Source: Humibacillus sp. DSM 29435
GTDB lineage: Bacteria; Actinomycetota; Actinomycetes; Actinomycetales; Dermatophilaceae
Length of the DNA: 64,000 nucleotides
Direction: 5' to 3'
Assembly: GCF_001758225.1 (NCBI RefSeq)
Contig: NZ_MAST01000051.1
Coordinates: 124,001 to 188,000 of the forward strand
Shown here: positions 1-64,000 of the stretch, piece by piece
Layout of the letters: each line of letters starts with the position of its first letter
Position numbering within the stretch: the first letter of the stretch is position 1
Translations under genes and position numbers: made by a program
Notes under the pieces: model-generated
What the model was told of the DNA's origin: nothing
Seen by the model: only the letters and a program-made list of their open reading frames with translations
Database searches by the model: none

Positions 1-1
1 C

Positions 2-436
2 GGGCTCGTCTCGAAGTCGGGCACCCTCACCTACCAGATGATGTACGAGCTGCGGGACTTCGGTTTCAGCACCGCCGTCGGCATCGGCGGCGACCCGATC
101 ATCGGCACCACGCACATCGACTGCCTCGAGGCCTTCCAGAACGACCCCGACACCGACGCGATCGTGATGATCGGTGAGATCGGCGGCGACGCCGAGGAGC
201 GTGCTGCGGCCTACATCCAGGAGCACGTGACCAAGCCGGTCGTCGGCTACGTCGCCGGCTTCACCGCCCCCGAGGGCAAGACCATGGGGCACGCCGGGGC
301 CATCGTGTCAGGCTCCTCAGGCACCGCGCAGGGCAAGAAGGAGGCGCTCGAGGCCGCCGGCGTCAAGGTCGGCAAGACGCCGTCGGAGACGGCCGAGCTC
401 ATGCGCGAGATCATGAACGGCCTCGCGGCCGGCTGA
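2..436 (+). CDS. sucD: Succinyl-CoA ligase (ADP-forming) alpha subunit, 3' part
   Basis: Partial gene; the reading frame is already open at base 2 and about the last 144 residues are present. SucD binds CoA and carries the phosphohistidine that passes phosphate between succinyl phosphate and the nucleotide bound by SucC in the TCA cycle. The fragment shows the family segment [14 protein letters not shown], the IGEIGG motif of the ligase-CoA domain, and the active-site histidine in [14 protein letters not shown]. The stop is followed about 65 bases later by a strong hairpin. sucC presumably lies before the window. The SucD fold recurs in the AllF part of the fusion protein at 24637-27633. Confidence 0.95.
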
Positions 437-501
437 GCGAGACTGCACCGTTCCGGCTGCCGTGCGCTGCGGCATCCGGACGACGCGGCGGGTGAAGGCC
501 G

Positions 502-529
502 CCGGCCCAGGACGATCGCCCTGGGCCGG
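502..529 (+). terminator. Hairpin after sucD, probable terminator
   Basis: A perfect 10-bp inverted repeat (CCGGCCCAGG and its complement) with an 8-base loop lies 65 bases after the sucD stop and before the next gene. No T-run follows, which is common for actinobacterial terminators. Termination is inferred from position and stem strength. Confidence 0.55.
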
Positions 530-600
530 TCGGCAGAACTCGGCAACGGGGCTGCGGCGTGGGTGCTCGCACGAGGCCCTCGCAGTTGTGACCATGGGGT

Positions 601-1893
601 GTGCCCACCTCTACGTCCGCCACCACGGGAGCGAAGTCCGCGGCCAGGCGCGCACCATCATCGCCCGCCCGGCCCGCCGGCCTCCCCGCCACCCTGACCG
701 TTGCCCTGCGGGCCGGAGCGCTGGCGGCGGTCGCCACCTGGGCGCTGGTCGTTCTCCCCTCCCTCGTCGGCTGGATCGCCGCTCCCGAGAGCTCTCTCGG
801 TTGGTTCTCGGCCGTCTCGGTGGGCAGCGCTCTGTGGTTCCTCGGGCACGGTCAGTCGGTGGGCGCTGGTGAGCTGTCGGTCTCGCTGACCCCGATCCTG
901 CTGCTGCTCGCCAACGTCTACATCGGCGCCCGCTTCGTGCGACGCCTGGTCGCCACCGGACGCCCGGGATCCAGCTCCGCCGAGTGGAGCCGGCTGACGG
1001 CGAGATCGGTGGTTCCGGGCTTTCTCGGTGGGTATCTGCTCATCGCCTCGGTGGCGGCCCTGCTCACCCTGGCCGGGCCGGCGAGCCCTGGCCTGGCAGC
1101 GATCGTCGGCGCCCTGATCGTTCCGCTGGCCGCCCTGGCCTTCGTGTTCCTGCGACCCGACGATGAGACGTCTCCGGCTTTCGTTCTCTCCTGGTTCCGG
1201 CGCGGTCCCACCTGGCTGCCCGCTGTCTGGCGCACCGGTTGGCGTGGCGCCGGCCTGCTCATGCTCGTCGGCCTCGCGGTGGTGGTCGCTCGCGTGCTCG
1301 TCTCGTTCGGCGCCGTCGCCTCGGTGCAGAGCCAGTACGGCATCAACCTCGTGGCCGCCCTCGTGGTCGTCGTGGGCCAGCTGCTGATGGTGGCCAACGC
1401 CGCCACCTGGGCCCTGTCGTTCGTCGCCGGCCCGGGCTTCAGTATCGCGGCAGGCGCGGTGATCAGCCCCGCCGCGGCCCATCCTGGCCTGATGCCGCTG
1501 GTGCCCGTGCTGGCGGCTCTCCCCGACGAGGCCAGCTACCCCCAAGCGCTGTATGCCGTTCTCCTGCTGCCGATCGCCGCGGGAGCCGTGATCGCGCGCT
1601 GGGTAGACCGCGAGCTGGAGTTCTTCGGCAACGTCGGTGCCCGTCTGGCCGCCGTCGTCACTGCAGCCGGGCTCGCCGTGGCCGCCGTCACGGTGCTGAC
1701 TGCCATCGGCAACGGTGCCCTGGGCGTCGAGCGGCTCGCGAACATCGGCCCGGCCGTTCTGCCCTTCGGTGCGGCGCTGTTCGTGGAGGTCGCTGGTGGG
1801 GCAGCGCTCTGGGTCGGCTGGCGGCTGCTGCGCGAGCGCCGGGTCGTTGACTCAACCGGCGACTGCGAACCGGGCGTCGCGTCCGACAACTGA
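601..1893 (+). CDS. DUF6350 / PerM-like multi-pass membrane protein
   Basis: A 430-residue protein with a basic, Ala/Pro/Ser-rich N-terminus of about 35 residues, then many hydrophobic stretches (near residues 38-60, 70-85, 95-110, 145-165, 170-190, 215-240, 250-275, 315-335, 350-370 and 385-405). It matches the DUF6350 family, whose mycobacterial member PerM supports cell division and sits between sucD and purN. The same order is seen here, and that synteny is the main argument. The GTG at 601 is used; an ATG at 594 is in another frame. The start is uncertain because no Shine-Dalgarno or -10 element stands out. The molecular function is unknown. Confidence 0.8.
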   Translation: MPTSTSATTGAKSAARRAPSSPARPAGLPATLTVALRAGALAAVATWALVVLPSLVGWIAAPESSLGWFSAVSVGSALWFLGHGQSVGAGELSVSLTPILLLLANVYIGARFVRRLVATGRPGSSSAEWSRLTARSVVPGFLGGYLLIASVAALLTLAGPASPGLAAIVGALIVPLAALAFVFLRPDDETSPAFVLSWFRRGPTWLPAVWRTGWRGAGLLMLVGLAVVVARVLVSFGAVASVQSQYGINLVAALVVVVGQLLMVANAATWALSFVAGPGFSIAAGAVISPAAAHPGLMPLVPVLAALPDEASYPQALYAVLLLPIAAGAVIARWVDRELEFFGNVGARLAAVVTAAGLAVAAVTVLTAIGNGALGVERLANIGPAVLPFGAALFVEVAGGAALWVGWRLLRERRVVDSTGDCEPGVASDN

Positions 1894-1904
1894 CCGGGTC
1901 TGCC

Positions 1905-1976
1905 ATCAGTCGGCGGATCAGCCTGCAGCTGCTGTCGTCAGAGCAGCACCCGACGCCGCTTGATCTGCCGACTGAT
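1905..1976. terminator. Long stem-loop between convergent genes
   Basis: Two 16-base arms (1905-1920 and 1961-1976) are complementary apart from one G:U pair and enclose a 40-base loop with its own small GCTGC/GCAGC hairpin. It lies in the 125-base gap between two genes that point at each other, so a bidirectional terminator is the simplest reading. Confidence 0.5.
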
Positions 1977-2018
1977 CGTCGGCGGCCACCGGTCGCCGAG
2001 CCGGCGCGAGGCAGGGCC

Positions 2019-2426
2019 TCAGGCCAGGCGGATCACGTCGCCCAGCACGATCGAGTCGCGCAGTCCCTCGCAGTCGGCTCTGGCCTGTGCGGTCTGGGCC
2101 CCGTCGATGCACTGCTCGTAGGCCTGCACCGTTCGGTAGAACGCCCCCTGCACGGCCAGCGACGCGAGCAGCAGCCCCACGATGCCGAGCGTCATGGCCG
2201 GCCAGATCTTCTCGCGCCCTCGTCGGTTCGACAGGAACCTCAGCAGCCGAACGCTCAGGCCGACCGCCAACAGCAGGGGCACCACTGCGATGAACCGCTT
2301 CGGCAGCGGCAGGTACATGGCGACGACGGCCAACAGCACGCAGATGAGCACCGGCACGGTGCGCCGCGCCTTCTCGCGGGCGTAGGCGATCGACCGCTCC
2401 CTTTCCTCGCTGCTCATGGGCCCCAT
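2019..2426 (-). CDS. Small membrane protein of unknown function
   Basis: A 135-residue protein. A charged N-terminus (SSEERERSIAYAREKARR) precedes two adjacent hydrophobic segments (about residues 24-42 and 45-60), a basic loop with RRGREK, a third hydrophobic segment (about 78-98), and a tail containing two cysteines. I do not recognise a named family. It converges with the DUF6350 gene and is divergent from purN. A second ATG nine bases downstream (2417) is an equally good start, since GAGG lies before both. No partner or pathway can be assigned from context. Confidence 0.6.
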   Translation of the reverse strand: MGPMSSEERERSIAYAREKARRTVPVLICVLLAVVAMYLPLPKRFIAVVPLLLAVGLSVRLLRFLSNRRGREKIWPAMTLGIVGLLLASLAVQGAFYRTVQAYEQCIDGAQTAQARADCEGLRDSIVLGDVIRLA

Positions 2427-2516
2427 CCTCGCTCATCGTGCCCGTCGTGGTGAATTCGTGCCCGCTGCCGCCACAGCGGCACCGACATGGTGCCATCGGC
2501 CCAAATGGCCGCCCGA

Positions 2517-2530
2517 TACACTCCCGCACG
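2517..2530 (+). promoter_or_regulatory. Leaderless-type -10 element of purN
   Basis: TACACT (2517-2522) is followed by 7 bases and then the GTG of purN, and no Shine-Dalgarno sequence is present. This spacing places the transcription start on the start codon and argues against the upstream in-frame ATG at 2416, which lies before the promoter. Confidence 0.55.
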
Positions 2531-3159
2531 TGACGAGCGACGCGAGACCGGGCCCCGACAGCGTCGACATCGTGGTGCTGGTCTCAGGCTCGGGGACCCT
2601 GCTGCAGGCCCTCATCGACGCCTGCGCCGACCCGGCCTACGGGGTGCGCATCGTGGCCGTGGGTGCCGACCGTGCGTGTGTCGGCATCGAACGCGCCGAG
2701 CGGGCCGGCATCCCGACGTTCGTCTGTCGGTTGTCGGACTTCGAGACCCGGCAGGAGTGGGATGCTGCTCTCGCATCCCACCTGGAGGCGGCTCACTCTC
2801 GACTGGTCGTCACGGCGGGGTTCATGAGGCTGCTGGGCGTGCGTTCGCTCGGCGAGCGAACCGTCGTCAACACCCACCCGGCCCTGCTGCCGAGCTTTCC
2901 CGGCGCCCACGGGGTGCGCGACGCCCTGGCGTACGGGGTCAAGGTGACCGGCTCGACGTGCCACCTCGTCGACGGCGGGGTCGACACGGGGCCGATCATC
3001 GAGCAGCGCACCGTGGTCGTGGCCGACAACGACACGGAGCAGACGCTGCACGAGCGCATCAAGGTGCTCGAGCGGCAGATGCTCGTCGACAACGTCGGCC
3101 GGATGGCTCGTGACGGGTTCACCGTCGAGGGCCGAGCCGTTCGGCTTGGCCCCCGCTGA
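2530..3159 (+). CDS. purN: Phosphoribosylglycinamide formyltransferase
   Basis: A 209-residue PurN, the usual size. It transfers the formyl group of 10-formyl-tetrahydrofolate to GAR in step 3 of purine synthesis in the cytosol. Visible family marks are the phosphate-binding [13 protein letters not shown], the catalytic His in [20 protein letters not shown], and [13 protein letters not shown] with the catalytic Asp. The family usually reads SGxGSNL in the first motif; here the segment is SGSGTLL. The frame extends upstream to 2416, but GTG 2530 fits both the family start and the -10 element. purH follows after 121 bases that hold a riboswitch. Confidence 0.93.
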
Positions 3160-3170
3160 TTGCTACTCTG

Positions 3171-3245
3171 GCCGCACACGACTGGCGCAGGTGGGCAACC
3201 ACCAGGGAGTGACGTCGGGAGCATCGAACGCCTGGGTGCCCCGGT
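3171..3245 (+). promoter_or_regulatory. ZTP (pfl-motif) riboswitch upstream of purH
   Basis: The leader between purN and purH contains the conserved blocks of the pfl/ZTP aptamer in order: ACGACTGGCG, the hairpin GGTGGgcaaCCACC (3190-3203), AGGGAGTGACG, a variable linker, then CGCCTGGGTGCC (3229-3240). ZTP/ZMP riboswitches sense 10-formyl-THF shortage and typically precede purH, glyA or folD. PurH consumes ZMP, so the placement is coherent. The expression platform is not obvious; the aptamer ends about 36 bases before the purH Shine-Dalgarno. Confidence 0.85.
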
Positions 3246-3280
3246 CTCAGGCTCGTCCCAGACCTCGTCCAGGAGTGAAC

Positions 3281-4957
3281 ATGGCTGCCACCCCAACCCC
3301 GACCCTGACCCTGACCCCGACCCCGACCCCGACCCCGACCCGCGAAGCCGAGGCACCCGGCGAGGGTCGCCGCCGCATCAGGCGGGCGCTGGTCTCGGTC
3401 TACGACAAGACCGGCCTGGCCGAGCTCGCCGGCGCGCTCGGTGCCGCCGGCGTCACCATCGTCTCCACCGGGTCGACAGCGAAGACCATTGCGGCGGCAG
3501 GGGTTGCGGTCACCCAGGTCGAAGAGCTCACGGGCTTCCCGGAGTGCCTCGACGGCCGGGTCAAGACGCTTCACCCGAAGGTGCACGCCGGCATCCTCGC
3601 CGACACCCGCAACGCGAACCACCTGAAACAGCTCGACGACCTGGGGGTCGAGCCCTTCGACCTTGTCGTCGTCAACCTCTACCCGTTCCGCGAGACCGTG
3701 GACTCGGGGGCCGGCCCCGACGAGTGCGTCGAGCAGATCGACATCGGCGGGCCGTCCATGGTGCGGGCTGCGGCCAAGAACCACGCCAGCGTTGCCGTCG
3801 TCACCAGCCCGGCGGCCTACGCCCAGGTCGTCGAGGCACTCGGGTCTGGCGGCTTCGCCCTCGAGCAGCGGCGCCGCCTCGCCGCGGAGGCGTTCGTGCA
3901 CACCGCGAGCTACGACAACGCCGTAGCCAACTGGATGGGCAACGTCGTGAGTGATACGAGCGACGGCACCGGTTTCCCCGCCTGGCTCGGGGCCACGTGG
4001 GACCGCGCCGACGTGCTGCGCTACGGCGAGAACCCGCACCAGCGGGCCGGCCTCTACCGGCACGAGCGGCCGGGCGTGGCGAGCGCCGAACAGCTGCACG
4101 GCAAGGCGATGTCGTACAACAACTACGTCGACACGGATGCCGCTGTGCGCGCCGCCCACGACCACGGCGACCAACCGACGGTGGCCGTCGTCAAGCACGC
4201 GAACCCGTGTGGCATCGCCATCGGCGACACGATCGAGCAGGCCTACGAGCGGGCCCACGCGACCGACCCGGTGAGCGCGTACGGCGGCATCATCGCGGCC
4301 AACCGCACGGTCACGGCGGCGATGGCCCGCGCGGCCAAGCCCGTGTTCACCGAGGTCATCATCGCCCCTGACTACGAGCCGGAGGCCCTGGCGATCCTCA
4401 CGGCCAAGAAGAACCTTCGGGTGCTGCGCCTGCCCGACGGCATGGCGCAGGCCGCCGACCCGATAGAGATGCGAGCCGTCAGCGGTGGACTGCTCGTGCA
4501 GACGGTCGACCGGGTCGATGCGGTCGTTCGCGGTGACGACGGCCAGGTCACGGGCGGCGACGAGGCGGTGAACTGGCGGCTCGTGGCAGGGGGGGCCTCT
4601 GACGAGGCGACCCTGGCCGACCTCCAGTTCGCCTGGCGGGCCATTCGCGCTGTCAAGAGCAACGCGATCCTGCTCGCACACGACGGTGCGGCGGTGGGCG
4701 TCGGGATGGGACAGGTCAACCGGGTCGACGCGTGCTGGCTGGCGGTGCGCCGGGCGGGGGAGGAGCGGGCGCGGGGCTCGGTCGCAGCATCCGACGCCTT
4801 CTTCCCGTTCGCCGACGGTCTCCAGATCCTGCTGGATGCCGGGGTGCGCGCGGTCGTGGCCCCCGGCGGGTCGATCCGCGACGAGGAGGTCGTCGCCGCG
4901 GCTGAAGCGGCTGGTGTGACGATGTACTTCACCGGCACCCGCCACTTCGCCCACTGA
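3281..4957 (+). CDS. purH: Bifunctional AICAR formyltransferase / IMP cyclohydrolase
   Basis: A 558-residue PurH catalysing the last two steps of IMP synthesis. The N-terminal IMP cyclohydrolase (MGS-like) domain starts at [13 protein letters not shown] and includes ISTGST-like [30 protein letters not shown] and NLYPF. The formyltransferase domain contains [15 protein letters not shown] and SNAILLA and ends [12 protein letters not shown] 3281 is preceded by AGGAG at 3271. The longer in-frame ORF from 3110 would overlap purN and include the riboswitch. Unusual is an N-terminal extension of about 25 residues of Thr-Pro/Thr-Leu repeats before the catalytic domain. Expression is probably controlled by the ZTP riboswitch. 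Confidence 0.96.
3295..3340 (+). repeat. Imperfect hexanucleotide repeat inside purH
   Basis: Tandem copies of a 6-base unit (ACCCCG with ACCCTG variants) encode a Thr-Pro/Thr-Leu tract at residues 5-20 of PurH. Changes in copy number would stay in frame. Confidence 0.8.
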
Positions 4958-5000
4958 GGTAACCCGGACACGCCGCCTCTGACCGCCCAGACGACAGTCC

Positions 5001-5006
5001 TAGGCT
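5001..5006 (+). promoter_or_regulatory. Possible -10 element of the DMT transporter gene
   Basis: TAGGCT lies 58 bases before the GTG at 5065. Unlike the leaderless cases in this window, a Shine-Dalgarno-like GGAAGG (5051-5056) is also present, so a leadered transcript is likely. Weak evidence. Confidence 0.3.
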
Positions 5007-5064
5007 TTGGGGGCCGAGCCGACCCCGGTGTCATCTCTCGTAGCGCGGATGGAAGGCTGACGCG

Positions 5065-6024
5065 GTGACCCAGACTCGACCCTCCCGCGCCGCCCCCGCC
5101 GACCTCACCTGGCTGGTGGCGGTGGCGGCCTCGCTCTGGGGGCTGTCGGCGCTGTGGCGTGAGCCCCTGGCCCAGGCCTACCCCGCTCTCGCAGTGGTGT
5201 TCTGGGAGCACCTTGTGCTGACCGTGCTCGTCAGCCCGTGGCTGGTGCCGGCCGTGCGGCGCCTGTTCGCCTCGAGCACCCGCACCAAGGTCAGCGTGCT
5301 CGTGATCGGCGCGGGCAGCTCGGCGATCGCCACGACCCTCTTCACGGCCGCCTTCCGCCTCGGCGACCCGATCACGCCGCAGGTGCTGCAGAAGCTGCAA
5401 CCGCTCATCGCGGTGGCGCTCGCGGCACTGCTGCTCGGCGAGCGACTGAGCGCCCGCTACGCCCTGTTCGCGGTGCCGGCGCTCGTGGGGGCCTGGCTGC
5501 TCGCCTTCCCCGACCCGCTGGGCGTCAGCGTGTCGAGCGCCCAGGCAGCGCTGCTCGCGGTCGGCGCCGCGGCTCTCTGGGCGGCCGGCACTGTGCTCGG
5601 ACGGGCCGCCAGCGCTGAGCTGCGCTTCGCCGACATCACGGCTCTGCGCTTCGGGGTCGGGCTGCTGACGCTGCTGGCCCTCAGCGGGGTGACCCGCACC
5701 CCGCTCGCGATCGGCCTCGACGCGGCCCCGAACCTCCTGCTGCTCGCGGTCGTTCCCGGTCTGCTGGCCTTGCTGCTCTACTACCGGGCCCTCGGGCGCA
5801 CGCCGGCGTCCCGCGCCACGCTCGCCGAGCTGGCCTTCCCCCTCACCGCAGCCGTCGTCGGGGTCACCGCCCTCGGCGCCACTCTCGCGGGTTCGCAGTG
5901 GCTGGGGCTGGTCGTGGTGCTTCTGTCGGTGGTGGGGCTCGCCGTGCACGAGCAACGTTCCCGCCGCCCGTCGGTGCCGGTACCCGACCGGGCCGACGAG
6001 GCCCTCGCCGTCACCGCGCGCTAG
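5065..6024 (+). CDS. DMT-superfamily transporter (EamA family)
   Basis: A 319-residue integral membrane protein with about ten hydrophobic helices arranged as two EamA repeats (about residues 10-148 and 158-300). Members export or import small metabolites; the substrate cannot be read from sequence. Repeat 1 shows VFWEHLVLTVL and LQPLIAVALAALLLGERL, the latter being the typical end-of-repeat motif. Repeat 2 shows the equivalent LAELAFPLTAAVVG. RarD/YdcZ-type names would be guesses. The start GTG has GGAAGG 8 bases upstream. The gene is monocistronic between purH and a convergent PadR operon. Confidence 0.85.
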   Translation: MTQTRPSRAAPADLTWLVAVAASLWGLSALWREPLAQAYPALAVVFWEHLVLTVLVSPWLVPAVRRLFASSTRTKVSVLVIGAGSSAIATTLFTAAFRLGDPITPQVLQKLQPLIAVALAALLLGERLSARYALFAVPALVGAWLLAFPDPLGVSVSSAQAALLAVGAAALWAAGTVLGRAASAELRFADITALRFGVGLLTLLALSGVTRTPLAIGLDAAPNLLLLAVVPGLLALLLYYRALGRTPASRATLAELAFPLTAAVVGVTALGATLAGSQWLGLVVVLLSVVGLAVHEQRSRRPSVPVPDRADEALAVTAR

Positions 6025-6030
6025 AACACC

Positions 6031-6050
6031 AGCGGCCCGCTCGAGCCGCT
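6031..6050. terminator. Short hairpin between convergent genes
   Basis: AGCGGC and GCCGCT (6 bp, 8-base loop) lie just after the DMT transporter stop and before the convergent HAAS gene stop. The stem is small and the assignment tentative. Confidence 0.3.
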
Positions 6051-6084
6051 CTTCACCGTCGAAAGGACGTTCATGAGCGGGGGG

Positions 6085-6702
6085 TCAGCGGGCGCGGGCC
6101 AGTCCCTTGCGGCCGGCTCGCACCACGACCCAGGCCGCGGTCACGACCCCGAGCAAACTCCCCACGGTTCTCAGGACGTTCGGAAGGGGGCTGAGGAGTA
6201 GCAGCCACCCTGCCAGCATGGGAAGGGTGGCAATCAGCGCCACCTTCTCGCTCTGGATCCATAGCCGGGAGATACCCACCATGATTGCCACGACTGGCCA
6301 TGCCGGAGGCACGAACAACAGCGCGAGCAGCTCGATGGGGTGCAGCGCCAGGGCCGAGTTGCCGCTCGACCCGACGACGATCACGGTTGGCGCGACGAGC
6401 CACAGCAGCGAGACGAACATGACGATCACTGGCACCCACGCGCGCTCCATCAGCCGGGGACTGGCTGGCGCCGAAGCGCGATCGGGCACAGCGACATTCG
6501 CCTCGTCGGCGATGTGCTCAGGCGTGCCGAGCTCGCCCAGCACCGAGCGCACCTGAGCAGGGCTGGCATCGTCGGGCAGGCGGGCGTCGAGGTGCTCACG
6601 AACCCCGGCCATGACTTCGGCCCGGGTCTCGCGCGGCGCGCCGTCAAGGAGTCCGTGCAGGCGCTCGAGATAGGCGTCGACCAGTGGGCGGGTCTGGTTC
6701 AT
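6085..6702 (-). CDS. HAAS-domain membrane protein, partner of the PadR regulator
   Basis: A 205-residue protein. The N-terminal 70 residues form the HAAS-type helical domain (YLERLHGLLDGAPRETRAEV, then REHLDARLPD and LGELGTPEHIADEA). They are followed by about four hydrophobic segments (near residues 90-112, 125-145, 152-168 and 175-195). Proteins with this domain are typically encoded beside PadR repressors and are thought to act in membrane signalling or transport. Here the gene overlaps the upstream padR gene by 4 bases (ATGA), so the two are translationally coupled. The substrate or signal is unknown. Confidence 0.75.
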   Translation of the reverse strand: MNQTRPLVDAYLERLHGLLDGAPRETRAEVMAGVREHLDARLPDDASPAQVRSVLGELGTPEHIADEANVAVPDRASAPASPRLMERAWVPVIVMFVSLLWLVAPTVIVVGSSGNSALALHPIELLALLFVPPAWPVVAIMVGISRLWIQSEKVALIATLPMLAGWLLLLSPLPNVLRTVGSLLGVVTAAWVVVRAGRKGLARAR

Positions 6703-7052
6703 AACTGACTCCTCTTGGTGTCGGCGACAGCGTCGTCGACGGCTTGACGAAACGGCATCCAGACGGCTCGAAAGGCTTCGAGCGACGATTGTCCGGCGGG
6801 GGTGATGGCGTAGTACCGGCGTGGCGGCCCCTCGGTCGACTCCCGCCAGGTGGTCTCGACCTGTCCTGCGGTGCGCAGCCGCGCGAGCAGTGGGTAGAGA
6901 GTGCCCTCACCCGACATCAGGATGCCGTCACGGGTGAGGCGGCGAGCGATGTCGAGGCCGTAGGCGGGCTCGTCGGCGATCATCGCGAGCACGCAGTACT
7001 CGACCGCGCCCCGACGCAGATGCGTCAGGATGCGTTCGTCGCCAGGTACCAT
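6699..7052 (-). CDS. PadR-family transcriptional regulator
   Basis: A 117-residue winged-helix repressor of the compact PadR subfamily. The family signature is clear: LRRGAVEYCVLAMIADEPAYG at the start, then LTRDGILMSGEGTLYPLLAR (recognition helix and wing region) and YYAITPAGQSSLEAFR. It probably represses its own operon with the HAAS gene. The start ATG has a -10-like TACAGT 7 bases upstream and no Shine-Dalgarno, which suggests a leaderless mRNA. A large hairpin just upstream separates it from the catabolic operon read in the same direction. Confidence 0.9.
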   Translation of the reverse strand: MVPGDERILTHLRRGAVEYCVLAMIADEPAYGLDIARRLTRDGILMSGEGTLYPLLARLRTAGQVETTWRESTEGPPRRYYAITPAGQSSLEAFRAVWMPFRQAVDDAVADTKRSQL

Positions 7053-7059
7053 GCGTCAC

Positions 7060-7065
7060 ACTGTA
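7060..7065 (-). promoter_or_regulatory. Leaderless-type -10 element of padR
   Basis: Reading leftward, TACAGT is followed by 7 bases and then the ATG at 7052. It lies between the start codon and the terminator hairpin. Confidence 0.5.
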
Positions 7066-7075
7066 CCGGTCGCTG

Positions 7076-7120
7076 CCGTCGAGAGGGCGTTTCGTGCGAC
7101 ATGAACCGCCCTCTCGACGG
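7076..7120 (-). terminator. Terminator hairpin of the heterocycle-catabolic operon
   Basis: A perfect 14-bp inverted repeat (7076-7089 with 7107-7120, CCGTCGAGAGGGCG arm) encloses a 17-base loop. It starts 12 bases after the stop of the ring-opening amidohydrolase gene, the last gene of the leftward operon, and precedes the padR promoter. No clear T-run follows. Confidence 0.65.
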
Positions 7121-7131
7121 TGTCAGTACCC

Positions 7132-8268
7132 TCAGGGGCGCCAGGTGTAGCCGGTCGGTTCGCCTGCGCCGAGGTCGACGATGGCCGCGACCGGGCCACC
7201 GCCGTCGGGCCCCTGATGCGCTGCCGATACCGACACGAAGCAGGCCGGGTCGCCCGTCACGGAAGCGGTGACGCCGCCGACACACGCCTTGATCTGGCGG
7301 TGCCAGTGCACGTCGGAGTCGTCGAGCATCGCGTTGCGCCGACCACGCACCTGCCCGTCGGCGCTCACCTCGCACTTGAGGAACACGTTGACGAGCCGTC
7401 CTTGGATGTCGCTCGGGTGCGCCCGCTCGGGCAGGTCGAGACCGGCATCGCGGATCGCGTCCCAGATGCCGTCGGCGTCGAGGGCATCGCGCATGACGGA
7501 GTGGCCGATGCGGTAGCGCCCGCCGATGCCGCGGGCGTTGCCGACGACGACCACCTGGGCCTGGTCGAGCTCGACCCCGGAGCTGCACGAGGCGACCGAC
7601 GAGAACAGCGACCGGTCGTTCATGATGTCGGCGTCGGTGGGCATCTCGATCTCGCCGAGCGCGACCGCGACGCCGAGACCGGTGGTGCCGTTGGAGAGGT
7701 CCATCGACTCGTGCGTGTGCTCGGTCCAGACCTGGTGGCCGCGCGCCTTGGCCCCACGGATCGTGTGGATGGTGAGCAGCGGGGTCTTGGTCTGTACGTA
7801 GTGCACGTCGGCAGGGTCGGTGATGCCGGCCCGCTCCATCGCGACCCTCACGGCATCCGCCACCTTCGTCACCATGGCCACGTAGCCGATCTCCTCCGGC
7901 AGAAGGGGCTCGCTCATGGCGTACCCGACCGTGAGCCGGGGCTCGTCGCTCGGCTCGGCTCGCTCGGCGGGCACGGTCGCGAAGATCGTGGCGTGGGGGC
8001 TGATCACCCCGTCGGTGCCGCCTGACCAGACGATCGGCACCTGGCTGACCTGCTCGGCGGGGGCGCCCTTGGCGATCAGCACCTCCCGGAAGGCGCGGTC
8101 GGCGATGATGCGCGTGTAGTCGTTGACGCCGCCGTTGCCCTCGGTCTTGCCGATGACGGCGACGACGCGGGAGGCGTCCATGACGCCGTCGTCGATGAGT
8201 CGGGCCAGCCCGGACGCGTCGCTGACGGAGTCGAGCACAACCTTGCGGACCTCGATGGCTTCGGGCAC
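7132..8268 (-). CDS. Ring-opening amidohydrolase (barbiturase / cyanuric acid amidohydrolase family)
   Basis: A 378-residue member of the AtzD/TrzD/barbiturase family, which hydrolyses the ring amide of barbiturate (to ureidomalonate) or cyanuric acid with three Ser-Lys pairs from three similar domains. Matching segments are [32 protein letters not shown] (domain 1), YVQTKTPLL and [18 protein letters not shown] (domain 2), and [18 protein letters not shown] with [14 protein letters not shown] near the C-terminus. GTG 8268 has AAAGGTGA at the right spacing. The carbamate kinase stop is 4 bases upstream. Sequence alone does not separate barbiturate from cyanurate. The uracil-type permease and the absence of biuret or allophanate hydrolases favour barbiturate. 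Confidence 0.85.
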
Positions 8269-8272
8269 GGGA

Positions 8273-9262
8273 TCACCTTTCGTGGGAGGGCAGAGTGGGG
8301 GGTGACGGGCAGGGTGGTCGGGGTTCGGCTCGGCCTTCGATGACCGTGCCGACCTCACCGTCGATGGCGGCGGCGATCTGGTCGAGCGAGGTGATCACCG
8401 ACCGCAATCCGCCGGCGCGTACGAAGCGCATCGCCGCCTCGACCTTGGGGCCCATCGACCCCGACGCGAACTGGCCCTCGGCGGCATACGCCTGCGCCTG
8501 CTCGAGACTGACCCGCCCGATGGGCGCGGCCCGCGGTGTGCCCCAGTGGATGACGGCGTTCGGCACGTCGGTGGCGATCACCAGCACGTCGGCCCCGACG
8601 GCTTGGGAGAGCAGGGCGGCGGTGAGGTCCTTGTCGATGACGGCTTCGACCCCGTGCAGCTGACCGTTCGCCGAGCGGGCCACCGGGATGCCGCCACCGC
8701 CGGCGGCGACCACGACGTAGCCCGCGCCCAGCAGCGTCAGCAGCGTGCACGTCTCGAGCACGTCGACCGGCTCGGGGGAGGCGACCACCCGCCGCCAGCC
8801 GTGCTCGCCGCGGTCCTCCCACTGCTCGCCGTGGTCGATGAGGGTCTGGGCCTGCTCGCGCGGGAGGTAGCGACCGATCGGCTTGGTCGGGTGGGTGAAA
8901 CCGGGGTCGTCGACGCTGACGAGGGTGCGGGTGACGATCGCAGCCACCGGCGTGGTCAGGCCCCGCTCGGCGAGAGCGGCCTCCAGGGTGTCGAGCATGG
9001 TGAACCCGATGGTGGCCTGGGTCTGGGCGCCGCACCAGTCGAGCGGTACCGGCGGCACGACGGCTGCCGCGAGCTCGTTCTTGACGAGGATGTTGCCCAC
9101 CTGGGGCCCGTTTCCGTGGGTGAGCACGACCTCGTGGCCCGCCGCGACGAGGTCGGCGACCGGCGACATGGCGGCCGCGATCGCAGCCCGCTGAGACAGT
9201 GGTGTCGCACTGCCGTCGGGCCCGATCATGGCGTTGCCGCCGAGCGCCACCACGACTCTCAC
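8273..9262 (-). CDS. arcC: Carbamate kinase
   Basis: A 329-residue carbamate kinase of the amino-acid kinase fold, converting carbamoyl phosphate plus ADP to ATP, CO2 and ammonia in the cytosol. Motifs are VVALGGNAM at the N-terminus, [58 protein letters not shown], and [13 protein letters not shown] near the C-terminus. GTG 9262 is preceded by GAGGG overlapping the stop of a short upstream ORF. There are no arginine deiminase genes nearby. Its neighbours are the ring-opening amidohydrolase (4-base gap) and, across the island, an AllFGH-like carbamoyltransferase. Its job is therefore probably ATP recovery from ureide breakdown, as for AllK in E. coli. Confidence 0.93.
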
Positions 9263-9269
9263 GTCGCCC

Positions 9270-9305
9270 TCAGCATCGTTCGCCGGGTTCGGTCTCGCTG
9301 GCCAT
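9270..9305 (-). CDS. Putative leaderless 11-codon leader peptide upstream of carbamate kinase
   Basis: A short ORF reads MASETEPGERC and then TGA. Its ATG lies 6 bases after TATGCT (9317-9312), the same spacing seen for other leaderless starts in the window. Its stop overlaps the GAGGG Shine-Dalgarno of carbamate kinase, whose GTG lies 7 bases beyond the stop. Translation of the leader could therefore control re-initiation. Whether it is expressed is unknown. Confidence 0.35.
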   Translation of the reverse strand: MASETEPGERC

Positions 9306-9311
9306 GGCGCG

Positions 9312-9317
9312 AGCATA
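9312..9317 (-). promoter_or_regulatory. -10 element of an internal promoter before carbamate kinase
   Basis: Reading leftward, TATGCT lies 6 bases before the ATG of the short leader ORF, in the 147-base gap between the hydantoinase B gene and carbamate kinase. It suggests that carbamate kinase and the ring-opening enzyme have their own promoter within the island. Confidence 0.45.
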
Positions 9318-9409
9318 GGCAGTGAGGGGTTGGCTCGGCGTTGTCACGCTGTGCCCAAACCGGTGCGCCCGTCGGGGCCGCGTTGCCCTGAATGTGTGTC
9401 GGATGCCGT

Positions 9410-11392
9410 TCACAGCCAGTCGACCTCGGCCGACGACTGTCCGCCTGAGAGCTTCGCGTAGCCGGGCCCGCGGTCGAAGAACGGCTGGCGCTCGGGTCGG
9501 GCTGCTCGCAGCTCGGCCCGCAGGCCGTCGGACGCGGCTTGGTCGATGACCGGGTGGTCCCGGTCTCCGACGGCGACCACACCGTAGTTTCGGCGGGCAC
9601 CGCTCAGGCTGACCTTGCCCCCGCGCAGGTCGCGCTCGACCTCCCCGTAGGGCCGCTCGAGCGGGTCACCCCAGCCGCCGCCACCCGTGGTGCGGATGCG
9701 GATGACCTGACCGGCCAGTACCGGCTCGGCGTCGGCCAGGGCGTCGACGATGCGCTCGTCGGGGCCGCCGGGGTCGATCGTCACCTCGAAAGAGGCCCCG
9801 GCCCGACCTCCCTTGATGCCCCAGCAGGCGAGGATCGACCGGTCGGCGATCGACATGAAGTGCGCATCGCGCAGCATCCGGATGTGCTTCTCGTAGCCGA
9901 GGCCCCCACGGTGCCGACCGGGGCCTCCCGAGTCGACGGCGAGGCCGAGCCGTTCGACGAGGAAGGGGAAGCGGCTCTCGGTGAACTCTGTCGGCAGGTT
10001 GCGGCTGTCGGGCACCACGTGGATGGTGTCTTCGCCGTCGGCGTAGGGGCGGCCACCGGAGCCGCCACCCAGCACCTCCCGCATGAGGTAGTCGTTGCCG
10101 TCACGGTCTGTGCCGTAGACGCCGGTGTAGCGGATCGTCTCCTGGTCGGCCGGCATCTGCCCGTCGACCGCCTTGGCCACGACTCCGGCCAGCACCCCCA
10201 GCAGCCGCAGGATGACGAAGGTGCGCGCGTTGGTGGGAGCCGGGTAGATCGGGGTGAGCAACGTGCCCTTCTCGGGGAAGCGCATCTCGATGAGCGGCAC
10301 GACCCCCTCGTTGACGTCGAGCTGGGCCATGCGCTCCGGAGTGTCGGCGAGGTTGCGCAGGATGGGGGCCAGCCACTTCTTGAGAAAGTTGCCGCCGACG
10401 TAGTCGCCGCAGTGGTTGATCGGCCCCTTCGCCTGCGCCGACGTGCCGGTGAAGTCGATGATGATCCTCGGCCCGCCGTCGGGATAGCGGTCGGGGTGAC
10501 CGGGGCCTCCGGTCGAGGTCTTGGTCAGGGTGATCCGCTGGGCGTGCAGCCGCGGCTCGTCGACGCCGTCGTGCTCGGCGTAGTCCTCCCAGACGTATGT
10601 GCCGTCGGGAATCTTCGAGAGGATCTCGCGGCGATAGGTCTCGGTCGTTCGATCGAGGATCTCGTCGAACGCGGCCTCGACGGCGGCGCGGCCGTAGCGC
10701 TGGAAGAGCTCGGCAAGGCGGCGGGCCCCCATCAAGCAGGCCGAGCACTCCGCGTCGAGGTCGGCCGCCAGGCTCTCCGGCATGCGGCTGTTTCGCGTCA
10801 TGATCCGTAGGGCGGCACGGTTGGGAACCCCTTTGTCCCACAGTTTGATCGGCGGAACCATCAGGCCTTCCTCGTAGACCGAGCGGGCGTGGCTCGGCAT
10901 CGAGCCGGGCACCGCACCGCCGATGTCGTCGTGGTGGCCGAAGGCCTGAACGAAGGCGACGACCGTACCGTCGCAGAAGACGGGAACTGTGACGCAGAGG
11001 TCAGGCAGGTGGCCGATGCCGCCCTCGGACTCGTAGACGTCGTTGTGGAAGAAGATGTCGCCGTCGGCCATCTCGGAGAGGGGAAAGTCACGCGCGACCG
11101 GGTGTACGAGCGCACTGTAGGAACGCCCCGTCAGCTTGCGCAGCTGACGGTCGTGGATGCCAGCGCGGAAGTCATGGGCGTCGCGGATCATCGGGGAGCG
11201 AGACGTGCGGCCGATGGCCGTCTCCACCTCCAGCTCGACGCTCGCCAGGGTGCCCTCGACGATCTCGACGAGGATGGGGTCGACCGCGCTGCCCTCCAGG
11301 GTCAGCCGGTTGCCGTGCTCGTAGGCGGTCGGCAGCCCCGCCGGGTTCACCGGGGGGCTCGAGCCGCCACGGGGCTCAGGGTCCGGTGCCAT
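9410..11392 (-). CDS. hyuB: Hydantoinase B / oxoprolinase family subunit
   Basis: A 660-residue protein of the HyuB superfamily (N-methylhydantoinase B, 5-oxoprolinase C-terminal part, acetone carboxylase alpha). Recognisable segments are SRSPMIRDAHDFRAGIHD, DIFFHNDVYESEGGIGHLPD, HHDDIGGAVPGSMP, ILSKIPDGTYVWEDY, FTGTSAQAKGPINH and GGGGWGDPLERP near the C-terminus. With HyuA it forms an ATP-dependent amidohydrolase or carboxylase. ATG 11392 follows GGAGG with correct spacing, so the 17-base overlap with the hyuA end looks real. In this island it may act on a cyclic ureide, but the substrate is not readable. Confidence 0.88.
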   Translation of the reverse strand: MAPDPEPRGGSSPPVNPAGLPTAYEHGNRLTLEGSAVDPILVEIVEGTLASVELEVETAIGRTSRSPMIRDAHDFRAGIHDRQLRKLTGRSYSALVHPVARDFPLSEMADGDIFFHNDVYESEGGIGHLPDLCVTVPVFCDGTVVAFVQAFGHHDDIGGAVPGSMPSHARSVYEEGLMVPPIKLWDKGVPNRAALRIMTRNSRMPESLAADLDAECSACLMGARRLAELFQRYGRAAVEAAFDEILDRTTETYRREILSKIPDGTYVWEDYAEHDGVDEPRLHAQRITLTKTSTGGPGHPDRYPDGGPRIIIDFTGTSAQAKGPINHCGDYVGGNFLKKWLAPILRNLADTPERMAQLDVNEGVVPLIEMRFPEKGTLLTPIYPAPTNARTFVILRLLGVLAGVVAKAVDGQMPADQETIRYTGVYGTDRDGNDYLMREVLGGGSGGRPYADGEDTIHVVPDSRNLPTEFTESRFPFLVERLGLAVDSGGPGRHRGGLGYEKHIRMLRDAHFMSIADRSILACWGIKGGRAGASFEVTIDPGGPDERIVDALADAEPVLAGQVIRIRTTGGGGWGDPLERPYGEVERDLRGGKVSLSGARRNYGVVAVGDRDHPVIDQAASDGLRAELRAARPERQPFFDRGPGYAKLSGGQSSAEVDWL

Positions 11393-13562
11393 GGTCGACC
11401 TCCTTGGTGATGACGAGGTTGCCGAGCGCGTCGACCCGCACCACGAAGCCGGGGTGCACCGGCACCGTCGATCCGAACTCCTCGATGACGGCCGGGCCGG
11501 TGATCATGTCGCCCGACAACAGAGCCGGTCGCCACCACACGTCGGTCTCGACGTAACCCACGTCGGCGTCGGAACACACCGGTCGAACGCTGCGGTGGGC
11601 GCGCTCACGCACGGTGGCGCTGCCGTCAGCGTCGGCCCGGTCGAGGGCTCGCGGCTCGGGCCGGCTGATCGGCCCGACTCCGGAGACGCGAAGGTTGACC
11701 CACTCGACCTGCTGCGTCGGGTCGATGCGGAAGTCGTAGCCGTAGAGAGCGCGGTGCTCGTCGTGGAAGCGCCCGGCGATGACGTCGGCATAGTCTGCGT
11801 CGACGTCGCCGTCGGGGGCCGCGACGGGCACCTCGTAAGCCTGGCCGAAGTAGCGCAGGTCGACCGTGCGCACGTACCGCTGCATTCTTCGCGGGAACCC
11901 CTCGGCGTCAAGGGCCTTCGCGGCCTGGGCGGTGAGAAGGGCGAAGGCCTTCTGCACCGATGCGTGGTCGAGGGCGTGGTGGCGGGCGACCGACGTCTGC
12001 ACGTAGTCGTTCTTGACGTCGACGGTGAGCAGCCCGAACGCCGACACGTTGCCGGGGTCGCGGGGTACGAGCACACCGGCCAGACCGAGGATGTCGACCA
12101 GCCGGCAGGCGAGCAGCGAGCCGGAGCCACCGAAGGTGGTGAGCATGAAGTCACGCACGTCGAGGCCGCGTTTCACGCTCACCTGGCGCAGCGCGTTGGC
12201 CTGGTTCCAGGCCGAGATCTCGAGGATGCCGGCCGCACACTGCGCCGGCCCGAGCCCGAGGCGCTCGGCCAGCTGCTCGATACCGGCCCGCGCAGCCTCG
12301 ACGTCGAGCGGGATCTCGCCACCGAGCAGGTGTGCCGGGATGCGGCCGAGCATCAGGTGGGCGTCGGTGATGGTCGGTTCGCTCCCACCCTGGTCGTAGC
12401 AGAGGGGCCCCGGCTCGGCACCGGCCGACTGCGGGCCGACCTTGAGTGAACCCTGGGGGGAGACCCAGGCGATCGACCCACCGCCCGCGCCGACGGTCAC
12501 GACGTCAATCATGGGGATCTTGCTGGGGTAGGCCCCGATCGACCCCTCGGTCGTCAGGGTCGGTTCGCCCTCGAGCACGACGGCGACGTCGGTGGAGGTG
12601 CCGCCGCCGTCGCAGGTCAGCACCCGGTCGAAACCGGCCCGGCTGGCGATGAGGCCGGCGCCGAGGGCACCTGCCGCCGGCCCGGACAGCACGGTGGTGA
12701 TGGGCTGGTGCACGACCTCGTCGGCCGAGAGCACGCCGCCGTTGGACTTCATGATGTGAAACGACGCACGGGGGCGCACGCTCGTGACAGGCTGGTGTGA
12801 CGGCGCGCCGGTGCCGTCGGCCGGGCCGGGTTGGTCGACCGCCAGCGCTGACAACCGTTCGGCGATGGTCGCGACGTAGCGCGACACGGTGGGCTTCACC
12901 GCGGCGTCGAGCAGGGTCGTCATGGAGCGTTCGTACTCGCGGTACTCGCGCAGCACTTCGGAGCTGATCGAGACCACGGCCTCGGGGTGCTCGCGGCGCA
13001 GCACCTCCCGCATCGCCAGCTCGTGGCGGTCGTCGGCGTAGGAGTGCAGCAGACAGACACCGATCGCCATGATGTGTCGCTCGCGGAACCACCGCGCCGC
13101 TGCGACGGCGCTTGCCTCGTCGAACGGGCGGATCTCGTGCCCCTCGAAATCGAGACGCCCGCCCACGGTTCTGACGTGGTCTGCCGCGACGATGCGGGGC
13201 GGCTTGACCCAGAAGTAGGAGTTGCCGTAGCCGTCGGGCACCGACTGACGGGCGATCTCGAGAATGAACTCATACCCCTCCGTCGTGATGAAACCGAGCG
13301 ACCCGGTCTTGCCCTCGAGCAGCTGGTTCGTGGCGACGGTCGTTCCGTGTGAGACAGACGTCACGTCGTGGCTCTCGGCCCCCATCATCTCGAGCACCTT
13401 GTGAATCCCGGTCATGAAGCCGTCGGCCGGGTTGCCCGGCGTCGACGGGGTCTTGGTCGTCACCAGCTCGCCCAGGTCTTCGTCGAGCGCCACGACGTCG
13501 GTGAAGGTGCCGCCGGTGTCGATACCGATCCGGATGCGGCGCACCGCGCGCACCGCGGTCAC
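11376..13562 (-). CDS. hyuA: Hydantoinase A / oxoprolinase family subunit
   Basis: About 728 residues, the usual HyuA size. The actin-like ATPase core begins with RIGIDTGGTFTDVVALDE, followed by VSHGTTVATNQLLEGKTGSL, LTCDGGGTSTDVAVV and VGAGGGSIAW. The second half contains CLLHSYAD-type and FGGSGSLLACRLVDILGL segments. HyuA supplies the ATP-dependent activation for HyuB. The start was chosen at GTG 13562 because a CACTCT element lies 6 bases upstream. GTG 13553 (GGTGA upstream) and GTG 13577 are alternatives. It overlaps hyuB and may head a sub-operon, because an unrelated small gene and a 110-base gap precede it. Confidence 0.88.
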   Translation of the reverse strand: MTAVRAVRRIRIGIDTGGTFTDVVALDEDLGELVTTKTPSTPGNPADGFMTGIHKVLEMMGAESHDVTSVSHGTTVATNQLLEGKTGSLGFITTEGYEFILEIARQSVPDGYGNSYFWVKPPRIVAADHVRTVGGRLDFEGHEIRPFDEASAVAAARWFRERHIMAIGVCLLHSYADDRHELAMREVLRREHPEAVVSISSEVLREYREYERSMTTLLDAAVKPTVSRYVATIAERLSALAVDQPGPADGTGAPSHQPVTSVRPRASFHIMKSNGGVLSADEVVHQPITTVLSGPAAGALGAGLIASRAGFDRVLTCDGGGTSTDVAVVLEGEPTLTTEGSIGAYPSKIPMIDVVTVGAGGGSIAWVSPQGSLKVGPQSAGAEPGPLCYDQGGSEPTITDAHLMLGRIPAHLLGGEIPLDVEAARAGIEQLAERLGLGPAQCAAGILEISAWNQANALRQVSVKRGLDVRDFMLTTFGGSGSLLACRLVDILGLAGVLVPRDPGNVSAFGLLTVDVKNDYVQTSVARHHALDHASVQKAFALLTAQAAKALDAEGFPRRMQRYVRTVDLRYFGQAYEVPVAAPDGDVDADYADVIAGRFHDEHRALYGYDFRIDPTQQVEWVNLRVSGVGPISRPEPRALDRADADGSATVRERAHRSVRPVCSDADVGYVETDVWWRPALLSGDMITGPAVIEEFGSTVPVHPGFVVRVDALGNLVITKEVDHGTGP

Positions 13563-13568
13563 CGGGGG

Positions 13569-13574
13569 AGAGTG
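13569..13574 (-). promoter_or_regulatory. Possible -10 element of hyuA
   Basis: Reading leftward, CACTCT lies 6 bases before GTG 13562, and TTGACT lies 20 bases further upstream. The pattern fits the leaderless type but is less canonical than others in the window. Confidence 0.3.
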
Positions 13575-13672
13575 CACGAGGTCGTCATGACCCGAGTCAA
13601 CCCGTGCACCCTCGGCCAGAGCGCTGGCACAACCTGCCAACCCGGGCGGGGCGCTCGGTCAACCCTCGCCGA

Positions 13673-14317
13673 TCACGACCCGCGGATGCTGCAGTCGACC
13701 CTCTCCTGTGCGCTGGCCGCCTTCAGCACACGGTCGCCGTTGAGCAGGCGACAGCGCAGCGAGGAGCCTGGGGTGCGGGCTGTCGCCGTGACCCGAATGG
13801 CCTGGGTCGCCGCCGCCGAACCACTCGATGTCGAGAGGCTGCCCCGGTAGGGCAACGAGACCCGCAACGTCTCGATACCGAGGGTGGAGCCCACGACAAG
13901 GTCGGCCTGACCCGATCCGTCGAGCTCGATGACGAGGTTGGTGAGCGAGTCGGGCGCGCCGGCCTGGCCGCCGGCGGCAGGAACGTTCGTCTGGGCCCGC
14001 TCGGCCGCCACGACCTGCCCGCCTACCCCAGGTCGCTGGGGAGGTGTCTCACCGATGGCAGACCGGCCAGAGACGCCGATGACGAGCGCGCCGAGCACCG
14101 CCACGGCCGTGACTGCGGCCGCCAGCCGCAGTGGTGCGGCAGGGCGGCGAGGCGGGGCAGAGTCTTCGTCAAGGTCGTGGTCAGGCACCAGGGGTGGTAC
14201 CTCGGCACCGGGGGGCAGACCCGGTGGGAGAACGGTGCGCGAGGAGGCGGGGCGGTTCGCGCGGCGAGCGGCATCCGGACCGCCGCGGGCGGGGGTGACC
14301 TGGTCAACGTCGCTCAT
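13673..14317 (-). CDS. Membrane-anchored protein with MmpS-like extracellular domain
   Basis: A 214-residue protein. A Pro- and Arg-rich cytoplasmic N-terminus (about 70 residues, acidic patch near 58-63) precedes one transmembrane helix (about 78-98) and a Gln/Ala-rich linker. A C-terminal beta domain of about 90 residues follows. The order NLVIELDGSG, VSLPYRGSL, TATARTPGSSLRCRLLNGDR and DCS resembles the MmpS transport-accessory fold (x-LPW-x, SxSCRIxxDGxVV, VxC). MmpS partners of RND lipid exporters are known in mycobacteria, but no MmpL gene is nearby. It sits inside the catabolic island between the amidase and hyuA with the same orientation. GAGGG precedes ATG 14317. Its role here is unknown. 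Confidence 0.55.
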   Translation of the reverse strand: MSDVDQVTPARGGPDAARRANRPASSRTVLPPGLPPGAEVPPLVPDHDLDEDSAPPRRPAAPLRLAAAVTAVAVLGALVIGVSGRSAIGETPPQRPGVGGQVVAAERAQTNVPAAGGQAGAPDSLTNLVIELDGSGQADLVVGSTLGIETLRVSLPYRGSLSTSSGSAAATQAIRVTATARTPGSSLRCRLLNGDRVLKAASAQERVDCSIRGS

Positions 14318-14376
14318 CGGATCCCTCGTCTCGTACGGCAGTGTCCGCACAGTACGTCACCGTGGCGCGACGCAGG

Positions 14377-15300
14377 TCAGCCGGCCTCGCCGCGATGGAC
14401 GGGGGCGTGCGGGAACGAGGTTTCTGCGGGCCGTTCGAGATCGTCGCGGTAGTTGCGGATGAGGTTCAGGTTGCGGTCGCGCAGGTGGTCGAAGGCCTGA
14501 CCGACACTGGAGCCCGGGGTCAGCGACGCCAAGGCCTCGGCCGGGTCGAGCCGGGCCGAGACCCATCCCTCGTGAGAGGCGGCCCGGGCGAGGACGTGCC
14601 CGATCGGCGAGACGATGTGCGAGTTGCCGAAGTAGAGCACCCCTGCCGGGTCGGTGCCGGTGGCGTTGGTGCCGATGACGTAGACGTGGTTGTCGTAGGC
14701 GCGGGCGCGAGAGGTGAGGTCCCAGATGTCGGCCGACCGCAGCAGCGCCGACGGTCGGCAGATCACCTCGGCTCCCTGTACCGCCTGGATTCGGGCGACC
14801 TCGGGGTAGTCGCCGTCGAAGCAGATCATCATGCCGATGCGCCCCAGCTCGGTGTCGCACACGGTCACCGTGTCGCCCGGCGTCACCCAGCCACCGCCGC
14901 TGACGATCTCGGAGCAGAACGGGTGCGTCTTGCGGTAGACCCCGAGAACGTCGCCGGCCGGGTCGATGAGCGCTGAGGCGTTGTAGACCGTTCCCCGTTG
15001 GGGGCCGCGCTCGTAGGTGCCCACGCACACGTGCACGCCGAGCTCGCGGGCCACCCGCTGCATCGGCTCCAGCACCGGCCCGGGCAGCTCGGTGACGAGA
15101 TCCCAGAGCTCCTCCGCCGAGCACGCGGGCGTGAACCCGGTGGTGGCCGACTCGGGCAGCACGACGAGCTCCGCGCCTGTGGCGGCCACGCAGCGACGCG
15201 TGAGGTCGATGCAGTGGTCGAGGTTGGTGCTTACCGACTTGCCGGTGAGCGGCCCCGGCACGGGTGCGACCTGCACGGCGGCAGCAGTGAAGGCGCGCAC
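14377..15300 (-). CDS. Nitrilase-superfamily carbon-nitrogen hydrolase (amidase)
   Basis: A 307-residue CN-hydrolase with the complete Glu-Lys-Cys catalytic set: Glu in VVLPESATTGF, Lys in YRKTHPF and Cys in MICFDGDYPE. A second conserved Glu sits in GTYERGPQRGTVYNA. The family hydrolyses amides or N-carbamoyl groups (omega-amidase, N-carbamoylputrescine or beta-ureidopropionase types). GTG 15300 begins one base after the coxG-like stop, so the genes are coupled. In the proposed pathway it would deaminate malonamate, or otherwise cleave an N-carbamoyl product. The substrate is inference from context only. Confidence 0.85.
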   Translation of the reverse strand: MRAFTAAAVQVAPVPGPLTGKSVSTNLDHCIDLTRRCVAATGAELVVLPESATTGFTPACSAEELWDLVTELPGPVLEPMQRVARELGVHVCVGTYERGPQRGTVYNASALIDPAGDVLGVYRKTHPFCSEIVSGGGWVTPGDTVTVCDTELGRIGMMICFDGDYPEVARIQAVQGAEVICRPSALLRSADIWDLTSRARAYDNHVYVIGTNATGTDPAGVLYFGNSHIVSPIGHVLARAASHEGWVSARLDPAEALASLTPGSSVGQAFDHLRDRNLNLIRNYRDDLERPAETSFPHAPVHRGEAG

Positions 15301-15301
15301 G

Positions 15302-15976
15302 TCAGCCCCGCCCTCGTAGCCGCCAGCCGAGGGCAACCCCGAGCAGAGCGACAGCAGCGCCCGCGGCCACCCCCAGCGCGAAGTCGAGAGCAGCGCGCGA
15401 GTCGCTTGCGACCGTGGGGGATGCCGCTGAGCGCCCAGCCGCCGCGTCGGCCGCACCGAGCGGCGCCGGCTCTCCACCCGCCACCCCTGCGGCCTGGCCC
15501 TCGTCGGTCGGGTTGACGACCACTTCCGCCGCTCGCTCGCCCGTCAGGTCGGCATCGACCGCGCTGAAGAACTGGCCGGCCAGCTTGCGGGTCACGCCCG
15601 ACAGCATCCGCTGACCGACCCCGCCGATCGCGCCGCCGACCGAGGCGTCGGCGTCGTAGACGAGGTCGGTGCCGCCGTTCGTGGCCGGGGTGAGCCGCAC
15701 GACGACACTGGCGTCAACGGTGCCCGGCGCCCCCGAGCCCGAGGCCTTGAGGGTGAACGAGTCGGGTCGTCGCGGCTCACGTAGAGCGACCTCGCCGTCG
15801 TAGGTGCCCTTGATGGCGGCAACCCCAGCGGTCACGGTCATCGCGTAGTGGTCGGGCGACACCTCGCTCAGCTGCTCGCACCCGGGCAGGCACCGGGCCA
15901 GCACGGCCGGGTCGTGGAAGGCGTCCCACACCTGGCCGGGGTCGGAGGTGAGGGTGGCGGTGCCAGTGATCTTCAT
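15302..15976 (-). CDS. CoxG-like SRPBCC-domain protein with C-terminal membrane anchor
   Basis: A 224-residue protein. Residues 1-145 are an SRPBCC (CoxG) domain starting MKITGTATLTSDPGQVWDAF, with CLPGCEQLSEVSPDHYAM, IKGTYDGEVAL and VGQRMLSGVTRKLAGQFF. An Ala/Gly-rich linker and one hydrophobic helix (about 198-218) ending in RLRGRG follow. CoxG in CO oxidisers tethers the molybdenum hydroxylase to the membrane or delivers electrons, and the helix here fits that role. It follows the large subunit gene by 10 bases. ATG 15976 is chosen because the domain begins there; the in-frame upstream start would overlap the large subunit. Confidence 0.85.
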   Translation of the reverse strand: MKITGTATLTSDPGQVWDAFHDPAVLARCLPGCEQLSEVSPDHYAMTVTAGVAAIKGTYDGEVALREPRRPDSFTLKASGSGAPGTVDASVVVRLTPATNGGTDLVYDADASVGGAIGGVGQRMLSGVTRKLAGQFFSAVDADLTGERAAEVVVNPTDEGQAAGVAGGEPAPLGAADAAAGRSAASPTVASDSRAALDFALGVAAGAAVALLGVALGWRLRGRG

Positions 15977-15986
15977 CGGGTGCTCT

Positions 15987-18434
15987 TCATGGCGTGGGCT
16001 CCTCGGCTCGGGCGGCAGACTCTGACGGGTGGCTCGCACGGCGCAGCGGCCTGATCTCTCCAGCGGCGTACCGACGACGCAGCGCCCAGAGGTCGGCGGG
16101 CGAGATCGGCATCCGGGTGATCGGGAAGCCTTCGGCGTCTTCGATCGCGGAGGCGATGACAGCCGAGACCGGGATGCAGCCGGCCTCGCCGGCGCCCTTG
16201 ATCCCCAGGGGATTGAGGGGTGAGGGGGTCTCGAGGTGGTCGGTCTCGATGGTCGGAACCTCTGACGCGTAGGGCATCAGGAAGTCCATGAACGAGGCGT
16301 TGAGCAGCTGGCCCGAGTCGTCGTAGACCATCCGCTCGTACAGCGCACCGCCGACCCCCTGGGCCACCCCACCGTGCACCTGGCCCTCGACGATCATCGG
16401 GTTGATCATCGGCCCGCAGTCGTGCACGACGCAGTAGCGCAGGATGCGAATCTCGGCCGTGACCGGGTCGGTCTCGACGATCGCCGCGTGCATGCCGTTG
16501 GCGAAGGTGGCCTGCGTGGGGGAGTAGAAGTCCTTCCCCTCGAGCCCGGGCTCCTCGCCCTCGGCGACCGGCGGCTTCTGGGGGTCGAAGGTGCCGGCGA
16601 ACTGGGTGGCGGCCTGGGTCGCCTCGTCGAAGGCGTAGCGCAAGGGGTTGCTGAGCACCGACACTGTGCCCAGCGTCATCGACGTGGCTGGGGCGCCCTT
16701 GACCTGTACGGTGCCCTCGACGATCTCGAGGTCGTCGGGTGACACCTCGAGGGCGTCGGCCGCGATGCGCAGCGCCTTGGCCCGCACCCGGCGAGCGGCC
16801 AGGGCGACGGCGCTGCCGCTCATCACCGCAGCCCGCGAGGCGAAGGTGCCCACGGCATAACCCATCTTCCGGGTGTCGCCGGTGGTGACGAACACGTCCT
16901 CCATGCGCACCCCGAGCTCGTCGGCGACGATCTGGGCGAACACCGTCTCGTGGCCCTGGCCCTGTGACGTCAGGCCGATCGACACGTTCACGCGGCCACT
17001 CGTCTCGACCTGCACGTGGCTGCCCTCGTAGGGCCCGACGCCGGTTCCCTCGACGTAGCAGCCGATCCCGAGCCCGACCTTGCGGCCCTGGGCGACCGCG
17101 GCCGCACGTTCGGTCGCGAAGTCGTCCCAGCCCACGAGCGCCTTGAGCTTGTTCAGGGTGGCGGGGAAGTCGCCGGAGTCGTACTTCAGTGGGCGCCCGT
17201 CCTGGAAGAGCAGGCCGTGGTCGTAGGGCATCTCGCTCGGCAGGATGAAGTTGCGCGCCCGCACCTGCGCCCGGTCGAGGCCGAGCCGGTCGGCGATGGC
17301 GTCCATCGTGCGCTCCATGGCGAAGCATCCCTGCGGCCGACCCGCTCCCCGATACGGCGTGACGAGAACGGTGTTGGTGTAGAGCGACCAGAACTCGACT
17401 CGGTAGGCGCCGGGTTTGTACGGCCCGAGCAGCTGCGTCGCGGTGATGATCGGCACGATGATGCCGTAGGGGGTGTAGGCCCCGTTGTCGTGCCAGAACT
17501 TCACGTCGAGCGCCAACAGGTGACCGTCGTCGTCGAAGCCCACCGTCACGGTGTGCAGCTGGCCGCGCTCGTGAGCGGCCGAGACGAAGTGCTCGCGCCG
17601 GTCCTCGACCCACTTGACGGGCTGACGCAGCAGCCGAGCCGCCCACGGCACGAGCACCTCCTCCGGCCACGGGTGCATGATCTTCACGCCGAAGCCGCCT
17701 CCGACATCGGGCGCGATGCACTCGACCTTCGCGAGCGGCAGGTCGAGCTTGGCCGCGACCGCGGCGCGCACGCCGGTCGAGGTCTGGGTGGAGGAGTACA
17801 TCCGCAGCTCGTCGCGCTCGTCGTCCCACTGGGCGTAGACGCCACGCCCTTCGAGGGGCGTCGATGCGCTGCGTTCGATGTCGAGCTCGAGGGTCAGGGT
17901 GTGCGGCGCGGTCGCCAGCGCTGCGTCGACGTCGCCGACGACCTGGGTGAGGTGGGCGGCGACGTTGCCAGGAACGTCGGGGTGCACCACCGCTGCCCCG
18001 TCACGGGCCGACTCGATGCCGACCACGACCGGCAGTGGCTCGTAGCGCACCCGGATGCGTTGGCAGGCGTCTTCAGCGACGTAGCGGTCAGTGGCCACGA
18101 CCATCACGAGCGGTTCGCCGACGTGGTTGACCTCCTCGCGAGCCAGGGCGTAGCCGGTGCGCCCGTGGGTGAGGGCCGGGTGCGGGATGAGCAGCGGGAG
18201 CGGCTCACCCACCTTGCCCGGCAGGTCGTCGTGCGCGTAGATGCCGAGCACCCCGTCGAGCTCGAAGGCGTCGTCGGCGTCGATGTCGACGACCCGGGCG
18301 TGGGCGTGCGGACTGCGCACGAAAGCCGCCGCGAGGGCGTCATGACCGAGGTCGTCGAGGTAGCGGCCTCCACCCGTGACCAGTCGGGGGTCCTCCTTGC
18401 GCTTGATCGGGGTGCCGAACAGCCTCGTGCTCAC
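15987..18434 (-). CDS. Xanthine dehydrogenase-family molybdopterin-binding subunit
   Basis: An 815-residue large subunit of the xanthine dehydrogenase / aerobic CO dehydrogenase family, carrying the Mo-cytosine dinucleotide cofactor. Seen are GTPIKRKEDPRLVTGGGRY, PDVGGGFGVKI, TPYRGAGRPQG, TSQGQGHETVFAQ and the catalytic Glu in GIKGAGEAGCIP. The CO dehydrogenase active-site loop AYxCSFR is absent; YRGAGR is the form II type of unknown substrates, so it is not a CO oxidiser. Given the island, the likely reaction is hydroxylation of a heterocycle such as uracil to barbiturate. It overlaps the 2Fe-2S subunit gene by 4 bases. Confidence 0.92.
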   Translation of the reverse strand: MSTRLFGTPIKRKEDPRLVTGGGRYLDDLGHDALAAAFVRSPHAHARVVDIDADDAFELDGVLGIYAHDDLPGKVGEPLPLLIPHPALTHGRTGYALAREEVNHVGEPLVMVVATDRYVAEDACQRIRVRYEPLPVVVGIESARDGAAVVHPDVPGNVAAHLTQVVGDVDAALATAPHTLTLELDIERSASTPLEGRGVYAQWDDERDELRMYSSTQTSTGVRAAVAAKLDLPLAKVECIAPDVGGGFGVKIMHPWPEEVLVPWAARLLRQPVKWVEDRREHFVSAAHERGQLHTVTVGFDDDGHLLALDVKFWHDNGAYTPYGIIVPIITATQLLGPYKPGAYRVEFWSLYTNTVLVTPYRGAGRPQGCFAMERTMDAIADRLGLDRAQVRARNFILPSEMPYDHGLLFQDGRPLKYDSGDFPATLNKLKALVGWDDFATERAAAVAQGRKVGLGIGCYVEGTGVGPYEGSHVQVETSGRVNVSIGLTSQGQGHETVFAQIVADELGVRMEDVFVTTGDTRKMGYAVGTFASRAAVMSGSAVALAARRVRAKALRIAADALEVSPDDLEIVEGTVQVKGAPATSMTLGTVSVLSNPLRYAFDEATQAATQFAGTFDPQKPPVAEGEEPGLEGKDFYSPTQATFANGMHAAIVETDPVTAEIRILRYCVVHDCGPMINPMIVEGQVHGGVAQGVGGALYERMVYDDSGQLLNASFMDFLMPYASEVPTIETDHLETPSPLNPLGIKGAGEAGCIPVSAVIASAIEDAEGFPITRMPISPADLWALRRRYAAGEIRPLRRASHPSESAARAEEPTP

Positions 18435-19009
18435 GACGGGCCTCCCCCCGCCGCAGCGGGTTTCGGATGCCGTTCGCCCGGCTCAGCGGCATCCGGTACG
18501 CGTCGCTCGGCCCTGATCTCAGCCGCCCGCAGCACGCTCTTGACGATGTTCTGGTAGCCGGTGCACCGGCACAGGTTGCCCGAGATGGCGGCGCGAGCCT
18601 CGTCGCTGGTCGGGTCGGGATGATCGTCGAGGTACGCGGTGACGGTGGTGAGCAGGCCGGGGGTGCAGAAGCCGCACTGCAGGCCGTGGCACTCGGTGAA
18701 CGCCTGCTGGACCGGGTTCATCGACTGGCCGGTTGCGCACACGCGGGCGTCGGGCAGCAGCCCGAGGCCTTCCACGGTCGTGACCTCGAGGCCCTGCGCC
18801 GACACGGCGAACATCAGGCACGAGCGCATCGGCTCGCCCCCCACCAGCACCGTGCAGGCGCCGCACACGCCGTGCTCGCAGCCGACGTGGGTGCCGGTCA
18901 GAGTCAGGTCGTGGCGCAGGAAGTCGGACAACAGGCGCCGGGCCGGCACCGACGCCGTACGGCGAACACCGTTCACGGTGAGGGTCACCTCGTGCAGCAC
19001 CTCACTCAT
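18431..19009 (-). CDS. Molybdenum hydroxylase [2Fe-2S] subunit
   Basis: A 192-residue small subunit with both clusters. The ferredoxin-like cluster is GCEHGVCGACTVLVGGEP plus a later Cys in MRSCLMF. The helical-domain cluster is QCGFCTPGLLTTVTAYL and NLCRCTGYQNIVKSVL. It passes electrons from the Mo centre to the FAD subunit. A C-terminal extension of about 30 residues rich in Glu, Pro and Ala is longer than usual. It shares one base with the stop of the FAD subunit gene (TGATG) and 4 bases with the large subunit gene, so the three are translated as a coupled unit. Confidence 0.94.
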   Translation of the reverse strand: MSEVLHEVTLTVNGVRRTASVPARRLLSDFLRHDLTLTGTHVGCEHGVCGACTVLVGGEPMRSCLMFAVSAQGLEVTTVEGLGLLPDARVCATGQSMNPVQQAFTECHGLQCGFCTPGLLTTVTAYLDDHPDPTSDEARAAISGNLCRCTGYQNIVKSVLRAAEIRAERRVPDAAEPGERHPKPAAAGGGPS

Positions 19010-19971
19010 CAGACGACCCTGTGGTGGTCGAACGACGGGTTCGTGAGCGAACGCGTTGGCGCACCCCGTCGTTCGACCTCGAACGAGTCGTTCGCGGGGG
19101 AGGTGGCGTGGAGGGCGGCGAGGGGGAGGGCGCGTCGGGTGAGCTCGGCGACGAGCATCCGCCGGTAGTCGGCGCTCGCGTGGATGTCGGTCTCGGGGGC
19201 CACGTGCTCGCGGACAGCCTCGGCCGCCCGGTCGAGCGCGTTGTCGAAGGACCCAGACCGGGCCTCGTGGCCGCCCACGACCGGTGTGAGGTCGAGCACG
19301 CTCGGCACGTCGGTGACAGACACGAACGATGCCCACGCGGCCGAGACCACTCCGTCGGTCACGGTGAGGGCCACGGCGACTCCGGCGAGGGCGTAGTCGC
19401 CGCTACGCCGGGCCGACTCGGCGAAGGCGGTGCCGGTGCCGGGCGGCATCCGGTTGAAGCGGGCTGCCACCGCCAGCTCGTCCGGTCGGAGCACGGTCTC
19501 GAGGGCGCCGAGAAAGAAATCGTGCCAACCGATCTCGCGGATGCCGTTGGCCCCGACCACCTCAACGGTGCCGTCGCACAGGGCCAGCACCGCCGGCATC
19601 TCACCGGCCGCGTCGGCGTGGACGATCGAGCCGACGGTGGTGCCACGGTTGCGGATGGCCGGGTGGGCGACGTTGACGACCGCCTGTCTGAGCAGGGGGA
19701 GCGCCGCGTGCGCCGCCTCGGACCGTTCGAGGCCCGAGTGGCGCACCAGGGCCCCAACCCTGACCGCCTCCGGCGTGATCGTGATGTCGCCGAGCCCCGA
19801 CACGTGGTTGACGTCGACGAGGTGACCGGGTGACGCCAGGCGCATGTTGAGGATGGGGATCAGGCTCTGCCCGCCCGCCAGCACCTTGCCGTCGTGGCCG
19901 ACCTCGGCGAGAACAGCCACCGCTTCCTCGACCGTGCGAGGCGCGTGGTGCACGAACGGAGCGGGCTTCAT
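19009..19971 (-). CDS. Molybdenum hydroxylase FAD-binding subunit
   Basis: A 320-residue medium subunit (CoxM/XdhB type). The FAD motif is AGGQSLIPILNMRLASP, and the second is IRNRGTTVGSIVHADAAGEMP. The C-terminal CO-dehydrogenase flavoprotein domain follows, with SGDYALAGVAVAL. It accepts electrons from the iron-sulfur subunit and passes them to an unknown acceptor. The gene starts at ATG 19971, 32 bases after the permease stop, so it probably belongs to the same transcript. Confidence 0.93.
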   Translation of the reverse strand: MKPAPFVHHAPRTVEEAVAVLAEVGHDGKVLAGGQSLIPILNMRLASPGHLVDVNHVSGLGDITITPEAVRVGALVRHSGLERSEAAHAALPLLRQAVVNVAHPAIRNRGTTVGSIVHADAAGEMPAVLALCDGTVEVVGANGIREIGWHDFFLGALETVLRPDELAVAARFNRMPPGTGTAFAESARRSGDYALAGVAVALTVTDGVVSAAWASFVSVTDVPSVLDLTPVVGGHEARSGSFDNALDRAAEAVREHVAPETDIHASADYRRMLVAELTRRALPLAALHATSPANDSFEVERRGAPTRSLTNPSFDHHRVV

Positions 19972-20003
19972 CTGTTGATCCTGCCTCCCGGGGTGGCCAA
20001 GAT

Positions 20004-21470
20004 CTAGGGCCGCCGCCGATCGGGTCGGTCACCAGTGTCGTCGCCGTCGCCGTCGTCGTCGTGGTCGTAGCCGGCGGGCCCGACGATGATCATCGCGCCG
20101 TCGGCCCGCTCACGAAGGTCTGCGGGGGCCAGGTTGCGCGCCAGGTGGTAGGCGCCGATGGCCACGATGGTGCCCAGGGCGATGCCTCCGAGCTGGAAGT
20201 CCTTGGTGAAGACCAGATTGACGTTGCCGATGCCGATGACGATTCCAGCGGCGACCGGCACGAGGTTGATCGGGTTGGCGAAGTCGACGCCGTTCTCCTT
20301 CCAGATCTTGGCTCCGAGCAGGCCGATCATGCCGTAGAGCACGACGGTGATACCGCCGAGCACCCCACCGGGGGTGGCCGCGACCAGCGCGCCGAACTTG
20401 GGCGAGAGCCCGAACACGATGGCGACGACGGCAGCGACGTAGTAGGCCGCGGTCGAGTAGACGCGGGTGGCGGCCATCACACCGATGTTCTCGGCGTAGG
20501 TCGTCGTCGGCGAACCGCCCACGGCGGAGGCGAGCATGGTGCCGACACCGTCGGCCCCGATCGCCCTGCCCATGTAGGGGTCGAGGTTGGTCTTGGTCAT
20601 CTCGGCCACCGCCTTGACGTGGCCGGTGTTCTCGGCAATGAGAGCGATGACAGCTGGCAGCACGAGCAGGATCGCCGCCACCGAGAAGCTCGGTAGGTGG
20701 GCTCCGACGATCTCCTTGCCGTCAGGACCGATGGAGCTCACGGGCGGGAACCCGAACCAGGGCGCGGAGTTGAAGGCGTCGAGGTTGACCCGGAAATGGT
20801 CGGTGACCTTGCCGGTGCCGTCGGAGGCGGTGATCATGCCGAAGATCCCGTCGAAGACCCACGAGAGCACGAACCCGAAGACGAGGGCGAGGAAGATCGC
20901 GATGCGCCCGATGAACCCACGGAAGGCGACTGCGCACACGATGGCGAACGTCATCACGCACAGGGCGACCCACTGGTCCTGCGGCCAGTAGACGTTGGCC
21001 ACGACCGGGGCGAGGTTGAACCCGATGAGCATCACCACGGCGCCGGTGACGACGGGAGGGAGCACCTGGTGCAGCAGCCGCGAGCCCAAGAAGTGGATCG
21101 CGACGCCAACGAGGGTGAGCACGAAGCCGGCCACGAGGATGGCGCCCGTCACGGTCGCCGACGTCGCCCCCTCCTGGCTGCGGATCGCCGCGGCCGCGCC
21201 GACGAACGCTGCCGAGGTGCCGAGGTAGCTCGGCACCTTGCCGCCCACGATGAGCAGGAAGCAGATGGTGGCGATGCCGCTCATCATGATCGCCAGCTGT
21301 GCGTTGAGGCCCATCAGCAACGGGAAGACGAACGTCGCGCCGAACATCGCGACCACGTGCTGCGCCCCGAGGCCCACGGTTCGTCCCCACGAGAGCCGTT
21401 CGTCGGGCGCCACGACCTCATCGGGCCCGAGCGTCTTGCCGTCGCCGTGCAGTTTCCAGCCCAGTGCCAT
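20004..21470 (-). CDS. NCS2-family uracil-type permease
   Basis: A 488-residue nucleobase:cation symporter of the UraA/NAT family with about 14 hydrophobic segments. Visible are GLGAQHVVAMFGATFVFPLL, LGTSAAFVGAAAA, VIALIAENTGHVKAV and GGSPTTTYAENIGV. In UraA the equivalent second Glu (in TYGENIGV) binds uracil, whereas purine transporters carry Gln there, so a pyrimidine-like substrate is favoured. A His/Asp-rich tail (YDHDDDGDGDD) may be a cytoplasmic metal-binding stretch. ATG 21470 has GGAG upstream; an in-frame ATG at 21491 is possible. It is the first gene of the leftward uptake and oxidation operon. Confidence 0.9.
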   Translation of the reverse strand: MALGWKLHGDGKTLGPDEVVAPDERLSWGRTVGLGAQHVVAMFGATFVFPLLMGLNAQLAIMMSGIATICFLLIVGGKVPSYLGTSAAFVGAAAAIRSQEGATSATVTGAILVAGFVLTLVGVAIHFLGSRLLHQVLPPVVTGAVVMLIGFNLAPVVANVYWPQDQWVALCVMTFAIVCAVAFRGFIGRIAIFLALVFGFVLSWVFDGIFGMITASDGTGKVTDHFRVNLDAFNSAPWFGFPPVSSIGPDGKEIVGAHLPSFSVAAILLVLPAVIALIAENTGHVKAVAEMTKTNLDPYMGRAIGADGVGTMLASAVGGSPTTTYAENIGVMAATRVYSTAAYYVAAVVAIVFGLSPKFGALVAATPGGVLGGITVVLYGMIGLLGAKIWKENGVDFANPINLVPVAAGIVIGIGNVNLVFTKDFQLGGIALGTIVAIGAYHLARNLAPADLRERADGAMIIVGPAGYDHDDDGDGDDTGDRPDRRRP

Positions 21471-21664
21471 GAACGACTCCCATCGGAACAACGCAGGTTC
21501 GCCCGCGCGGTCGGTGCTCAGACCCGTGCCCGGGCACCTTGGCCCGAAAACTACTCCGAGACAGGGGGGTCGCGGTGGGCAATTGCTGCTGACGCGCCGA
21601 AGGCGGTCTGGCAGGACCTGCCCTTCAGGCCTCGCCGCGCCGGTCGAGCAGCCAGCGTCAACCC
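21471..21664. other. Upstream region of the permease operon
   Basis: First part of a 462-base stretch without a gene between the permease start and the PucR stop. It should carry the promoter of the leftward operon, but I could not identify a -10 element or operator with confidence. Confidence 0.4.
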
Positions 21665-21903
21665 AGTCGAGTGGCCACTTTCGAACGGCCGGCGACGTGC
21701 AGCGTCGCAGTGTGGTCGCGATCGGTGATCACGGCCCAGCCGTCCGCCACGAGCACCACCCGGTTGTCGAGCGTGCCGGCGTCGACCGCCACACAGCCAC
21801 AACTCTGCGTCATATCTGCCACACCGGCTGCGGCGCCGTCCGCCCGGCAGCATCCGCCGTCGGACGCGGGTGGCCACGCGACTGTACGGAAGTGGCCACT
21901 CGA
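21665..21903. mobile_element. Element bounded by inverted copies of a dispersed ~20-base repeat (MITE-like)
   Basis: The left end (21665-21688) begins AGTCGAGTGGCCACTTTCG. The right end (21884-21903) is an imperfect inverted copy, GTACGGAAGTGGCCACTCGA. The same 24-base motif, with 2 differences, forms the long palindrome at 57754-57822. The 239-base unit lies wholly between genes. A leftward reading frame inside it (LDNRVVLVADGWAVITDR) ends in the left repeat and might be a worn transposase tail. No target duplication was recognised. Confidence 0.4.
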
Positions 21904-21913
21904 GTGGGGGTAC

Positions 21914-21923
21914 GGGGGGGGGG
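21914..21923 (+). repeat. Homopolymer run of ten G
   Basis: Ten consecutive G lie just beyond the right repeat and 10 bases before the pucR stop codon. Such a run is prone to slippage and sequencing error but is outside the coding region. Confidence 0.8.
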
Positions 21924-21932
21924 CGGGGCGGG

Positions 21933-23654
21933 TCACAGGCCGCGCATGCGGTGCACCTTGAGTGCCAGCGCGAGCGCCAGCCGCAGCTCGGGGTCGGTCG
22001 TGAACGGCCCCAGCAGCTTCTCCAGCTTGCCGATGCGGTAGCGCAGCGTGTTGTAGTGGAAGAAGAGGCGCCGGGCCGTCTCGGCGACGTTGAGGTTCGT
22101 GTCCAGCAGCAGGCCGAGCGTGCGGCGCAGGTCGGCGTTCTCGGCGAGGTCGTCGGTGGCGAGCGGGCCCAGCGTCTCGGCCACGAAACGCCGCAGGTCG
22201 GCGCCGTCGGGAACGAGTCCGAGCAGCCGGTAGACGCCAAGGCCGTCGACGTGGGTCAGCGCGCCATGACCGTGCAGCTGGCGGCCGACGGTGACGGCCG
22301 ACTGCGCCTCGTCGTAGGCCTGGGGCAGATCGGCCGGAGAGGTGATCATGCGCGACACTCCGGCCGAGAAGCTGCGCCTTCCGCCACCCCCGTCGCCGCG
22401 CACCACCCGCACAAGATCGTGGACCGACCGCATGATGCGGTCGGTGTCGGCCTCGGCCGGCACGCCGACCAGCGCGACGACCTCACGGCTGAACCCCATG
22501 ACCGGGGAACGGTTCTCGCGAACCGCCATGGCGTGGGTCCAGGCCCGCGCGAACCGCTCCTGCAGAAAGCGCACCTCCTCCGCGTCGCGGCTCGACCGGT
22601 CGTCGTCCTCGTCGGTCTCGGCCACGACGACCACCATGGGCCGGTCGATGTTCCAGCCGAGCGACTGGGCGTGGGCCACGGCATCGGCGACCGACCCGGC
22701 CCGACCCGTGAGGGCGTCGCGCAGAAACTCGGCCCGGTACTTGCTCTCCACCGCGGCCACGGCCTGGTCCTTGGTGATCGCGAGGGCCGCGACGGTCGCT
22801 GCGCGCTCGAGCAGGTGCACGTCGTCGACGGTGAGGCAGCGGTGACTGCAGAAGGCGACCAGCAGCCCGTGGTCGAACTGGCCGGCCGCGATACGCACGG
22901 CCACTCGCCCCGCCGTGGGGCCGTCGAGGCGTGCGCCGATCGGTTCCGACTCGGTGAGCAGTCGTCCCGAGCGGTCGAAGCAGGGCAGGGATGTCGCATG
23001 GTCGCGCTCGTGCTGGGAGCCCGCCGCGGCGATGATCCGCCCGTCGGTCGTGGTCACCATCGCCGCCCCGTCGAGAAAGCCGCCCACCCGTTCGCAGAGG
23101 TCGTCGAGCGAACCACCGGCCAGGACGATCTGCACCAAGGCGCGGTCGGCGTCGTCGAGCCGACGCAGCATCGAGGTCTGGTGCTCGAGAATGGCCTCGA
23201 GCACCTCGGTGGTGAACCGGGGGAGGTGCTCCTCCGGCAGCTCGATGAGGGGCAGGTGGTGGTCGTGAGCGGCCGCGCGGAGGTCTGCGTCGAGGCCGGC
23301 GCCGGGAGCCGGCCCGACTGCGACCCCGACCACGAGGCCGACAGCGCCCGCCTCGGCCAGCCGCTCGACCAGGCGCCTCCGGTCTGAGGCAGCGACACCG
23401 GCGTCCGTGAGGGTGGCTGCGTCTGCGATGACGAGCTGGTGGCGCAGGTCGCTGAACCCGTTGTCAGCGGCCCGCAACGGGGCGGCGCGGTCAACCGAGA
23501 TCTCGAGCCCCGTCGGCGCAGCGTGCACGACGCCACCCCGACTCGACGCCAGGCCCACGATCAGACGGAGCGCGATTCCCGACACGTCGGAGCCGCCGAC
23601 AGACGCTGGCAACTGTGCAGCATGAGAGGGGACATCGTTGGCAACATTGGCCAT
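21933..23654 (-). CDS. PucR-family transcriptional regulator
   Basis: A 573-residue regulator. An N-terminal purine-catabolism-type sensor region (residues 1-150, with LTDAGVAASDRRRLVERLAE and LPLIELPEEH) precedes a GAF/GGDEF-like middle. The C-terminal PucR helix-turn-helix reads VAETARRLFFHYNTLRYRIG, then KLEKLLGPF. Relatives activate purine or ureide catabolic genes in response to a metabolite. It is divergent from the allH-like gene and upstream of the permease operon, so it is the obvious local regulator. ATG 23654 has TACAGT 6 bases upstream and no Shine-Dalgarno. Confidence 0.92.
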   Translation of the reverse strand: MANVANDVPSHAAQLPASVGGSDVSGIALRLIVGLASSRGGVVHAAPTGLEISVDRAAPLRAADNGFSDLRHQLVIADAATLTDAGVAASDRRRLVERLAEAGAVGLVVGVAVGPAPGAGLDADLRAAAHDHHLPLIELPEEHLPRFTTEVLEAILEHQTSMLRRLDDADRALVQIVLAGGSLDDLCERVGGFLDGAAMVTTTDGRIIAAAGSQHERDHATSLPCFDRSGRLLTESEPIGARLDGPTAGRVAVRIAAGQFDHGLLVAFCSHRCLTVDDVHLLERAATVAALAITKDQAVAAVESKYRAEFLRDALTGRAGSVADAVAHAQSLGWNIDRPMVVVVAETDEDDDRSSRDAEEVRFLQERFARAWTHAMAVRENRSPVMGFSREVVALVGVPAEADTDRIMRSVHDLVRVVRGDGGGGRRSFSAGVSRMITSPADLPQAYDEAQSAVTVGRQLHGHGALTHVDGLGVYRLLGLVPDGADLRRFVAETLGPLATDDLAENADLRRTLGLLLDTNLNVAETARRLFFHYNTLRYRIGKLEKLLGPFTTDPELRLALALALKVHRMRGL

Positions 23655-23660
23655 GCGCGC

Positions 23661-23666
23661 ACTGTA
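23661..23666 (-). promoter_or_regulatory. Leaderless-type -10 element of pucR
   Basis: Reading leftward, TACAGT is followed by 6 bases and the pucR ATG. It lies in the 78-base divergent gap with the allH-like gene, where a shared operator could sit. Confidence 0.55.
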
Positions 23667-23732
23667 CCCAGCCTCGGTATCGTCGCCTCACGGTCGGGGT
23701 CAGGCCCGGGCCCGTTCAGACCGGAGGGAAAG

Positions 23733-24644
23733 GTGAGTGCGCTGGTGGGGCCCCTTGTCGTCGCGTCGTGGCCGGCTGCCGTCTCGCCACTCGTCGCAGC
23801 CTGGATCGACGGGCCGCCACGTGGCCGCCGCGTGCTCAGCGCCTTCGCCACCTGCCTCTACGTCGAGCTGGGCTCCCACGACCGCGTGATGGCCGTGCAC
23901 ACGCCGGATGCCGTCCAGCTGCCGATCGGTGTGCGCCTGTCAGGGCCGGTTCGTCTGAACGACCTGGTACATGCTGGTGACGTGGTGACCGTCGGTGGCG
24001 GCCGCGTGCAGCTGCCGGGCGCCGACGTCGTGGGCGTCCGCCGTTCGAGGCCTGTTCGCGTCGGCCTGGGCGGCGGCACCGCGCCGAGCGCGTGGCGGTC
24101 GCTCGGACTGGCGCTCCCCGGGGCCGGTCTTCGCGACGACCTTGATGGCCTGGACGACGTCGCCACCCGGCTCTGTGTGGCGGCGCTGACCGGCCGACCC
24201 GTTCAGGCCGGCGTTGGCCGGCTCGTCGGTGCCGGCCGTGGTCTCACCCCGAGCGGAGACGACCTGCTGTGCGGCATCCTGCTCAGCCTCCGGGCCTTCG
24301 AGCGCCCTCCTCACGGCGCGCACTCAGCGCTGAAGCGGGCCGTGCTGTCCCGGCTGCACCGCACGACGAGCATCTCGGCTGCTCTGATCTCGGCGGCCAC
24401 GCAGGGGTGGGCCGCGCCCGACATCGTTCGACTTCTCGGCCTGCTCGCCGGCAGCGTGCCACCTCGCCCAACCGAGCTCTGCGCGGTATGGAACCGGGCG
24501 CAGTGCATCGGTCATACCTCGGGCGCCGACCTGCTCGCAGGCATCACGGCAACGGTGACCGCGCTGACGTCGCTCGCCTCGCCCATGCGCGACACCGACC
24601 CGCTCAGCGTTCGTCTGCGTCAGTCGGAGGCCGCCCATGCCTGA
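23733..24644 (+). CDS. allH: DUF2877 / AllH-like subunit of an oxamate-type carbamoyltransferase
   Basis: A 303-residue DUF2877 protein. The diagnostic motif GAGRGLTPSGDDLLCGIL is present at about residue 170. E. coli AllH (YlbF) is one of three proteins reported to form oxamate carbamoyltransferase with AllF (FdrA) and AllG (YlbE). GTG 23733 follows GGAGGGAAAG; the longer in-frame ORF from 23439 would run through the pucR promoter and 5' end. It overlaps the AllF-AllG fusion by 8 bases. Orthology to AllH is by family and context; the substrate may differ. Confidence 0.8.
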   Translation: MSALVGPLVVASWPAAVSPLVAAWIDGPPRGRRVLSAFATCLYVELGSHDRVMAVHTPDAVQLPIGVRLSGPVRLNDLVHAGDVVTVGGGRVQLPGADVVGVRRSRPVRVGLGGGTAPSAWRSLGLALPGAGLRDDLDGLDDVATRLCVAALTGRPVQAGVGRLVGAGRGLTPSGDDLLCGILLSLRAFERPPHGAHSALKRAVLSRLHRTTSISAALISAATQGWAAPDIVRLLGLLAGSVPPRPTELCAVWNRAQCIGHTSGADLLAGITATVTALTSLASPMRDTDPLSVRLRQSEAAHA

Positions 24645-27633
24645 TCACGTCGAGCTCAGGCCGGGCGGCTACCACGACTCGGTGAGCCTGATGCAGGTCT
24701 CACATGCGGTGGCCATCGTGCCCGGGGTGGTAGCGGCCCAGGTCGCCATGGCGACCGACCTCAACCTCGAGGTGATCGCCTCGATGGGCTTCACCGTGCC
24801 TGCGGGCGCCGGGCCGAACGACCTTGTCGTCGCGCTTCGTGCTGCCGACGCCGCCACCGTCGACGCAGGCCTGCAAGCACTCGAGTCGGCACTGGCCGAT
24901 CTGCACTCTGCAGCCGCCACGTCGACCGGTCTCGGCGCGCCCCCCCGGCCCCGCACCGTCGGCGGCGCGGTGGCGGCCTCGCAGGCCAACCTCGCCCTCG
25001 TGTCGGTTCCTGGGCCGCATGCCGGCATCGAGGCCCTTGACGCGATCCGGTCGGGGGTCAGCGTGATGGTGTTCTCCGACAACGTGCCCGTCGAGCAGGA
25101 GGTGCTGCTCAAGAGCGAGGCCGCCGTCCGCGGCGTGCTCGTGATGGGCCCCGACTGCGGCACGGCGATCGTCGGTGGGGTCGCCCTCGGGTTCGCGAAC
25201 GTCGTGCGAGCCGGCTCGGTGGGTGTCGTGGCGGCCTCCGGCACCGGGGCCCAGCAGGTCATGTGCCTGCTCGATGCGGCAGGCGTCGGCATCAGCCACT
25301 GCCTCGGCGTCGGGGGGCGCGACCTCTCCTCGCCGGTGGGCGGCCGGTCGACCCGGCAGGCACTCGCGGCACTCGCGGCCGACCCGGCCACCGCCTCGAT
25401 CGTCGTGGTCTCCAAGCCGCCGGCCCCGGAGGTTCTGGCGGCGCTCGAGGCGCATGCCGCTGGGCTCGGCAAGCCGGTGACCTGGGCCATCCTCGGCCCG
25501 GGGCGGCCTGACCTGACTGCGTCCATCGAGGCCATGGTCAGCTTGTCCGGCGCGATGCCGCCCAGATGGCCGACCCGCAAGGTCGAGCCGCCCTCCGCAC
25601 CGGTCGCTGCACCGGTCGACGGGCCGACGACCACGTCCGGCTCGCTGCGGGGCCTGTTCTGCGGGGGCACGCTCGCCGACGAGGCGATGCTGATCGCGAG
25701 CGAGTACGTCGGCGGCATCCGGTCGAACATCGCGTTGACTCCCGAGCTGGGGCTCGGGCCCGACCTGCGTCACGACGGCCACGTCGTCATCGACTTCGGC
25801 GACGACGCGCTGACGCGGGGGAGGGCGCACCCGATGATCGACCCCTCGCTCCGGCTGAGCCGAATCGCCCTCGAGGCCGTCGACCCCTCCTGCGGGGTGC
25901 TGCTGCTCGACCTCGTACTGGGCCACGGCGCGCACCCCGACCCGGCACCCGACCTCGCCGCAGCCATCGCCTCGGCCCGTCGGGCCGCCGCCGCCGGCGG
26001 GCGTGAGCTGGCTGTGGTCGTCTCGCTCATCGGCACCGACGCCGACCCGCAGGGCTGGACGCGATCGGCCGACCTGCTCGCCGAAGCCGGGGCCGCCGTG
26101 CTGCTCTCGAACGCCGAAGCGACCCGTCACGCCCTGAACCTGCTGGGCCACCGAACGAGGCCGCGGCAGACGCTCCCGCCGTCGCCCGAGGCCGGTCGGC
26201 GCGCAGTCAACCCGCCCGGTGATGGCGTGCGGATGCCGCTCGAAGGGGAGGTCACGGTGGCTACGGTGGGCGCCGGGGTCTTGTCTGACGCCCTTCGTGC
26301 ACAAGCGGTGTCGATCACGGAGGCGAACTGGCAGCCGCCGATGACGGGCACCGAGGGCGACCTTTGGGCGGTGTCGACCGACGCCCGGCGGGACGCCGCC
26401 AATGCCCTGGCGCTGGCCCGCATGACGGCAGCCGGCGCTGACCTCGTCGACGTACGGCCCGCACGAGAGGCCCTCGGGCTCGAACGCGGCACCTTCCTGC
26501 ACGCCGGGCCTCCGATCACCTTCGAGCGAGCCTCGGGCCCGCTGCGGGGGGCGCTCATCGGCGCGATGCTGCTCGAGGGCCTGGCCGACACCGCAGAGGA
26601 GGCCGCGGCGGTCTTGACCCGTGGCGAGGGCATCGTGCTCGAGCCCTGCCACCACCGTGGCGCCGTGGGCCCGATGGCCGGGGTCATCTCAGCGTCGATG
26701 TGGGTCTACGAGCTGCACGACAGCGGGCACGGCAACACGTCGTGGTGCTCGCTCAACGAGGGCCTCGGCAAGGTGCTGCGATACGGGGCCTTCGGCCCGG
26801 AAGTCATCGAGCGGCTGCGCTGGATGGGCGCCGTGCTCGGGCCGATCCTGCAGCAGGCGGTGCGGGCGCGTCTGGAGCAACAGAGCCCGATCGACGTCAA
26901 GGCGATCATCGCCGCGATGCTGCAGATGGGCGACGAGGGGCACAACCGCAACCGGGCCGGGTCGCTGTTGCTGCTGCGCGAGCTGCTGCCCACGATGATC
27001 ACCGCCGACGCACCGAGCAGCGACATCGCCGAGGCGGTGCGCTTCTCGGGGGCCAACGAGCACTTCTTCCTCAACCTCGGGATGCCGGCCTGCAAGCTGG
27101 CTACGGTGGCGGCCCACGGCATCCCGGGCTGCTCGGTGGTGACGACGATGGCCCGCAACGGCACCGACTTCGGCATCCGTGTATCCGGCACGGGCGACGA
27201 GTGGTTCACCGCGCCGGCGGGCACCCCTCAGGGCCTCTTTCTGGGCAGTTACGGCCCCGCCGACGCCAACCCCGACATCGGCGACTCGGCGATCACCGAG
27301 ACCGCCGGCATCGGCGGGTTCGCCATGGCGGCGGCACCGGCGATTGTGCGCTTCGTCGGCGGCGACGTGGCGTTCGCGCTTCGCACCACCGCGATGATGT
27401 ACCAGATCACGGTGGGCGAGCACCCGGCCTACCAGGTGCCGATCCTCGAGTTCCGGGGTACTCCGACGGGGATCGACGTCGTTGCGGTGGCGCGCACCGG
27501 CATCCTGCCCCAGATCAACACCGGGATGGCGGGGCGCGTCGCCGGCACCGGTCAGGTTGGCGCCGGCCTGGTCACCCCACCCGCCGCGTGCTTCAGCCAG
27601 GCCCTCGCGGCGCTGGCGGCTCGCACACCCTGA
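24637..27633 (+). CDS. AllF-AllG fusion: FdrA-type plus DUF1116 carbamoyltransferase subunits
   Basis: A 998-residue protein. Residues 1-510 match FdrA (AllF), a succinyl-CoA-synthetase-like protein: LRPGGYHDSVSLMQVS, VLVMGPDCGTAIVGG, GVVAASGTGAQQV, LGVGGRDLSSPVGGRST, then a C-terminal segment LRGLFCGGTLADEAM. A Pro/Arg-rich linker (about 510-540) follows. Residues 540-998 match DUF1116 (YlbE, AllG): LEPCHHRGAVGPMAGVIS, HGNTSWCSLNEGLGKVLR, MGDEGHNRN, FFLNLGMPA and TTMARNGTDFGIRVSG. In E. coli these are separate genes of about 555 and 420 residues, and the sum fits. With AllH it should move a carbamoyl group between phosphate and an amide such as oxamate or malonamate. The natural substrate is inferred. 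Confidence 0.82.
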   Translation: MPDHVELRPGGYHDSVSLMQVSHAVAIVPGVVAAQVAMATDLNLEVIASMGFTVPAGAGPNDLVVALRAADAATVDAGLQALESALADLHSAAATSTGLGAPPRPRTVGGAVAASQANLALVSVPGPHAGIEALDAIRSGVSVMVFSDNVPVEQEVLLKSEAAVRGVLVMGPDCGTAIVGGVALGFANVVRAGSVGVVAASGTGAQQVMCLLDAAGVGISHCLGVGGRDLSSPVGGRSTRQALAALAADPATASIVVVSKPPAPEVLAALEAHAAGLGKPVTWAILGPGRPDLTASIEAMVSLSGAMPPRWPTRKVEPPSAPVAAPVDGPTTTSGSLRGLFCGGTLADEAMLIASEYVGGIRSNIALTPELGLGPDLRHDGHVVIDFGDDALTRGRAHPMIDPSLRLSRIALEAVDPSCGVLLLDLVLGHGAHPDPAPDLAAAIASARRAAAAGGRELAVVVSLIGTDADPQGWTRSADLLAEAGAAVLLSNAEATRHALNLLGHRTRPRQTLPPSPEAGRRAVNPPGDGVRMPLEGEVTVATVGAGVLSDALRAQAVSITEANWQPPMTGTEGDLWAVSTDARRDAANALALARMTAAGADLVDVRPAREALGLERGTFLHAGPPITFERASGPLRGALIGAMLLEGLADTAEEAAAVLTRGEGIVLEPCHHRGAVGPMAGVISASMWVYELHDSGHGNTSWCSLNEGLGKVLRYGAFGPEVIERLRWMGAVLGPILQQAVRARLEQQSPIDVKAIIAAMLQMGDEGHNRNRAGSLLLLRELLPTMITADAPSSDIAEAVRFSGANEHFFLNLGMPACKLATVAAHGIPGCSVVTTMARNGTDFGIRVSGTGDEWFTAPAGTPQGLFLGSYGPADANPDIGDSAITETAGIGGFAMAAAPAIVRFVGGDVAFALRTTAMMYQITVGEHPAYQVPILEFRGTPTGIDVVAVARTGILPQINTGMAGRVAGTGQVGAGLVTPPAACFSQALAALAARTP

Positions 27634-27693
27634 CAGTGGCCGTCGCTGTCCGTCGCTGTTCGTTGCCCGGTGCGTGCAGGACCGGCGTGGCGT

Positions 27694-27716
27694 GGGGTGG
27701 CGTGGGGTGGGGTGGG
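27694..27716 (+). other. G-rich tract, potential G-quadruplex
   Basis: Four runs of three or four G (27694-27697, 27704-27707, 27709-27712, 27714-27716) separated by 6, 1 and 1 bases lie in the 229-base gap before the ABC transporter pair. The surrounding sequence is simple GGCGTG/GGGGTG repeat. Folding is not shown. Confidence 0.35.
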
Positions 27717-27847
27717 CAACGTGAGGGCCGGCAAGGCCGCAAGGCCGCAAAGCCGCGACGACGGGGCGGTTCACCGTGCGCTGCCACTGGGTCGACCTCG
27801 TGCTGGCAGGAGCAGAAAAGCGATTGGGGAGTGTCGCCGCTGCCGCC

Positions 27848-27853
27848 TACTCT
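27848..27853 (+). promoter_or_regulatory. -10 element of the ABC transporter pair
   Basis: TACTCT lies 9 bases before ATG 27863 with no Shine-Dalgarno, giving an expected leader of only 2-3 bases. Confidence 0.45.
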
Positions 27854-27862
27854 TGACCTGCC

Positions 27863-29872
27863 ATGCGAGACTTCCCGCCCGACATCCGGGCCTACACCGA
27901 TACCGGGCGTGCGGGCGACGAGCCAGACACGCGAAACCCGCGCGCCTTCCTGCGCTGGATGGTGGTCCAGCAGGGCCGGCTCTTCTGGTTCGGCCTGTTC
28001 GTCGCGCTGATCTGGATGGTGCCGCAGACTCTCGGCCCGTGGATCGTCGGTCGGGCCATCGACACCGGCATCGTCGCGGGCAACTCCGCCGAGACGGTCA
28101 AGTGGGTGGTGGTGCTCGCCGTCGTCACCGTCGCCGGCGCTCTGAGCGGTGTCGTGTTCCACACCGTCATCGTGCGCGAGTGGCTCATCGCCCTCTACGG
28201 CACAACCATGCTCGTGACCCGCAAGGCCTTGCGGCTCGGTCATGTGCTGACCCGACGTACCCCTACAGGCGAGGTGCTGTCGGTCTCGGGCAGCGACGGC
28301 GACCAGTTCGGCGCCCTCATGGAGGTCACGACCCGAGCGTTCTCGCAGCTCGCCGCCTACCTCGTCGTCGCAGGCATCGTGCTCACGACGTCGGTACGCA
28401 TGGGTCTGCTCGTACTCGTCTCGGCCCCCCTGCTCGTGGTCCTCGGCGCGCCGCTGCTGCGCCCGATGCAGCGGTGGCAGGGCGTCGAGCGGTCACGCAA
28501 CTCCGAGCTGACCTCGATGGCCACCGACATCGTCGCCGGGCTGCGCATTCTGCGGGGAATCGGCGGTGAGGAGACGTTCGGCGGCAACTACGTAGCCCAG
28601 TCGCAGCGCGTCCGCCAGTCGGGGGTGGCGGCCGGTCGATGGCTGTCGGCCGTCGAGTCGATCGGGGTACTGCTCTCCGGTGGCTTCGTCGTCGCACTGC
28701 TGTGGCTCGGCACCCGCGAGGTCGCAGTCGGACGCCTCAGCGTCGGTCAGCTCGTCAGCTTTCTCGGCTACGGGCTCTTCCTCGTGCAGCCGATGCGCAC
28801 GTTCGTCGAGTTCGCCCAGAAGTGGACACGGTCCGCAGTCTCCGCGCGCAAGGCGATCGCCGTCTACGAACAGCGCTCCCCATGGCACCCCCCGACCGAG
28901 CTGCGCGAGCTGCCGTACGCCGCCACCATCGTCGACGAGGTCTCCGGTGTCACGATCGCGCCCCATCGCCTGACCATGGTCGTCTCGGCCGTTCCCGACG
29001 ACTCCTCGGCACTGGCCGACCGGCTGGGTCGCTACCTGCCGAACGAGGAGGAGGCCCTGGTCAGCGAGGAGATCCCTGAAGACCTCAGGGGCCGCGCGGC
29101 CCGTCGCGAACGTGCCGTGAGGGCGGCTGCCCGCGCCGCTCAGGCCGACCGTGACGACGTGCGGGCCGCCCAGCCCTGGGGCGTCACCGTCGGGGGTGTC
29201 GACCTTTTCGAGGTTCCGCTCGAGGTCGTGCGCGAGCGCATCCTCGTCAGCGACACTGCGCCTCAGGTGTTCGCCGGCACTCTGCGTAACGCCGTCGACC
29301 CCCTCGGTCGGTTGACCCGCGCCCAGGCCGAGCGGGCCCTCTACACGGCCGCGGCCGACGACGTCTTCGACGCTCTTCCCGGCGGCTGGCAGGGCGAGCT
29401 CGACGAACGCGGACGCGGCCTCTCCGGTGGTCAGCGCCAACGGCTCGTGCTCATGCGTGCCCTCGCGGCCGATCCCGAGGTGCTCGTGCTCGTCGAACCG
29501 ACCTCGGCGGTCGATGCGCACACCGAGGCCAGCATCGCCTCCCGACTCGGTGATCATCGGGCCGGGCGAACCACCGTGGTCATGACTGCCTCACCCCTGC
29601 TGCTGCACCACGCCGACGAGGTGGTGCTGCTCGTCGGCGGACGCGTGAGCGAACGTGGCCGGCACGCCGACCTGCTGGCCGGCTCGGCGCGTTACCGATC
29701 CGTCGTGGTTCGGGGCGACGACGAGCCGCGCGCCTCCGCGCCAGCTGGTGACAGCGACAGCTCCAACGACACCACCGACACCACCGACACCACCGACACC
29801 ACCGACACCACCGACACCACCGAGCTCGCCGGCTCCAACGAGCTCGCCGCCGCCGGGGAGGGATCCCGATGA
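27863..29872 (+). CDS. ABC exporter subunit with degenerate nucleotide-binding site
   Basis: A 669-residue fused permease-ATPase (type IV exporter) of a heterodimer. Six membrane helices span about residues 35-320. The nucleotide-binding domain has lost its Walker A loop: near residues 375-383 it reads SAVPDDSSA where GxxGxGKST is expected. The Walker B Asp is Val544 before Glu545, and the switch His is Ser577. The signature LSGGQ (520-524) is intact. A charged, Arg/Ala-rich insert of about 60 residues follows the lost P-loop. The C-terminus carries six Asp-Thr-Thr repeats. It overlaps the partner gene by 4 bases. The substrate is unknown; lipid or multidrug export is typical of the family. 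Confidence 0.85.
   Translation: MRDFPPDIRAYTDTGRAGDEPDTRNPRAFLRWMVVQQGRLFWFGLFVALIWMVPQTLGPWIVGRAIDTGIVAGNSAETVKWVVVLAVVTVAGALSGVVFHTVIVREWLIALYGTTMLVTRKALRLGHVLTRRTPTGEVLSVSGSDGDQFGALMEVTTRAFSQLAAYLVVAGIVLTTSVRMGLLVLVSAPLLVVLGAPLLRPMQRWQGVERSRNSELTSMATDIVAGLRILRGIGGEETFGGNYVAQSQRVRQSGVAAGRWLSAVESIGVLLSGGFVVALLWLGTREVAVGRLSVGQLVSFLGYGLFLVQPMRTFVEFAQKWTRSAVSARKAIAVYEQRSPWHPPTELRELPYAATIVDEVSGVTIAPHRLTMVVSAVPDDSSALADRLGRYLPNEEEALVSEEIPEDLRGRAARRERAVRAAARAAQADRDDVRAAQPWGVTVGGVDLFEVPLEVVRERILVSDTAPQVFAGTLRNAVDPLGRLTRAQAERALYTAAADDVFDALPGGWQGELDERGRGLSGGQRQRLVLMRALAADPEVLVLVEPTSAVDAHTEASIASRLGDHRAGRTTVVMTASPLLLHHADEVVLLVGGRVSERGRHADLLAGSARYRSVVVRGDDEPRASAPAGDSDSSNDTTDTTDTTDTTDTTDTTELAGSNELAAAGEGSR
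29768..29821 (+). repeat. Six perfect copies of a 9-base unit in the ABC gene
   Basis: GACACCACC is repeated six times and encodes (Asp-Thr-Thr)x6 in the C-terminal tail. Copy-number change would keep the frame. It has no spacers and is not a CRISPR array. Confidence 0.9.
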
Positions 29873-31842
29873 GCGCTGACGTACCGACCCGGGTTGTCCC
29901 GTTGCCCCCCGCCCTGGCAGCGGAGTCGCGACGCACCTGGGACGCCGCGGTCGACCTGCCGGTTGTGCCCGACGAGCTGAGGCCGCCCACCCAGGCTTCA
30001 CCGTCTGAACGGGTCGCCGCGATGCGACGTCGCCACCTGCTGCGGGAGCGCCGGGCGCAGGAGTTCGTGGCCGACACGATGAACGCGCGAACCGGCCTGC
30101 CGATCGCCGACACCCGCAGCGTCGTCCGCTTCGTCGGTCGGCTGCTCGGCGACCAGCGCCTGCTCGTCGCGGGGGTCGTGGGCTTCAACGCGCTTGCTGC
30201 GATCGCCGGCCTGTTCGTGCCGCGCCTGCTCGGCCAGCTCGTCGACTCGACCGTGGCCGACGTTCAGGCCGGCCGGGTGGATGCCGCTCTAGCCGGAGCC
30301 AACGCTGCTGCCCTGGTCGTCGCCGGCCTCGTCGTCGTGCAGGGGGTCGTGACGTTCGCCGCGAAGCTGTCGGCCACCGTGCTCGGCCAAGGTGTGCTCG
30401 CCTCGGCCCGCGAGTATGTGGTGCGGGCGATCCTGCGCCTGCCGCTCTCGCGCGTCGAGAGCGCCAGCTCGGGCGACCTCATCACCCGAGTCACCCGCGA
30501 CGTCGGCACGATGAGTGAAAGCGTGCGCTGGGCTCTGCCCGAGTCGATCGTCGCCAGCATCACCGTCGTGCTGACCCTGTTGGCGATGGTGAGCAACTCG
30601 GTAGTGCTCTCGGTGCCCTCCATCGTGCTGATGTCGTTGGCGATGATCCAGGTACGGCGCTACCTGATGCGCGCGCCCAAGGGCTACCTCACCGAGGGCG
30701 GAACCTACTCGCGTATCAACACCACCCTCACCGAGACGGTCGAGGGGGCCCGCACGGTGGAGGCTCTCGGTCTGGCCGGTCGCCGCCTCGAACGTGGCGA
30801 CGGTGACATCGCCGTGTCGTCGCAGGCCGAGCGCTACACGATGACGTTGCGCAACCTGCTCTTCATCGTCATGGACATTGCCTTCAGCCTTCCGCGGGTG
30901 CTGGTGCTGCTGCTCGGAGCGGTCGGCTACGCCCAGGGCTGGGCGTCGCTGGGGCAGATCACGGCGGCCATTCTCTACACCGAGGCCCTGTGGGGCCCCT
31001 TCGACATGCTGGTTCACACGGTCGACCGGGTGCAGGTGGGCGTCGCCTCGACGACGCGTCTGCTCGGCATCGCGACCGTTCCCGCCGACCGCGAGGCCGG
31101 GAAGCGTCTTCCGGAGGGCCGCGACCTCGTGGGCACCGACCTGCGCTACGCCTACCGCGAGAGGCACGATGTGCTGCACGGCATCGACCTCGTGCTGCGC
31201 ACCGGTGAGCGGCTGGCCATCGTGGGGCCGAGTGGCTCCGGTAAGTCGACGCTGGGGCGGCTGCTGTCCGGCATCCATGGCCCGCGCACCGGGTCGGTCG
31301 CGGTCGGTGGCGTCGAGCTGACCGAACTACCCCTCGAGGCGCTGCGGTCGGAGGTCGCCCTCGTCACGCAAGAGCACCACGTCTTCATCGGCACGCTGCG
31401 CGACAACGTGGTGCTGGCTCGCGAGGGGGCAAGCGACTACGAGGTGTCAAGGGCGCTCGCTGCCGTCGATGCGCAGGCGTGGGTCGACCGGCTCCCCGAC
31501 GGGCTCGACACCCGGCTGGGCTCAGGGCAGCTCGTGCTGACGCCGGGCCGGGCCCAACAGGTGGCGTTGGCGCGGTTGATCCTCGCTGACCCCCACACCA
31601 TCGTGCTCGACGAGGCGACCTCCCTCATCGACCCGCGCACGGCGCGCCATCTGGAGGGGTCGATGAACGCACTGCTCACCGGAAGAACGGTCGTGGCGAT
31701 CGCCCATCGGCTGCACACGGCGCACGACGCCGACCGCATTGCCGTCGTCATCGACGGACGCGTCGCCGAACTGGGCAGCCATGACGAGCTGGTCGCTCTG
31801 GGAGGGGAGTACGCCGCTCTCTGGTCTGCCTGGACCTCCTGA
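29869..31842 (+). CDS. ABC exporter subunit with canonical Walker motifs
   Basis: A 657-residue permease-ATPase, partner of the upstream subunit. An N-terminal tail of about 75 residues precedes six helices (about 90-370). The ATPase domain has Walker A GPSGSGKST (453-461), Q-loop VTQEHHVF, Walker B VLDEATS (579-585) and switch His613. The signature is altered: LTPGR (557-561) replaces LSGGQ. Combined with the partner, one composite ATP site is complete (these Walker motifs plus the partner LSGGQ). The other lacks every key element. The two genes overlap by 4 bases (ATGA). Confidence 0.9.
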   Translation: MSADVPTRVVPLPPALAAESRRTWDAAVDLPVVPDELRPPTQASPSERVAAMRRRHLLRERRAQEFVADTMNARTGLPIADTRSVVRFVGRLLGDQRLLVAGVVGFNALAAIAGLFVPRLLGQLVDSTVADVQAGRVDAALAGANAAALVVAGLVVVQGVVTFAAKLSATVLGQGVLASAREYVVRAILRLPLSRVESASSGDLITRVTRDVGTMSESVRWALPESIVASITVVLTLLAMVSNSVVLSVPSIVLMSLAMIQVRRYLMRAPKGYLTEGGTYSRINTTLTETVEGARTVEALGLAGRRLERGDGDIAVSSQAERYTMTLRNLLFIVMDIAFSLPRVLVLLLGAVGYAQGWASLGQITAAILYTEALWGPFDMLVHTVDRVQVGVASTTRLLGIATVPADREAGKRLPEGRDLVGTDLRYAYRERHDVLHGIDLVLRTGERLAIVGPSGSGKSTLGRLLSGIHGPRTGSVAVGGVELTELPLEALRSEVALVTQEHHVFIGTLRDNVVLAREGASDYEVSRALAAVDAQAWVDRLPDGLDTRLGSGQLVLTPGRAQQVALARLILADPHTIVLDEATSLIDPRTARHLEGSMNALLTGRTVVAIAHRLHTAHDADRIAVVIDGRVAELGSHDELVALGGEYAALWSAWTS

Positions 31843-31880
31843 CCTCGACCTGACGACTTTGCGCCCAGCCGGCCGGTGTC

Positions 31881-31911
31881 GACCGGCTAGGAGATTGACC
31901 GGCTAGGAGAT
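31881..31911. repeat. Two direct copies of a 15-base unit between convergent genes
   Basis: GACCGGCTAGGAGAT occurs at 31881-31895 and 31897-31911. The second copy includes the TAG stop of the leftward gene, so the duplication may have supplied or shifted its 3' end. Confidence 0.7.
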
Positions 31912-32451
31912 CGACATCGCGCTCGTGGCGACGGCGGCAGTCAGGGCGAAGACTGCCGCCCCGGCCGCCACGGCGCCTGCGAGCAGGGCCTGCTCCACTC
32001 GCTGTTCCGACTCTTCGATCTCGGACTCCAGCGTGCGCACCTGAGCGTGCAGCTCGAGCAGATGGTCGTCGGTCAGCACATCTGCGCCAGGGCGTCGCGC
32101 TCCGGCGCTTTCCACCTTGCGGCTGTGCTCGCGCGCCTCGAGGTGTCGGCGCACCGACTCGAGCCTGACCAGACAGAGCCGGGCGTCGATGCGGCACGAA
32201 TGCACGCGATAGCCGTGGAACACGGCCACGAGCCAGGCCGCCAGGGCCACGATGAGCGCGGTGACCACGGCTGGTGGACTCAGCAGGTCGGGGCCCCGCA
32301 TGACCGTCATGGTCACGAGGACGAGGGCCAGGGTGACCGTCAGCCAGCGGGCAACCCGGCGCGCCGACCGTAGTTGATCGAGCCGGCGCTGATGGAGATA
32401 GACCCTCATCACCGCTGACGGAATCGTGCCGTGCGGGCCAACCGTGAGCAT
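31903..32451 (-). CDS. Membrane protein with paired helices and coiled-coil segment, unknown function
   Basis: A 182-residue protein. Two adjacent hydrophobic helices (about residues 33-50 and 58-78) are followed by a long charged helical region (about 80-155, with LTDDHLLELHAQVRTLESEI suggesting a coiled coil). A final hydrophobic Ala/Val-rich helix follows at 155-180. ATG 32451 has GGAGG 5 bases upstream, better than the in-frame ATG at 32481. I do not recognise a family. It converges with the ABC pair and is divergent from a reductase gene. Confidence 0.6.
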   Translation of the reverse strand: MLTVGPHGTIPSAVMRVYLHQRRLDQLRSARRVARWLTVTLALVLVTMTVMRGPDLLSPPAVVTALIVALAAWLVAVFHGYRVHSCRIDARLCLVRLESVRRHLEAREHSRKVESAGARRPGADVLTDDHLLELHAQVRTLESEIEESEQRVEQALLAGAVAAGAAVFALTAAVATSAMSIS

Positions 32452-32550
32452 GGGGCCTCCGGTCGTTCGAAAGATGGGCAATTAGTCCGTTATGCGGGCA
32501 TCTTAGACACAGGATACAGGTACCAGCCTGTGAACGGTGGTTCGTGCATC

Positions 32551-32572
32551 GGCCCATCTTCGGCCCATCTTC
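32551..32572. repeat. Tandem 11-base duplication in divergent intergenic region
   Basis: GGCCCATCTTC occurs twice in tandem in the 201-base gap between the membrane protein and the reductase gene. Nearby (32510-32535) CACAGG and CCTGTG form a spaced inverted repeat that could be an operator. Neither has a known function. Confidence 0.5.
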
Positions 32573-32652
32573 GGTGTATGACCTGGCGCGGCACCGGGCC
32601 CGGCGCAAGAGCACCCCTCGACGGCATCGGCACGGCGTGTGAGGGTGGGTGC

Positions 32653-33918
32653 ATGAGCGCACACGAGTCATCAGCCACCTATCTCCTCGTCGGCGGCGGC
32701 CTCGCCGTGTCTCGCGCGGTCGAGGGCATCCGCAGCCTCGACCAGAGCGGGAGCATCGTGCTGGTGACCGAGGAGGAGCGCCTGCCTTACGAGCGTCCGC
32801 CCTTGTCGAAGGCCGCACTCAAGGGCGATGACCCCGTCGAGTCGGCCTTCACCCACGAACACAGCTGGTACGAGGCCAACCACGTCGACATCAGGCTCGG
32901 CGACCCGGCCACCTCGCTCGATGCCGAGGCTCACACGGTCAGCCTGCGCGGCGGAGACACGGTGGCCTATGAGAAGGTCCTGATCGCCACTGGCTCGTCG
33001 GCCAGAGCGCTCGATGTTCCGGGAGCCGACCTCGAGGGCGTGCTCTACCTGCGTGAGATGCCCGAGTCGACCGCGCTGCGCGCTCGGTTCGCGAACGGGC
33101 ACCGACTGGTGATCGTGGGCGCTGGTTGGATCGGTCTCGAGGTGGCGGCGGCGGCCGTCGAGGCCGGCTGCCAGGTGACCGTCGTCGAGCCCCAGCCCTC
33201 GCCGCTCTTCGGAGTGCTTGGCCCGCAGGTCGGTGGCTGGTTCGCCGATCTGCACCGCTCACACGGGGTGGAGTTTCGCTTCGGCGAGGGGGTCGAGCGA
33301 CTGGCCGGCGAGGGCCAGGTCGCCGCGGTCGAGACGAAGAGTGGACTGAGCCTGGCGGCCGACACGGTGGTTGTCGGGGTCGGGATCAGCCCGAACACCG
33401 GCCTGGCGGAGGGTGCCGGGCTGACGGTCGAGAACGGCATCGTCACCGACAGCTCGTTGCGCACCTCCGATGACCACGTGTGGGCCGCCGGTGACGTCGC
33501 GAGCTGGCTGAGCCCGACGCTCGAGACGCACGTGCGGGTGGAGCACTGGGCGAACGCGAACGACGGCGGCTTCGCGGCGGGGCGGATCATGGCCGGCAGC
33601 GACGAACTGTACGACCCCATCCCGTTCTTCTTCTCCGACCAGTACGACATCGGGCTCGAGTACGCCGGCTACGTCCCCCGCGACACCGACACCGAGCTCG
33701 TCATCCGCGGAGACCTGAAGAGCAACGAGTTCATGGCCTTCTGGGTGGTCGAGGCCGGTGCCTCTGACGAGTCTGCCGGTGGCGTGCGAGTGCTGGCGGG
33801 CATGCACGTGAACGTCTGGGACACCATCGATGCCGTGCAGCAGCTCGTACGCGAGCGAACGACTGTCGACCGCACGAAGCTGGCTGACCCTGAGGTGGCG
33901 CTCACCGACCTCACCTGA
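32653..33918 (+). CDS. FAD-dependent NAD(P)H reductase (ferredoxin/rubredoxin reductase type)
   Basis: A 421-residue pyridine-nucleotide-disulfide family oxidoreductase that lacks redox cysteines, like ferredoxin reductases of oxygenase systems. The FAD site is LLVGGGLAVSRAVEGIR. The NAD site is VIVGAGWIGLEVAAAAVEAG, and the second FAD motif is DHVWAAGDVASW. The last Gly of the N-terminal GxGxxG pattern is Val. A reductase C-terminal domain follows (SDQYDIGLEYAGY). ATG 32653 follows GAGGGTGG. No ferredoxin, rubredoxin or P450 gene is adjacent, so its electron acceptor is not evident. The longer frame from 32431 is rejected. Confidence 0.85.
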   Translation: MSAHESSATYLLVGGGLAVSRAVEGIRSLDQSGSIVLVTEEERLPYERPPLSKAALKGDDPVESAFTHEHSWYEANHVDIRLGDPATSLDAEAHTVSLRGGDTVAYEKVLIATGSSARALDVPGADLEGVLYLREMPESTALRARFANGHRLVIVGAGWIGLEVAAAAVEAGCQVTVVEPQPSPLFGVLGPQVGGWFADLHRSHGVEFRFGEGVERLAGEGQVAAVETKSGLSLAADTVVVGVGISPNTGLAEGAGLTVENGIVTDSSLRTSDDHVWAAGDVASWLSPTLETHVRVEHWANANDGGFAAGRIMAGSDELYDPIPFFFSDQYDIGLEYAGYVPRDTDTELVIRGDLKSNEFMAFWVVEAGASDESAGGVRVLAGMHVNVWDTIDAVQQLVRERTTVDRTKLADPEVALTDLT

Positions 33919-34003
33919 GCAAGGGGGGCTCTGAGCCCGTCGAACCGAGAGGGCCTGTTCACGCTGACCTCCCGGTGAGGCGGCGAGGCGGTCGGGTGGC
34001 AGG

Positions 34004-34909
34004 ATGGCCCTCGTGACGGCTCGAATTCTCGATGGCAAGGCCACTCTGCGCACGATGAAGGCCGAGCTGGCCGGGCGAGTAGCCCGGTTGGCGGCCCGTG
34101 GCGTGGTGCCAGGGTTGGGGACCGTGCTCGTGGGGGATGACCCCGGAAGCCACTGGTATGTGGCGGCCAAGCACCGGGACTGTGCCGAGCTGGGGATCAC
34201 CAGCCTGCGCCGGGATCTGCCTGCCAGCGCGACGCAGGCGCAGGTGGAGGAGGTCATCGATGAGCTGAACGCAGATCCGCGCTGCACCGGGTTCCTTGTG
34301 CAGCAGCCCACCGGTCTCGACGAGATGGCTCTGCTCTCACGGGTGCACCCCGAGAAGGACGTCGACGGGCTGCACCCGATGAACCTGGGTTGGCTCGTGC
34401 TCGGCCGAATGGCGCCGCTGCCCTGTACCCCGATGGGGTGCATCGAGCTGCTACGTCGCCACGACGTGCCAATCGCCGGTGCCGACGTGGTGGTGGTCGG
34501 TCGGGGGTTGACGGTCGGCCGGCCGCTCGGGCTGATCCTCACCCGCAAGAGCGAGAATGCGACGGTGACCCTGTGTCACACGGGCACCAGAGACCTGTCG
34601 GCGCAGGTGCGTCGAGCCGACATCGTGATTGCGGCAGCGGGCGTGCCGGGCATCATCACCAAGGACATGGTGCGACCCGGCGCCGCCGTGCTCGATGTCG
34701 GTGTGAGCCGGGTCGAGGGCAAGATCGCCGGAGACGTGGCTGCCGACGTGGCCGACGTGGCGGGGTGGATCAGCCCGAACCCCGGCGGGGTGGGCCCGAT
34801 GACCCGGGCGATGCTGCTGACCAATGTCGTCTCTGCCGCTGAAGCCGCTGAAGCCGCTGACCATGCTGAGGCGGCTGACCGCGCCGAGGCTGCCCACCCG
34901 CACGGATGA
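34004..34909 (+). CDS. folD: Methylenetetrahydrofolate dehydrogenase / methenyl-THF cyclohydrolase
   Basis: A 301-residue FolD, which interconverts 5,10-methylene- and 10-formyl-tetrahydrofolate in the cytosol with NADP and feeds purine synthesis (PurN and PurH here). Motifs are [20 protein letters not shown] with the catalytic Tyr and Lys, [61 protein letters not shown] and [16 protein letters not shown]. The C-terminal tail is an Ala-Glu-Ala-rich repeat of about 25 residues. GTG 34013 is an alternative start. No ZTP riboswitch was found in its short leader. Confidence 0.95.
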
Positions 34910-34919
34910 ACGACCGCCG

Positions 34920-35237
34920 ATGAAGATGCGCGGCAGCGGGTTCGTGGTGCTCGGGGTCTGGTGGCCGGTGGCGCTGCTGACGGCGGCGGGGGTGGTCGCA
35001 ACGGGGCTGGGTCAGATCAGGCTGGGCGGGCAGGTCATGTGCGGCGCCCTGGTGGTAGCGGCTGTCGTGCGGTTGCTGGCCCAGCCCGCCCGGCGTGCGG
35101 GCGGGCTGGTGGTGCGTTCTCGCACCCTCGATGTGATCGTGCTCCTCGCGTTGGCCGTCGGGGTGCTGATCGCCTCGGCCACGGTCAACCTCGACCCGTC
35201 GAACGAACGCCCGCCGGCGCGCTCCATCACGGGCTGA
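34920..35237 (+). CDS. DUF3017-family small membrane protein
   Basis: A 105-residue protein with three hydrophobic helices (about residues 8-28, 35-52 and 65-85) and the short tail [13 protein letters not shown]. It matches DUF3017, commonly found directly after folD in Actinobacteria, and begins 11 bases after the folD stop. ATG 34920 is used. The in-frame upstream start at 34824 lies deep in folD and is unlikely. The function is unknown. Confidence 0.75.
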
Positions 35238-35250
35238 CGCCCGGCCGCGT

Positions 35251-35301
35251 CACCCGCACGACAGGGCCACCCGCACGACAGGGCCACCCGCACGACACAG
35301 C
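35251..35301. repeat. Three tandem copies of a 17-base unit
   Basis: CACCCGCACGACAGGGC occurs at 35251-35267 and 35268-35284, and with two changes at 35285-35301. They lie between the convergent DUF3017 and mdh genes. There are no spacers and no known function. Confidence 0.85.
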
Positions 35302-35330
35302 CATCCGCCGCCGCGGGGTCAGACCGGGGC

Positions 35331-36332
35331 TCAGATGAGCCCGAGGCCCTTCACCGCGTCGCGCTCTCCTTCGAGTCGGGCCACGGAGGCCTGGATGCGC
35401 TCCTTGGAGAAGTCGGACAGCTCGATTCCCTGCACGATCTCGTACTTCCCGTTCTGCACCGTGCACGGGAAGGAGGAGACGATACCTTCGGTGACGCCGT
35501 ACGAGCCGTCGGACGGGACCGACATCGACACCCAGTCGTCGGTGCCGTGCACCCAGTCGCGCATGTGGTCGATGGTGGCGTTGGCGGCCGAAGCGGCCGA
35601 CGAGCTGCCACGGGCGGCAATGATCGCGCTGCCACGCTTGGCCACCGTGGGGATGAACTCGCCCGTGATCCAGGCCTCGTCGACCAGGTCGGCAGCGACC
35701 TTGTTGCCGACCATCGTGTTGTAGAGGTCGGGATACATCGAGTCGTCGTGGTTGCCCCAGATGGCCAGCTTGCTGATCTCGCTCACTGACACCCCCAGCT
35801 TCTTGGCCAGCTGCGACTTCGCCCGGTTGTGGTCGAGCCTCGTCAGCGCGTTGAACTGTTCGTTGGGGATGTCAGGTGCGTTGGTCATCGCGATGAGGGC
35901 GTTGGTGTTGGCGGGGTTGCCCGTGACGAGCACCTTGACGTCGTCGGCGGCGCTGTCGTTGAGGGCCTTGCCCTGGCCCGTGAAGATCTTGCCGTTGGCC
36001 GAGAGCAGATCTGAGCGGTCCATCCCCTCCTTGCGCGGCATGGCCCCGACCAGCATGGCGAGGTTGACTCCGTCGAAGACCGTGTTGGGGTCATCACCGA
36101 TCTCGACGTTCGCGAGCGTCGGAAAGGCGCAGTCGTCGAGCTCCATCACCACACCCTCGAGCGACTTCAGGGCCGGGGTGATCTCGAGCAGGCGCAGCTC
36201 GACGGGGGTGTCGGGGCCGAGCAGCGCGCCGCTCGCGATGCGGAACAGGAGGCTGTAGCAGATCTGGCCGGCGGCGCCGGTCACGGCGATCTTGACCGGC
36301 TGGCGGCTGGCAGCGGTGGGAGCTGTGCTCAC
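35331..36332 (-). CDS. mdh: Malate dehydrogenase
   Basis: A 333-residue NAD-dependent malate dehydrogenase of the actinobacterial/cytosolic type (oxaloacetate to malate, TCA cycle). The Rossmann motif is [19 protein letters not shown]. The substrate-binding Arg lies in [13 protein letters not shown], the second in [13 protein letters not shown], and the catalytic His in [15 protein letters not shown] 36332 is preceded by GAAGGG at good spacing. The gene stands alone; sdhCAB, the other TCA genes here, is 11 kb away. Confidence 0.96.
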
Positions 36333-36408
36333 GATGGGCCCTTCACGGTTGTGTGGTGGTGGGACGACTCGACGCTATCAGTGGAGCATGACGACCCCAG
36401 TCACCCGG

Positions 36409-37248
36409 TCAACGGGCCACCGCGAGGGTGACGAGCGCGAGCAGCCAGCTGACGAAGCTGCCGACCAGGAAGTACTCGGTGACATCGTCGATGCCGACCG
36501 GTCCGGAGCGTGGTCCGGCGCCGGCGCCAACGCCGGGAAGCGCTGGGTTGGCTGACCCGGTCGTGCGGCCGGGCCCGAGCGGGTTCGCGCCGCCGCGGGC
36601 CGATGCCTGGATCTCGGGGAAGCGGAGCAGCCCCTTGGCGGCTATCACCAGCCCCGCTGCACCGAACTCACCCGCGAGGCCGAGCCCGAGGATGACGAGC
36701 CGCTCCATCGGCCCGAGCAGGCGTCCGCCCTTGAGGCGGTCGGCGGCCTGTGGCTGCGGGGGCAGGGTCAGCTGGTCAGGTCGCAGCGCCCCGATGGCGA
36801 GCAGCACGAGGCGCACGACGATGTTGGCGGTAGCGATGTTGAACAGCACCAGGCCCGTCAGCAGCAGCACCCGCCCGCTGTCGGCTCGCCCCGAGCCGGG
36901 CAGGTCGGCCCAGGCGAGCCAGGACTGGAGTGGCCCCGCCGGGCTGGTCGCCGCTCCGGAGAAAGCCAGCAGACCCACCAGGGTGCCGGCCAGGCTGATG
37001 AGCGCCCAGATCGCCTGTCGGCCCGTGGTCTGGGCCCGGTCGGAGAGCTCGGTCCACAGCGCGCCGCCCCCGAGGGCCAACAGCAGCGCAACGGCGTCGG
37101 CCCACCGGGACACTCCCGAGAGCAGGGCGGCCGCCAGCACGACCAGGGGGCCGGCCAGGTGCGCCGCGAGCCGCCGCCTGCGCGACAACGACGAGCGCAC
37201 GAGGTCGGCCACCCCGAGCCCGATGAGCACGATCGAGACCCACGTCAC
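36409..37248 (-). CDS. Multi-pass membrane protein with DUF3307-like C-terminal part
   Basis: A 279-residue protein with about eight hydrophobic segments. The second half reads KGGRLLGPMERLVILGLGLA, then EFGAAGLVIAAKGLLRFPEI, then DDVTEYFLVGSFVSWLLALV. This order resembles the C-terminal region of DUF3307 proteins. A Gly/Pro-rich loop (about residues 215-250) separates the last two helices. It overlaps the upstream SatD-like gene by 4 bases. DUF3307 and SatD genes are recurrent neighbours in other bacteria, which supports a shared, still undefined role. Confidence 0.65.
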   Translation of the reverse strand: MTWVSIVLIGLGVADLVRSSLSRRRRLAAHLAGPLVVLAAALLSGVSRWADAVALLLALGGGALWTELSDRAQTTGRQAIWALISLAGTLVGLLAFSGAATSPAGPLQSWLAWADLPGSGRADSGRVLLLTGLVLFNIATANIVVRLVLLAIGALRPDQLTLPPQPQAADRLKGGRLLGPMERLVILGLGLAGEFGAAGLVIAAKGLLRFPEIQASARGGANPLGPGRTTGSANPALPGVGAGAGPRSGPVGIDDVTEYFLVGSFVSWLLALVTLAVAR

Positions 37249-37895
37249 GGCAGGGACCCCAAGGTCGTCATCGTGTCGAGGGCGACGCCCAGTCCGTCGC
37301 GCCGCACGCGCTGGGACACGGCCGAAGCGCTGATGCCGGCTCGCTCGGCGATCTCGAGCTGGGTGTTTCCGTTCATGAGTCCTTCGAGGATGACGTCTGA
37401 GGGGCTTGTGAGAGAGCCAATCATGAAGTCCAGACAGTCGAGGGTGGCCTGGATCGTCGCGACCTGGTGGGGAGGGTCGTCAGGGGAGTGGTAGGCCGTT
37501 CTCGAGGTGCGCGTGCGAGCCCGTCCGGCGTGCCGTTCGGCTGCTTCGATCGCGTCGCGGGCCCGCCAGAAGGCCGACCCGTCGAGGATGCCGCGGGTGG
37601 TGTCGAGCGTGCGCACGTCACCGCGCCCGACGCCGAACCGCACGTCGCCGACGGGTCGCAACGACAGCCGAACCCAGAAGCTGGCGGTGAGGGCGTCGCC
37701 GACGCTCCGGTAGACACCCTGGAACTCGTCACCCACCGTGATGGCCGCCGCTACGATCGGTTCGAGGCGCTGGTTGACCGTGCGAAGAACGTCGTCGAGA
37801 GCGGTGTGCAGCGACTGTCGATCCGGGGACTCGCGGGACTCGACGAGGTCACCGATGAGCGCGACCGCTGACGCCTCGCGCTTCATTTCCACCAT
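37245..37895 (-). CDS. SatD-family protein with C-terminal helix-turn-helix
   Basis: A 216-residue protein. Residues 10-140 match the SatD family (ALIGDLVESRESPDRQSLH, TVGDEFQGVYRSVGDAL, RFGVGRGDV), a cyclase-like fold of unknown activity. The C-terminus ends in a helix-turn-helix (GNTQLEIAERAGISASAVSQ). It is coupled by a 4-base overlap to the DUF3307-like membrane protein. ATG 37895 has TATAGT 6 bases upstream, so a leaderless message is likely; ATG 37886 is an alternative. It could be a DNA-binding sensor that signals through the membrane partner (inference). Confidence 0.75.
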   Translation of the reverse strand: MVEMKREASAVALIGDLVESRESPDRQSLHTALDDVLRTVNQRLEPIVAAAITVGDEFQGVYRSVGDALTASFWVRLSLRPVGDVRFGVGRGDVRTLDTTRGILDGSAFWRARDAIEAAERHAGRARTRTSRTAYHSPDDPPHQVATIQATLDCLDFMIGSLTSPSDVILEGLMNGNTQLEIAERAGISASAVSQRVRRDGLGVALDTMTTLGSLP

Positions 37896-37901
37896 GTGAA
37901 G

Positions 37902-37907
37902 ACTATA
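37902..37907 (-). promoter_or_regulatory. Leaderless-type -10 element of the satD-like gene
   Basis: Reading leftward, TATAGT is followed by 6 bases and the ATG at 37895. The surrounding 37896-37928 is markedly AT-rich for this genome and could also hold an operator for the protein's own helix-turn-helix. Confidence 0.6.
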
Positions 37908-38012
37908 GATTCATATCGCTTAGATGAACAGCCTGCCTTCATCTTCGCTGATGCCGAGATTCCGGGTCGGCGATGCCCGTGGCTCGGCCCCCGGCCGCCG
38001 GCAGTGGCCCGG

Positions 38013-39961
<1,949 letters not shown>

Positions 39962-39963
39962 TC

Positions 39964-40842
39964 ATGAAGGGGATCATTCTCGCCGGCGGAACGGGCAGCC
40001 GACTGCACCCGATCACCCGCGGCATCAGCAAGCAGCTGATGCCCGTCTACGACAAGCCGATGGTCTACTACCCCTTGTCGACGCTGATGATGGCCGGCAT
40101 CCGGGACGTGCTGGTCATCACCACCCCGCAGGATGCCGCCCAGTTCGAACGGCTGCTGGGTGACGGTTCGCAGTGGGGGATGTCCATCACGTACGAGGTT
40201 CAGCACCGGCCCGACGGGCTGGCACAGGCGTTCATCCTCGGAGCCGACTTCATCGGAGACGAGACGGTCGCGCTCGTGCTCGGTGACAACATCTTCTTCG
40301 GTTCGGGCCTCGGGACCCGGCTGCGAGACAACACCGCCGTCGTCGGGGGCAGCATCTTCGCCTTTCGCGTGTCCGACCCCTCCGCCTATGGCGTCGTCGA
40401 GTTCGACGACGACGGAATGGTGCTCTCCATCGAGGAGAAGCCTGTGCGTCCGAAGTCGAGCTACGCGGTTCCCGGTCTCTACTTCTACGACAACGACGTG
40501 ATCGACATCGCGCGGAGCCTCACCCCGAGCCCGCGCGGCGAGCTCGAGATCACGGCCGTCAACGCCGAGTACCTGCGTCGCGGCACGCTCACGGTCAGTG
40601 TGCTGCCCCGCGGCACAGCCTGGTTCGACACCGGCACCTTCGACGGTCTGATGGAGGCGAGCCAGTACGTCCACGTCGTCGAGGCTCGTCAGGGTCAGAA
40701 GATCGGCTGCGTCGAGGAGGTCGCCTGGCGCAACGGCTGGCTCGACGACAACGCCTTGGCTCGGCATGCTGACGACCAGCGCAAGAGCGGCTACGGGCTC
40801 TACCTGAGCGGGCTCATCGACGAACGACGAGGTGCACGGTGA
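39964..40842 (+). CDS. rfbA: Glucose-1-phosphate thymidylyltransferase
   Basis: A 292-residue RmlA, first enzyme of dTDP-rhamnose synthesis. The nucleotidyltransferase signature is [18 protein letters not shown], followed by [48 protein letters not shown] and [20 protein letters not shown] 39964 is the first residue of the family consensus. It overlaps the next gene, rfbC, by 4 bases (GTGATG). Confidence 0.96.
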
Positions 40843-41444
40843 TGCAGGTGCGCCCGCTCTCCGTCTCGGGAGCCTTCGAGGTCACCCCGCGTCAGTTCGC
40901 CGACGACCGGGGAGTGTTCCTCGAGTCCTTCCGCGGCGACCTGCTGGCCGAGCACGTGGGCCACCGTCTCGACGTGGTGCAGACCAACGTCTCGGTCTCG
41001 TCGCGCGGCACCCTGCGCGGCATCCACTTCGCCGACGTGCCTATCGGTCAGGCCAAGTACGTCACCGCGGTCACCGGGTCGCTGATCGACTACGTCGTCG
41101 ACCTCCGGGTCGGGTCACCGACGTTCGGGCAGGTCGACTCCGTGCTCCTCGACGCCACCGACCGCCGCGCTGTGTACGTCGCCGAAGGCCTCGGGCACGC
41201 CTTCCTCGCGCTGGAGGACGGCACGACGGCTCACTACCTGTGCGGGGCGGCCTACGACCCGGGCGCGGAGCACGGCATCGACCCCCTCGACCCCGAGGTG
41301 GCGCTCCCTCTGCCCGACGGCGTCGACATCCGGCTCTCACCCAAGGATGCGGCGGCGCCGTCGCTCGCAACCGCAACGGCGCAGCGGATGCTGCCCACCT
41401 GGGCCGCCTGCAGCGACTGGTACGCGCGCCGCGCGTCTGACTGA
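40839..41444 (+). CDS. rfbC: dTDP-4-dehydrorhamnose 3,5-epimerase
   Basis: A 201-residue cupin-fold RmlC performing step 3 of the pathway. Motifs are [30 protein letters not shown] with the catalytic His, [20 protein letters not shown], and [22 protein letters not shown] 40839 overlaps the rfbA stop; ATG 40842 directly after it is equally possible. It completes the rfbA-rfbC unit and converges with galK. Confidence 0.94.
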
Positions 41445-41472
41445 CGGAGCCACCACCGAAGGGTCGCCGGTG

Positions 41473-43781
<2,309 letters not shown>

Positions 43782-43834
43782 CCGATGCCGGTCCGAGCTG
43801 GCGTGGTCGGTCCAGACACCGGCTCGTCATTCGA

Positions 43835-43840
43835 TACGGT
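43835..43840 (+). promoter_or_regulatory. Leaderless-type -10 element of the 2H phosphoesterase gene
   Basis: TACGGT is followed by 6 bases and GTG 43847. This selects GTG 43847 over the in-frame TTG at 43841. Confidence 0.5.
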
Positions 43841-43846
43841 TTGAGG

Positions 43847-44386
43847 GTGAATCACGAGCGACCGACCACGATCGGTGTATCGATCCCGGTCCCGCCACCC
43901 CACGGGAAGTTCCTCCAGTCGCGCCGGGCCGACTTCGGCGACCAGTCGGCGTGGCAGATCCCCGCTCACATCACCCTGCTGCCGCCCACCGAGGTCGACG
44001 CCACCACCTACGCGGCGTTCCTCGACCACTGCGCGGCGGTCGCTGCCGCCGAGCCGGCTTTCGATGTCGTGCTGCGCGGCACGGGCACGTTCCGACCGCT
44101 CTCAGACGTCGTCTTCATCCAGGTGGCCCAGGGGGTCTCGGCGTGCGAGGCGCTGGAGATGTCGCTGCGCTCCGGCCCGGTCATGCGGGCCCTCGACTTC
44201 TACTACCACCCGCACGTCACGGTTGCGCACGACGTCACTCCGGCCCAGCTCGACCGGGCCTTCGACGAGCTGGCGAGCTTCTCGGTGACCTTCGAGGTCA
44301 CCACTTTCCACCTCTACGAGCTCGGCGCCGATGGCGTCTGGCGCCCCAAGCACGAGTTCGAGCTGGCTCGGCGCAGCACGTCATGA
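43847..44386 (+). CDS. 2'-5' RNA ligase family protein (2H phosphoesterase)
   Basis: A 179-residue protein of the 2H phosphoesterase superfamily, with the two diagnostic histidine motifs in PAHITLLPPTEV and HPHVTVAHDVT. Members hydrolyse or ligate 2'-5' or cyclic phosphates of RNA and nucleotides. The substrate of this actinobacterial branch is not established. It overlaps the YihY gene by 4 bases (ATGA) and probably shares its transcript, although no functional link is known. Confidence 0.85.
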   Translation: MNHERPTTIGVSIPVPPPHGKFLQSRRADFGDQSAWQIPAHITLLPPTEVDATTYAAFLDHCAAVAAAEPAFDVVLRGTGTFRPLSDVVFIQVAQGVSACEALEMSLRSGPVMRALDFYYHPHVTVAHDVTPAQLDRAFDELASFSVTFEVTTFHLYELGADGVWRPKHEFELARRSTS

Positions 44387-45510
44387 CCGCCCTGAAGAAG
44401 CTGTGGCAGGCCATCACGCGTCACCGCCCCTACACGGCCTACCAGCGCTACGGCGAGGCGAACGGCAACCTGCTGGCCTCGGGGGTGGCCTACTACTCCT
44501 TCTTCTCCGTGTTCCCGGCCATCGCGTTGGCGTTCACGGTCTTCGGCTTCGTGCTGCAGGGCCGGCCTGACCTGCTCAACGCGATCGCCGACCAGCTGAA
44601 CAACACCTTCCCGAACATGATCCGCACGCCGAGCAACCAGGACGGCTTCATCGGGATCTCGACACCGACCTCGACCGCCCTGACGATCACCGGCCTCGTG
44701 GCCCTGGTCACCCTGCTGCTCGCCGGCCTCGGCTGGATCGGCGCCCTGCGCACCGGCATCCGCGCTGTGTTCGGGCTCGGCGCCTCGCCCGGCAACCCGG
44801 TGCTGACGAAGCTGCGTGACCTCGGCGTGCTTGCTGCCCTCGGTATCGGCATCGCCGTCTCGGCGGCCGTCTCGAGTATTGCGGGCGGGCTGACCGAACA
44901 GGTCGCCGGCGTCGTGGGCCTCGGTGACAGCGAGTGGCTGGTGACCGTAGTGGGGTTGCTGCTCGGTGTCGCCTTCGACGCCGGGCTGATGGTGCTGATG
45001 ATCAGGGTGCTCTCCGGCGTGCCTCTGCCGTGGCACAACGTGCGCGACGGGGCGATCTTCGGCGCCGTGCTGCTCGGCCTGCTGAAGTACTTCGGGGTGG
45101 CCCTCATCGCCAACGCCACCAAGAACCCACTGCTGGGCGCGGTCGCGGTCGCAGTCGGCCTGCTCTTCTGGCTCAACCTGATGGCGCGGGTGATCCTGCT
45201 GTCGGCGGCCTGGGCCGCCACCCGCGTTGACATCGCGACCATCGTCAGCGGTGAGGCGGTCAACCCCTTCGCCCGGGTCGTGCGTCCAGCCTTTGTGGCC
45301 CCGCTGACGGCCGGCGACGACACCACCCTCGTGCCGTACGCCGGTGGACCGCCGCGCGTCGATCCGACCTCTCTACCCGCCGCCGGTGCCGCCGCCTCCC
45401 CATCCGGTCCGAGCCGTGCCGCTGACCGGGTGAGCATGGCGGCGGGCGCCGTTCTCGGCGCCGTGGCCGCCATCGCCCTGTCGGGGTGGCGCCGCTTGCG
45501 GCGGCGCTGA
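44383..45510 (+). CDS. YihY/BrkB-family membrane protein
   Basis: A 375-residue inner-membrane protein with the YihY (virulence factor BrkB) signature. The N-terminal YQRYGEANGNLLASGVAYYS is followed by FFSVFPAIALAFTVFGFVL and about six helices up to residue 285, including GVPLPWHNVRDGAIFGAVLL. A Pro/Ser/Ala-rich tail with a final hydrophobic stretch and RRLRRR closes the protein. The start ATG overlaps the preceding stop; the much longer open frame from 43951 is a shadow of the phosphoesterase gene. The function is unknown; it is not an RNase despite old naming. Confidence 0.88.
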   Translation: MTALKKLWQAITRHRPYTAYQRYGEANGNLLASGVAYYSFFSVFPAIALAFTVFGFVLQGRPDLLNAIADQLNNTFPNMIRTPSNQDGFIGISTPTSTALTITGLVALVTLLLAGLGWIGALRTGIRAVFGLGASPGNPVLTKLRDLGVLAALGIGIAVSAAVSSIAGGLTEQVAGVVGLGDSEWLVTVVGLLLGVAFDAGLMVLMIRVLSGVPLPWHNVRDGAIFGAVLLGLLKYFGVALIANATKNPLLGAVAVAVGLLFWLNLMARVILLSAAWAATRVDIATIVSGEAVNPFARVVRPAFVAPLTAGDDTTLVPYAGGPPRVDPTSLPAAGAAASPSGPSRAADRVSMAAGAVLGAVAAIALSGWRRLRRR

Positions 45511-45546
45511 AGACCCGCCAGCACGAAGACCTCCGGGTGTCGCAGC

Positions 45547-47046
45547 TCAGAACCCGGCGGACGTCTGTCTGCGACGCCCTCGACGAGAGGTCAGCCGGCG
45601 CGCCAGCAGCACGAGCCCCACGAGCACCCCCAGCCAGGCCGTGCCCATCACGATCGCCACGACGGTGCCCGAGGCCCCGACCGATGCTGTCTCTCCGGGA
45701 GGTTTCGCGGCATCCACCGCCACGGCCAGCGGCGCCGGCTCGCTGGTGCCACTGCTCGGCACGACGGGCGGGGTGCTGGTCAACGGGGCGGGCACCGGCG
45801 ATGGGCTGGTCGCGGGGCTCGGGGGCACGGCGGTGCCCGGTTTCACCAGCCGGCCCACGGGCCTGACCGTGCCCACGTGGGCGAAGCCCCAGTCGAGCAG
45901 GGCCGCCGTCGGCTGCCAGGCTCCGGTGACGCTGCCCATCTGCGTCACGATCAGGCGTCGACCTCCGCGGGTCGCGGCACCGATGAAGGTGTGCTGGGCC
46001 CGGTCGGTGCGACCGGGCTTGACCCCGATCGCCCCCGGGTAGTGCGTCAGCAGCGGGTTGATGTTGTAGATCTGAAACGCCGGCCAGACCTTGTGGGCCG
46101 GGTCGGTGCCGCCGGGAAACATCGCGGTGCGTTTCACCACGGTCTGGCGGAACGTCGGCAGCTTCATCGCGGCCCGCCCGATCAACGCCAGGTCGTAGGC
46201 ACTCGAGCGCTGGTTGCCCTCGTCGAGCCCGCTCGGGTCGACGGTGACGGTGTCGAAGGCGCCGATCGCCTTCGCCTTCGCGTTCATGAGGGCTACCGTG
46301 CGGTCGTAGCCGCCCGCAGCATCGGCCAGGGCGTAGACCGCGTCGTTCGCCGAGAACATCAGCATCGCGTCGACGAGGTCGCCCACCGGGTAGGGGTTGC
46401 CGGCGATGATGCCGACCCGGGTTCCGGCCGCGGCCTGGGCGTCGGCCGTGGCCGTCACCTTTCGTCGTGGGTCGAGCCGGGGCAGCAGGGTCAGCGCGGT
46501 GAGGGTCTTGAGCGTGCTCGCCGGCCGCAACCACGCGTGCGGCGATTTCGCTGCGAGGATCTCACCGCTGTCGAGGTCGGCGATGACGTAGGAGACGTCG
46601 TAGACCTCAGGAGGGGGCGTGGCCCCGCGACCCAGGTCGACGATGACACCGGATGCCGCCAGCGCCGGCCCGCCGACCACCGTGGCCGTGTCGACGGGCG
46701 GAGCGATGAACGGGGTGGGGGGGACGGTGCGACACACGATCCGCCGGGGAGGGGTGGTCGAACGGGGCCGGGCGGTGGCGCCGACACGTGCGTTGCCGGT
46801 TGCTAGGACACCGGTCGTCGGGCCGGGTGGGAAGACTCGCGGCGTCAGTGTCACCCCGGCGGGCACGGTGGTCGGACGCTGCCAGGGCTGGCACGACGGG
46901 GTCGGCAGCGGCGTGGGGACCGGCGTGGTAGCGGCATCCGCCACAGGCACCAACAGGGCCAGTGAGAGGGTGAACGCGAGGGCAGCACCGACCAGCCCGG
47001 TGACGATGCCGGTCAGCGGGGGCCGGTGGGTGGGGCGGTCGACCAT
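45547..47046 (-). CDS. D-alanyl-D-alanine carboxypeptidase (peptidase S11, PBP5-like)
   Basis: A 499-residue exported penicillin-binding protein trimming cell-wall pentapeptides. A signal peptide (about residues 12-39, ending VADA) is followed by a Pro/Thr-rich linker to about 140 and the catalytic domain. The domain has SxxK (Ser177-Thr-Leu-Lys180 in RPASTLKTL) and SxN in MFSANDAVYAL. A third motif reads GVKPGRTDRAQ, where KPG replaces the usual KTG. A Pro-rich spacer and a C-terminal membrane helix (about 460-485) with a basic tail follow. ATG 47046 is preferred because a -10 element lies between it and the alternative ATG at 47079. Confidence 0.9.
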   Translation of the reverse strand: MVDRPTHRPPLTGIVTGLVGAALAFTLSLALLVPVADAATTPVPTPLPTPSCQPWQRPTTVPAGVTLTPRVFPPGPTTGVLATGNARVGATARPRSTTPPRRIVCRTVPPTPFIAPPVDTATVVGGPALAASGVIVDLGRGATPPPEVYDVSYVIADLDSGEILAAKSPHAWLRPASTLKTLTALTLLPRLDPRRKVTATADAQAAAGTRVGIIAGNPYPVGDLVDAMLMFSANDAVYALADAAGGYDRTVALMNAKAKAIGAFDTVTVDPSGLDEGNQRSSAYDLALIGRAAMKLPTFRQTVVKRTAMFPGGTDPAHKVWPAFQIYNINPLLTHYPGAIGVKPGRTDRAQHTFIGAATRGGRRLIVTQMGSVTGAWQPTAALLDWGFAHVGTVRPVGRLVKPGTAVPPSPATSPSPVPAPLTSTPPVVPSSGTSEPAPLAVAVDAAKPPGETASVGASGTVVAIVMGTAWLGVLVGLVLLARRLTSRRGRRRQTSAGF

Positions 47047-47055
47047 GATCGGGAC

Positions 47056-47061
47056 AGAATA
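47056..47061 (-). promoter_or_regulatory. -10 element of the carboxypeptidase gene
   Basis: Reading leftward, TATTCT is followed by 9 bases and ATG 47046. It lies downstream of the alternative ATG 47079, which would then not be transcribed. Confidence 0.45.
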
Positions 47062-47125
47062 AGCACAGCCTTGCGCCATCAGCGAGGTACGACGCGCTCA
47101 GCGGCCGCCTCGCGTTCGTACCATT

Positions 47126-47172
47126 GCCGGGTAGGCGGTCGGTGTTTCGCTCCGTGGAGGCTGCCGCCCGGC
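47126..47172 (-). terminator. Stem-loop after sdhB, probable terminator
   Basis: GCCGGG (47126-47131) pairs with CCCGGC (47167-47172), extended by a GGC/GCC pairing with a bulge. It begins 4 bases after the sdhB stop. A second hairpin follows at about 47086-47122 (GGTACGA-CGCG with one bulge). No T-run is seen. Confidence 0.4.
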
Positions 47173-47176
47173 TTGG

Positions 47177-47920
47177 TCAGTGCCCGTGCGTGAGGGCGTG
47201 ACGCAGGTCCTTGTTGAGCTGGTTGATCACGTCGAGCGGGATCTCCTTGGGGCAGGCGTCGGAGCATGCTCCGACGTTCGTGCACCCGCCGAAGCCCTCG
47301 TGGTCATGCGTGCTCACCATCGACACGACGCGGGCGTCTCGCTCCGGTTGACCCTGGGGGAGCTCACCGAGGTGGGTGATCTTGGCGCCCATGAAGAGCA
47401 TTGCCGACGCGTTGGGGCAGGCTGCCACGCAGGCGCCGCAGCCGATGCAGGCGGCGGCCATGAACGACCGGTCTGCGGCCGGCTTGGGCACCGGCACCGA
47501 GTGGGCCTCGGGGGCGGCGCCGGTGTTGGCGCTGATGAAGCCGCCCGCCTGGATGATGCGGTCGAAGCTGCTGCGGTCGACGACGAGGTCCTTGATGACG
47601 GGGAAAGCGTCGGCGCGCCACGGCTCGATGGTGATCTCCTCACCGTCGCTGAACGACCGCATGTGCAGCTGGCACGTGGTGGTGACCTCGGGGCCGTGGG
47701 CTCGGCCGGAGATCATCAGCCCGCAGGCGCCGCAGATGCCTTCTCGGCAGTCGGAGTCGAAGGCGATCGGCTCGTCGCCGCGAGCGTTCAGCTGCTCGTT
47801 GAGCACGTCGAGCATCTCGAGGAAGGACATGTCCTCGGAGATGTCGGTGACCGGGTAGGTGTGCATTGCGCCCTTGGCCGAGGGGCCGGTCTGGCGCCAG
47901 ATCTTGAGGGTGAGGTTCAT
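47177..47920 (-). CDS. sdhB: Succinate dehydrogenase iron-sulfur subunit
   Basis: A 247-residue SdhB of respiratory complex II, carrying electrons from FAD to quinone on the cytoplasmic face. The [2Fe-2S] site is [16 protein letters not shown] with a later Cys in TTCQLHM. The [4Fe-4S] and [3Fe-4S] sites are [15 protein letters not shown] and [17 protein letters not shown]. It is the last gene of sdhCAB, 7 bases after sdhA. It is of the type with a single di-haem cytochrome b anchor (Bacillus/Corynebacterium Sdh, mycobacterial Sdh1). Confidence 0.96.
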
Positions 47921-47927
47921 TGCGTGA

Positions 47928-50000
47928 TCACTTGTAGCTCCGCTGCTTCAGCTGGATGAATTCGTAGGTCAGGTCTTCTTTGTGCAGCACGGGCGTGCCG
48001 TTCTCGCCGCCCCATTCCCAGGCCGCCACGTAGGCGTACTCGTCGTCGTGGCGCAGTGCTTCACCCTCGTCGGTCTGCGACTCGGTGCGGAAGTGGCCAC
48101 CGCACGACTCGCGCCGGTGCAGGGCGTCGATGCACATCAGCTCGCCCAGCTCGAGGAAGTCGGCGACCCGGCCGGCCTTCTCGAGGCTCTGGTTGAGGGT
48201 GTCAGCGGCGCCGAGCACGCGCACGTTGCGCCAGAACTCCTCGCGGAGGCTGCGAATGAGGTCGATCGCCTTGAGCAGGCCCTCCTCCGAGCGTTCCATG
48301 CCGCAGTACTCCCAGACGATCTGCCCGAGCTCCTTGTGGAAGGAGTCGACCGAGCGGTCACCGTTGATCGAGAGGAACTTCTGCACGCGAGACTCGACGG
48401 AGGCGCGGGCCGCAGCGACGGCGTCGTTCTGCTCGTCGATCGCGGGGAAGGGGCCCTTGGCCAGGTAGTCGCGGATCGTGTTGGGCAGCACGAAGTACCC
48501 GTCGGCGAGGCCCTGCATGAGGGCTGATGCGCCGAGTCGGTTGGCGCCGTGATCGGAGAAGTTGGCCTCGCCGGCGACGAACAGTCCGGGAATGCTCGAC
48601 TGCAGGTCGTAGTCGACCCAGAGCCCACCCATCGTGTAGTGCACCGCCGGGTAGATGCGCATCGGCACCTCGTAGGGGTTCTCACCGGTGATGCGCTGGT
48701 ACATGTCGAAGAGGTTGCCGTACTTCTCGGCGACCGCAGCCTGCCCGAGGCGGTCGATCGCCTCGGCGAAGTCGAGGTACACGCCGCGCCGGAAGTCGCC
48801 GACCTTCGGGCCCACCCCACGACCCTCGTCGCACATGTTCTTCGCCTGCCGGGAGGCGATGTCACGCGGCACCAGGTTGCCGAAGCTGGGGTAGAGCCGC
48901 TCGAGGTAGTAGTCGCGGTCACCTTCGGCGATCTCGCGGGGGTCCTTGTCGCAGTCGTCGGCGCTCTTCGGCACCCAGATGCGTCCGTCGTTGCGCAGCG
49001 ACTCGGACATCAGCGTGAGCTTGCTCTGGTGGTCACCGGACACGGGGATGCAGGTCGGGTGGATCTGCGTGTAGCAGGGGTTCGCGAAGTGTGCGCCCTT
49101 ACGGTGCGCGCGCCACGACGCCGTCACGTTGCACCCCATGGCGTTCGTGGAGAGGTAGAAGACGTTGCCGTACCCACCGCTGGCCAGCACCACGGCATCC
49201 GCGAGGTGGGTCTCGATCTCACCGGTCACAAGGTCGCGGGCGATGATGCCGCGGGCGCGGGGGCCGGAGCCGTCGTCAGCGACGATGATCTCGAGCATCT
49301 CGTGCCGCGGGTGCATCTCGACGGTCTTGGCTGCGATCTGGCGCTCCAGGGCCTGGTAGGCCCCGATGAGCAGCTGCTGGCCGGTCTGACCCCGAGCGTA
49401 GAAGGTGCGCGAGACCTGCACGCCGCCGAAGCTGCGGTTGTCGAGCAGACCGCCGTACTCGCGTGCGAACGGCACACCCTGGGCGACGCACTGGTCGATG
49501 ATGTTCGTGCTGACCTCGGCGAGGCGGTAGACGTTGGTCTCGCGTGAGCGGTAGTCGCCCCCCTTCACGGTGTCGTAGAAGAGGCGGTAGACCGAGTCGC
49601 CGTCCTCCTTGTAGTTCTTGGCCGCGTTGATGCCGCCCTGAGCGGCGATGGAGTGAGCGCGCCGTGGGGAGTCCTGGTAGCAGAAGGACTTGACGTGATA
49701 GCCGGCTTCGCCGAGGGTCGCTGCGGCCGCTCCACCCGCCAGGCCTGTGCCGACGATGATGACCGACAGCTTGCGCCGGTTGGTCGGGTTGACCAGGGCC
49801 GCGTCGAACTTTCGCTGGGTCCACTTCTCGGAGATCGGGCCGGCGGGGGCCTTGCTGTCGACGATTGCGGCCCCGTCGGTGTAGAGGCCGTGCACGACGC
49901 CGGCGTTGGGCTCGGCCTCGCGGTCGGTCACCTCGGTGCGGTCGTGAGCCACGGTGGTCGTCGAGCTCTGCACGCTGGGCTTGGAGACGGTCTGGGTCAT
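47928..50000 (-). CDS. sdhA: Succinate dehydrogenase flavoprotein subunit
   Basis: A 690-residue SdhA. A nonconserved N-terminus of about 75 residues precedes the FAD-binding [20 protein letters not shown]. The covalent-FAD His lies in [17 protein letters not shown]. Active-site segments include [19 protein letters not shown] and the Arg-containing MPRYNS-like region DGRIWVPK. Near the C-terminus are [20 protein letters not shown] and [12 protein letters not shown]. It oxidises succinate to fumarate. ATG 50000 lies 3 bases after sdhC. Confidence 0.96.
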
Positions 50001-50003
50001 TGG

Positions 50004-50717
50004 TCAGTTTCCCTTGACGATGCCGAACAGGATGGCGAGGGGCGGAAGCATGAACCCCACGGATACGACCAGGGCCACGACGGTCGCAGTGGCCTGGGCT
50101 CGGGCACGAGCGCGGGGCGACACGGCCCAGCCGAGGGTCTGCGAGGCGCTCCACACCCCGTGCCACAGGTGCATGCCGAGCGCCACCATGGCGATGAAGT
50201 AGATGAGCACGACCCACCACACCTGGAAGCTCGAGATCACCAGGCGGCCCTCGCTGCCGTTCACAGCGCCCGAACCCACGTTGAACTTCAGGATGCTGAA
50301 CTGCAGCAGGTGCCAGACGAGGAACGCGAGCAGGGCCACCCCGCCCCACCGCATCGTCTTGCTGCGCAACGTGACCCGCGCGGCCTCCTTGGCGACGTAC
50401 CGAGTGGTGCGCGCGCCCTTCGCGCGGCTCCACAGGTAGAAGGCCGACCAGGCGTGCGCGACCAGGGCGATGACCAGCAGCGCTCTGAACAGCCAGAGGA
50501 ACCCGCCGAAGGGCAGGATCGGCGTCAGCAGGGTTCGCAGGTGCAGGGCGTACTCGTCGAACGGCTCGATGCCCCCGAAGATCTTGAGGTTGCCGTACAT
50601 GTGAACGAGGACGTAGAAGACGAACAGTGCGCCCGACAGTGCCATGAGCAGCTTCATGAAGACCGTGGTGCGACGTGCCGTCACCGGTCCCGCCTTTGGG
50701 AGAGTGTTGGTGGCCAC
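50004..50717 (-). CDS. sdhC: Succinate dehydrogenase cytochrome b subunit
   Basis: A 237-residue membrane anchor with five predicted helices and histidines for two b haems (in YVLVHMYGNL, VAHAWSAFYLW, LVWHLLQFS and LGMHLWHGVWS). This is the type B arrangement with one large anchor and no SdhD. GTG 50717 is chosen; TAGGCT lies 6 bases upstream and no Shine-Dalgarno is present. It heads sdhCAB and is divergent from an SDR gene. Confidence 0.92.
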   Translation of the reverse strand: MATNTLPKAGPVTARRTTVFMKLLMALSGALFVFYVLVHMYGNLKIFGGIEPFDEYALHLRTLLTPILPFGGFLWLFRALLVIALVAHAWSAFYLWSRAKGARTTRYVAKEAARVTLRSKTMRWGGVALLAFLVWHLLQFSILKFNVGSGAVNGSEGRLVISSFQVWWVVLIYFIAMVALGMHLWHGVWSASQTLGWAVSPRARARAQATATVVALVVSVGFMLPPLAILFGIVKGN

Positions 50718-50723
50718 GTTGTC

Positions 50724-50729
50724 AGCCTA
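50724..50729 (-). promoter_or_regulatory. Leaderless-type -10 element of sdhCAB
   Basis: Reading leftward, TAGGCT is followed by 6 bases and the sdhC GTG. Confidence 0.6.
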
Positions 50730-50873
50730 TCGGGGCGGGCCGCCGCACCCGGGGCCTACTCGCCGGTATGTGCTCCACTGTGACTTTTTGCACCATCCCT
50801 TCGTCCCCTCGGTGACCCTGTCTCTGGGGTCCGCTCGAACGGCGGGCGGGTCAGTGACTGTGGTCCGTCAACC

Positions 50874-50879
50874 TAGGGT
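50874..50879 (+). promoter_or_regulatory. Leaderless-type -10 element of the SDR gene
   Basis: TAGGGT lies 7 bases before ATG 50887. With the sdhC promoter it shares a 169-base divergent region. Confidence 0.5.
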
Positions 50880-50886
50880 GGTGGCC

Positions 50887-51885
50887 ATGAACACCCCGAA
50901 GGCTGACCTCCCGGCGGCCAGGGCGCTCGACTGGTTCATGGACAAGTCGCTCGTGCTCGGCTACACGAAGATCGGGCCCATGGTGCGTCGCCACTGGTGG
51001 CCACCCGATCCGGCTCCTGACGCACTGGTCGGCGAGCATGTGCTGGTCACCGGAGGCAGTGGTGGTCTCGGTCTCGCGGCCGCCCGGGGGATGGCGCGGC
51101 TCGGCGCCACGGTGCACCTGACCGGGCGCGATGAGAAGCGGCTGAGCCAGGCCCAGGAGCGGTTGGAGCGCGACGTGCCCGGCGCCCTTGTCGAGCCGGT
51201 CGTGGCCGACATCAGCAATCTGGCAGAGACCCGCGAGTTCGCCCGCGCCTTCGCGGCGCGCATACCTCGGCTGCGAGCCCTGGTTCACAACGCGGGCGTG
51301 ATGCCTCCCGAGCGAGTCACCACTGACGAGGGCCATGAGCTCGCATTGGCCACACACGTGCTCGGCCCGCAGGTTCTCACCTACGAGCTGGCCGACATCC
51401 TCGCCGGGGGGCGGGTGGTCGTCGTCACCTCGGGTGGCGCCTACGGGCAGCGACTCGACGCCGACGACCCGGAGTACACGCGGGCCGAGCGCTCGGGAAC
51501 CTACTCGGGGGTGACCGCCTACGCGCGGACCAAGCGCATGCAGCTCGTGCTCACGGGGCAGTGGGCGGCCGACCTCGCCGGGCGGGGCGTGGTCGCGCAC
51601 GCAATGCACCCCGGCTGGGCCGACACCCCAGGCGTCACCGACGGGCTCCCTCGGTTCGCCAAGGTGATGGCTCCGCTCCTTCGCGACGACGAGGGCGGCG
51701 CCGACACGGCGGTGTGGCTGGCGGCCACCGACGAGCCGATCGGCAACGGCGGGTTCTGGAACGACCGGCGCCGGCGCGCGACCCACTACGCCCCGATCGG
51801 GGTGGAGTCTGCTGCTGAGGTGCATCGTTTCTGGGCCTTCGTGTGCGGAGCCACCGGCACCGCCGACACGGTAGCCACGTCCTAG
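50887..51885 (+). CDS. Short-chain dehydrogenase/reductase
   Basis: A 332-residue SDR. An N-terminal extension of about 45 residues (FMDKSLVLGYTKIGPMVRRH) precedes the cofactor motif HVLVTGGSGGLGLAAARGMA. ALVHNAGVMP, VVVVTSGGAYG and the catalytic YARTK follow. AMHPGWADTPGV and the pattern overall resemble eukaryotic DHRS12-type oxidoreductases. The substrate is unknown. GTG 50881 is an in-frame alternative start. The stop codon overlaps the -10 element of the next gene. Confidence 0.85.
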   Translation: MNTPKADLPAARALDWFMDKSLVLGYTKIGPMVRRHWWPPDPAPDALVGEHVLVTGGSGGLGLAAARGMARLGATVHLTGRDEKRLSQAQERLERDVPGALVEPVVADISNLAETREFARAFAARIPRLRALVHNAGVMPPERVTTDEGHELALATHVLGPQVLTYELADILAGGRVVVVTSGGAYGQRLDADDPEYTRAERSGTYSGVTAYARTKRMQLVLTGQWAADLAGRGVVAHAMHPGWADTPGVTDGLPRFAKVMAPLLRDDEGGADTAVWLAATDEPIGNGGFWNDRRRRATHYAPIGVESAAEVHRFWAFVCGATGTADTVATS

Positions 51886-51888
51886 GCT
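51883..51888 (+). promoter_or_regulatory. Leaderless-type -10 element of ugd, overlapping the SDR stop
   Basis: TAGGCT includes the TAG stop codon of the SDR gene and is followed by 6 bases and GTG 51895. Confidence 0.5.
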
Positions 51889-51894
51889 GTCGGC

Positions 51895-53058
51895 GTGAAG
51901 ATCACCGTGGTCGGTCTGGGATACGTCGGCCTGTCGAATGCCGTCGTGCTGGCGAAGCACAACGATGTCGTCGCGCTCGACATCGACGCCCACCGTGTCG
52001 AGCTGGTCAACCAGGGCCGTTCCCCGATCGTCGACCGCGAGCTCGAGGAGCATCTGGCCACGGGGTCCCTCTCGCTCAGGGCGACCACCGAGCTCGAAGA
52101 CGCCTACGGCGGCGCCGATTTCGTGGTCGTCGCCACGCCCACGAACTACGACGAACGCACCAACTACTTCGACACCTCCTCCGTCGAGAGTGTCGTTGCG
52201 GATGCCGTGCGCCTGGCGCCCGGCTCGACGATCGTGATCAAGTCGACCGTCCCGGTGGGGTTCACAGCCGGTCTGGTGTCGCGGATGTCCGGTGCGCGGA
52301 TCGTGTTCTCGCCCGAGTTCCTGCGCGAGGGCCAGGCCCTGCACGACAATCTCCATCCGAGCCGCATCGTGATGGGCTCGGACGCCCCGGAGGCCAAGGT
52401 GTTCGCCGACCTGCTCCTGCAGGGAGCCGACGAGCCGGCGCCCATCCTGTTCACCAGCCCGACCGAGGCCGAGGCGATCAAGCTGTTCGCCAACACCTAC
52501 CTGGCCATGCGGGTCGCGTACTTCAACGAGCTCGACACCTACGCCGCCACCCACGGCCTCGCCAGCCGCGCGATCATCGAAGGGGTGGGCCTCGACCCGC
52601 GCATCGGCAACCACTACAACAACCCGTCGTTCGGGTACGGCGGGTACTGCCTGCCCAAGGACACCAAGCAGCTGCTGGCCAACTACGACCAGGTGCCGCA
52701 GACCCTGATCCGCGCGATCGTCGACTCGAACAGCACGCGCAAGGACTTCGTCGCGAGCGAGATCCTGGCCCGGCATCCCGACGTCGTCGGGTTCTACCGC
52801 CTCGTGATGAAAGAGGGATCTGACAACTTCAGGAGCTCGAGCATCCAGGGCATCATGAAGCGGATCAAGGCCAAGGGGGTCGAGGTGGTGGTGTACGAGC
52901 CGTCGCTGGCCGATGACACCTTCTTCCACTCCCGCGTGGTGCGCGACCTCGAGGAGTTCAAGGCCCTCTCGGAGGTCATCGTCGCCAACCGCTACGTCGA
53001 CGAGCTCGCCGACGTGGCCGACAAGGTGTACACCCGAGACCTCTACCGTCGCGACTGA
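51895..53058 (+). CDS. ugd: UDP-glucose 6-dehydrogenase family protein
   Basis: A 387-residue nucleotide-sugar dehydrogenase. The NAD motif is [20 protein letters not shown]. It is followed by [47 protein letters not shown] and the catalytic Cys in [15 protein letters not shown]. It oxidises UDP-glucose to UDP-glucuronate, a precursor for surface polysaccharides. It is slightly shorter than the 430-450 residues of many homologues and resembles the E. coli Ugd size class. UDP-GlcNAc/ManNAc dehydrogenase activity cannot be excluded. Nearby manC and rfb genes fit a role in envelope sugars. Confidence 0.88.
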
Positions 53059-53070
53059 CGGGCGCCGCCA

Positions 53071-53101
53071 CCAGGCGTTTGCCGTGGCAGCGTTCGCCTG
53101 G
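53071..53101. terminator. Hairpin between convergent ugd and manC
   Basis: CCAGGCG (53071-53077) and CGCCTGG (53095-53101) form a 7-bp stem with a 17-base loop in the 49-base gap between convergent genes. A bidirectional terminator is plausible. Confidence 0.4.
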
Positions 53102-53107
53102 GGTCGC

Positions 53108-54214
53108 TCAGGTCAGCTCGACCCTGCCGTCTCGGGTGAGCTGTTGGACGATCTGCTTGACCTCCTGCGCCCGCGCGGGCGTGGTGATGAGCAGGGCATC
53201 CTGGGTGTCGACAACCACGAGGTTCTCGACACCGATGAGGGCCACCAGCCGGCCACTCGTCGCGACCAGGCCGCAGGAGTCGATGGCCACCACGTCGCTG
53301 GGGGAGCCGATCACCCGCAGCCCAGGATGTCCGGCGAGCACCGCATCGTCACCGAGCAGGGTGCCCAGCGAGGCGTAGTCGCCGATGTCGTCCCAACCGA
53401 TCGAGGCGGGCACGACGGCAACCCGACCGGCGGCGGCCGCGGGCTCGGCCACCGCATGGTCGATGGCGATCTTCGTGATCGTCGGCCACACGTCACGCAT
53501 CCGGCGAGGGTCGCTCGCGATGGTGCGGAGGCTGGTCACCATCTCAGGATGTTCCTGGCCGAGCAGTTCGAGGAGAGTCGTGGCCCCCACGACGAACATG
53601 CCTGCGTTCCAGCGGTACTCACCGCTCTCGAGGTAGCGGCGAGCGGTGTCGACATCAGGTTTCTCGACAAACTCGTCAACCCTCCGTCCGGTCGGCGCGC
53701 CGGCCACACCGAGGTCGGCACCCAACCGGATGTAGCCGAAGCCGGTGGCCGGATGCGTAGGTACGATACCGATGGTCACCAGCTCACCTCGGCGAGCCAG
53801 CACGACCGACTCCTCGACCGCGCGACGAAACCCCACGGTGTCGGTGATCACGTGGTCTGCCGCGAACGAGCCGAGAACGGCCTCCGGATCCCGGCGCTCG
53901 AGGATCGCAGCGGCCAGCCCGATGGCCGGCATCGAGTCACGGGGTGAGGGCTCGGCCACGACTGCGTCACGGCCGAGCATCGGCAGCTGCGCTCGCACGG
54001 CATCCTCGTGGGCGGCGCCCGTGACGACCAGCATCCGCTCGCCGACGAGGGGCTCGAGCCGCGACCACGTGGCCCGCAGAAGCGACTGCCCCGACCCGGT
54101 CAGGTCGTGCAGGAACTTGGGCGAGTGCCGCCGAGACATCGGCCACAGCCGGGTACCGGCGCCGCCGGCCGGGATGACGGCCCACAGTCCGTCGATGTGC
54201 TCGCTCTCGCTCAT
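53108..54214 (-). CDS. manC: Mannose-1-phosphate guanylyltransferase
   Basis: A 368-residue GDP-mannose pyrophosphorylase. Motifs are WAVIPAGGAGTRLWPMSRR, KFLHDLTGSGQSLLR, FAADHVITD, GYIRLGADL, FVEKPDVDTARRYL, WNAGMFV and SIGWDDIGDYASL. It lacks the C-terminal isomerase domain of bifunctional ManC, like the actinobacterial ManB type. GDP-mannose supplies mannosylated lipids and glycans. ATG 54214 has TACGGT 6 bases upstream. Confidence 0.93.
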   Translation of the reverse strand: MSESEHIDGLWAVIPAGGAGTRLWPMSRRHSPKFLHDLTGSGQSLLRATWSRLEPLVGERMLVVTGAAHEDAVRAQLPMLGRDAVVAEPSPRDSMPAIGLAAAILERRDPEAVLGSFAADHVITDTVGFRRAVEESVVLARRGELVTIGIVPTHPATGFGYIRLGADLGVAGAPTGRRVDEFVEKPDVDTARRYLESGEYRWNAGMFVVGATTLLELLGQEHPEMVTSLRTIASDPRRMRDVWPTITKIAIDHAVAEPAAAAGRVAVVPASIGWDDIGDYASLGTLLGDDAVLAGHPGLRVIGSPSDVVAIDSCGLVATSGRLVALIGVENLVVVDTQDALLITTPARAQEVKQIVQQLTRDGRVELT

Positions 54215-54220
54215 GACAGA

Positions 54221-54226
54221 ACCGTA
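54221..54226 (-). promoter_or_regulatory. Leaderless-type -10 element of manC
   Basis: Reading leftward, TACGGT is followed by 6 bases and the manC ATG. It lies in the 70-base gap after the ABC permease gene. Confidence 0.55.
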
Positions 54227-54284
54227 CCGACTCGGGCGGCCGCGAAAGCCGGTCGATCGTCGGTCGCCCGCACCGGGGGGGCAG

Positions 54285-55886
54285 TCACCCGAAGGGAAGA
54301 TCCCGTCGGCGCAGACCCTCGAGGCCGACGGCCGCGCACAGTGCGGCCACCCCGAGCAGCACGAGCGAGGCGCCGACCGCCGTCTCGCCGCCGGGAAGCG
54401 ACGGGAGGTGTGCGAACGGTGAGAGCCCGCTCACGACAGAAGGTAGCCCGAGGAGGTCGCCGAACTCGCCGAGGGTGAAGAAGGCGATGAGGACCGCCCA
54501 GGACACCCCGGTGAACCGCGGCGCCACGCCGATCAGCACGGCAGCCACCGCTATGCACACCCATACGGCCGGCAGGGTCGACAGGGCGGCCCCGCTGAGT
54601 CGGCCGATCGAGCCGGCCACGTCACCGGTTCGGCCCGAGTCCAGGGCGCCGGCGACGACGCCGAGGCAGGCCATCAGTACGGCCGTGCCGGCCATCGCCA
54701 CCACGAGGTGCTCCAGGGCCCAGCGTCGGCGCGGCACTGCCGTCGCCAGCACCGCCTCGGCCCGGCCCGCCGTCTCTTCCGTGCGCAACCGCGTCACGAG
54801 GGAAATGCCGAGGGCAGCCGCCGCGACGGCCGCGACGTGGATCTCGGTGGCGAAGAAGGTGTCGACGATGCTGCCGTCACTGCCACCCATCTTCCTGAGC
54901 AGGTCGGCCGTCTCGGGGGAGTCGAGGAACGACTGCACATTGCCGGCGAGAGAGCCCACCACTGCGCCCAGCACGACGAAGGCGACGAACCAGCCGGCGA
55001 GGGTTCCGCGCGCGAGTCGCAGCGTCAGTGCGAGGCTGCTGTGTAGTCGGCCGCGCGCGGGGCCGACCCGGCTCGGCAGAATGCCGGCACCGAGGTCGCG
55101 GCGGCTCTGCAGCACGAAGGCTCCGACGAGCAGCGCCGCGTAGGCGACCAGGCCCACCGCGAGCAGCCAGAAGCGGTTCGCACCGTAGGGCGCCACCTTC
55201 TCGCCCCATCCGAGGGGTGAGAGCCAGGTGAGCAGGTGGAGGGGGCTGTCGTCAGCCGCCACGTCACCGAGCGCCCTGAGCAGGTAGGCAAGGGCCAGGG
55301 CGCCCAAGGCGAATCCAGCTGTGCCACGGGCTGTCTCGGTCAGCTGTGCAGCGACGGCAGTAACACCGACCCAGGTCAGGCCCATGACGATCCACGAGAC
55401 GCCGAGGGCGACCGAGCCGGTGCGGTCGAGGCCCGCCGCGATCGCACCCACCATGGTCAACAGCGCGGTTCCGAGCACCGCTGCAGTGCCGAGCAGCACG
55501 GCGGCGGCAAGGGGAGCCCGCCGACCGATGGCCCCGGCCCCCAGCAGCTCTAGCCTCCCCTCCTCCTCCTCGGTGCGGGTGTGTCGCCTCACCACGACGT
55601 AGGCCAGCAGGCACAGGAACACCGCACCGGTCAGGATGGTCTTGAAGGTCGCGAACGAGTCGAGCGACTCACTGGTGATGGGCCCGTAGAGCGCCGTCAG
55701 GGCAGGGTTGGCCAAGACCGCCCTGAGGGGCGCGAGCGCGGCTGACTCGTCGGGGTAGAGCGCCACCGTCGCCTGGGCCGAGCCCGCGACGACGACGACG
55801 AGCGCCAGGGCGCTGGTCGGGATGAGCACCCGGTCACGGCGGGCGGCCAGGCGCAGCAGCGAAGCGGTGCCAGACAGTCCGGTCAT
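54285..55886 (-). CDS. ABC transporter permease (antibiotic-exporter type)
   Basis: A 533-residue permease with about twelve hydrophobic segments. It is organised as two similar halves (about residues 1-260 and 285-525), typical of the actinobacterial exporters related to tetronasin/polyketide resistance permeases. The cytoplasmic loop [20 protein letters not shown] recurs in the second half as [20 protein letters not shown], confirming an internal duplication. It overlaps the ATPase gene by 4 bases. The substrate is unknown; a drug or lipid is likely by family. Confidence 0.85.
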
Positions 55887-56791
55887 CGCGGACCCGCCAC
55901 CTCAGGAGTGCGGTACTGCTCCATGAAGAGCTCCTCGAGGGTCGGGGGAGCGCTGGTCAGCGTGCGGATGCCGTGCCGCCCGAGCCTTTCGAGCAGGGCG
56001 CCCAGGTGGGCCGTCTCGACCGTGCAGTGCAGCTCATGGTCGGTGATGACGAGGTCGACGACCCCAGACAGGTCGGCAAGATCGGTCTCGGCCACCGGTC
56101 GCTCCAGGCCGGCCCCCACCGTGGTGCGGGCCAGGTGACGAAGTTGTGACAGGGTGCCCGACTCGACGTTGCGCCCCTCCCGGATGATGCTGACCCGGTC
56201 ACACAGCGACTCGACCTCACCGAGGATGTGGCTGGAGAGCAGCACGGTGCCGCCGCCGTCACGAAAGTCGCGAACGGCCTCGCGGAACACCGCTTCCATG
56301 AGCGGGTCGAGACCCGATGTGGGTTCGTCGAGGATGAGCAGCTCGACGTCTGAGGACAGGGCTGCGACAAGAGCGACCTTCTGCCGGTTGCCCTTTGAGT
56401 ACGTGCGGCTCTTCTTGGTGGGGTCGAGAGCGAAGCGTTCCAGCAGCTCGGCGCGGCGCCTCTCGTCGAGGCCGCCACGGAGGTTGCCGAGCAGGTCGAT
56501 CACCTCGCCGCCGCTGAGGTTGGGCCACAGGGCGACGTCACCCGGCACGTACGACAGGCGTCGGTGCAGTGTCTCCACGTCGCGCCTCGGGTCGCCCCCC
56601 AGTAGCGAGACTGCTCCAGAGTCGGCGCGCATCAGGCCGAGCAGAATCCTGATCGTCGTCGACTTACCGGCTCCGTTCGGGCCGAGAAAGCCGTGGATCT
56701 CGCCCGTGTCCACCTCGAGGTCGAGGCCGTCGAGCGCCTTTGTGCGCCCGAATGTCTTGCGAAGGTCGACCACCTGGATCGCTGAGGTCAT
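55883..56791 (-). CDS. ABC transporter ATP-binding protein
   Basis: A 302-residue ATPase for the duplicated permease. Walker A is [20 protein letters not shown], the signature is [15 protein letters not shown] (S-K-G-N-R instead of LSGGQ, common in this exporter class), and Walker B is [14 protein letters not shown]. The switch His lies in [15 protein letters not shown]-terminal accessory domain of about 85 residues follows. ATG 56791 has TACTCT 7 bases upstream; the in-frame ATG at 56812 lies before that element. It is probably repressed by the divergent GbsR-like regulator through the palindrome at 56818. Confidence 0.92.
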
Positions 56792-56798
56792 GCGTTCC

Positions 56799-56804
56799 AG
56801 AGTA
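56799..56804 (-). promoter_or_regulatory. Leaderless-type -10 element of the ABC exporter operon
   Basis: Reading leftward, TACTCT is followed by 7 bases and ATG 56791. The palindrome at 56818-56830 sits between the expected -10 and -35 positions. Confidence 0.55.
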
Positions 56805-56817
56805 CACTTCATTCACT

Positions 56818-56830
56818 AGATTCTGAATCT
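56818..56830. promoter_or_regulatory. Palindromic operator AGATTC-T-GAATCT
   Basis: A perfect 6+1+6 inverted repeat lies in the AT-rich 87-base gap between the ABC exporter operon and its divergent GbsR-like regulator. Its position over both promoters suggests the regulator's binding site. This is inference. Confidence 0.5.
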
Positions 56831-56878
56831 TAATAAGAAGACGATATGCTGCGTGCAGTCGTACATGAGGAGGCGATC

Positions 56879-57424
56879 GTGGGCGCAGCCCGACGAGCGG
56901 CAGCCCGAACTACCAGGCCCGCGGTCGACGGCCTTGGCCGAGACGAGGGAGCAGTCTCCGCCTACGTCGAGCGGTTCGGTAACACGCTCACCGAGGCGGG
57001 GATCCCACGACTTGCCTCGCGCGTGTTCGCCCAGCTGCTGGCCGACGACGACGGTCGGATGACCGCCGCCGAGCTCACTGAGTCGCTTGAGGTCAGCCCC
57101 GCTGCCATCTCTGGTGCGGTGCGCTACCTGACCCAGGTGTCGATGATCGGCAAGGAGCGTGAGCGGGGTTCTCGCCGCGACGTCTACGTCGTGCACACCG
57201 ACGCGTGGCACGAGGCCATCATGCGCCGCGACCACCTCTTGGGCCAGCTGTCTTCGGGCATGCAGGCAGGGGTCGACGCGGTGGGGGGAATGCGCACTGC
57301 GCCGGGCCAGCGGCTTCGCCTCTCGATCGAGTTCCTGGACTTTGTGGCCGAGTCGATGGCCACGATGAGCATCGAGTGGGATCGGCGAAAGGCCGATATC
57401 GTCGCCGGCTGGCCACCGTCCTGA
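56879..57424 (+). CDS. GbsR/MarR-type transcriptional regulator
   Basis: A 181-residue winged-helix protein. The DNA-binding part reads AGIPRLASRVFAQLLADDDG, MTAAELTESLEVSPAAISGA, then VRYLTQVSMIGKERERGSR and DVYVV. A helical dimerisation tail follows. The family commonly represses a divergent ABC exporter, as arranged here. GTG 56879 is chosen because GAGGAGG (56867-56873) precedes it at ideal spacing. The in-frame ATG 56846 would add 11 residues and could be used from a leaderless message. Confidence 0.87.
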   Translation: MGAARRAAARTTRPAVDGLGRDEGAVSAYVERFGNTLTEAGIPRLASRVFAQLLADDDGRMTAAELTESLEVSPAAISGAVRYLTQVSMIGKERERGSRRDVYVVHTDAWHEAIMRRDHLLGQLSSGMQAGVDAVGGMRTAPGQRLRLSIEFLDFVAESMATMSIEWDRRKADIVAGWPPS

Positions 57425-57753
57425 CGACGCTCGCGTGACGAGCGGAACGATGATGCGGTCGGATGCCGTGCTGCTGGGCTTGGTGGGGCGTCAAGGATGG
57501 ACCTGACGCAACCCACTGGTGGGTAGTGGTCGTGGGGCACGATGCTGCGTCGCTCATCACTATCCACGGTCCGGGCGAAGGGGTAGTACGCGGCTTGCTG
57601 CCGTTGCGGCCATACGTCCTGTGAAGCGGATGAGCGCCGGCATCCTGTTTTCGTAATAGGCCGAGTGCACCGACCAACGCGCACGGGAGAAGCCGTCGAA
57701 CTCGGTAGACGACATCCCAAGCCTCGCGGTCCCGAGCGCTGCCAGCGGCGCCG
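57425..57753. other. Intergenic stretch without recognisable gene
   Basis: About 330 bases after the regulator. Open frames here are short or run antisense across neighbours and match nothing I recognise. It is the left part of a 489-base gene-free region that ends in a large palindrome. Confidence 0.5.
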
Positions 57754-57822
57754 CCCGTACGAAACTGGCCACTCGACTGTGGTGGGAGCCACCCCATAGT
57801 CGAGTGGCCAGTTTCGTACGGG
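57754..57822. repeat. Perfect 25-bp inverted repeat, member of a dispersed family
   Basis: Arms at 57754-57778 and 57798-57822 are exact reverse complements; the right arm contains AGTCGAGTGGCCAGTTTCG. The 19-base loop itself holds GGTGG-GAG-CCACC. A third, degenerate copy of the right arm follows at about 57829-57850 (CGAGTGGCGAGCTTCGTACC). The same motif bounds the element at 21665-21903. A REP/MITE-like element is likely; it could also terminate transcription. Confidence 0.75.
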
Positions 57823-57899
57823 ACAACATCGAGTGGCGAGCTTCGTACCGAGCGATCGTCATGGCCAGTCGGTTGCGAGGACTCTGGTCGGGCTCGGCC

Positions 57900-57905
57900 T
57901 ACACT
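57900..57905 (+). promoter_or_regulatory. -10 element of the TIGR03085 gene
   Basis: TACACT lies 8 bases before ATG 57914, with no Shine-Dalgarno. It is placed just after the degenerate third repeat copy. Confidence 0.4.
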
Positions 57906-57913
57906 TCGTGGTT

Positions 57914-58555
57914 ATGGTCGGGCAGCTCTTCGATGCCAGTGAGCGAGCGCAACTGTGCGACCTGCTGGATGAGCTCGGTCCTGACGCACCAACCCTGCTC
58001 GCGCCCTGGACGTCTCGTGACCTCGCCGCGCACCTGGTCCTGCGCGATCTCGATCGCCTGGCAGGCCCCGGGCTTGTCCTGCCCGGTTGGTGGGGCCGCT
58101 TCGCCGAAGGGCGAACACGAGCCCTGGCATGCAGAGACTTTCCCTGGCTCGTTGACACGATCCGCTCCGGACCGCCGCCAGGCTTCTTCCGGGTCGGATG
58201 GGTGCGTCGCGGACCCAACCTCAACGAGTTCTTCGTCCACCATGAGGACGTACGCAGGGCCAACGGTCGCGGTCCTCGACGCAACGAACCTGCGATGGAC
58301 GAGGCCCTGTGGAAGAACGTTCAGCTCGCCCCGTGGTTCCTCACACGGCGACTACGTGGTGCAGGCCTGGAGTTGCACTGGGCAGGAGCGGTGAAGACCC
58401 TCACCGCACGGCGAGGGCGACCCATCGCCCGCATCACCGGCCCGCCCGGCGAACTGCTCCTGTACCTCTTCGGCCGCCAACGCGCGGCACACGTTGAGCT
58501 GGACGGGTCTCCCGCCGCCGTCGAAGCGGTGCGACACGCGCGGTTCGGGATGTAG
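57914..58555 (+). CDS. TIGR03085-family metal-binding protein
   Basis: A 213-residue protein of the DinB-like/maleylpyruvate-isomerase-N superfamily found in Actinobacteria. Seen are LCDLLDELGPDAPTLLAPW, TSRDLAAHLVLRDLDRLAGP, NEFFVHHEDVRRANG and ITGPPGELLLYLFGRQRAA. The conserved histidines in DLAAHL and FFVHHEDV are the probable metal ligands. The activity is unknown; relatives depend on mycothiol. ATG 57914 is selected since sequence before it is the repeat region. Confidence 0.85.
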   Translation: MVGQLFDASERAQLCDLLDELGPDAPTLLAPWTSRDLAAHLVLRDLDRLAGPGLVLPGWWGRFAEGRTRALACRDFPWLVDTIRSGPPPGFFRVGWVRRGPNLNEFFVHHEDVRRANGRGPRRNEPAMDEALWKNVQLAPWFLTRRLRGAGLELHWAGAVKTLTARRGRPIARITGPPGELLLYLFGRQRAAHVELDGSPAAVEAVRHARFGM

Positions 58556-58735
58556 CAAGACCAGCAGGCGTTGGCGCTGGGTCTGCCTGATTGTGCCTTG
58601 GCCTCCTCCCAGCATGCTCACTGGCCGCGGACAGTGAACACGGTCATAGGTTGGGCATATGGGGAGCGGAGTCGTGGGCCTGGCCCAAACCCCTGGGCAG
58701 CTGCGGCTCGGTGCCGCCTTCATGCTCGCCCGGGT

Positions 58736-59217
58736 CTGGCTGAGACGCCTGTATCTCCACCCGAAGAGCGGTCAGCTCGTCGGTATGGACTCCACCCGCC
58801 GCGTTTTCGGCGGCAACCTCCGCAAGTACCTCCTGGCCAGCGACGCCGGCGTCTGCCGCACCCCTTGGTGCGACGCTCGCATCCGCCACCTCGACCATAT
58901 CCACGACCACGCCCAAGGCGGGCCCACCACCGCCACCAACGGCCAAGGGTTGTGCAGTACGCGGGCCTCGACGTGATTCGTCGGCGTTCCGGGCTGTCGC
59001 TCGAGACCACCGTCGACCAGCTGCTCGACCGCGAGCGTCGCGTGCGCTGCACCCACACCAAACAGCTCCCCGGCTTCACCGCCCGCACCCTCGAAACTCG
59101 ACAACCCGGCGCACCACACCTCGTCGAGCTCACCACCCCACCGGACACACCCACCAATCCACGCCGCCACCCCTCATCCCCTTCGAGCGCTACCTCACCG
59201 ACCTCGTCGCCGGCTGA
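58736..59217 (+). pseudogene. Remnant of a DUF222/HNH endonuclease gene
   Basis: One frame (58736-58950) encodes the C-terminal HNH part of the 13E12/DUF222 family: VFGGNLRKYLLASDAGVCRT, then PWCDARIRHLDHIHDHAQGG and NGQGLC. The remaining family tail, RCTHTKQLPGFTARTLETRQ and PHLVELTTP, continues only in another frame from about 59045. A stretch of about 90 bases that breaks the HNH domain lies between. The N-terminal 300 or so residues are missing. The gene is truncated, interrupted and not functional. Confidence 0.75.
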
Positions 59218-59329
59218 ACCTCATGACGCACTCACCTGGGCCAGATGCGTCAAGCGCATGGTGGCCAGCGGCTCCGGAACCACGATGGGCGAGGCCGGCA
59301 TCATGAAAGTGCCTGGACGGAGGGCCATT
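59218..59329. other. Spacer before meaB
   Basis: The short stretch between the HNH remnant and the meaB stop shows no gene or clear terminator. Together with 58556-58735, also featureless, it flanks the pseudogene in a 774-base region without an intact gene. Confidence 0.4.
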
Positions 59330-60454
59330 TCACTGCTGATGCGTGCTGGCTTCGTCCCACGCCGCGAGGATGCGGTCGGCTGCGGCCGGGGCCGACAGCT
59401 CTCCCAAGAGCACGGCCTCGCGCACCTCGCCTCGCACGCGCTCCACGCCCGCAGAATGGAGCAACCTCCGGTCAAGCTCGTCGCGCACCAGCGCCCAGGC
59501 GAGGTCGAGCTGCTGCGCGGCACGACGCCGGGCGATACCAGCCGGCCCGACGTATTCACGGTGGGCCAGCACCTTCTCCCAGACGTGCGTCACCCCGACG
59601 TCGGTCAAGGCGGAGCAGGTGACCACAGGGGGTGCCCACTCGGCCGGCCCGTGCACGAGGCGCAGGGCGCCGGCGAGCTGGCGAGCGGCTACCTTCGCCT
59701 CGTTCTCCCGCTCCTCGTCGGCCTTGTTCACGGCAACAACATCGGCAATCTCGACGATGCCCTTCTTGATGCCCTGCAGCTGGTCACCGGTGCGCGCCAA
59801 CGTGAGGAAGAGAAACGTGTCGACCATTCCGGCCACGGTCACCTCCGACTGCCCGACCCCCACCGTCTCGACGATGACGACGTCGTGACCGGCGGCCTCG
59901 AGCACCGACATGGCCTGTGCGGTGGCCCGGGCCACTCCGCCGAGGGTGCCGGCCGACGGCGAGGGACGGATGAAGGCTCGGGGGTCGGCGGCCAAGGCGG
60001 CCATCCGGGTCTTGTCACCGAGCACCGAACCGCCCGTACGCACCGACGACGGGTCGACGGCGAGCACACCGACGCGGTGTCCGTTGGCGAGCAGGTGCCG
60101 CCCCAACGTCTCGATGAAGGTCGACTTCCCGACGCCGGGCACCCCCGAGATCCCCACCCGAACGGTGAGCGACGTGCTGGCCGTCCCGTCTCTGCTCGCC
60201 GGATGGCCTGACGCGGCCAGCCGCTCGAGCAGCACCCGGGCGGCGGTTCGGTGGTCGTCACGCCTCGACTCGACGAGGGTGATCGCCCGGGCGATATCGG
60301 CCCGGTTGCCGGCGACCACACCCGACACGAGGGCGTCGACGTCGACGGCTGCGCGGCGACGAGGTCCCACGGACCCGACAGGACGGTCCGGGTGGGCGGC
60401 ATCCGGTATGCCGTCGGGTGGGTCGCTGGAGGAGGCGGGATCGTCGGAGGTCAT
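59330..60454 (-). CDS. meaB: Methylmalonyl-CoA mutase-associated GTPase
   Basis: A 374-residue P-loop GTPase (MeaB/ArgK, MMAA in humans) that loads and protects adenosylcobalamin on methylmalonyl-CoA mutase. A divergent N-terminus of about 40 residues precedes the G domain: GISGVPGVGKSTFIETLG (G1), VLAVDPSSVRTGGSVLGDKT, DVVIVETVGVGQSE (G3), VAVNKAD (G4) and VTCSALT (G5). It begins 7 bases after mutB and is the last gene of the operon. ATG 60454 is preferred; the in-frame extension overlaps mutB. Confidence 0.94.
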   Translation of the reverse strand: MTSDDPASSSDPPDGIPDAAHPDRPVGSVGPRRRAAVDVDALVSGVVAGNRADIARAITLVESRRDDHRTAARVLLERLAASGHPASRDGTASTSLTVRVGISGVPGVGKSTFIETLGRHLLANGHRVGVLAVDPSSVRTGGSVLGDKTRMAALAADPRAFIRPSPSAGTLGGVARATAQAMSVLEAAGHDVVIVETVGVGQSEVTVAGMVDTFLFLTLARTGDQLQGIKKGIVEIADVVAVNKADEERENEAKVAARQLAGALRLVHGPAEWAPPVVTCSALTDVGVTHVWEKVLAHREYVGPAGIARRRAAQQLDLAWALVRDELDRRLLHSAGVERVRGEVREAVLLGELSAPAAADRILAAWDEASTHQQ

Positions 60455-60461
60455 GAAGTGC

Positions 60462-62639
60462 TCACTCGCCCAGTCGGGTCGTGAGCTTGGCAAGCAGGTC
60501 GAGCGCGGAGTCGGCGATGACCGAGCCAGGGGGGAACACGGCGGCCGCGCCCATCCGCTTGAGCGTCGGCACGTCGGCCGGGGGAATCACGCCCCCGATG
60601 ACGATCATGATGTCGGGACGGCCCAGGTTGGCGAGGGCCGCCTTGAGGGCGGGCATCAGCGAGAGGTGTCCGGCCGCGAGCGAGCTCACCCCGACGACGT
60701 GAACGTCGGCGTCGACGGCCTGCTGCGCCACCTCCTCGGGGGTGGAGAACAACGGGCCCACGTCGACGTCGAAGCCGAGGTCGGCAAAGGCAGTGACGAC
60801 CACCTTCTGACCGCGGTCGTGACCGTCCTGGCCCATCTTGGCCACGAGGATGCGCGGACGGCGGCCTTCCTGCCGCTCGAACTCGGCCGTCGCCGCCAGC
60901 ACGGCCTCGAACTTGCCGTCTGCGGCATGGCTCGCCTCATCGCGGTACACACCGCTGATCGTATGGATGACGGCGCGGTGGCGCCCGTAGACCTTCTCGA
61001 GCGCGTCGGAGATCTCGCCGACCGTCGCCTTGGCCCGAGCAGCGTCGACGGCGAGCCCGAGCAGGTTTCCCTCGAGTGAGCCATGCCTGGGGCCGGCTGC
61101 GGCCGAAGCGGTCAGCGCCTCGAGGGTCACCCGAACCTGCTCGTCGTCGCGTTCGGCCCGCAAGCGCACCAGCTTGGCCACCTGCTGGCGGTAGACCGAC
61201 TCGCCTTCCACCTTCTTCACCTCCACGGGGTCATCGGTCTCGAGCCGGTAGAGGTTGATCCCGATCACCTTCTGAGCGCCCGAGTCGATGCGCGCCTGGG
61301 TGCGCGCCGCGGCCTCCTCGATACGCATCTTCGGGATGCCGGCCTCGATCGCCCGAGCCATCCCGCCGGCCGCCTCCACCTCCTCGATGTGCGACCACGC
61401 CCGGGTCGCGAGGTCATGGGTGAGCCGCTCGACGTAGAACGATCCGGCCCACGGGTCGATGATGTTCGTCGTACCCGACTCCTGCTGAAGCAGCAGCTGG
61501 GTGTTGCGCGCGATCCGGGCCGAGAAGTCGGTCGGCAGAGCGAGGGCCTCGTCGAGCGCGTTGGTGTGCAGCGACTGCGTGTGACCCTGGGTGGCCGCCA
61601 TGGCCTCGATGCAGGTGCGCTGAACGTTGTTGAACACGTCCTGGGCCGTGAGCGACCAACCGCTCGTCTGGCAGTGGGTACGCAGCGACAGCGACTTCGG
61701 GTTCTTCGGTTCGAACTGGGCGACGAGGCGGGCCCAGAGGGCTCGAGCGGCGCGCAGCTTCGCCACCTCCATGAAGAAGTTCATGCCGACCGCCCAGAAG
61801 AACGACAGGCGGGGTGCGAAGTGGTCGATGTCGAGCCCGGCGGCCAGCCCGGCCCGGATGTACTCGACGCCGTCGGCCAGGGTGTAGGCCAGCTCGAGGT
61901 CGTTCGTCGCCCCGGCCTCCTGGATGTGGTACCCCGAGATGGAGATCGAGTTGTAGCGCGGCATTCGGGCGGCCGTGTAGGCGAAGATGTCGGAGATGAT
62001 CCGCATGCTCGGCGCCGGGGGGTAGATGTAGGTGTTGCGAACCATGAACTCCTTGAGGATGTCGTTCTGGATCGTCCCCATGAGCTGTTCCGGCTTCACC
62101 CCCTGCTCCTCCGCCGCGGCGATGTAGAGCGCGAGAACCGGCAGCACCGCGCCGTTCATCGTCATCGACACCGACATCTCGTCAAGCGGGATGCCGTCGA
62201 AGAGGGTTCGGGCGTCGTAGATCGAGTCGATGGCCACCCCGGCCATCCCGACGTCGCCGCGCACCCGCGGGTGGTCGGAGTCGTAACCTCGATGGGTGGC
62301 GAGGTCGAAGGCCACCGACAGGCCCTTCTGCCCGGCCGCCAGGTTGCGGCGGTAGAACGCGTTGCTCTCCTCGGCGGTCGAGAAGCCCGCGTACTGGCGC
62401 ACGGTCCACGGCTGGGTCGTGTACATCGTCGGGTAGGGCCCGCGCAGGAACGGACGCAGACCGGGCCACGTGTCGAGCGCGTCCAGGCCGGCGGTGTGCT
62501 CGGGGCCGTAGACGGGCAGCACGTCGATGCCCTCGGGCGCCGTCCAGGTCGCGTCACCGTGGGCCACCGTGCCGGCGCCGACCTCGAGGGGAGTCTCGCT
62601 CTTTAGCGACAGGCCGGCGAAGCTCTTCGGGACCGTCAT
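60462..62639 (-). CDS. mutB: Methylmalonyl-CoA mutase large (alpha) subunit
   Basis: A 725-residue B12-dependent mutase interconverting succinyl-CoA and (R)-methylmalonyl-CoA. The barrel shows [56 protein letters not shown] and [20 protein letters not shown]. The C-terminal cobalamin domain has [20 protein letters not shown] with the DxHxxG cobalt-ligand His, then SSLAAGH and VIGGVIPP. It overlaps mutA by 4 bases. It serves propionate/odd-chain metabolism and connects to the TCA genes present here. Confidence 0.97.
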
Positions 62640-64000
62640 GCCAGCTTCTCCCTCGTTCTGCGCAGCATGGCCAAGGCGTTCACGCCGACCGCCGCGTGGT
62701 CATCGACCAGGTCGGCAGCCACCGTGCCCGGGCCCGGCCGCCCGGCCAGCACGACCCACCGGGCCCCGGCTGCCCTCAGTGCGTCGACCGCCTCGGCGCC
62801 GTACTGCGCGTACGCGGCGTCGGTGCCGCACAGGCACACCACGGGTTGGCCGTCGTAGGCCGCGAGCAGCGACTCGACGCCGTCGGTCGGTCCGGACAAG
62901 ACGACGGGAACGCCACCGGCCCCGAAAAGATTGGTGGCAAAGGTGGCTCGGGCCGTGTAGGCCGCAATGGTGCCAAGGGTGGCCAGGAACACCGGGGCTT
63001 CGACCGGCTCGTCACGCAGCTCCTCGAAGGCCCACCCGTAGCGCCGCACCTTTGGCGCCGTCGGGTCGGCAGCGCGTTCGAGCACCGGCTCGCCGGGGTT
63101 GGGAAACTCGCTGAGCCCGGTGATCGGCCGTCGTCGATAGGCGACGTCGTCGTCACGGCGAGCCGCGACCTCGGCGATGCGGGCGACGAGCGAGCCGTCG
63201 TCGATGGTGGCCTCCACGCCGCCATCGCCCTCGATGCGAACGAACTCGGCCCAGGCGGCCTGCGCCAGGTCGTTGGTGAGCCGCTCGATGGCGTAGGAGC
63301 CACCGACGGGGTCGAGCACCGCAGCCACGTGCGACTCCCACACCAGCAGGGACGAGGTGTTGCGAGCATTCCGTCGCCCCAGGCTGCTCGGCTGGCCGAG
63401 ACCGGAGTCGAACGGGAGCACGGTGACCGCGTCAGCGCCGCCGACGCCCGCCGCAAAGGCCGCGACGGTCGTTCGCAGCATGTTGACGTAAGGGTCTCGG
63501 TTGCTCGTCATCGCGCGGCTCGTCACGGCGTGCTGACGCTGCGCGGCGGCCTCCGGCGGCGCCTGGGACAGCTCGGCGACCCGGGCCCAGAGTCGTCGTG
63601 CGGCCCGAAGCTTGGCGATCGTGGCGAACTGCTCGACCGTCGCTGCGTAGCGAAACTCCATCAGGGCCAATGCCTGGTCGACCGGCCAGCCGGCTGCGGT
63701 CAGGGCCCGGAGGTAGGTTGCGCCGACCGCAAGGGAGTAGCCCAGCTCCTGGCCGTCAGACGCGCCGAGGTCGTGCACCGCGGTGGCGTCGACGACGACG
63801 GCGAGCAGGTCGTGCCCGCGGGCGAGGCCGGCCACGGCCGAAACCGTCTCCGCCGTCTGACCAGTGGGTGGGCTGCCGCCACGCAGTCGTACTGCGACCG
63901 GGTCGGAGCCGAGGTTGGTGCCGGGGGCTGGGGTGGTGCCCCGCTCAACCAACAGGTCGGTGAGGGCCGTGGCGGCGCCGACCGGGTCGGCGGGGGAGTC
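62636..64000 (-). CDS. mutA: Methylmalonyl-CoA mutase small (beta) subunit, 5' end missing
   Basis: Partial; the frame stays open to the window edge (the ORF-internal TTG at 63952 is not the true start). About 455 residues are seen. The subunit is structural, related to MutB but without substrate or cobalamin-binding residues. Here are [60 protein letters not shown] and [20 protein letters not shown]. No DxHxxG motif is present in the C-terminal domain, as expected. It is coupled to mutB by a 4-base overlap. Confidence 0.92.

Follow-up and report, generated by a model that had tools for sequence, protein, structure and literature searches.

A barbiturase gene island in Actinomycetota with a candidate phosphorolytic ending for oxidative pyrimidine catabolism

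A gene island in Humibacillus sp. DSM 29435, a soil actinobacterium, places a barbiturase-type ring opener in one cluster with the subunits of an AllFGH-type transcarbamylase and a carbamate kinase, raising the question of whether oxidative pyrimidine catabolism can end in phosphorolysis. We know of no genes for the first and last enzymes of this route. It is known in Rhodococcus erythropolis, where it ends in malonate and urea, and is described as rare in the text available to us (PMC3758960). We analysed the window, a stretch of 64,000 nucleotides that holds the island, together with related genomes.

We consider it likely that the island serves oxidative pyrimidine catabolism ending in phosphorolysis, by the whole of the following route. 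Uracil would be imported by the NCS2 permease, oxidized to barbiturate by CoxMSL with CoxG, and opened to ureidomalonate (3-oxo-3-ureidopropionate) by the ring opener; AllH and the AllF-AllG fusion would convert ureidomalonate and phosphate to malonamate and carbamoyl phosphate, carbamate kinase would turn carbamoyl phosphate and ADP into ATP, CO2 and NH3, and the nitrilase-type amidase would cleave malonamate to malonate and NH3. Many relatives might carry the carbon on to malonyl-CoA and then acetyl-CoA through a class-III CoA-transferase and a biotin-free carboxyltransferase-like protein, and PucR is the likely regulator. Every reaction here is one that we infer, from the observed gene content, barbiturase signature, co-occurrence and contrast with Rhodococcus, and the substrate of AllFGH and the role of HyuAB are the points at which most is inferred.

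Gene content of the island

All genes named in an earlier note on this DNA are present as open frames with family matches and are real (Table 1), and they show coding-type GC by codon position in the window; that note overlooked HyuA and HyuB, among the largest genes of the island. Homology of the ring opener starts only at about residue 25-36, which puts its true start probably close to 8268. For AllH, the most likely start is 23733, downstream of the ORF start at 23439.

Table 1 Features of the island and the family matches behind their names.
Feature	Position	Strand	Match or remark
Ring opener, barbiturase type	7132..8358	-	PF09663 476 bits
Carbamate kinase	8273..9316	-	PF00696; NCBIfam PRK12352 312 bits (cut-off 266); arcC 336 (cut-off 358)
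HyuB, hydantoinase B / oxoprolinase subunit	9410..11392	-	PF02538 (Hydantoinase_B) 449 bits
HyuA, ATP-binding hydantoinase A subunit	11376..13640	-	PF01968 (Hydantoinase_A) 279 bits
Nitrilase-type amidase, proposed malonamate amidase	14377..15477	-	PF00795 163 bits
CoxG, Mo-hydroxylase accessory	15302..16039	-	PF06240 84 bits
CoxL-type molybdenum subunit, proposed uracil(/thymine) dehydrogenase large subunit	15987..18434	-	MoCoBD_1/2
CoxS-type 2Fe-2S subunit	18431..18991, inside ORF 18431-19336	-	Fer2 + Fer2_2, ORF residues 120-268
CoxM-type FAD subunit	19009..19971	-	PF00941 133 bits, PF03450 46 bits
NCS2 nucleobase permease	20004..21491	-	PF00860 254 bits; RutG, the best named model, reaches 352 bits (cut-off 759)
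PucR-type regulator, true start uncertain	21933..23654	-	HTH_30, GGDEF_2, PucR
AllH subunit	23733..24644	+	PF11392 82 bits; GTG start behind GGAGG
AllF-AllG fusion, proposed ureidomalonate transcarbamylase subunits	24637..27633	+	Ligase_CoA 108 bits, AllG 310 bits

The ring opener and the Mo-hydroxylase

By its sequence, the ring opener is a barbiturase (group VI, AtzD/Bar family). Its PF09663 score far exceeds the cut-off of 25, placing it in the AtzD/TrzD family, and a phmmer search of the PDB returned barbiturase 5hwe (658 bits) ahead of cyanuric acid amidohydrolase (319). Residues 223/353/357/377/378 read N-H-K-V-S, the published Bar signature, given as Asn-His-Lys-Val-Ser/Ala at AtzD positions 195/321/325/345/346 (PMC3758960). 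The signature alignment holds 181 rows of at least 60% identity (145 distinct aligned sequences, overlapping loci from one genome counted in), 6 of them partly or not readable at the signature; the 175 fully readable rows have NHKVS (137), NHKVA (21) or NHKVG (17), the last with a glycine that departs from the published final position, and all 175 keep N-H-K-V. Nine rows below 60% identity, from 6 genomes and with one row mostly unreadable, lack the barbiturase signature. Cyanuric acid hydrolase was rejected, as the Arg-Thr-Arg-Gly-Gly that it requires at the signature positions is absent; the NCBIfam model for that enzyme (NF052395) scores 470, above its cut-off of 360, despite the barbiturase signature.

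CoxMSL is a candidate dehydrogenase for the step from uracil to barbiturate. The closest solved relatives of CoxL are quinoline 2-oxidoreductase (458 bits) and 6-hydroxypseudooxynicotine dehydrogenase (457 bits), and its relative in the R. erythropolis barbiturase locus is 64% identical. Aerobic CO dehydrogenase was also rejected: the form-I active-site loop is AYRCSFR, and the only match in CoxL to the pattern Tyr, Arg/Lys, Gly/Cys is the loop TPYRGAGRP. NCBIfam NF040766 labels CoxL as CO dehydrogenase (1519 bits, cut-off 950). If the route is true, NCBIfam would be misnaming two island proteins, one as 'cyanuric acid amidohydrolase' and the other as 'aerobic CO dehydrogenase'.

Ring opener and AllG across genomes

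Co-occurrence of the ring opener and AllG exceeds chance. In a family sample of 149 genomes, AllG was found in 67 of the 68 genomes with a ring opener and a ring opener in 67 of the 70 with AllG (Fisher p 1.6e-37), the two lying less than 60 kb apart in 53 of the 67 co-occurring genomes; leaving out G018 and G084, the conserved gene set stands at 65 of 149 family genomes, to which genomes of another class are added. A phylum survey of 396 genomes found AllG in all 22 with the barbiturase type (p 7e-23), in none of the five with a distant ring opener, and in 27 of the 374 remaining genomes, the five being counted there. Both genes lay on one contig within 45 kb in 17 of the 22 and on different contigs in five.

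AllFGH and carbamate kinase

The AllF-AllG fusion is real, a single 998-aa frame that joins Ligase_CoA/FdrA (AllF) to PF06545 (AllG). Among 42 regions checked, E. coli included, AllF and AllG lie in one open frame, joined by a linker of 135-138 nt, in 9, the window among them, and are split in 31; two more 'fused' calls are doubtful (G223 and G000b, the latter showing two ORFs there). The fusion scores 402 bits with the FdrA model, below the cut-off of 433, and its solved relatives are FdrA 3dmy and the uncharacterized 3clq. AllF, AllG and AllH thus stand together with a carbamate kinase in the same cluster, and carbamate kinase lies within the ring-opener flanks examined in 73 of 80 named loci. 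In the AllG tree, 25 island sequences, including the AllG part of the window's own fusion, form one clade (support 100/98), outside which fall E. coli AllG and the second AllG of the same Humibacillus genome. To our knowledge, no AllFGH from the island clade has been assayed, the assayed E. coli complex belonging to another part of the tree.

The amidase slot and the carbon product

The window's own nitrilase-type amidase falls under the cut-off of every named model, the best being N-carbamoylputrescine amidase (112 bits). The same slot in relatives holds an amidase-signature protein in all seven picked, and a profile of six slot amidases from outside the window's class matched malonamidase E2 best (361 bits, next protein 204), with the Ser+3 arginine kept in the malonamidase-E2-like proteins. 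Speaking against the route, the window's amidase lies outside the malonamidase E2 family, and the slot amidase of G125 fits GatA-type amidases better (201 versus 89 bits), with relatives of it in Nocardioides islands. As malonamidase E2 is the expected malonamate hydrolase, the E2-like slot proteins would fit the route proposed in the earlier note. A CoA-transferase occurs in 20 of 27 ring-opener regions and 47 of 80 named loci, and an acetyl-CoA-carboxyltransferase-like protein in 15 of 27 and 16 of 80; neither was found in the window itself, a point against the route. Their presence in many islands would fit malonate as the carbon product.

Phosphorolysis or hydrolysis of ureidomalonate

The E2-like slot amidases, the CoA-transferase and carboxyltransferase genes and the contrast with Rhodococcus, whose core lacks an island-type AllG and a nearby carbamate kinase, suggest that AllFGH and carbamate kinase probably replace ureidomalonase. 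This exchange, with the amidase acting on malonamate, was the central claim of the earlier note; the signature and the co-occurrence strengthen it further, and the position of the assayed E. coli complex elsewhere in the tree weighs on the other side. That note also saw no separate ureidomalonase, which cannot be read from sequence because we know of no ureidomalonase sequence, no paper from our literature search naming its gene in the text available; the nitrilase-type protein could be one. Candidates for ureidomalonase are the amidase in Rhodococcus and, here, the nitrilase-type protein.

An alternative interpretation is that the amidase is a ureidomalonase everywhere, giving malonate and urea, or malonamate, CO2 and NH3, while AllFGH and carbamate kinase serve another, co-regulated acylurea. 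The best model of the nitrilase-type protein, although below cut-off, is of a carbamoyl-cleaving family, and an amidase gene lies directly behind the barbiturase gene in 5/5 Rhodococcus-group loci. The same arrangement occurs in L200, a locus with a carbamate kinase, and so is not peculiar to Rhodococcus, which counts against the phosphorolytic route; so does R. koreensis, where ~0.36 Mb separates the barbiturase gene from the CoxMSL-HyuA block. We nevertheless consider this interpretation unlikely: the slot proteins outside the window's class resemble an enzyme for the phosphorolysis product; in a search of 45 named genomes or records, only the Rhodococcus group lacked island-type AllG (one further genome has a frame-broken AllG); and urea would be stranded in 52 of the 68 ring-opener genomes of the family sample because they have no urease alpha match.

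Urease was found in 5/5 Rhodococcus-group genomes versus 8/40 other barbiturase genomes, and none was found in the Humibacillus genome; in the family sample it occurs in 16 of 68 ring-opener genomes versus 31 of 81 others, a trend only (p 0.076). AllFGH is reported from urease-negative enterics and not from urease-positive Klebsiella, with E. coli O157:H7, which has both, as an exception (PMC11326118, in the part available). We lean, with less assurance than for the route itself, towards a ureidomalonate:phosphate carbamoyltransferase, an undescribed AllFGH subfamily, as the usual last carbamoyl-releasing enzyme across Actinomycetota, urease-free and yielding one ATP per uracil, with the ureidomalonase route as a urease-tied Rhodococcus exception. 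If true, energy would be conserved where hydrolysis was assumed, the new three-subunit AllFGH transcarbamylases would gain a second substrate, and possession of urease could be a reason for a lineage's choice of phosphorolysis or hydrolysis. Both ends of the route gain gene candidates: coxMSL for uracil/thymine dehydrogenase, and the amidase behind the R. erythropolis barbiturase for ureidomalonase.

HyuAB and the remaining alternatives

The closest solved structure to HyuA is N-methylhydantoinase 7hk5 (445 bits), and HyuA has the motifs DTGGTFTD and DGGGTSTD, described as phosphate-binding in caprolactamase (PMC8453981, in the part available). HyuA or HyuB occurs in 26 of 27 family ring-opener regions and 44 of 45 named genomes or records, a core pair common to the AllG-bearing and Rhodococcus variants. 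The uracil branch of the proposed route offers HyuAB no step, and the pair bears on the ATP balance: were it to act there, its ATP use would cancel the ATP from carbamate kinase. The label 'ATP-conserving' in the earlier note does not hold as given, since it takes no account of this pair, which almost all islands carry and whose family consumes ATP. The most likely role of HyuAB is that of a second ring opener that uses ATP, acting for example on 5-methylbarbiturate from thymine.

The core status of HyuAB would also suit an island whose substrate is some other cyclic imide or lactam, opened mainly by HyuAB while the barbiturase-type protein supplies a side activity, as would three genomes, two with CoxMSL, in which AllFG adjoins HyuAB and the survey found no ring-opener match; but the invariant N-H-K-V and the R. 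erythropolis core set, which lies beside a uracil phosphoribosyltransferase gene, make this improbable. Slightly less probable still is an ordinary oxamic transcarbamylase for purine-derived oxalurate in a mixed purine and pyrimidine salvage island, for although the three subunits and carbamate kinase recall E. coli allFGHK and the genome has a uricase match, the oxalurate supplier AllD (ureidoglycolate dehydrogenase) has family matches in 32 of 149 family genomes, none over cut-off and none in the Humibacillus genome, uricase is unlinked to the ring opener (22/68 versus 28/81, p 0.86), and the island AllG clade excludes E. coli AllG (48% identity).

Comparison with known systems

The island resembles the R. 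erythropolis pathway locus in its barbiturase, of the same clade and 82% identical, and in the CoxMSL-CoxG-HyuAB block, NCS2 permease and PucR; that locus also has a CoA-transferase and a carboxyltransferase, as do many islands. Unlike the island, R. erythropolis has no AllG match genome-wide, the locus stretch examined shows no carbamate kinase, and an amidase gene comes straight after the one for barbiturase. Resemblance to malonamidase E2 is seen in the slot proteins from outside the window's class, whereas the amidase in the window itself belongs to the nitrilase superfamily. HyuA and HyuB share families and nucleotide motifs with ATP-dependent N-methylhydantoinase and caprolactamase, but fall far below the caprolactamase equivalog cut-offs (474 and 191 bits versus 1000). 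In E. coli, AllFGH phosphorolyses an acylurea (PMC11326118, in the part available), and the island shares with that oxamic transcarbamylase and AllK the clustering of AllF, AllG, AllH and carbamate kinase; in contrast to E. coli, its AllG is of another clade and fused to AllF, the set adjoins a barbiturase and a Mo-hydroxylase rather than allantoin genes, and its proposed substrate would be one CH2 longer.

Gene content of the island

The genome that holds the island (5.02 Mb in 54 contigs; G+C of the window 70%) contains all of the genes that the earlier note had named, and HyuA and HyuB, the pair of an ATP-dependent hydantoinase, were found in addition. The 225-aa open reading frame beside the amidase gene has one hydrophobic stretch, no match in a Pfam search and, among the mapped regions, a sole match at 82% identity in a genome of the same genus. 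The island's own genome also carries a second AllF, AllG, AllH and carbamate kinase set, unfused and accompanied by a DUF1097 gene. An NmrA-like NAD(P)-binding protein, found in locus L106 and in relatives, often lies 3' of HyuB, in Rhodococcus too; a search of the window for the L106 protein gave no match.

Features of the island and of the loci compared with it
Feature	Location	Strand	Remark
PucR, NCS2 permease, CoxM, CoxS, CoxL, CoxG, nitrilase-type amidase		(-)	Island order, first half
Small unplaced ORF, HyuA, HyuB, carbamate kinase, ring opener		(-)	Continues after the amidase
AllH, AllF-AllG fusion		(+)	
Ring opener	Window, 7132-8358	(-)	NCBIfam name: cyanuric acid amidohydrolase
225-aa ORF	Window, 13673-14350	(-)	Between HyuA and amidase
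Nitrilase-type amidase	Window, 14377-15477	(-)	
Cox-type protein	Window, 15987-18434		NCBIfam name: aerobic CO dehydrogenase
Second AllF, AllG, AllH, carbamate kinase set	L063 (own genome, contig C29), 14000-31719		Unfused
NmrA-like protein	L106, 4813-5670		
Amidase of Rhodococcus erythropolis	L196, 11233-12726		Directly 3' of the barbiturase gene

Identity of the ring opener

All of the sequence tests that were made identify the ring opener as a barbiturase. Among solved proteins, barbiturase 5hwe ranks first (658 bits) and a cyanuric acid amidohydrolase second (319 bits). At the five residues by which PMC3758960 tells AtzD (Arg, Thr, Arg, Gly, Gly) and barbiturase (Asn, His, Lys, Val, Ser/Ala) apart, the window protein reads N-H-K-V-S. 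N-H-K-V is present in 175/175 fully readable rows (181 rows aligned at at least 60% identity), followed by Ser in 137, Ala in 21 and Gly in 17, and is lacking in nine rows below 60% identity, which come from six genomes. Cyanuric acid degradation was rejected for lack of the AtzD-type signature residues. We caution against the NCBIfam label of cyanuric acid amidohydrolase, which is unsafe because that model scores the window's barbiturase-type protein above its cut-off. CO oxidation was rejected on the active-site loop motif of the Mo subunit, and the closest solved Mo-enzyme to that subunit, quinoline 2-oxidoreductase, also counts against it; both NCBIfam names in the table are contradicted by residues. 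For the barbiturase subgroup, PMC4051656 gives glutamine at the Arg188 column, where the aligned barbiturases and PMC3758960 have asparagine. A ring-opener match was obtained in 132 plasmid records, in 130 of them at less than 60% identity to the window's protein; these come mostly from plasmids of Rhizobium (67), Citrobacter (18) and Klebsiella (10).

Co-occurrence of barbiturase and AllG

Barbiturase and AllG belong together. Among 149 sampled genomes of the family, the ring opener was found in 68, AllG in 70 and both in 67, the 68 including a fragment below cut-off (G084, 21.5 bits) and a distant ring opener (G018, 43% identity, R-E-R-G-G) accompanied by an AllG of another clade; the two genes lie less than 60 kb apart in 53 family genomes, with distances counted only for pairs taken from the two match listings. 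In the phylum sample of 396 genomes, a ring opener of at least 65% identity occurs in 22, and AllG is present in 22/22, on the same contig and within 45 kb in 17; it occurs in 27 of the 374 remaining genomes and is absent from all five phylum genomes with a distant ring opener (39-43%), two of which show CAH-type residues and three neither type. Fisher values overstate the independence of these counts because the genomes are related. Outside the window's class, where the ring opener is 65-68% identical, the gene set is kept in a different order (in G157: ring opener, NCS2-like permease, carbamate kinase, AllH, AllG/AllF, CoxL, CoxG, amidase, HyuA, CoA-transferase). In a tree of 46 AllG rows selected from a larger set, the island sequences (25/25) form one clade (100/98) adjoining AllG from HyuAB clusters, while the AllG of E. 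coli (48% identity) and the second AllG of the island's own genome fall outside it; clade membership is not readable from bit score alone, as that second AllG scores 292.

Genes were mapped with a plain codon-position method that overlooks some genes and extends others too far: carbamate kinase went unpicked in G042 and G050 and was mapped in L243, a locus on a contig equal in length to that of G050. The 27 ring-opener regions mapped are chosen family genomes from the 68, about one or two per genus, with the window included and G018 excluded, and all 80 named loci were examined with flanks of at most 10 kb. Within these flanks lay carbamate kinase in 73/80 loci (lacking in five Rhodococcus-group loci, L213 and L271), HyuA in 41/80, HyuB in 51/80 and AllFG in 3/80, the last count being low because AllFG lies mostly beyond the flanks.

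A proposed phosphorolytic ending and its alternatives

The earlier note had proposed that ureidomalonate is cleaved by phosphate rather than by water. Phosphorolysis of a carbamoyl amine, for example citrulline, is far less favourable than that of an acylurea. Table 5 of PMC11326118 gives the reaction of E. coli AllFGH as the reversible conversion of oxamate and carbamoyl phosphate to oxalurate and phosphate. Because ureidomalonate is an acylurea just as oxalurate is, the bond cut would be identical here. Of the compounds that the island can make, ureidomalonate is the acylurea that suggests itself, and we infer that it is probably the AllFGH substrate; its phosphorolysis would leave malonamate. 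According to PMC12625717, some nitrifier genomes carry allFGHK next to triuret genes, with no atzD found there, and term counts in the open-access literature gave no barbiturase-AllFGH link among the matches listed.

Two independent hints, both from sequence comparison, point to a malonyl skeleton. In seven relatives, picked for a 425-502-aa gene mapped beside CoxG/CoxL, the slot of the window's nitrilase-type amidase is taken each time by a protein of the amidase-signature type; HyuA was mapped on its other side in five, and the region ends there in G199 and G372. The six of these amidases that come from outside the class, 53-76% identical to that of G157, were searched as one profile and gave malonamidase E2 361 bits, with the next solved protein at 204; single searches covered the amidases of G157 (282 versus 144 bits) and G125, the latter not malonamidase-like (GatA-type 201 bits, malonamidase 89) and with relatives located in Nocardioides islands. 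The six keep the serine-plus-three arginine of the malonamidase E2 GSVIRPA stretch, an arginine with a role in carboxylate binding. Malonamidase E2 acts on malonamate, and such amidases fit the proposed route because phosphorolysis of ureidomalonate would leave that compound. The second hint is a class-III CoA-transferase in 20/27 ring-opener regions and a two-half AccD-like plus AccA-like protein, mostly between HyuB and carbamate kinase, in 15/27 (47 and 16, respectively, of the 80 named loci within flanks). The closest models to the CoA-transferase (succinate-glutarate, succinyl-CoA:mesaconate and CoA:oxalate CoA-transferases) all score below cut-off, and neither protein was found in the window; we read the two as probable malonate activation and malonyl-CoA decarboxylation.

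In the window's genome, the amidase may itself be the ureidomalonase, a reading that stays because this nitrilase-type protein is without a clear named relative in model searches. That AllFGH is an oxalurate enzyme of purine breakdown is a weak alternative that we reject, since AllD scores above cut-off in 0/149 family genomes, uricase shows no association with the island (22/68 genomes with the ring opener versus 28/81 without) and the island AllG clade excludes the E. coli protein. The phosphorolytic ending is partly supported: its key step is backed by comparative evidence, while the activity remains predicted.

HyuAB and the ATP balance

HyuA or HyuB was called in 26/27 family regions, the exception (G070) being a 5.8-kb contig, and HyuA of the island kind occurs in 44/45 named genomes or records, missing in Pseudonocardia acaciae. 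All five Rhodococcus-group genomes have it, directly 3' of CoxG in the four whose contig shows that side, and we treat HyuAB as core because of this position in Rhodococcus. The idea that HyuAB is missing in Rhodococcus and tied to AllFGH was rejected, as the start of HyuA is at the edge of L196 and HyuAB directly follows CoxG. Family members described in PMC8453981 spend ATP to open lactams and hydantoins; were HyuAB active in uracil breakdown, the gain of ATP would be lost, and HyuAB does not fit the uracil route as drawn. As R. erythropolis reportedly degrades uracil with barbiturase and ureidomalonase, HyuAB perhaps opens a second ring, such as 5-methylbarbiturate from thymine. In three loci outside the window's class (L281, L282 and L283) AllFG lies beside HyuAB, and L281 and L282, the two whose sequence extends far enough, also show CoxMSL; the phylum search for the ring opener gave no match in these genomes, where HyuAB may be the ring opener that feeds AllFGH by itself.

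Comparison with the Rhodococcus pathway

The oxidative pyrimidine pathway was elucidated in R. erythropolis and a small number of other bacteria, and two of its enzymes are, to our knowledge, without known genes; the gene set described here makes both, as well as a new transcarbamylase substrate, directly testable. As set out in PMC3758960, the pathway ends in malonate and urea through ureidomalonase. Around the barbiturase gene of R. erythropolis NBRC 15567 lie genes for uracil phosphoribosyltransferase, two PucR, CoA-transferase, carboxyltransferase, amidase, class-III aminotransferase, two NCS2 permeases, CoxMSL, CoxG, HyuAB and an NmrA-like protein. The core is that of the window, with CoxL 64% identical, whereas neither carbamate kinase nor AllFGH was mapped at this locus. 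The amidase gene directly 3' of barbiturase is a candidate ureidomalonase gene; locus L200 has an amidase gene next after its ring opener despite the presence of carbamate kinase. Clustering is not absolute, because the barbiturase gene of R. koreensis is about 0.36 Mb from its CoxMSL-HyuA block; in R. sp. IEGM 1409 and AW25M09, barbiturase and HyuA are on separate contigs.

A search for AllG in 45/47 named genomes or records (L151 and L258 left out) gave no match in four of the five Rhodococcus-group genomes and, in R. koreensis, two copies (251 and 245 bits) outside the island clade; AllG was found in 40/40 other barbiturase genomes or records, 39 at at least 306 bits and one in two broken pieces. 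Urease alpha occurs in 5/5 Rhodococcus-group genomes versus 8/40 others (P = 0.001, for a single genus group), the eight including G550 with short matches only and W01, one replicon; a search of the island's own genome gave no match, and in the family sample urease alpha occurs in 16/68 genomes with the ring opener versus 31/81 without (P = 0.076). Urea-yielding hydrolysis goes with urease, and AllFGH mostly occurs without it, similar to the AllFGH-urease pattern that PMC11326118 describes, with one exception, in enteric bacteria. Set beside these systems, the island is predicted, with partial support, to be a variant of the known oxidative pyrimidine pathway with a new transcarbamylase substrate.
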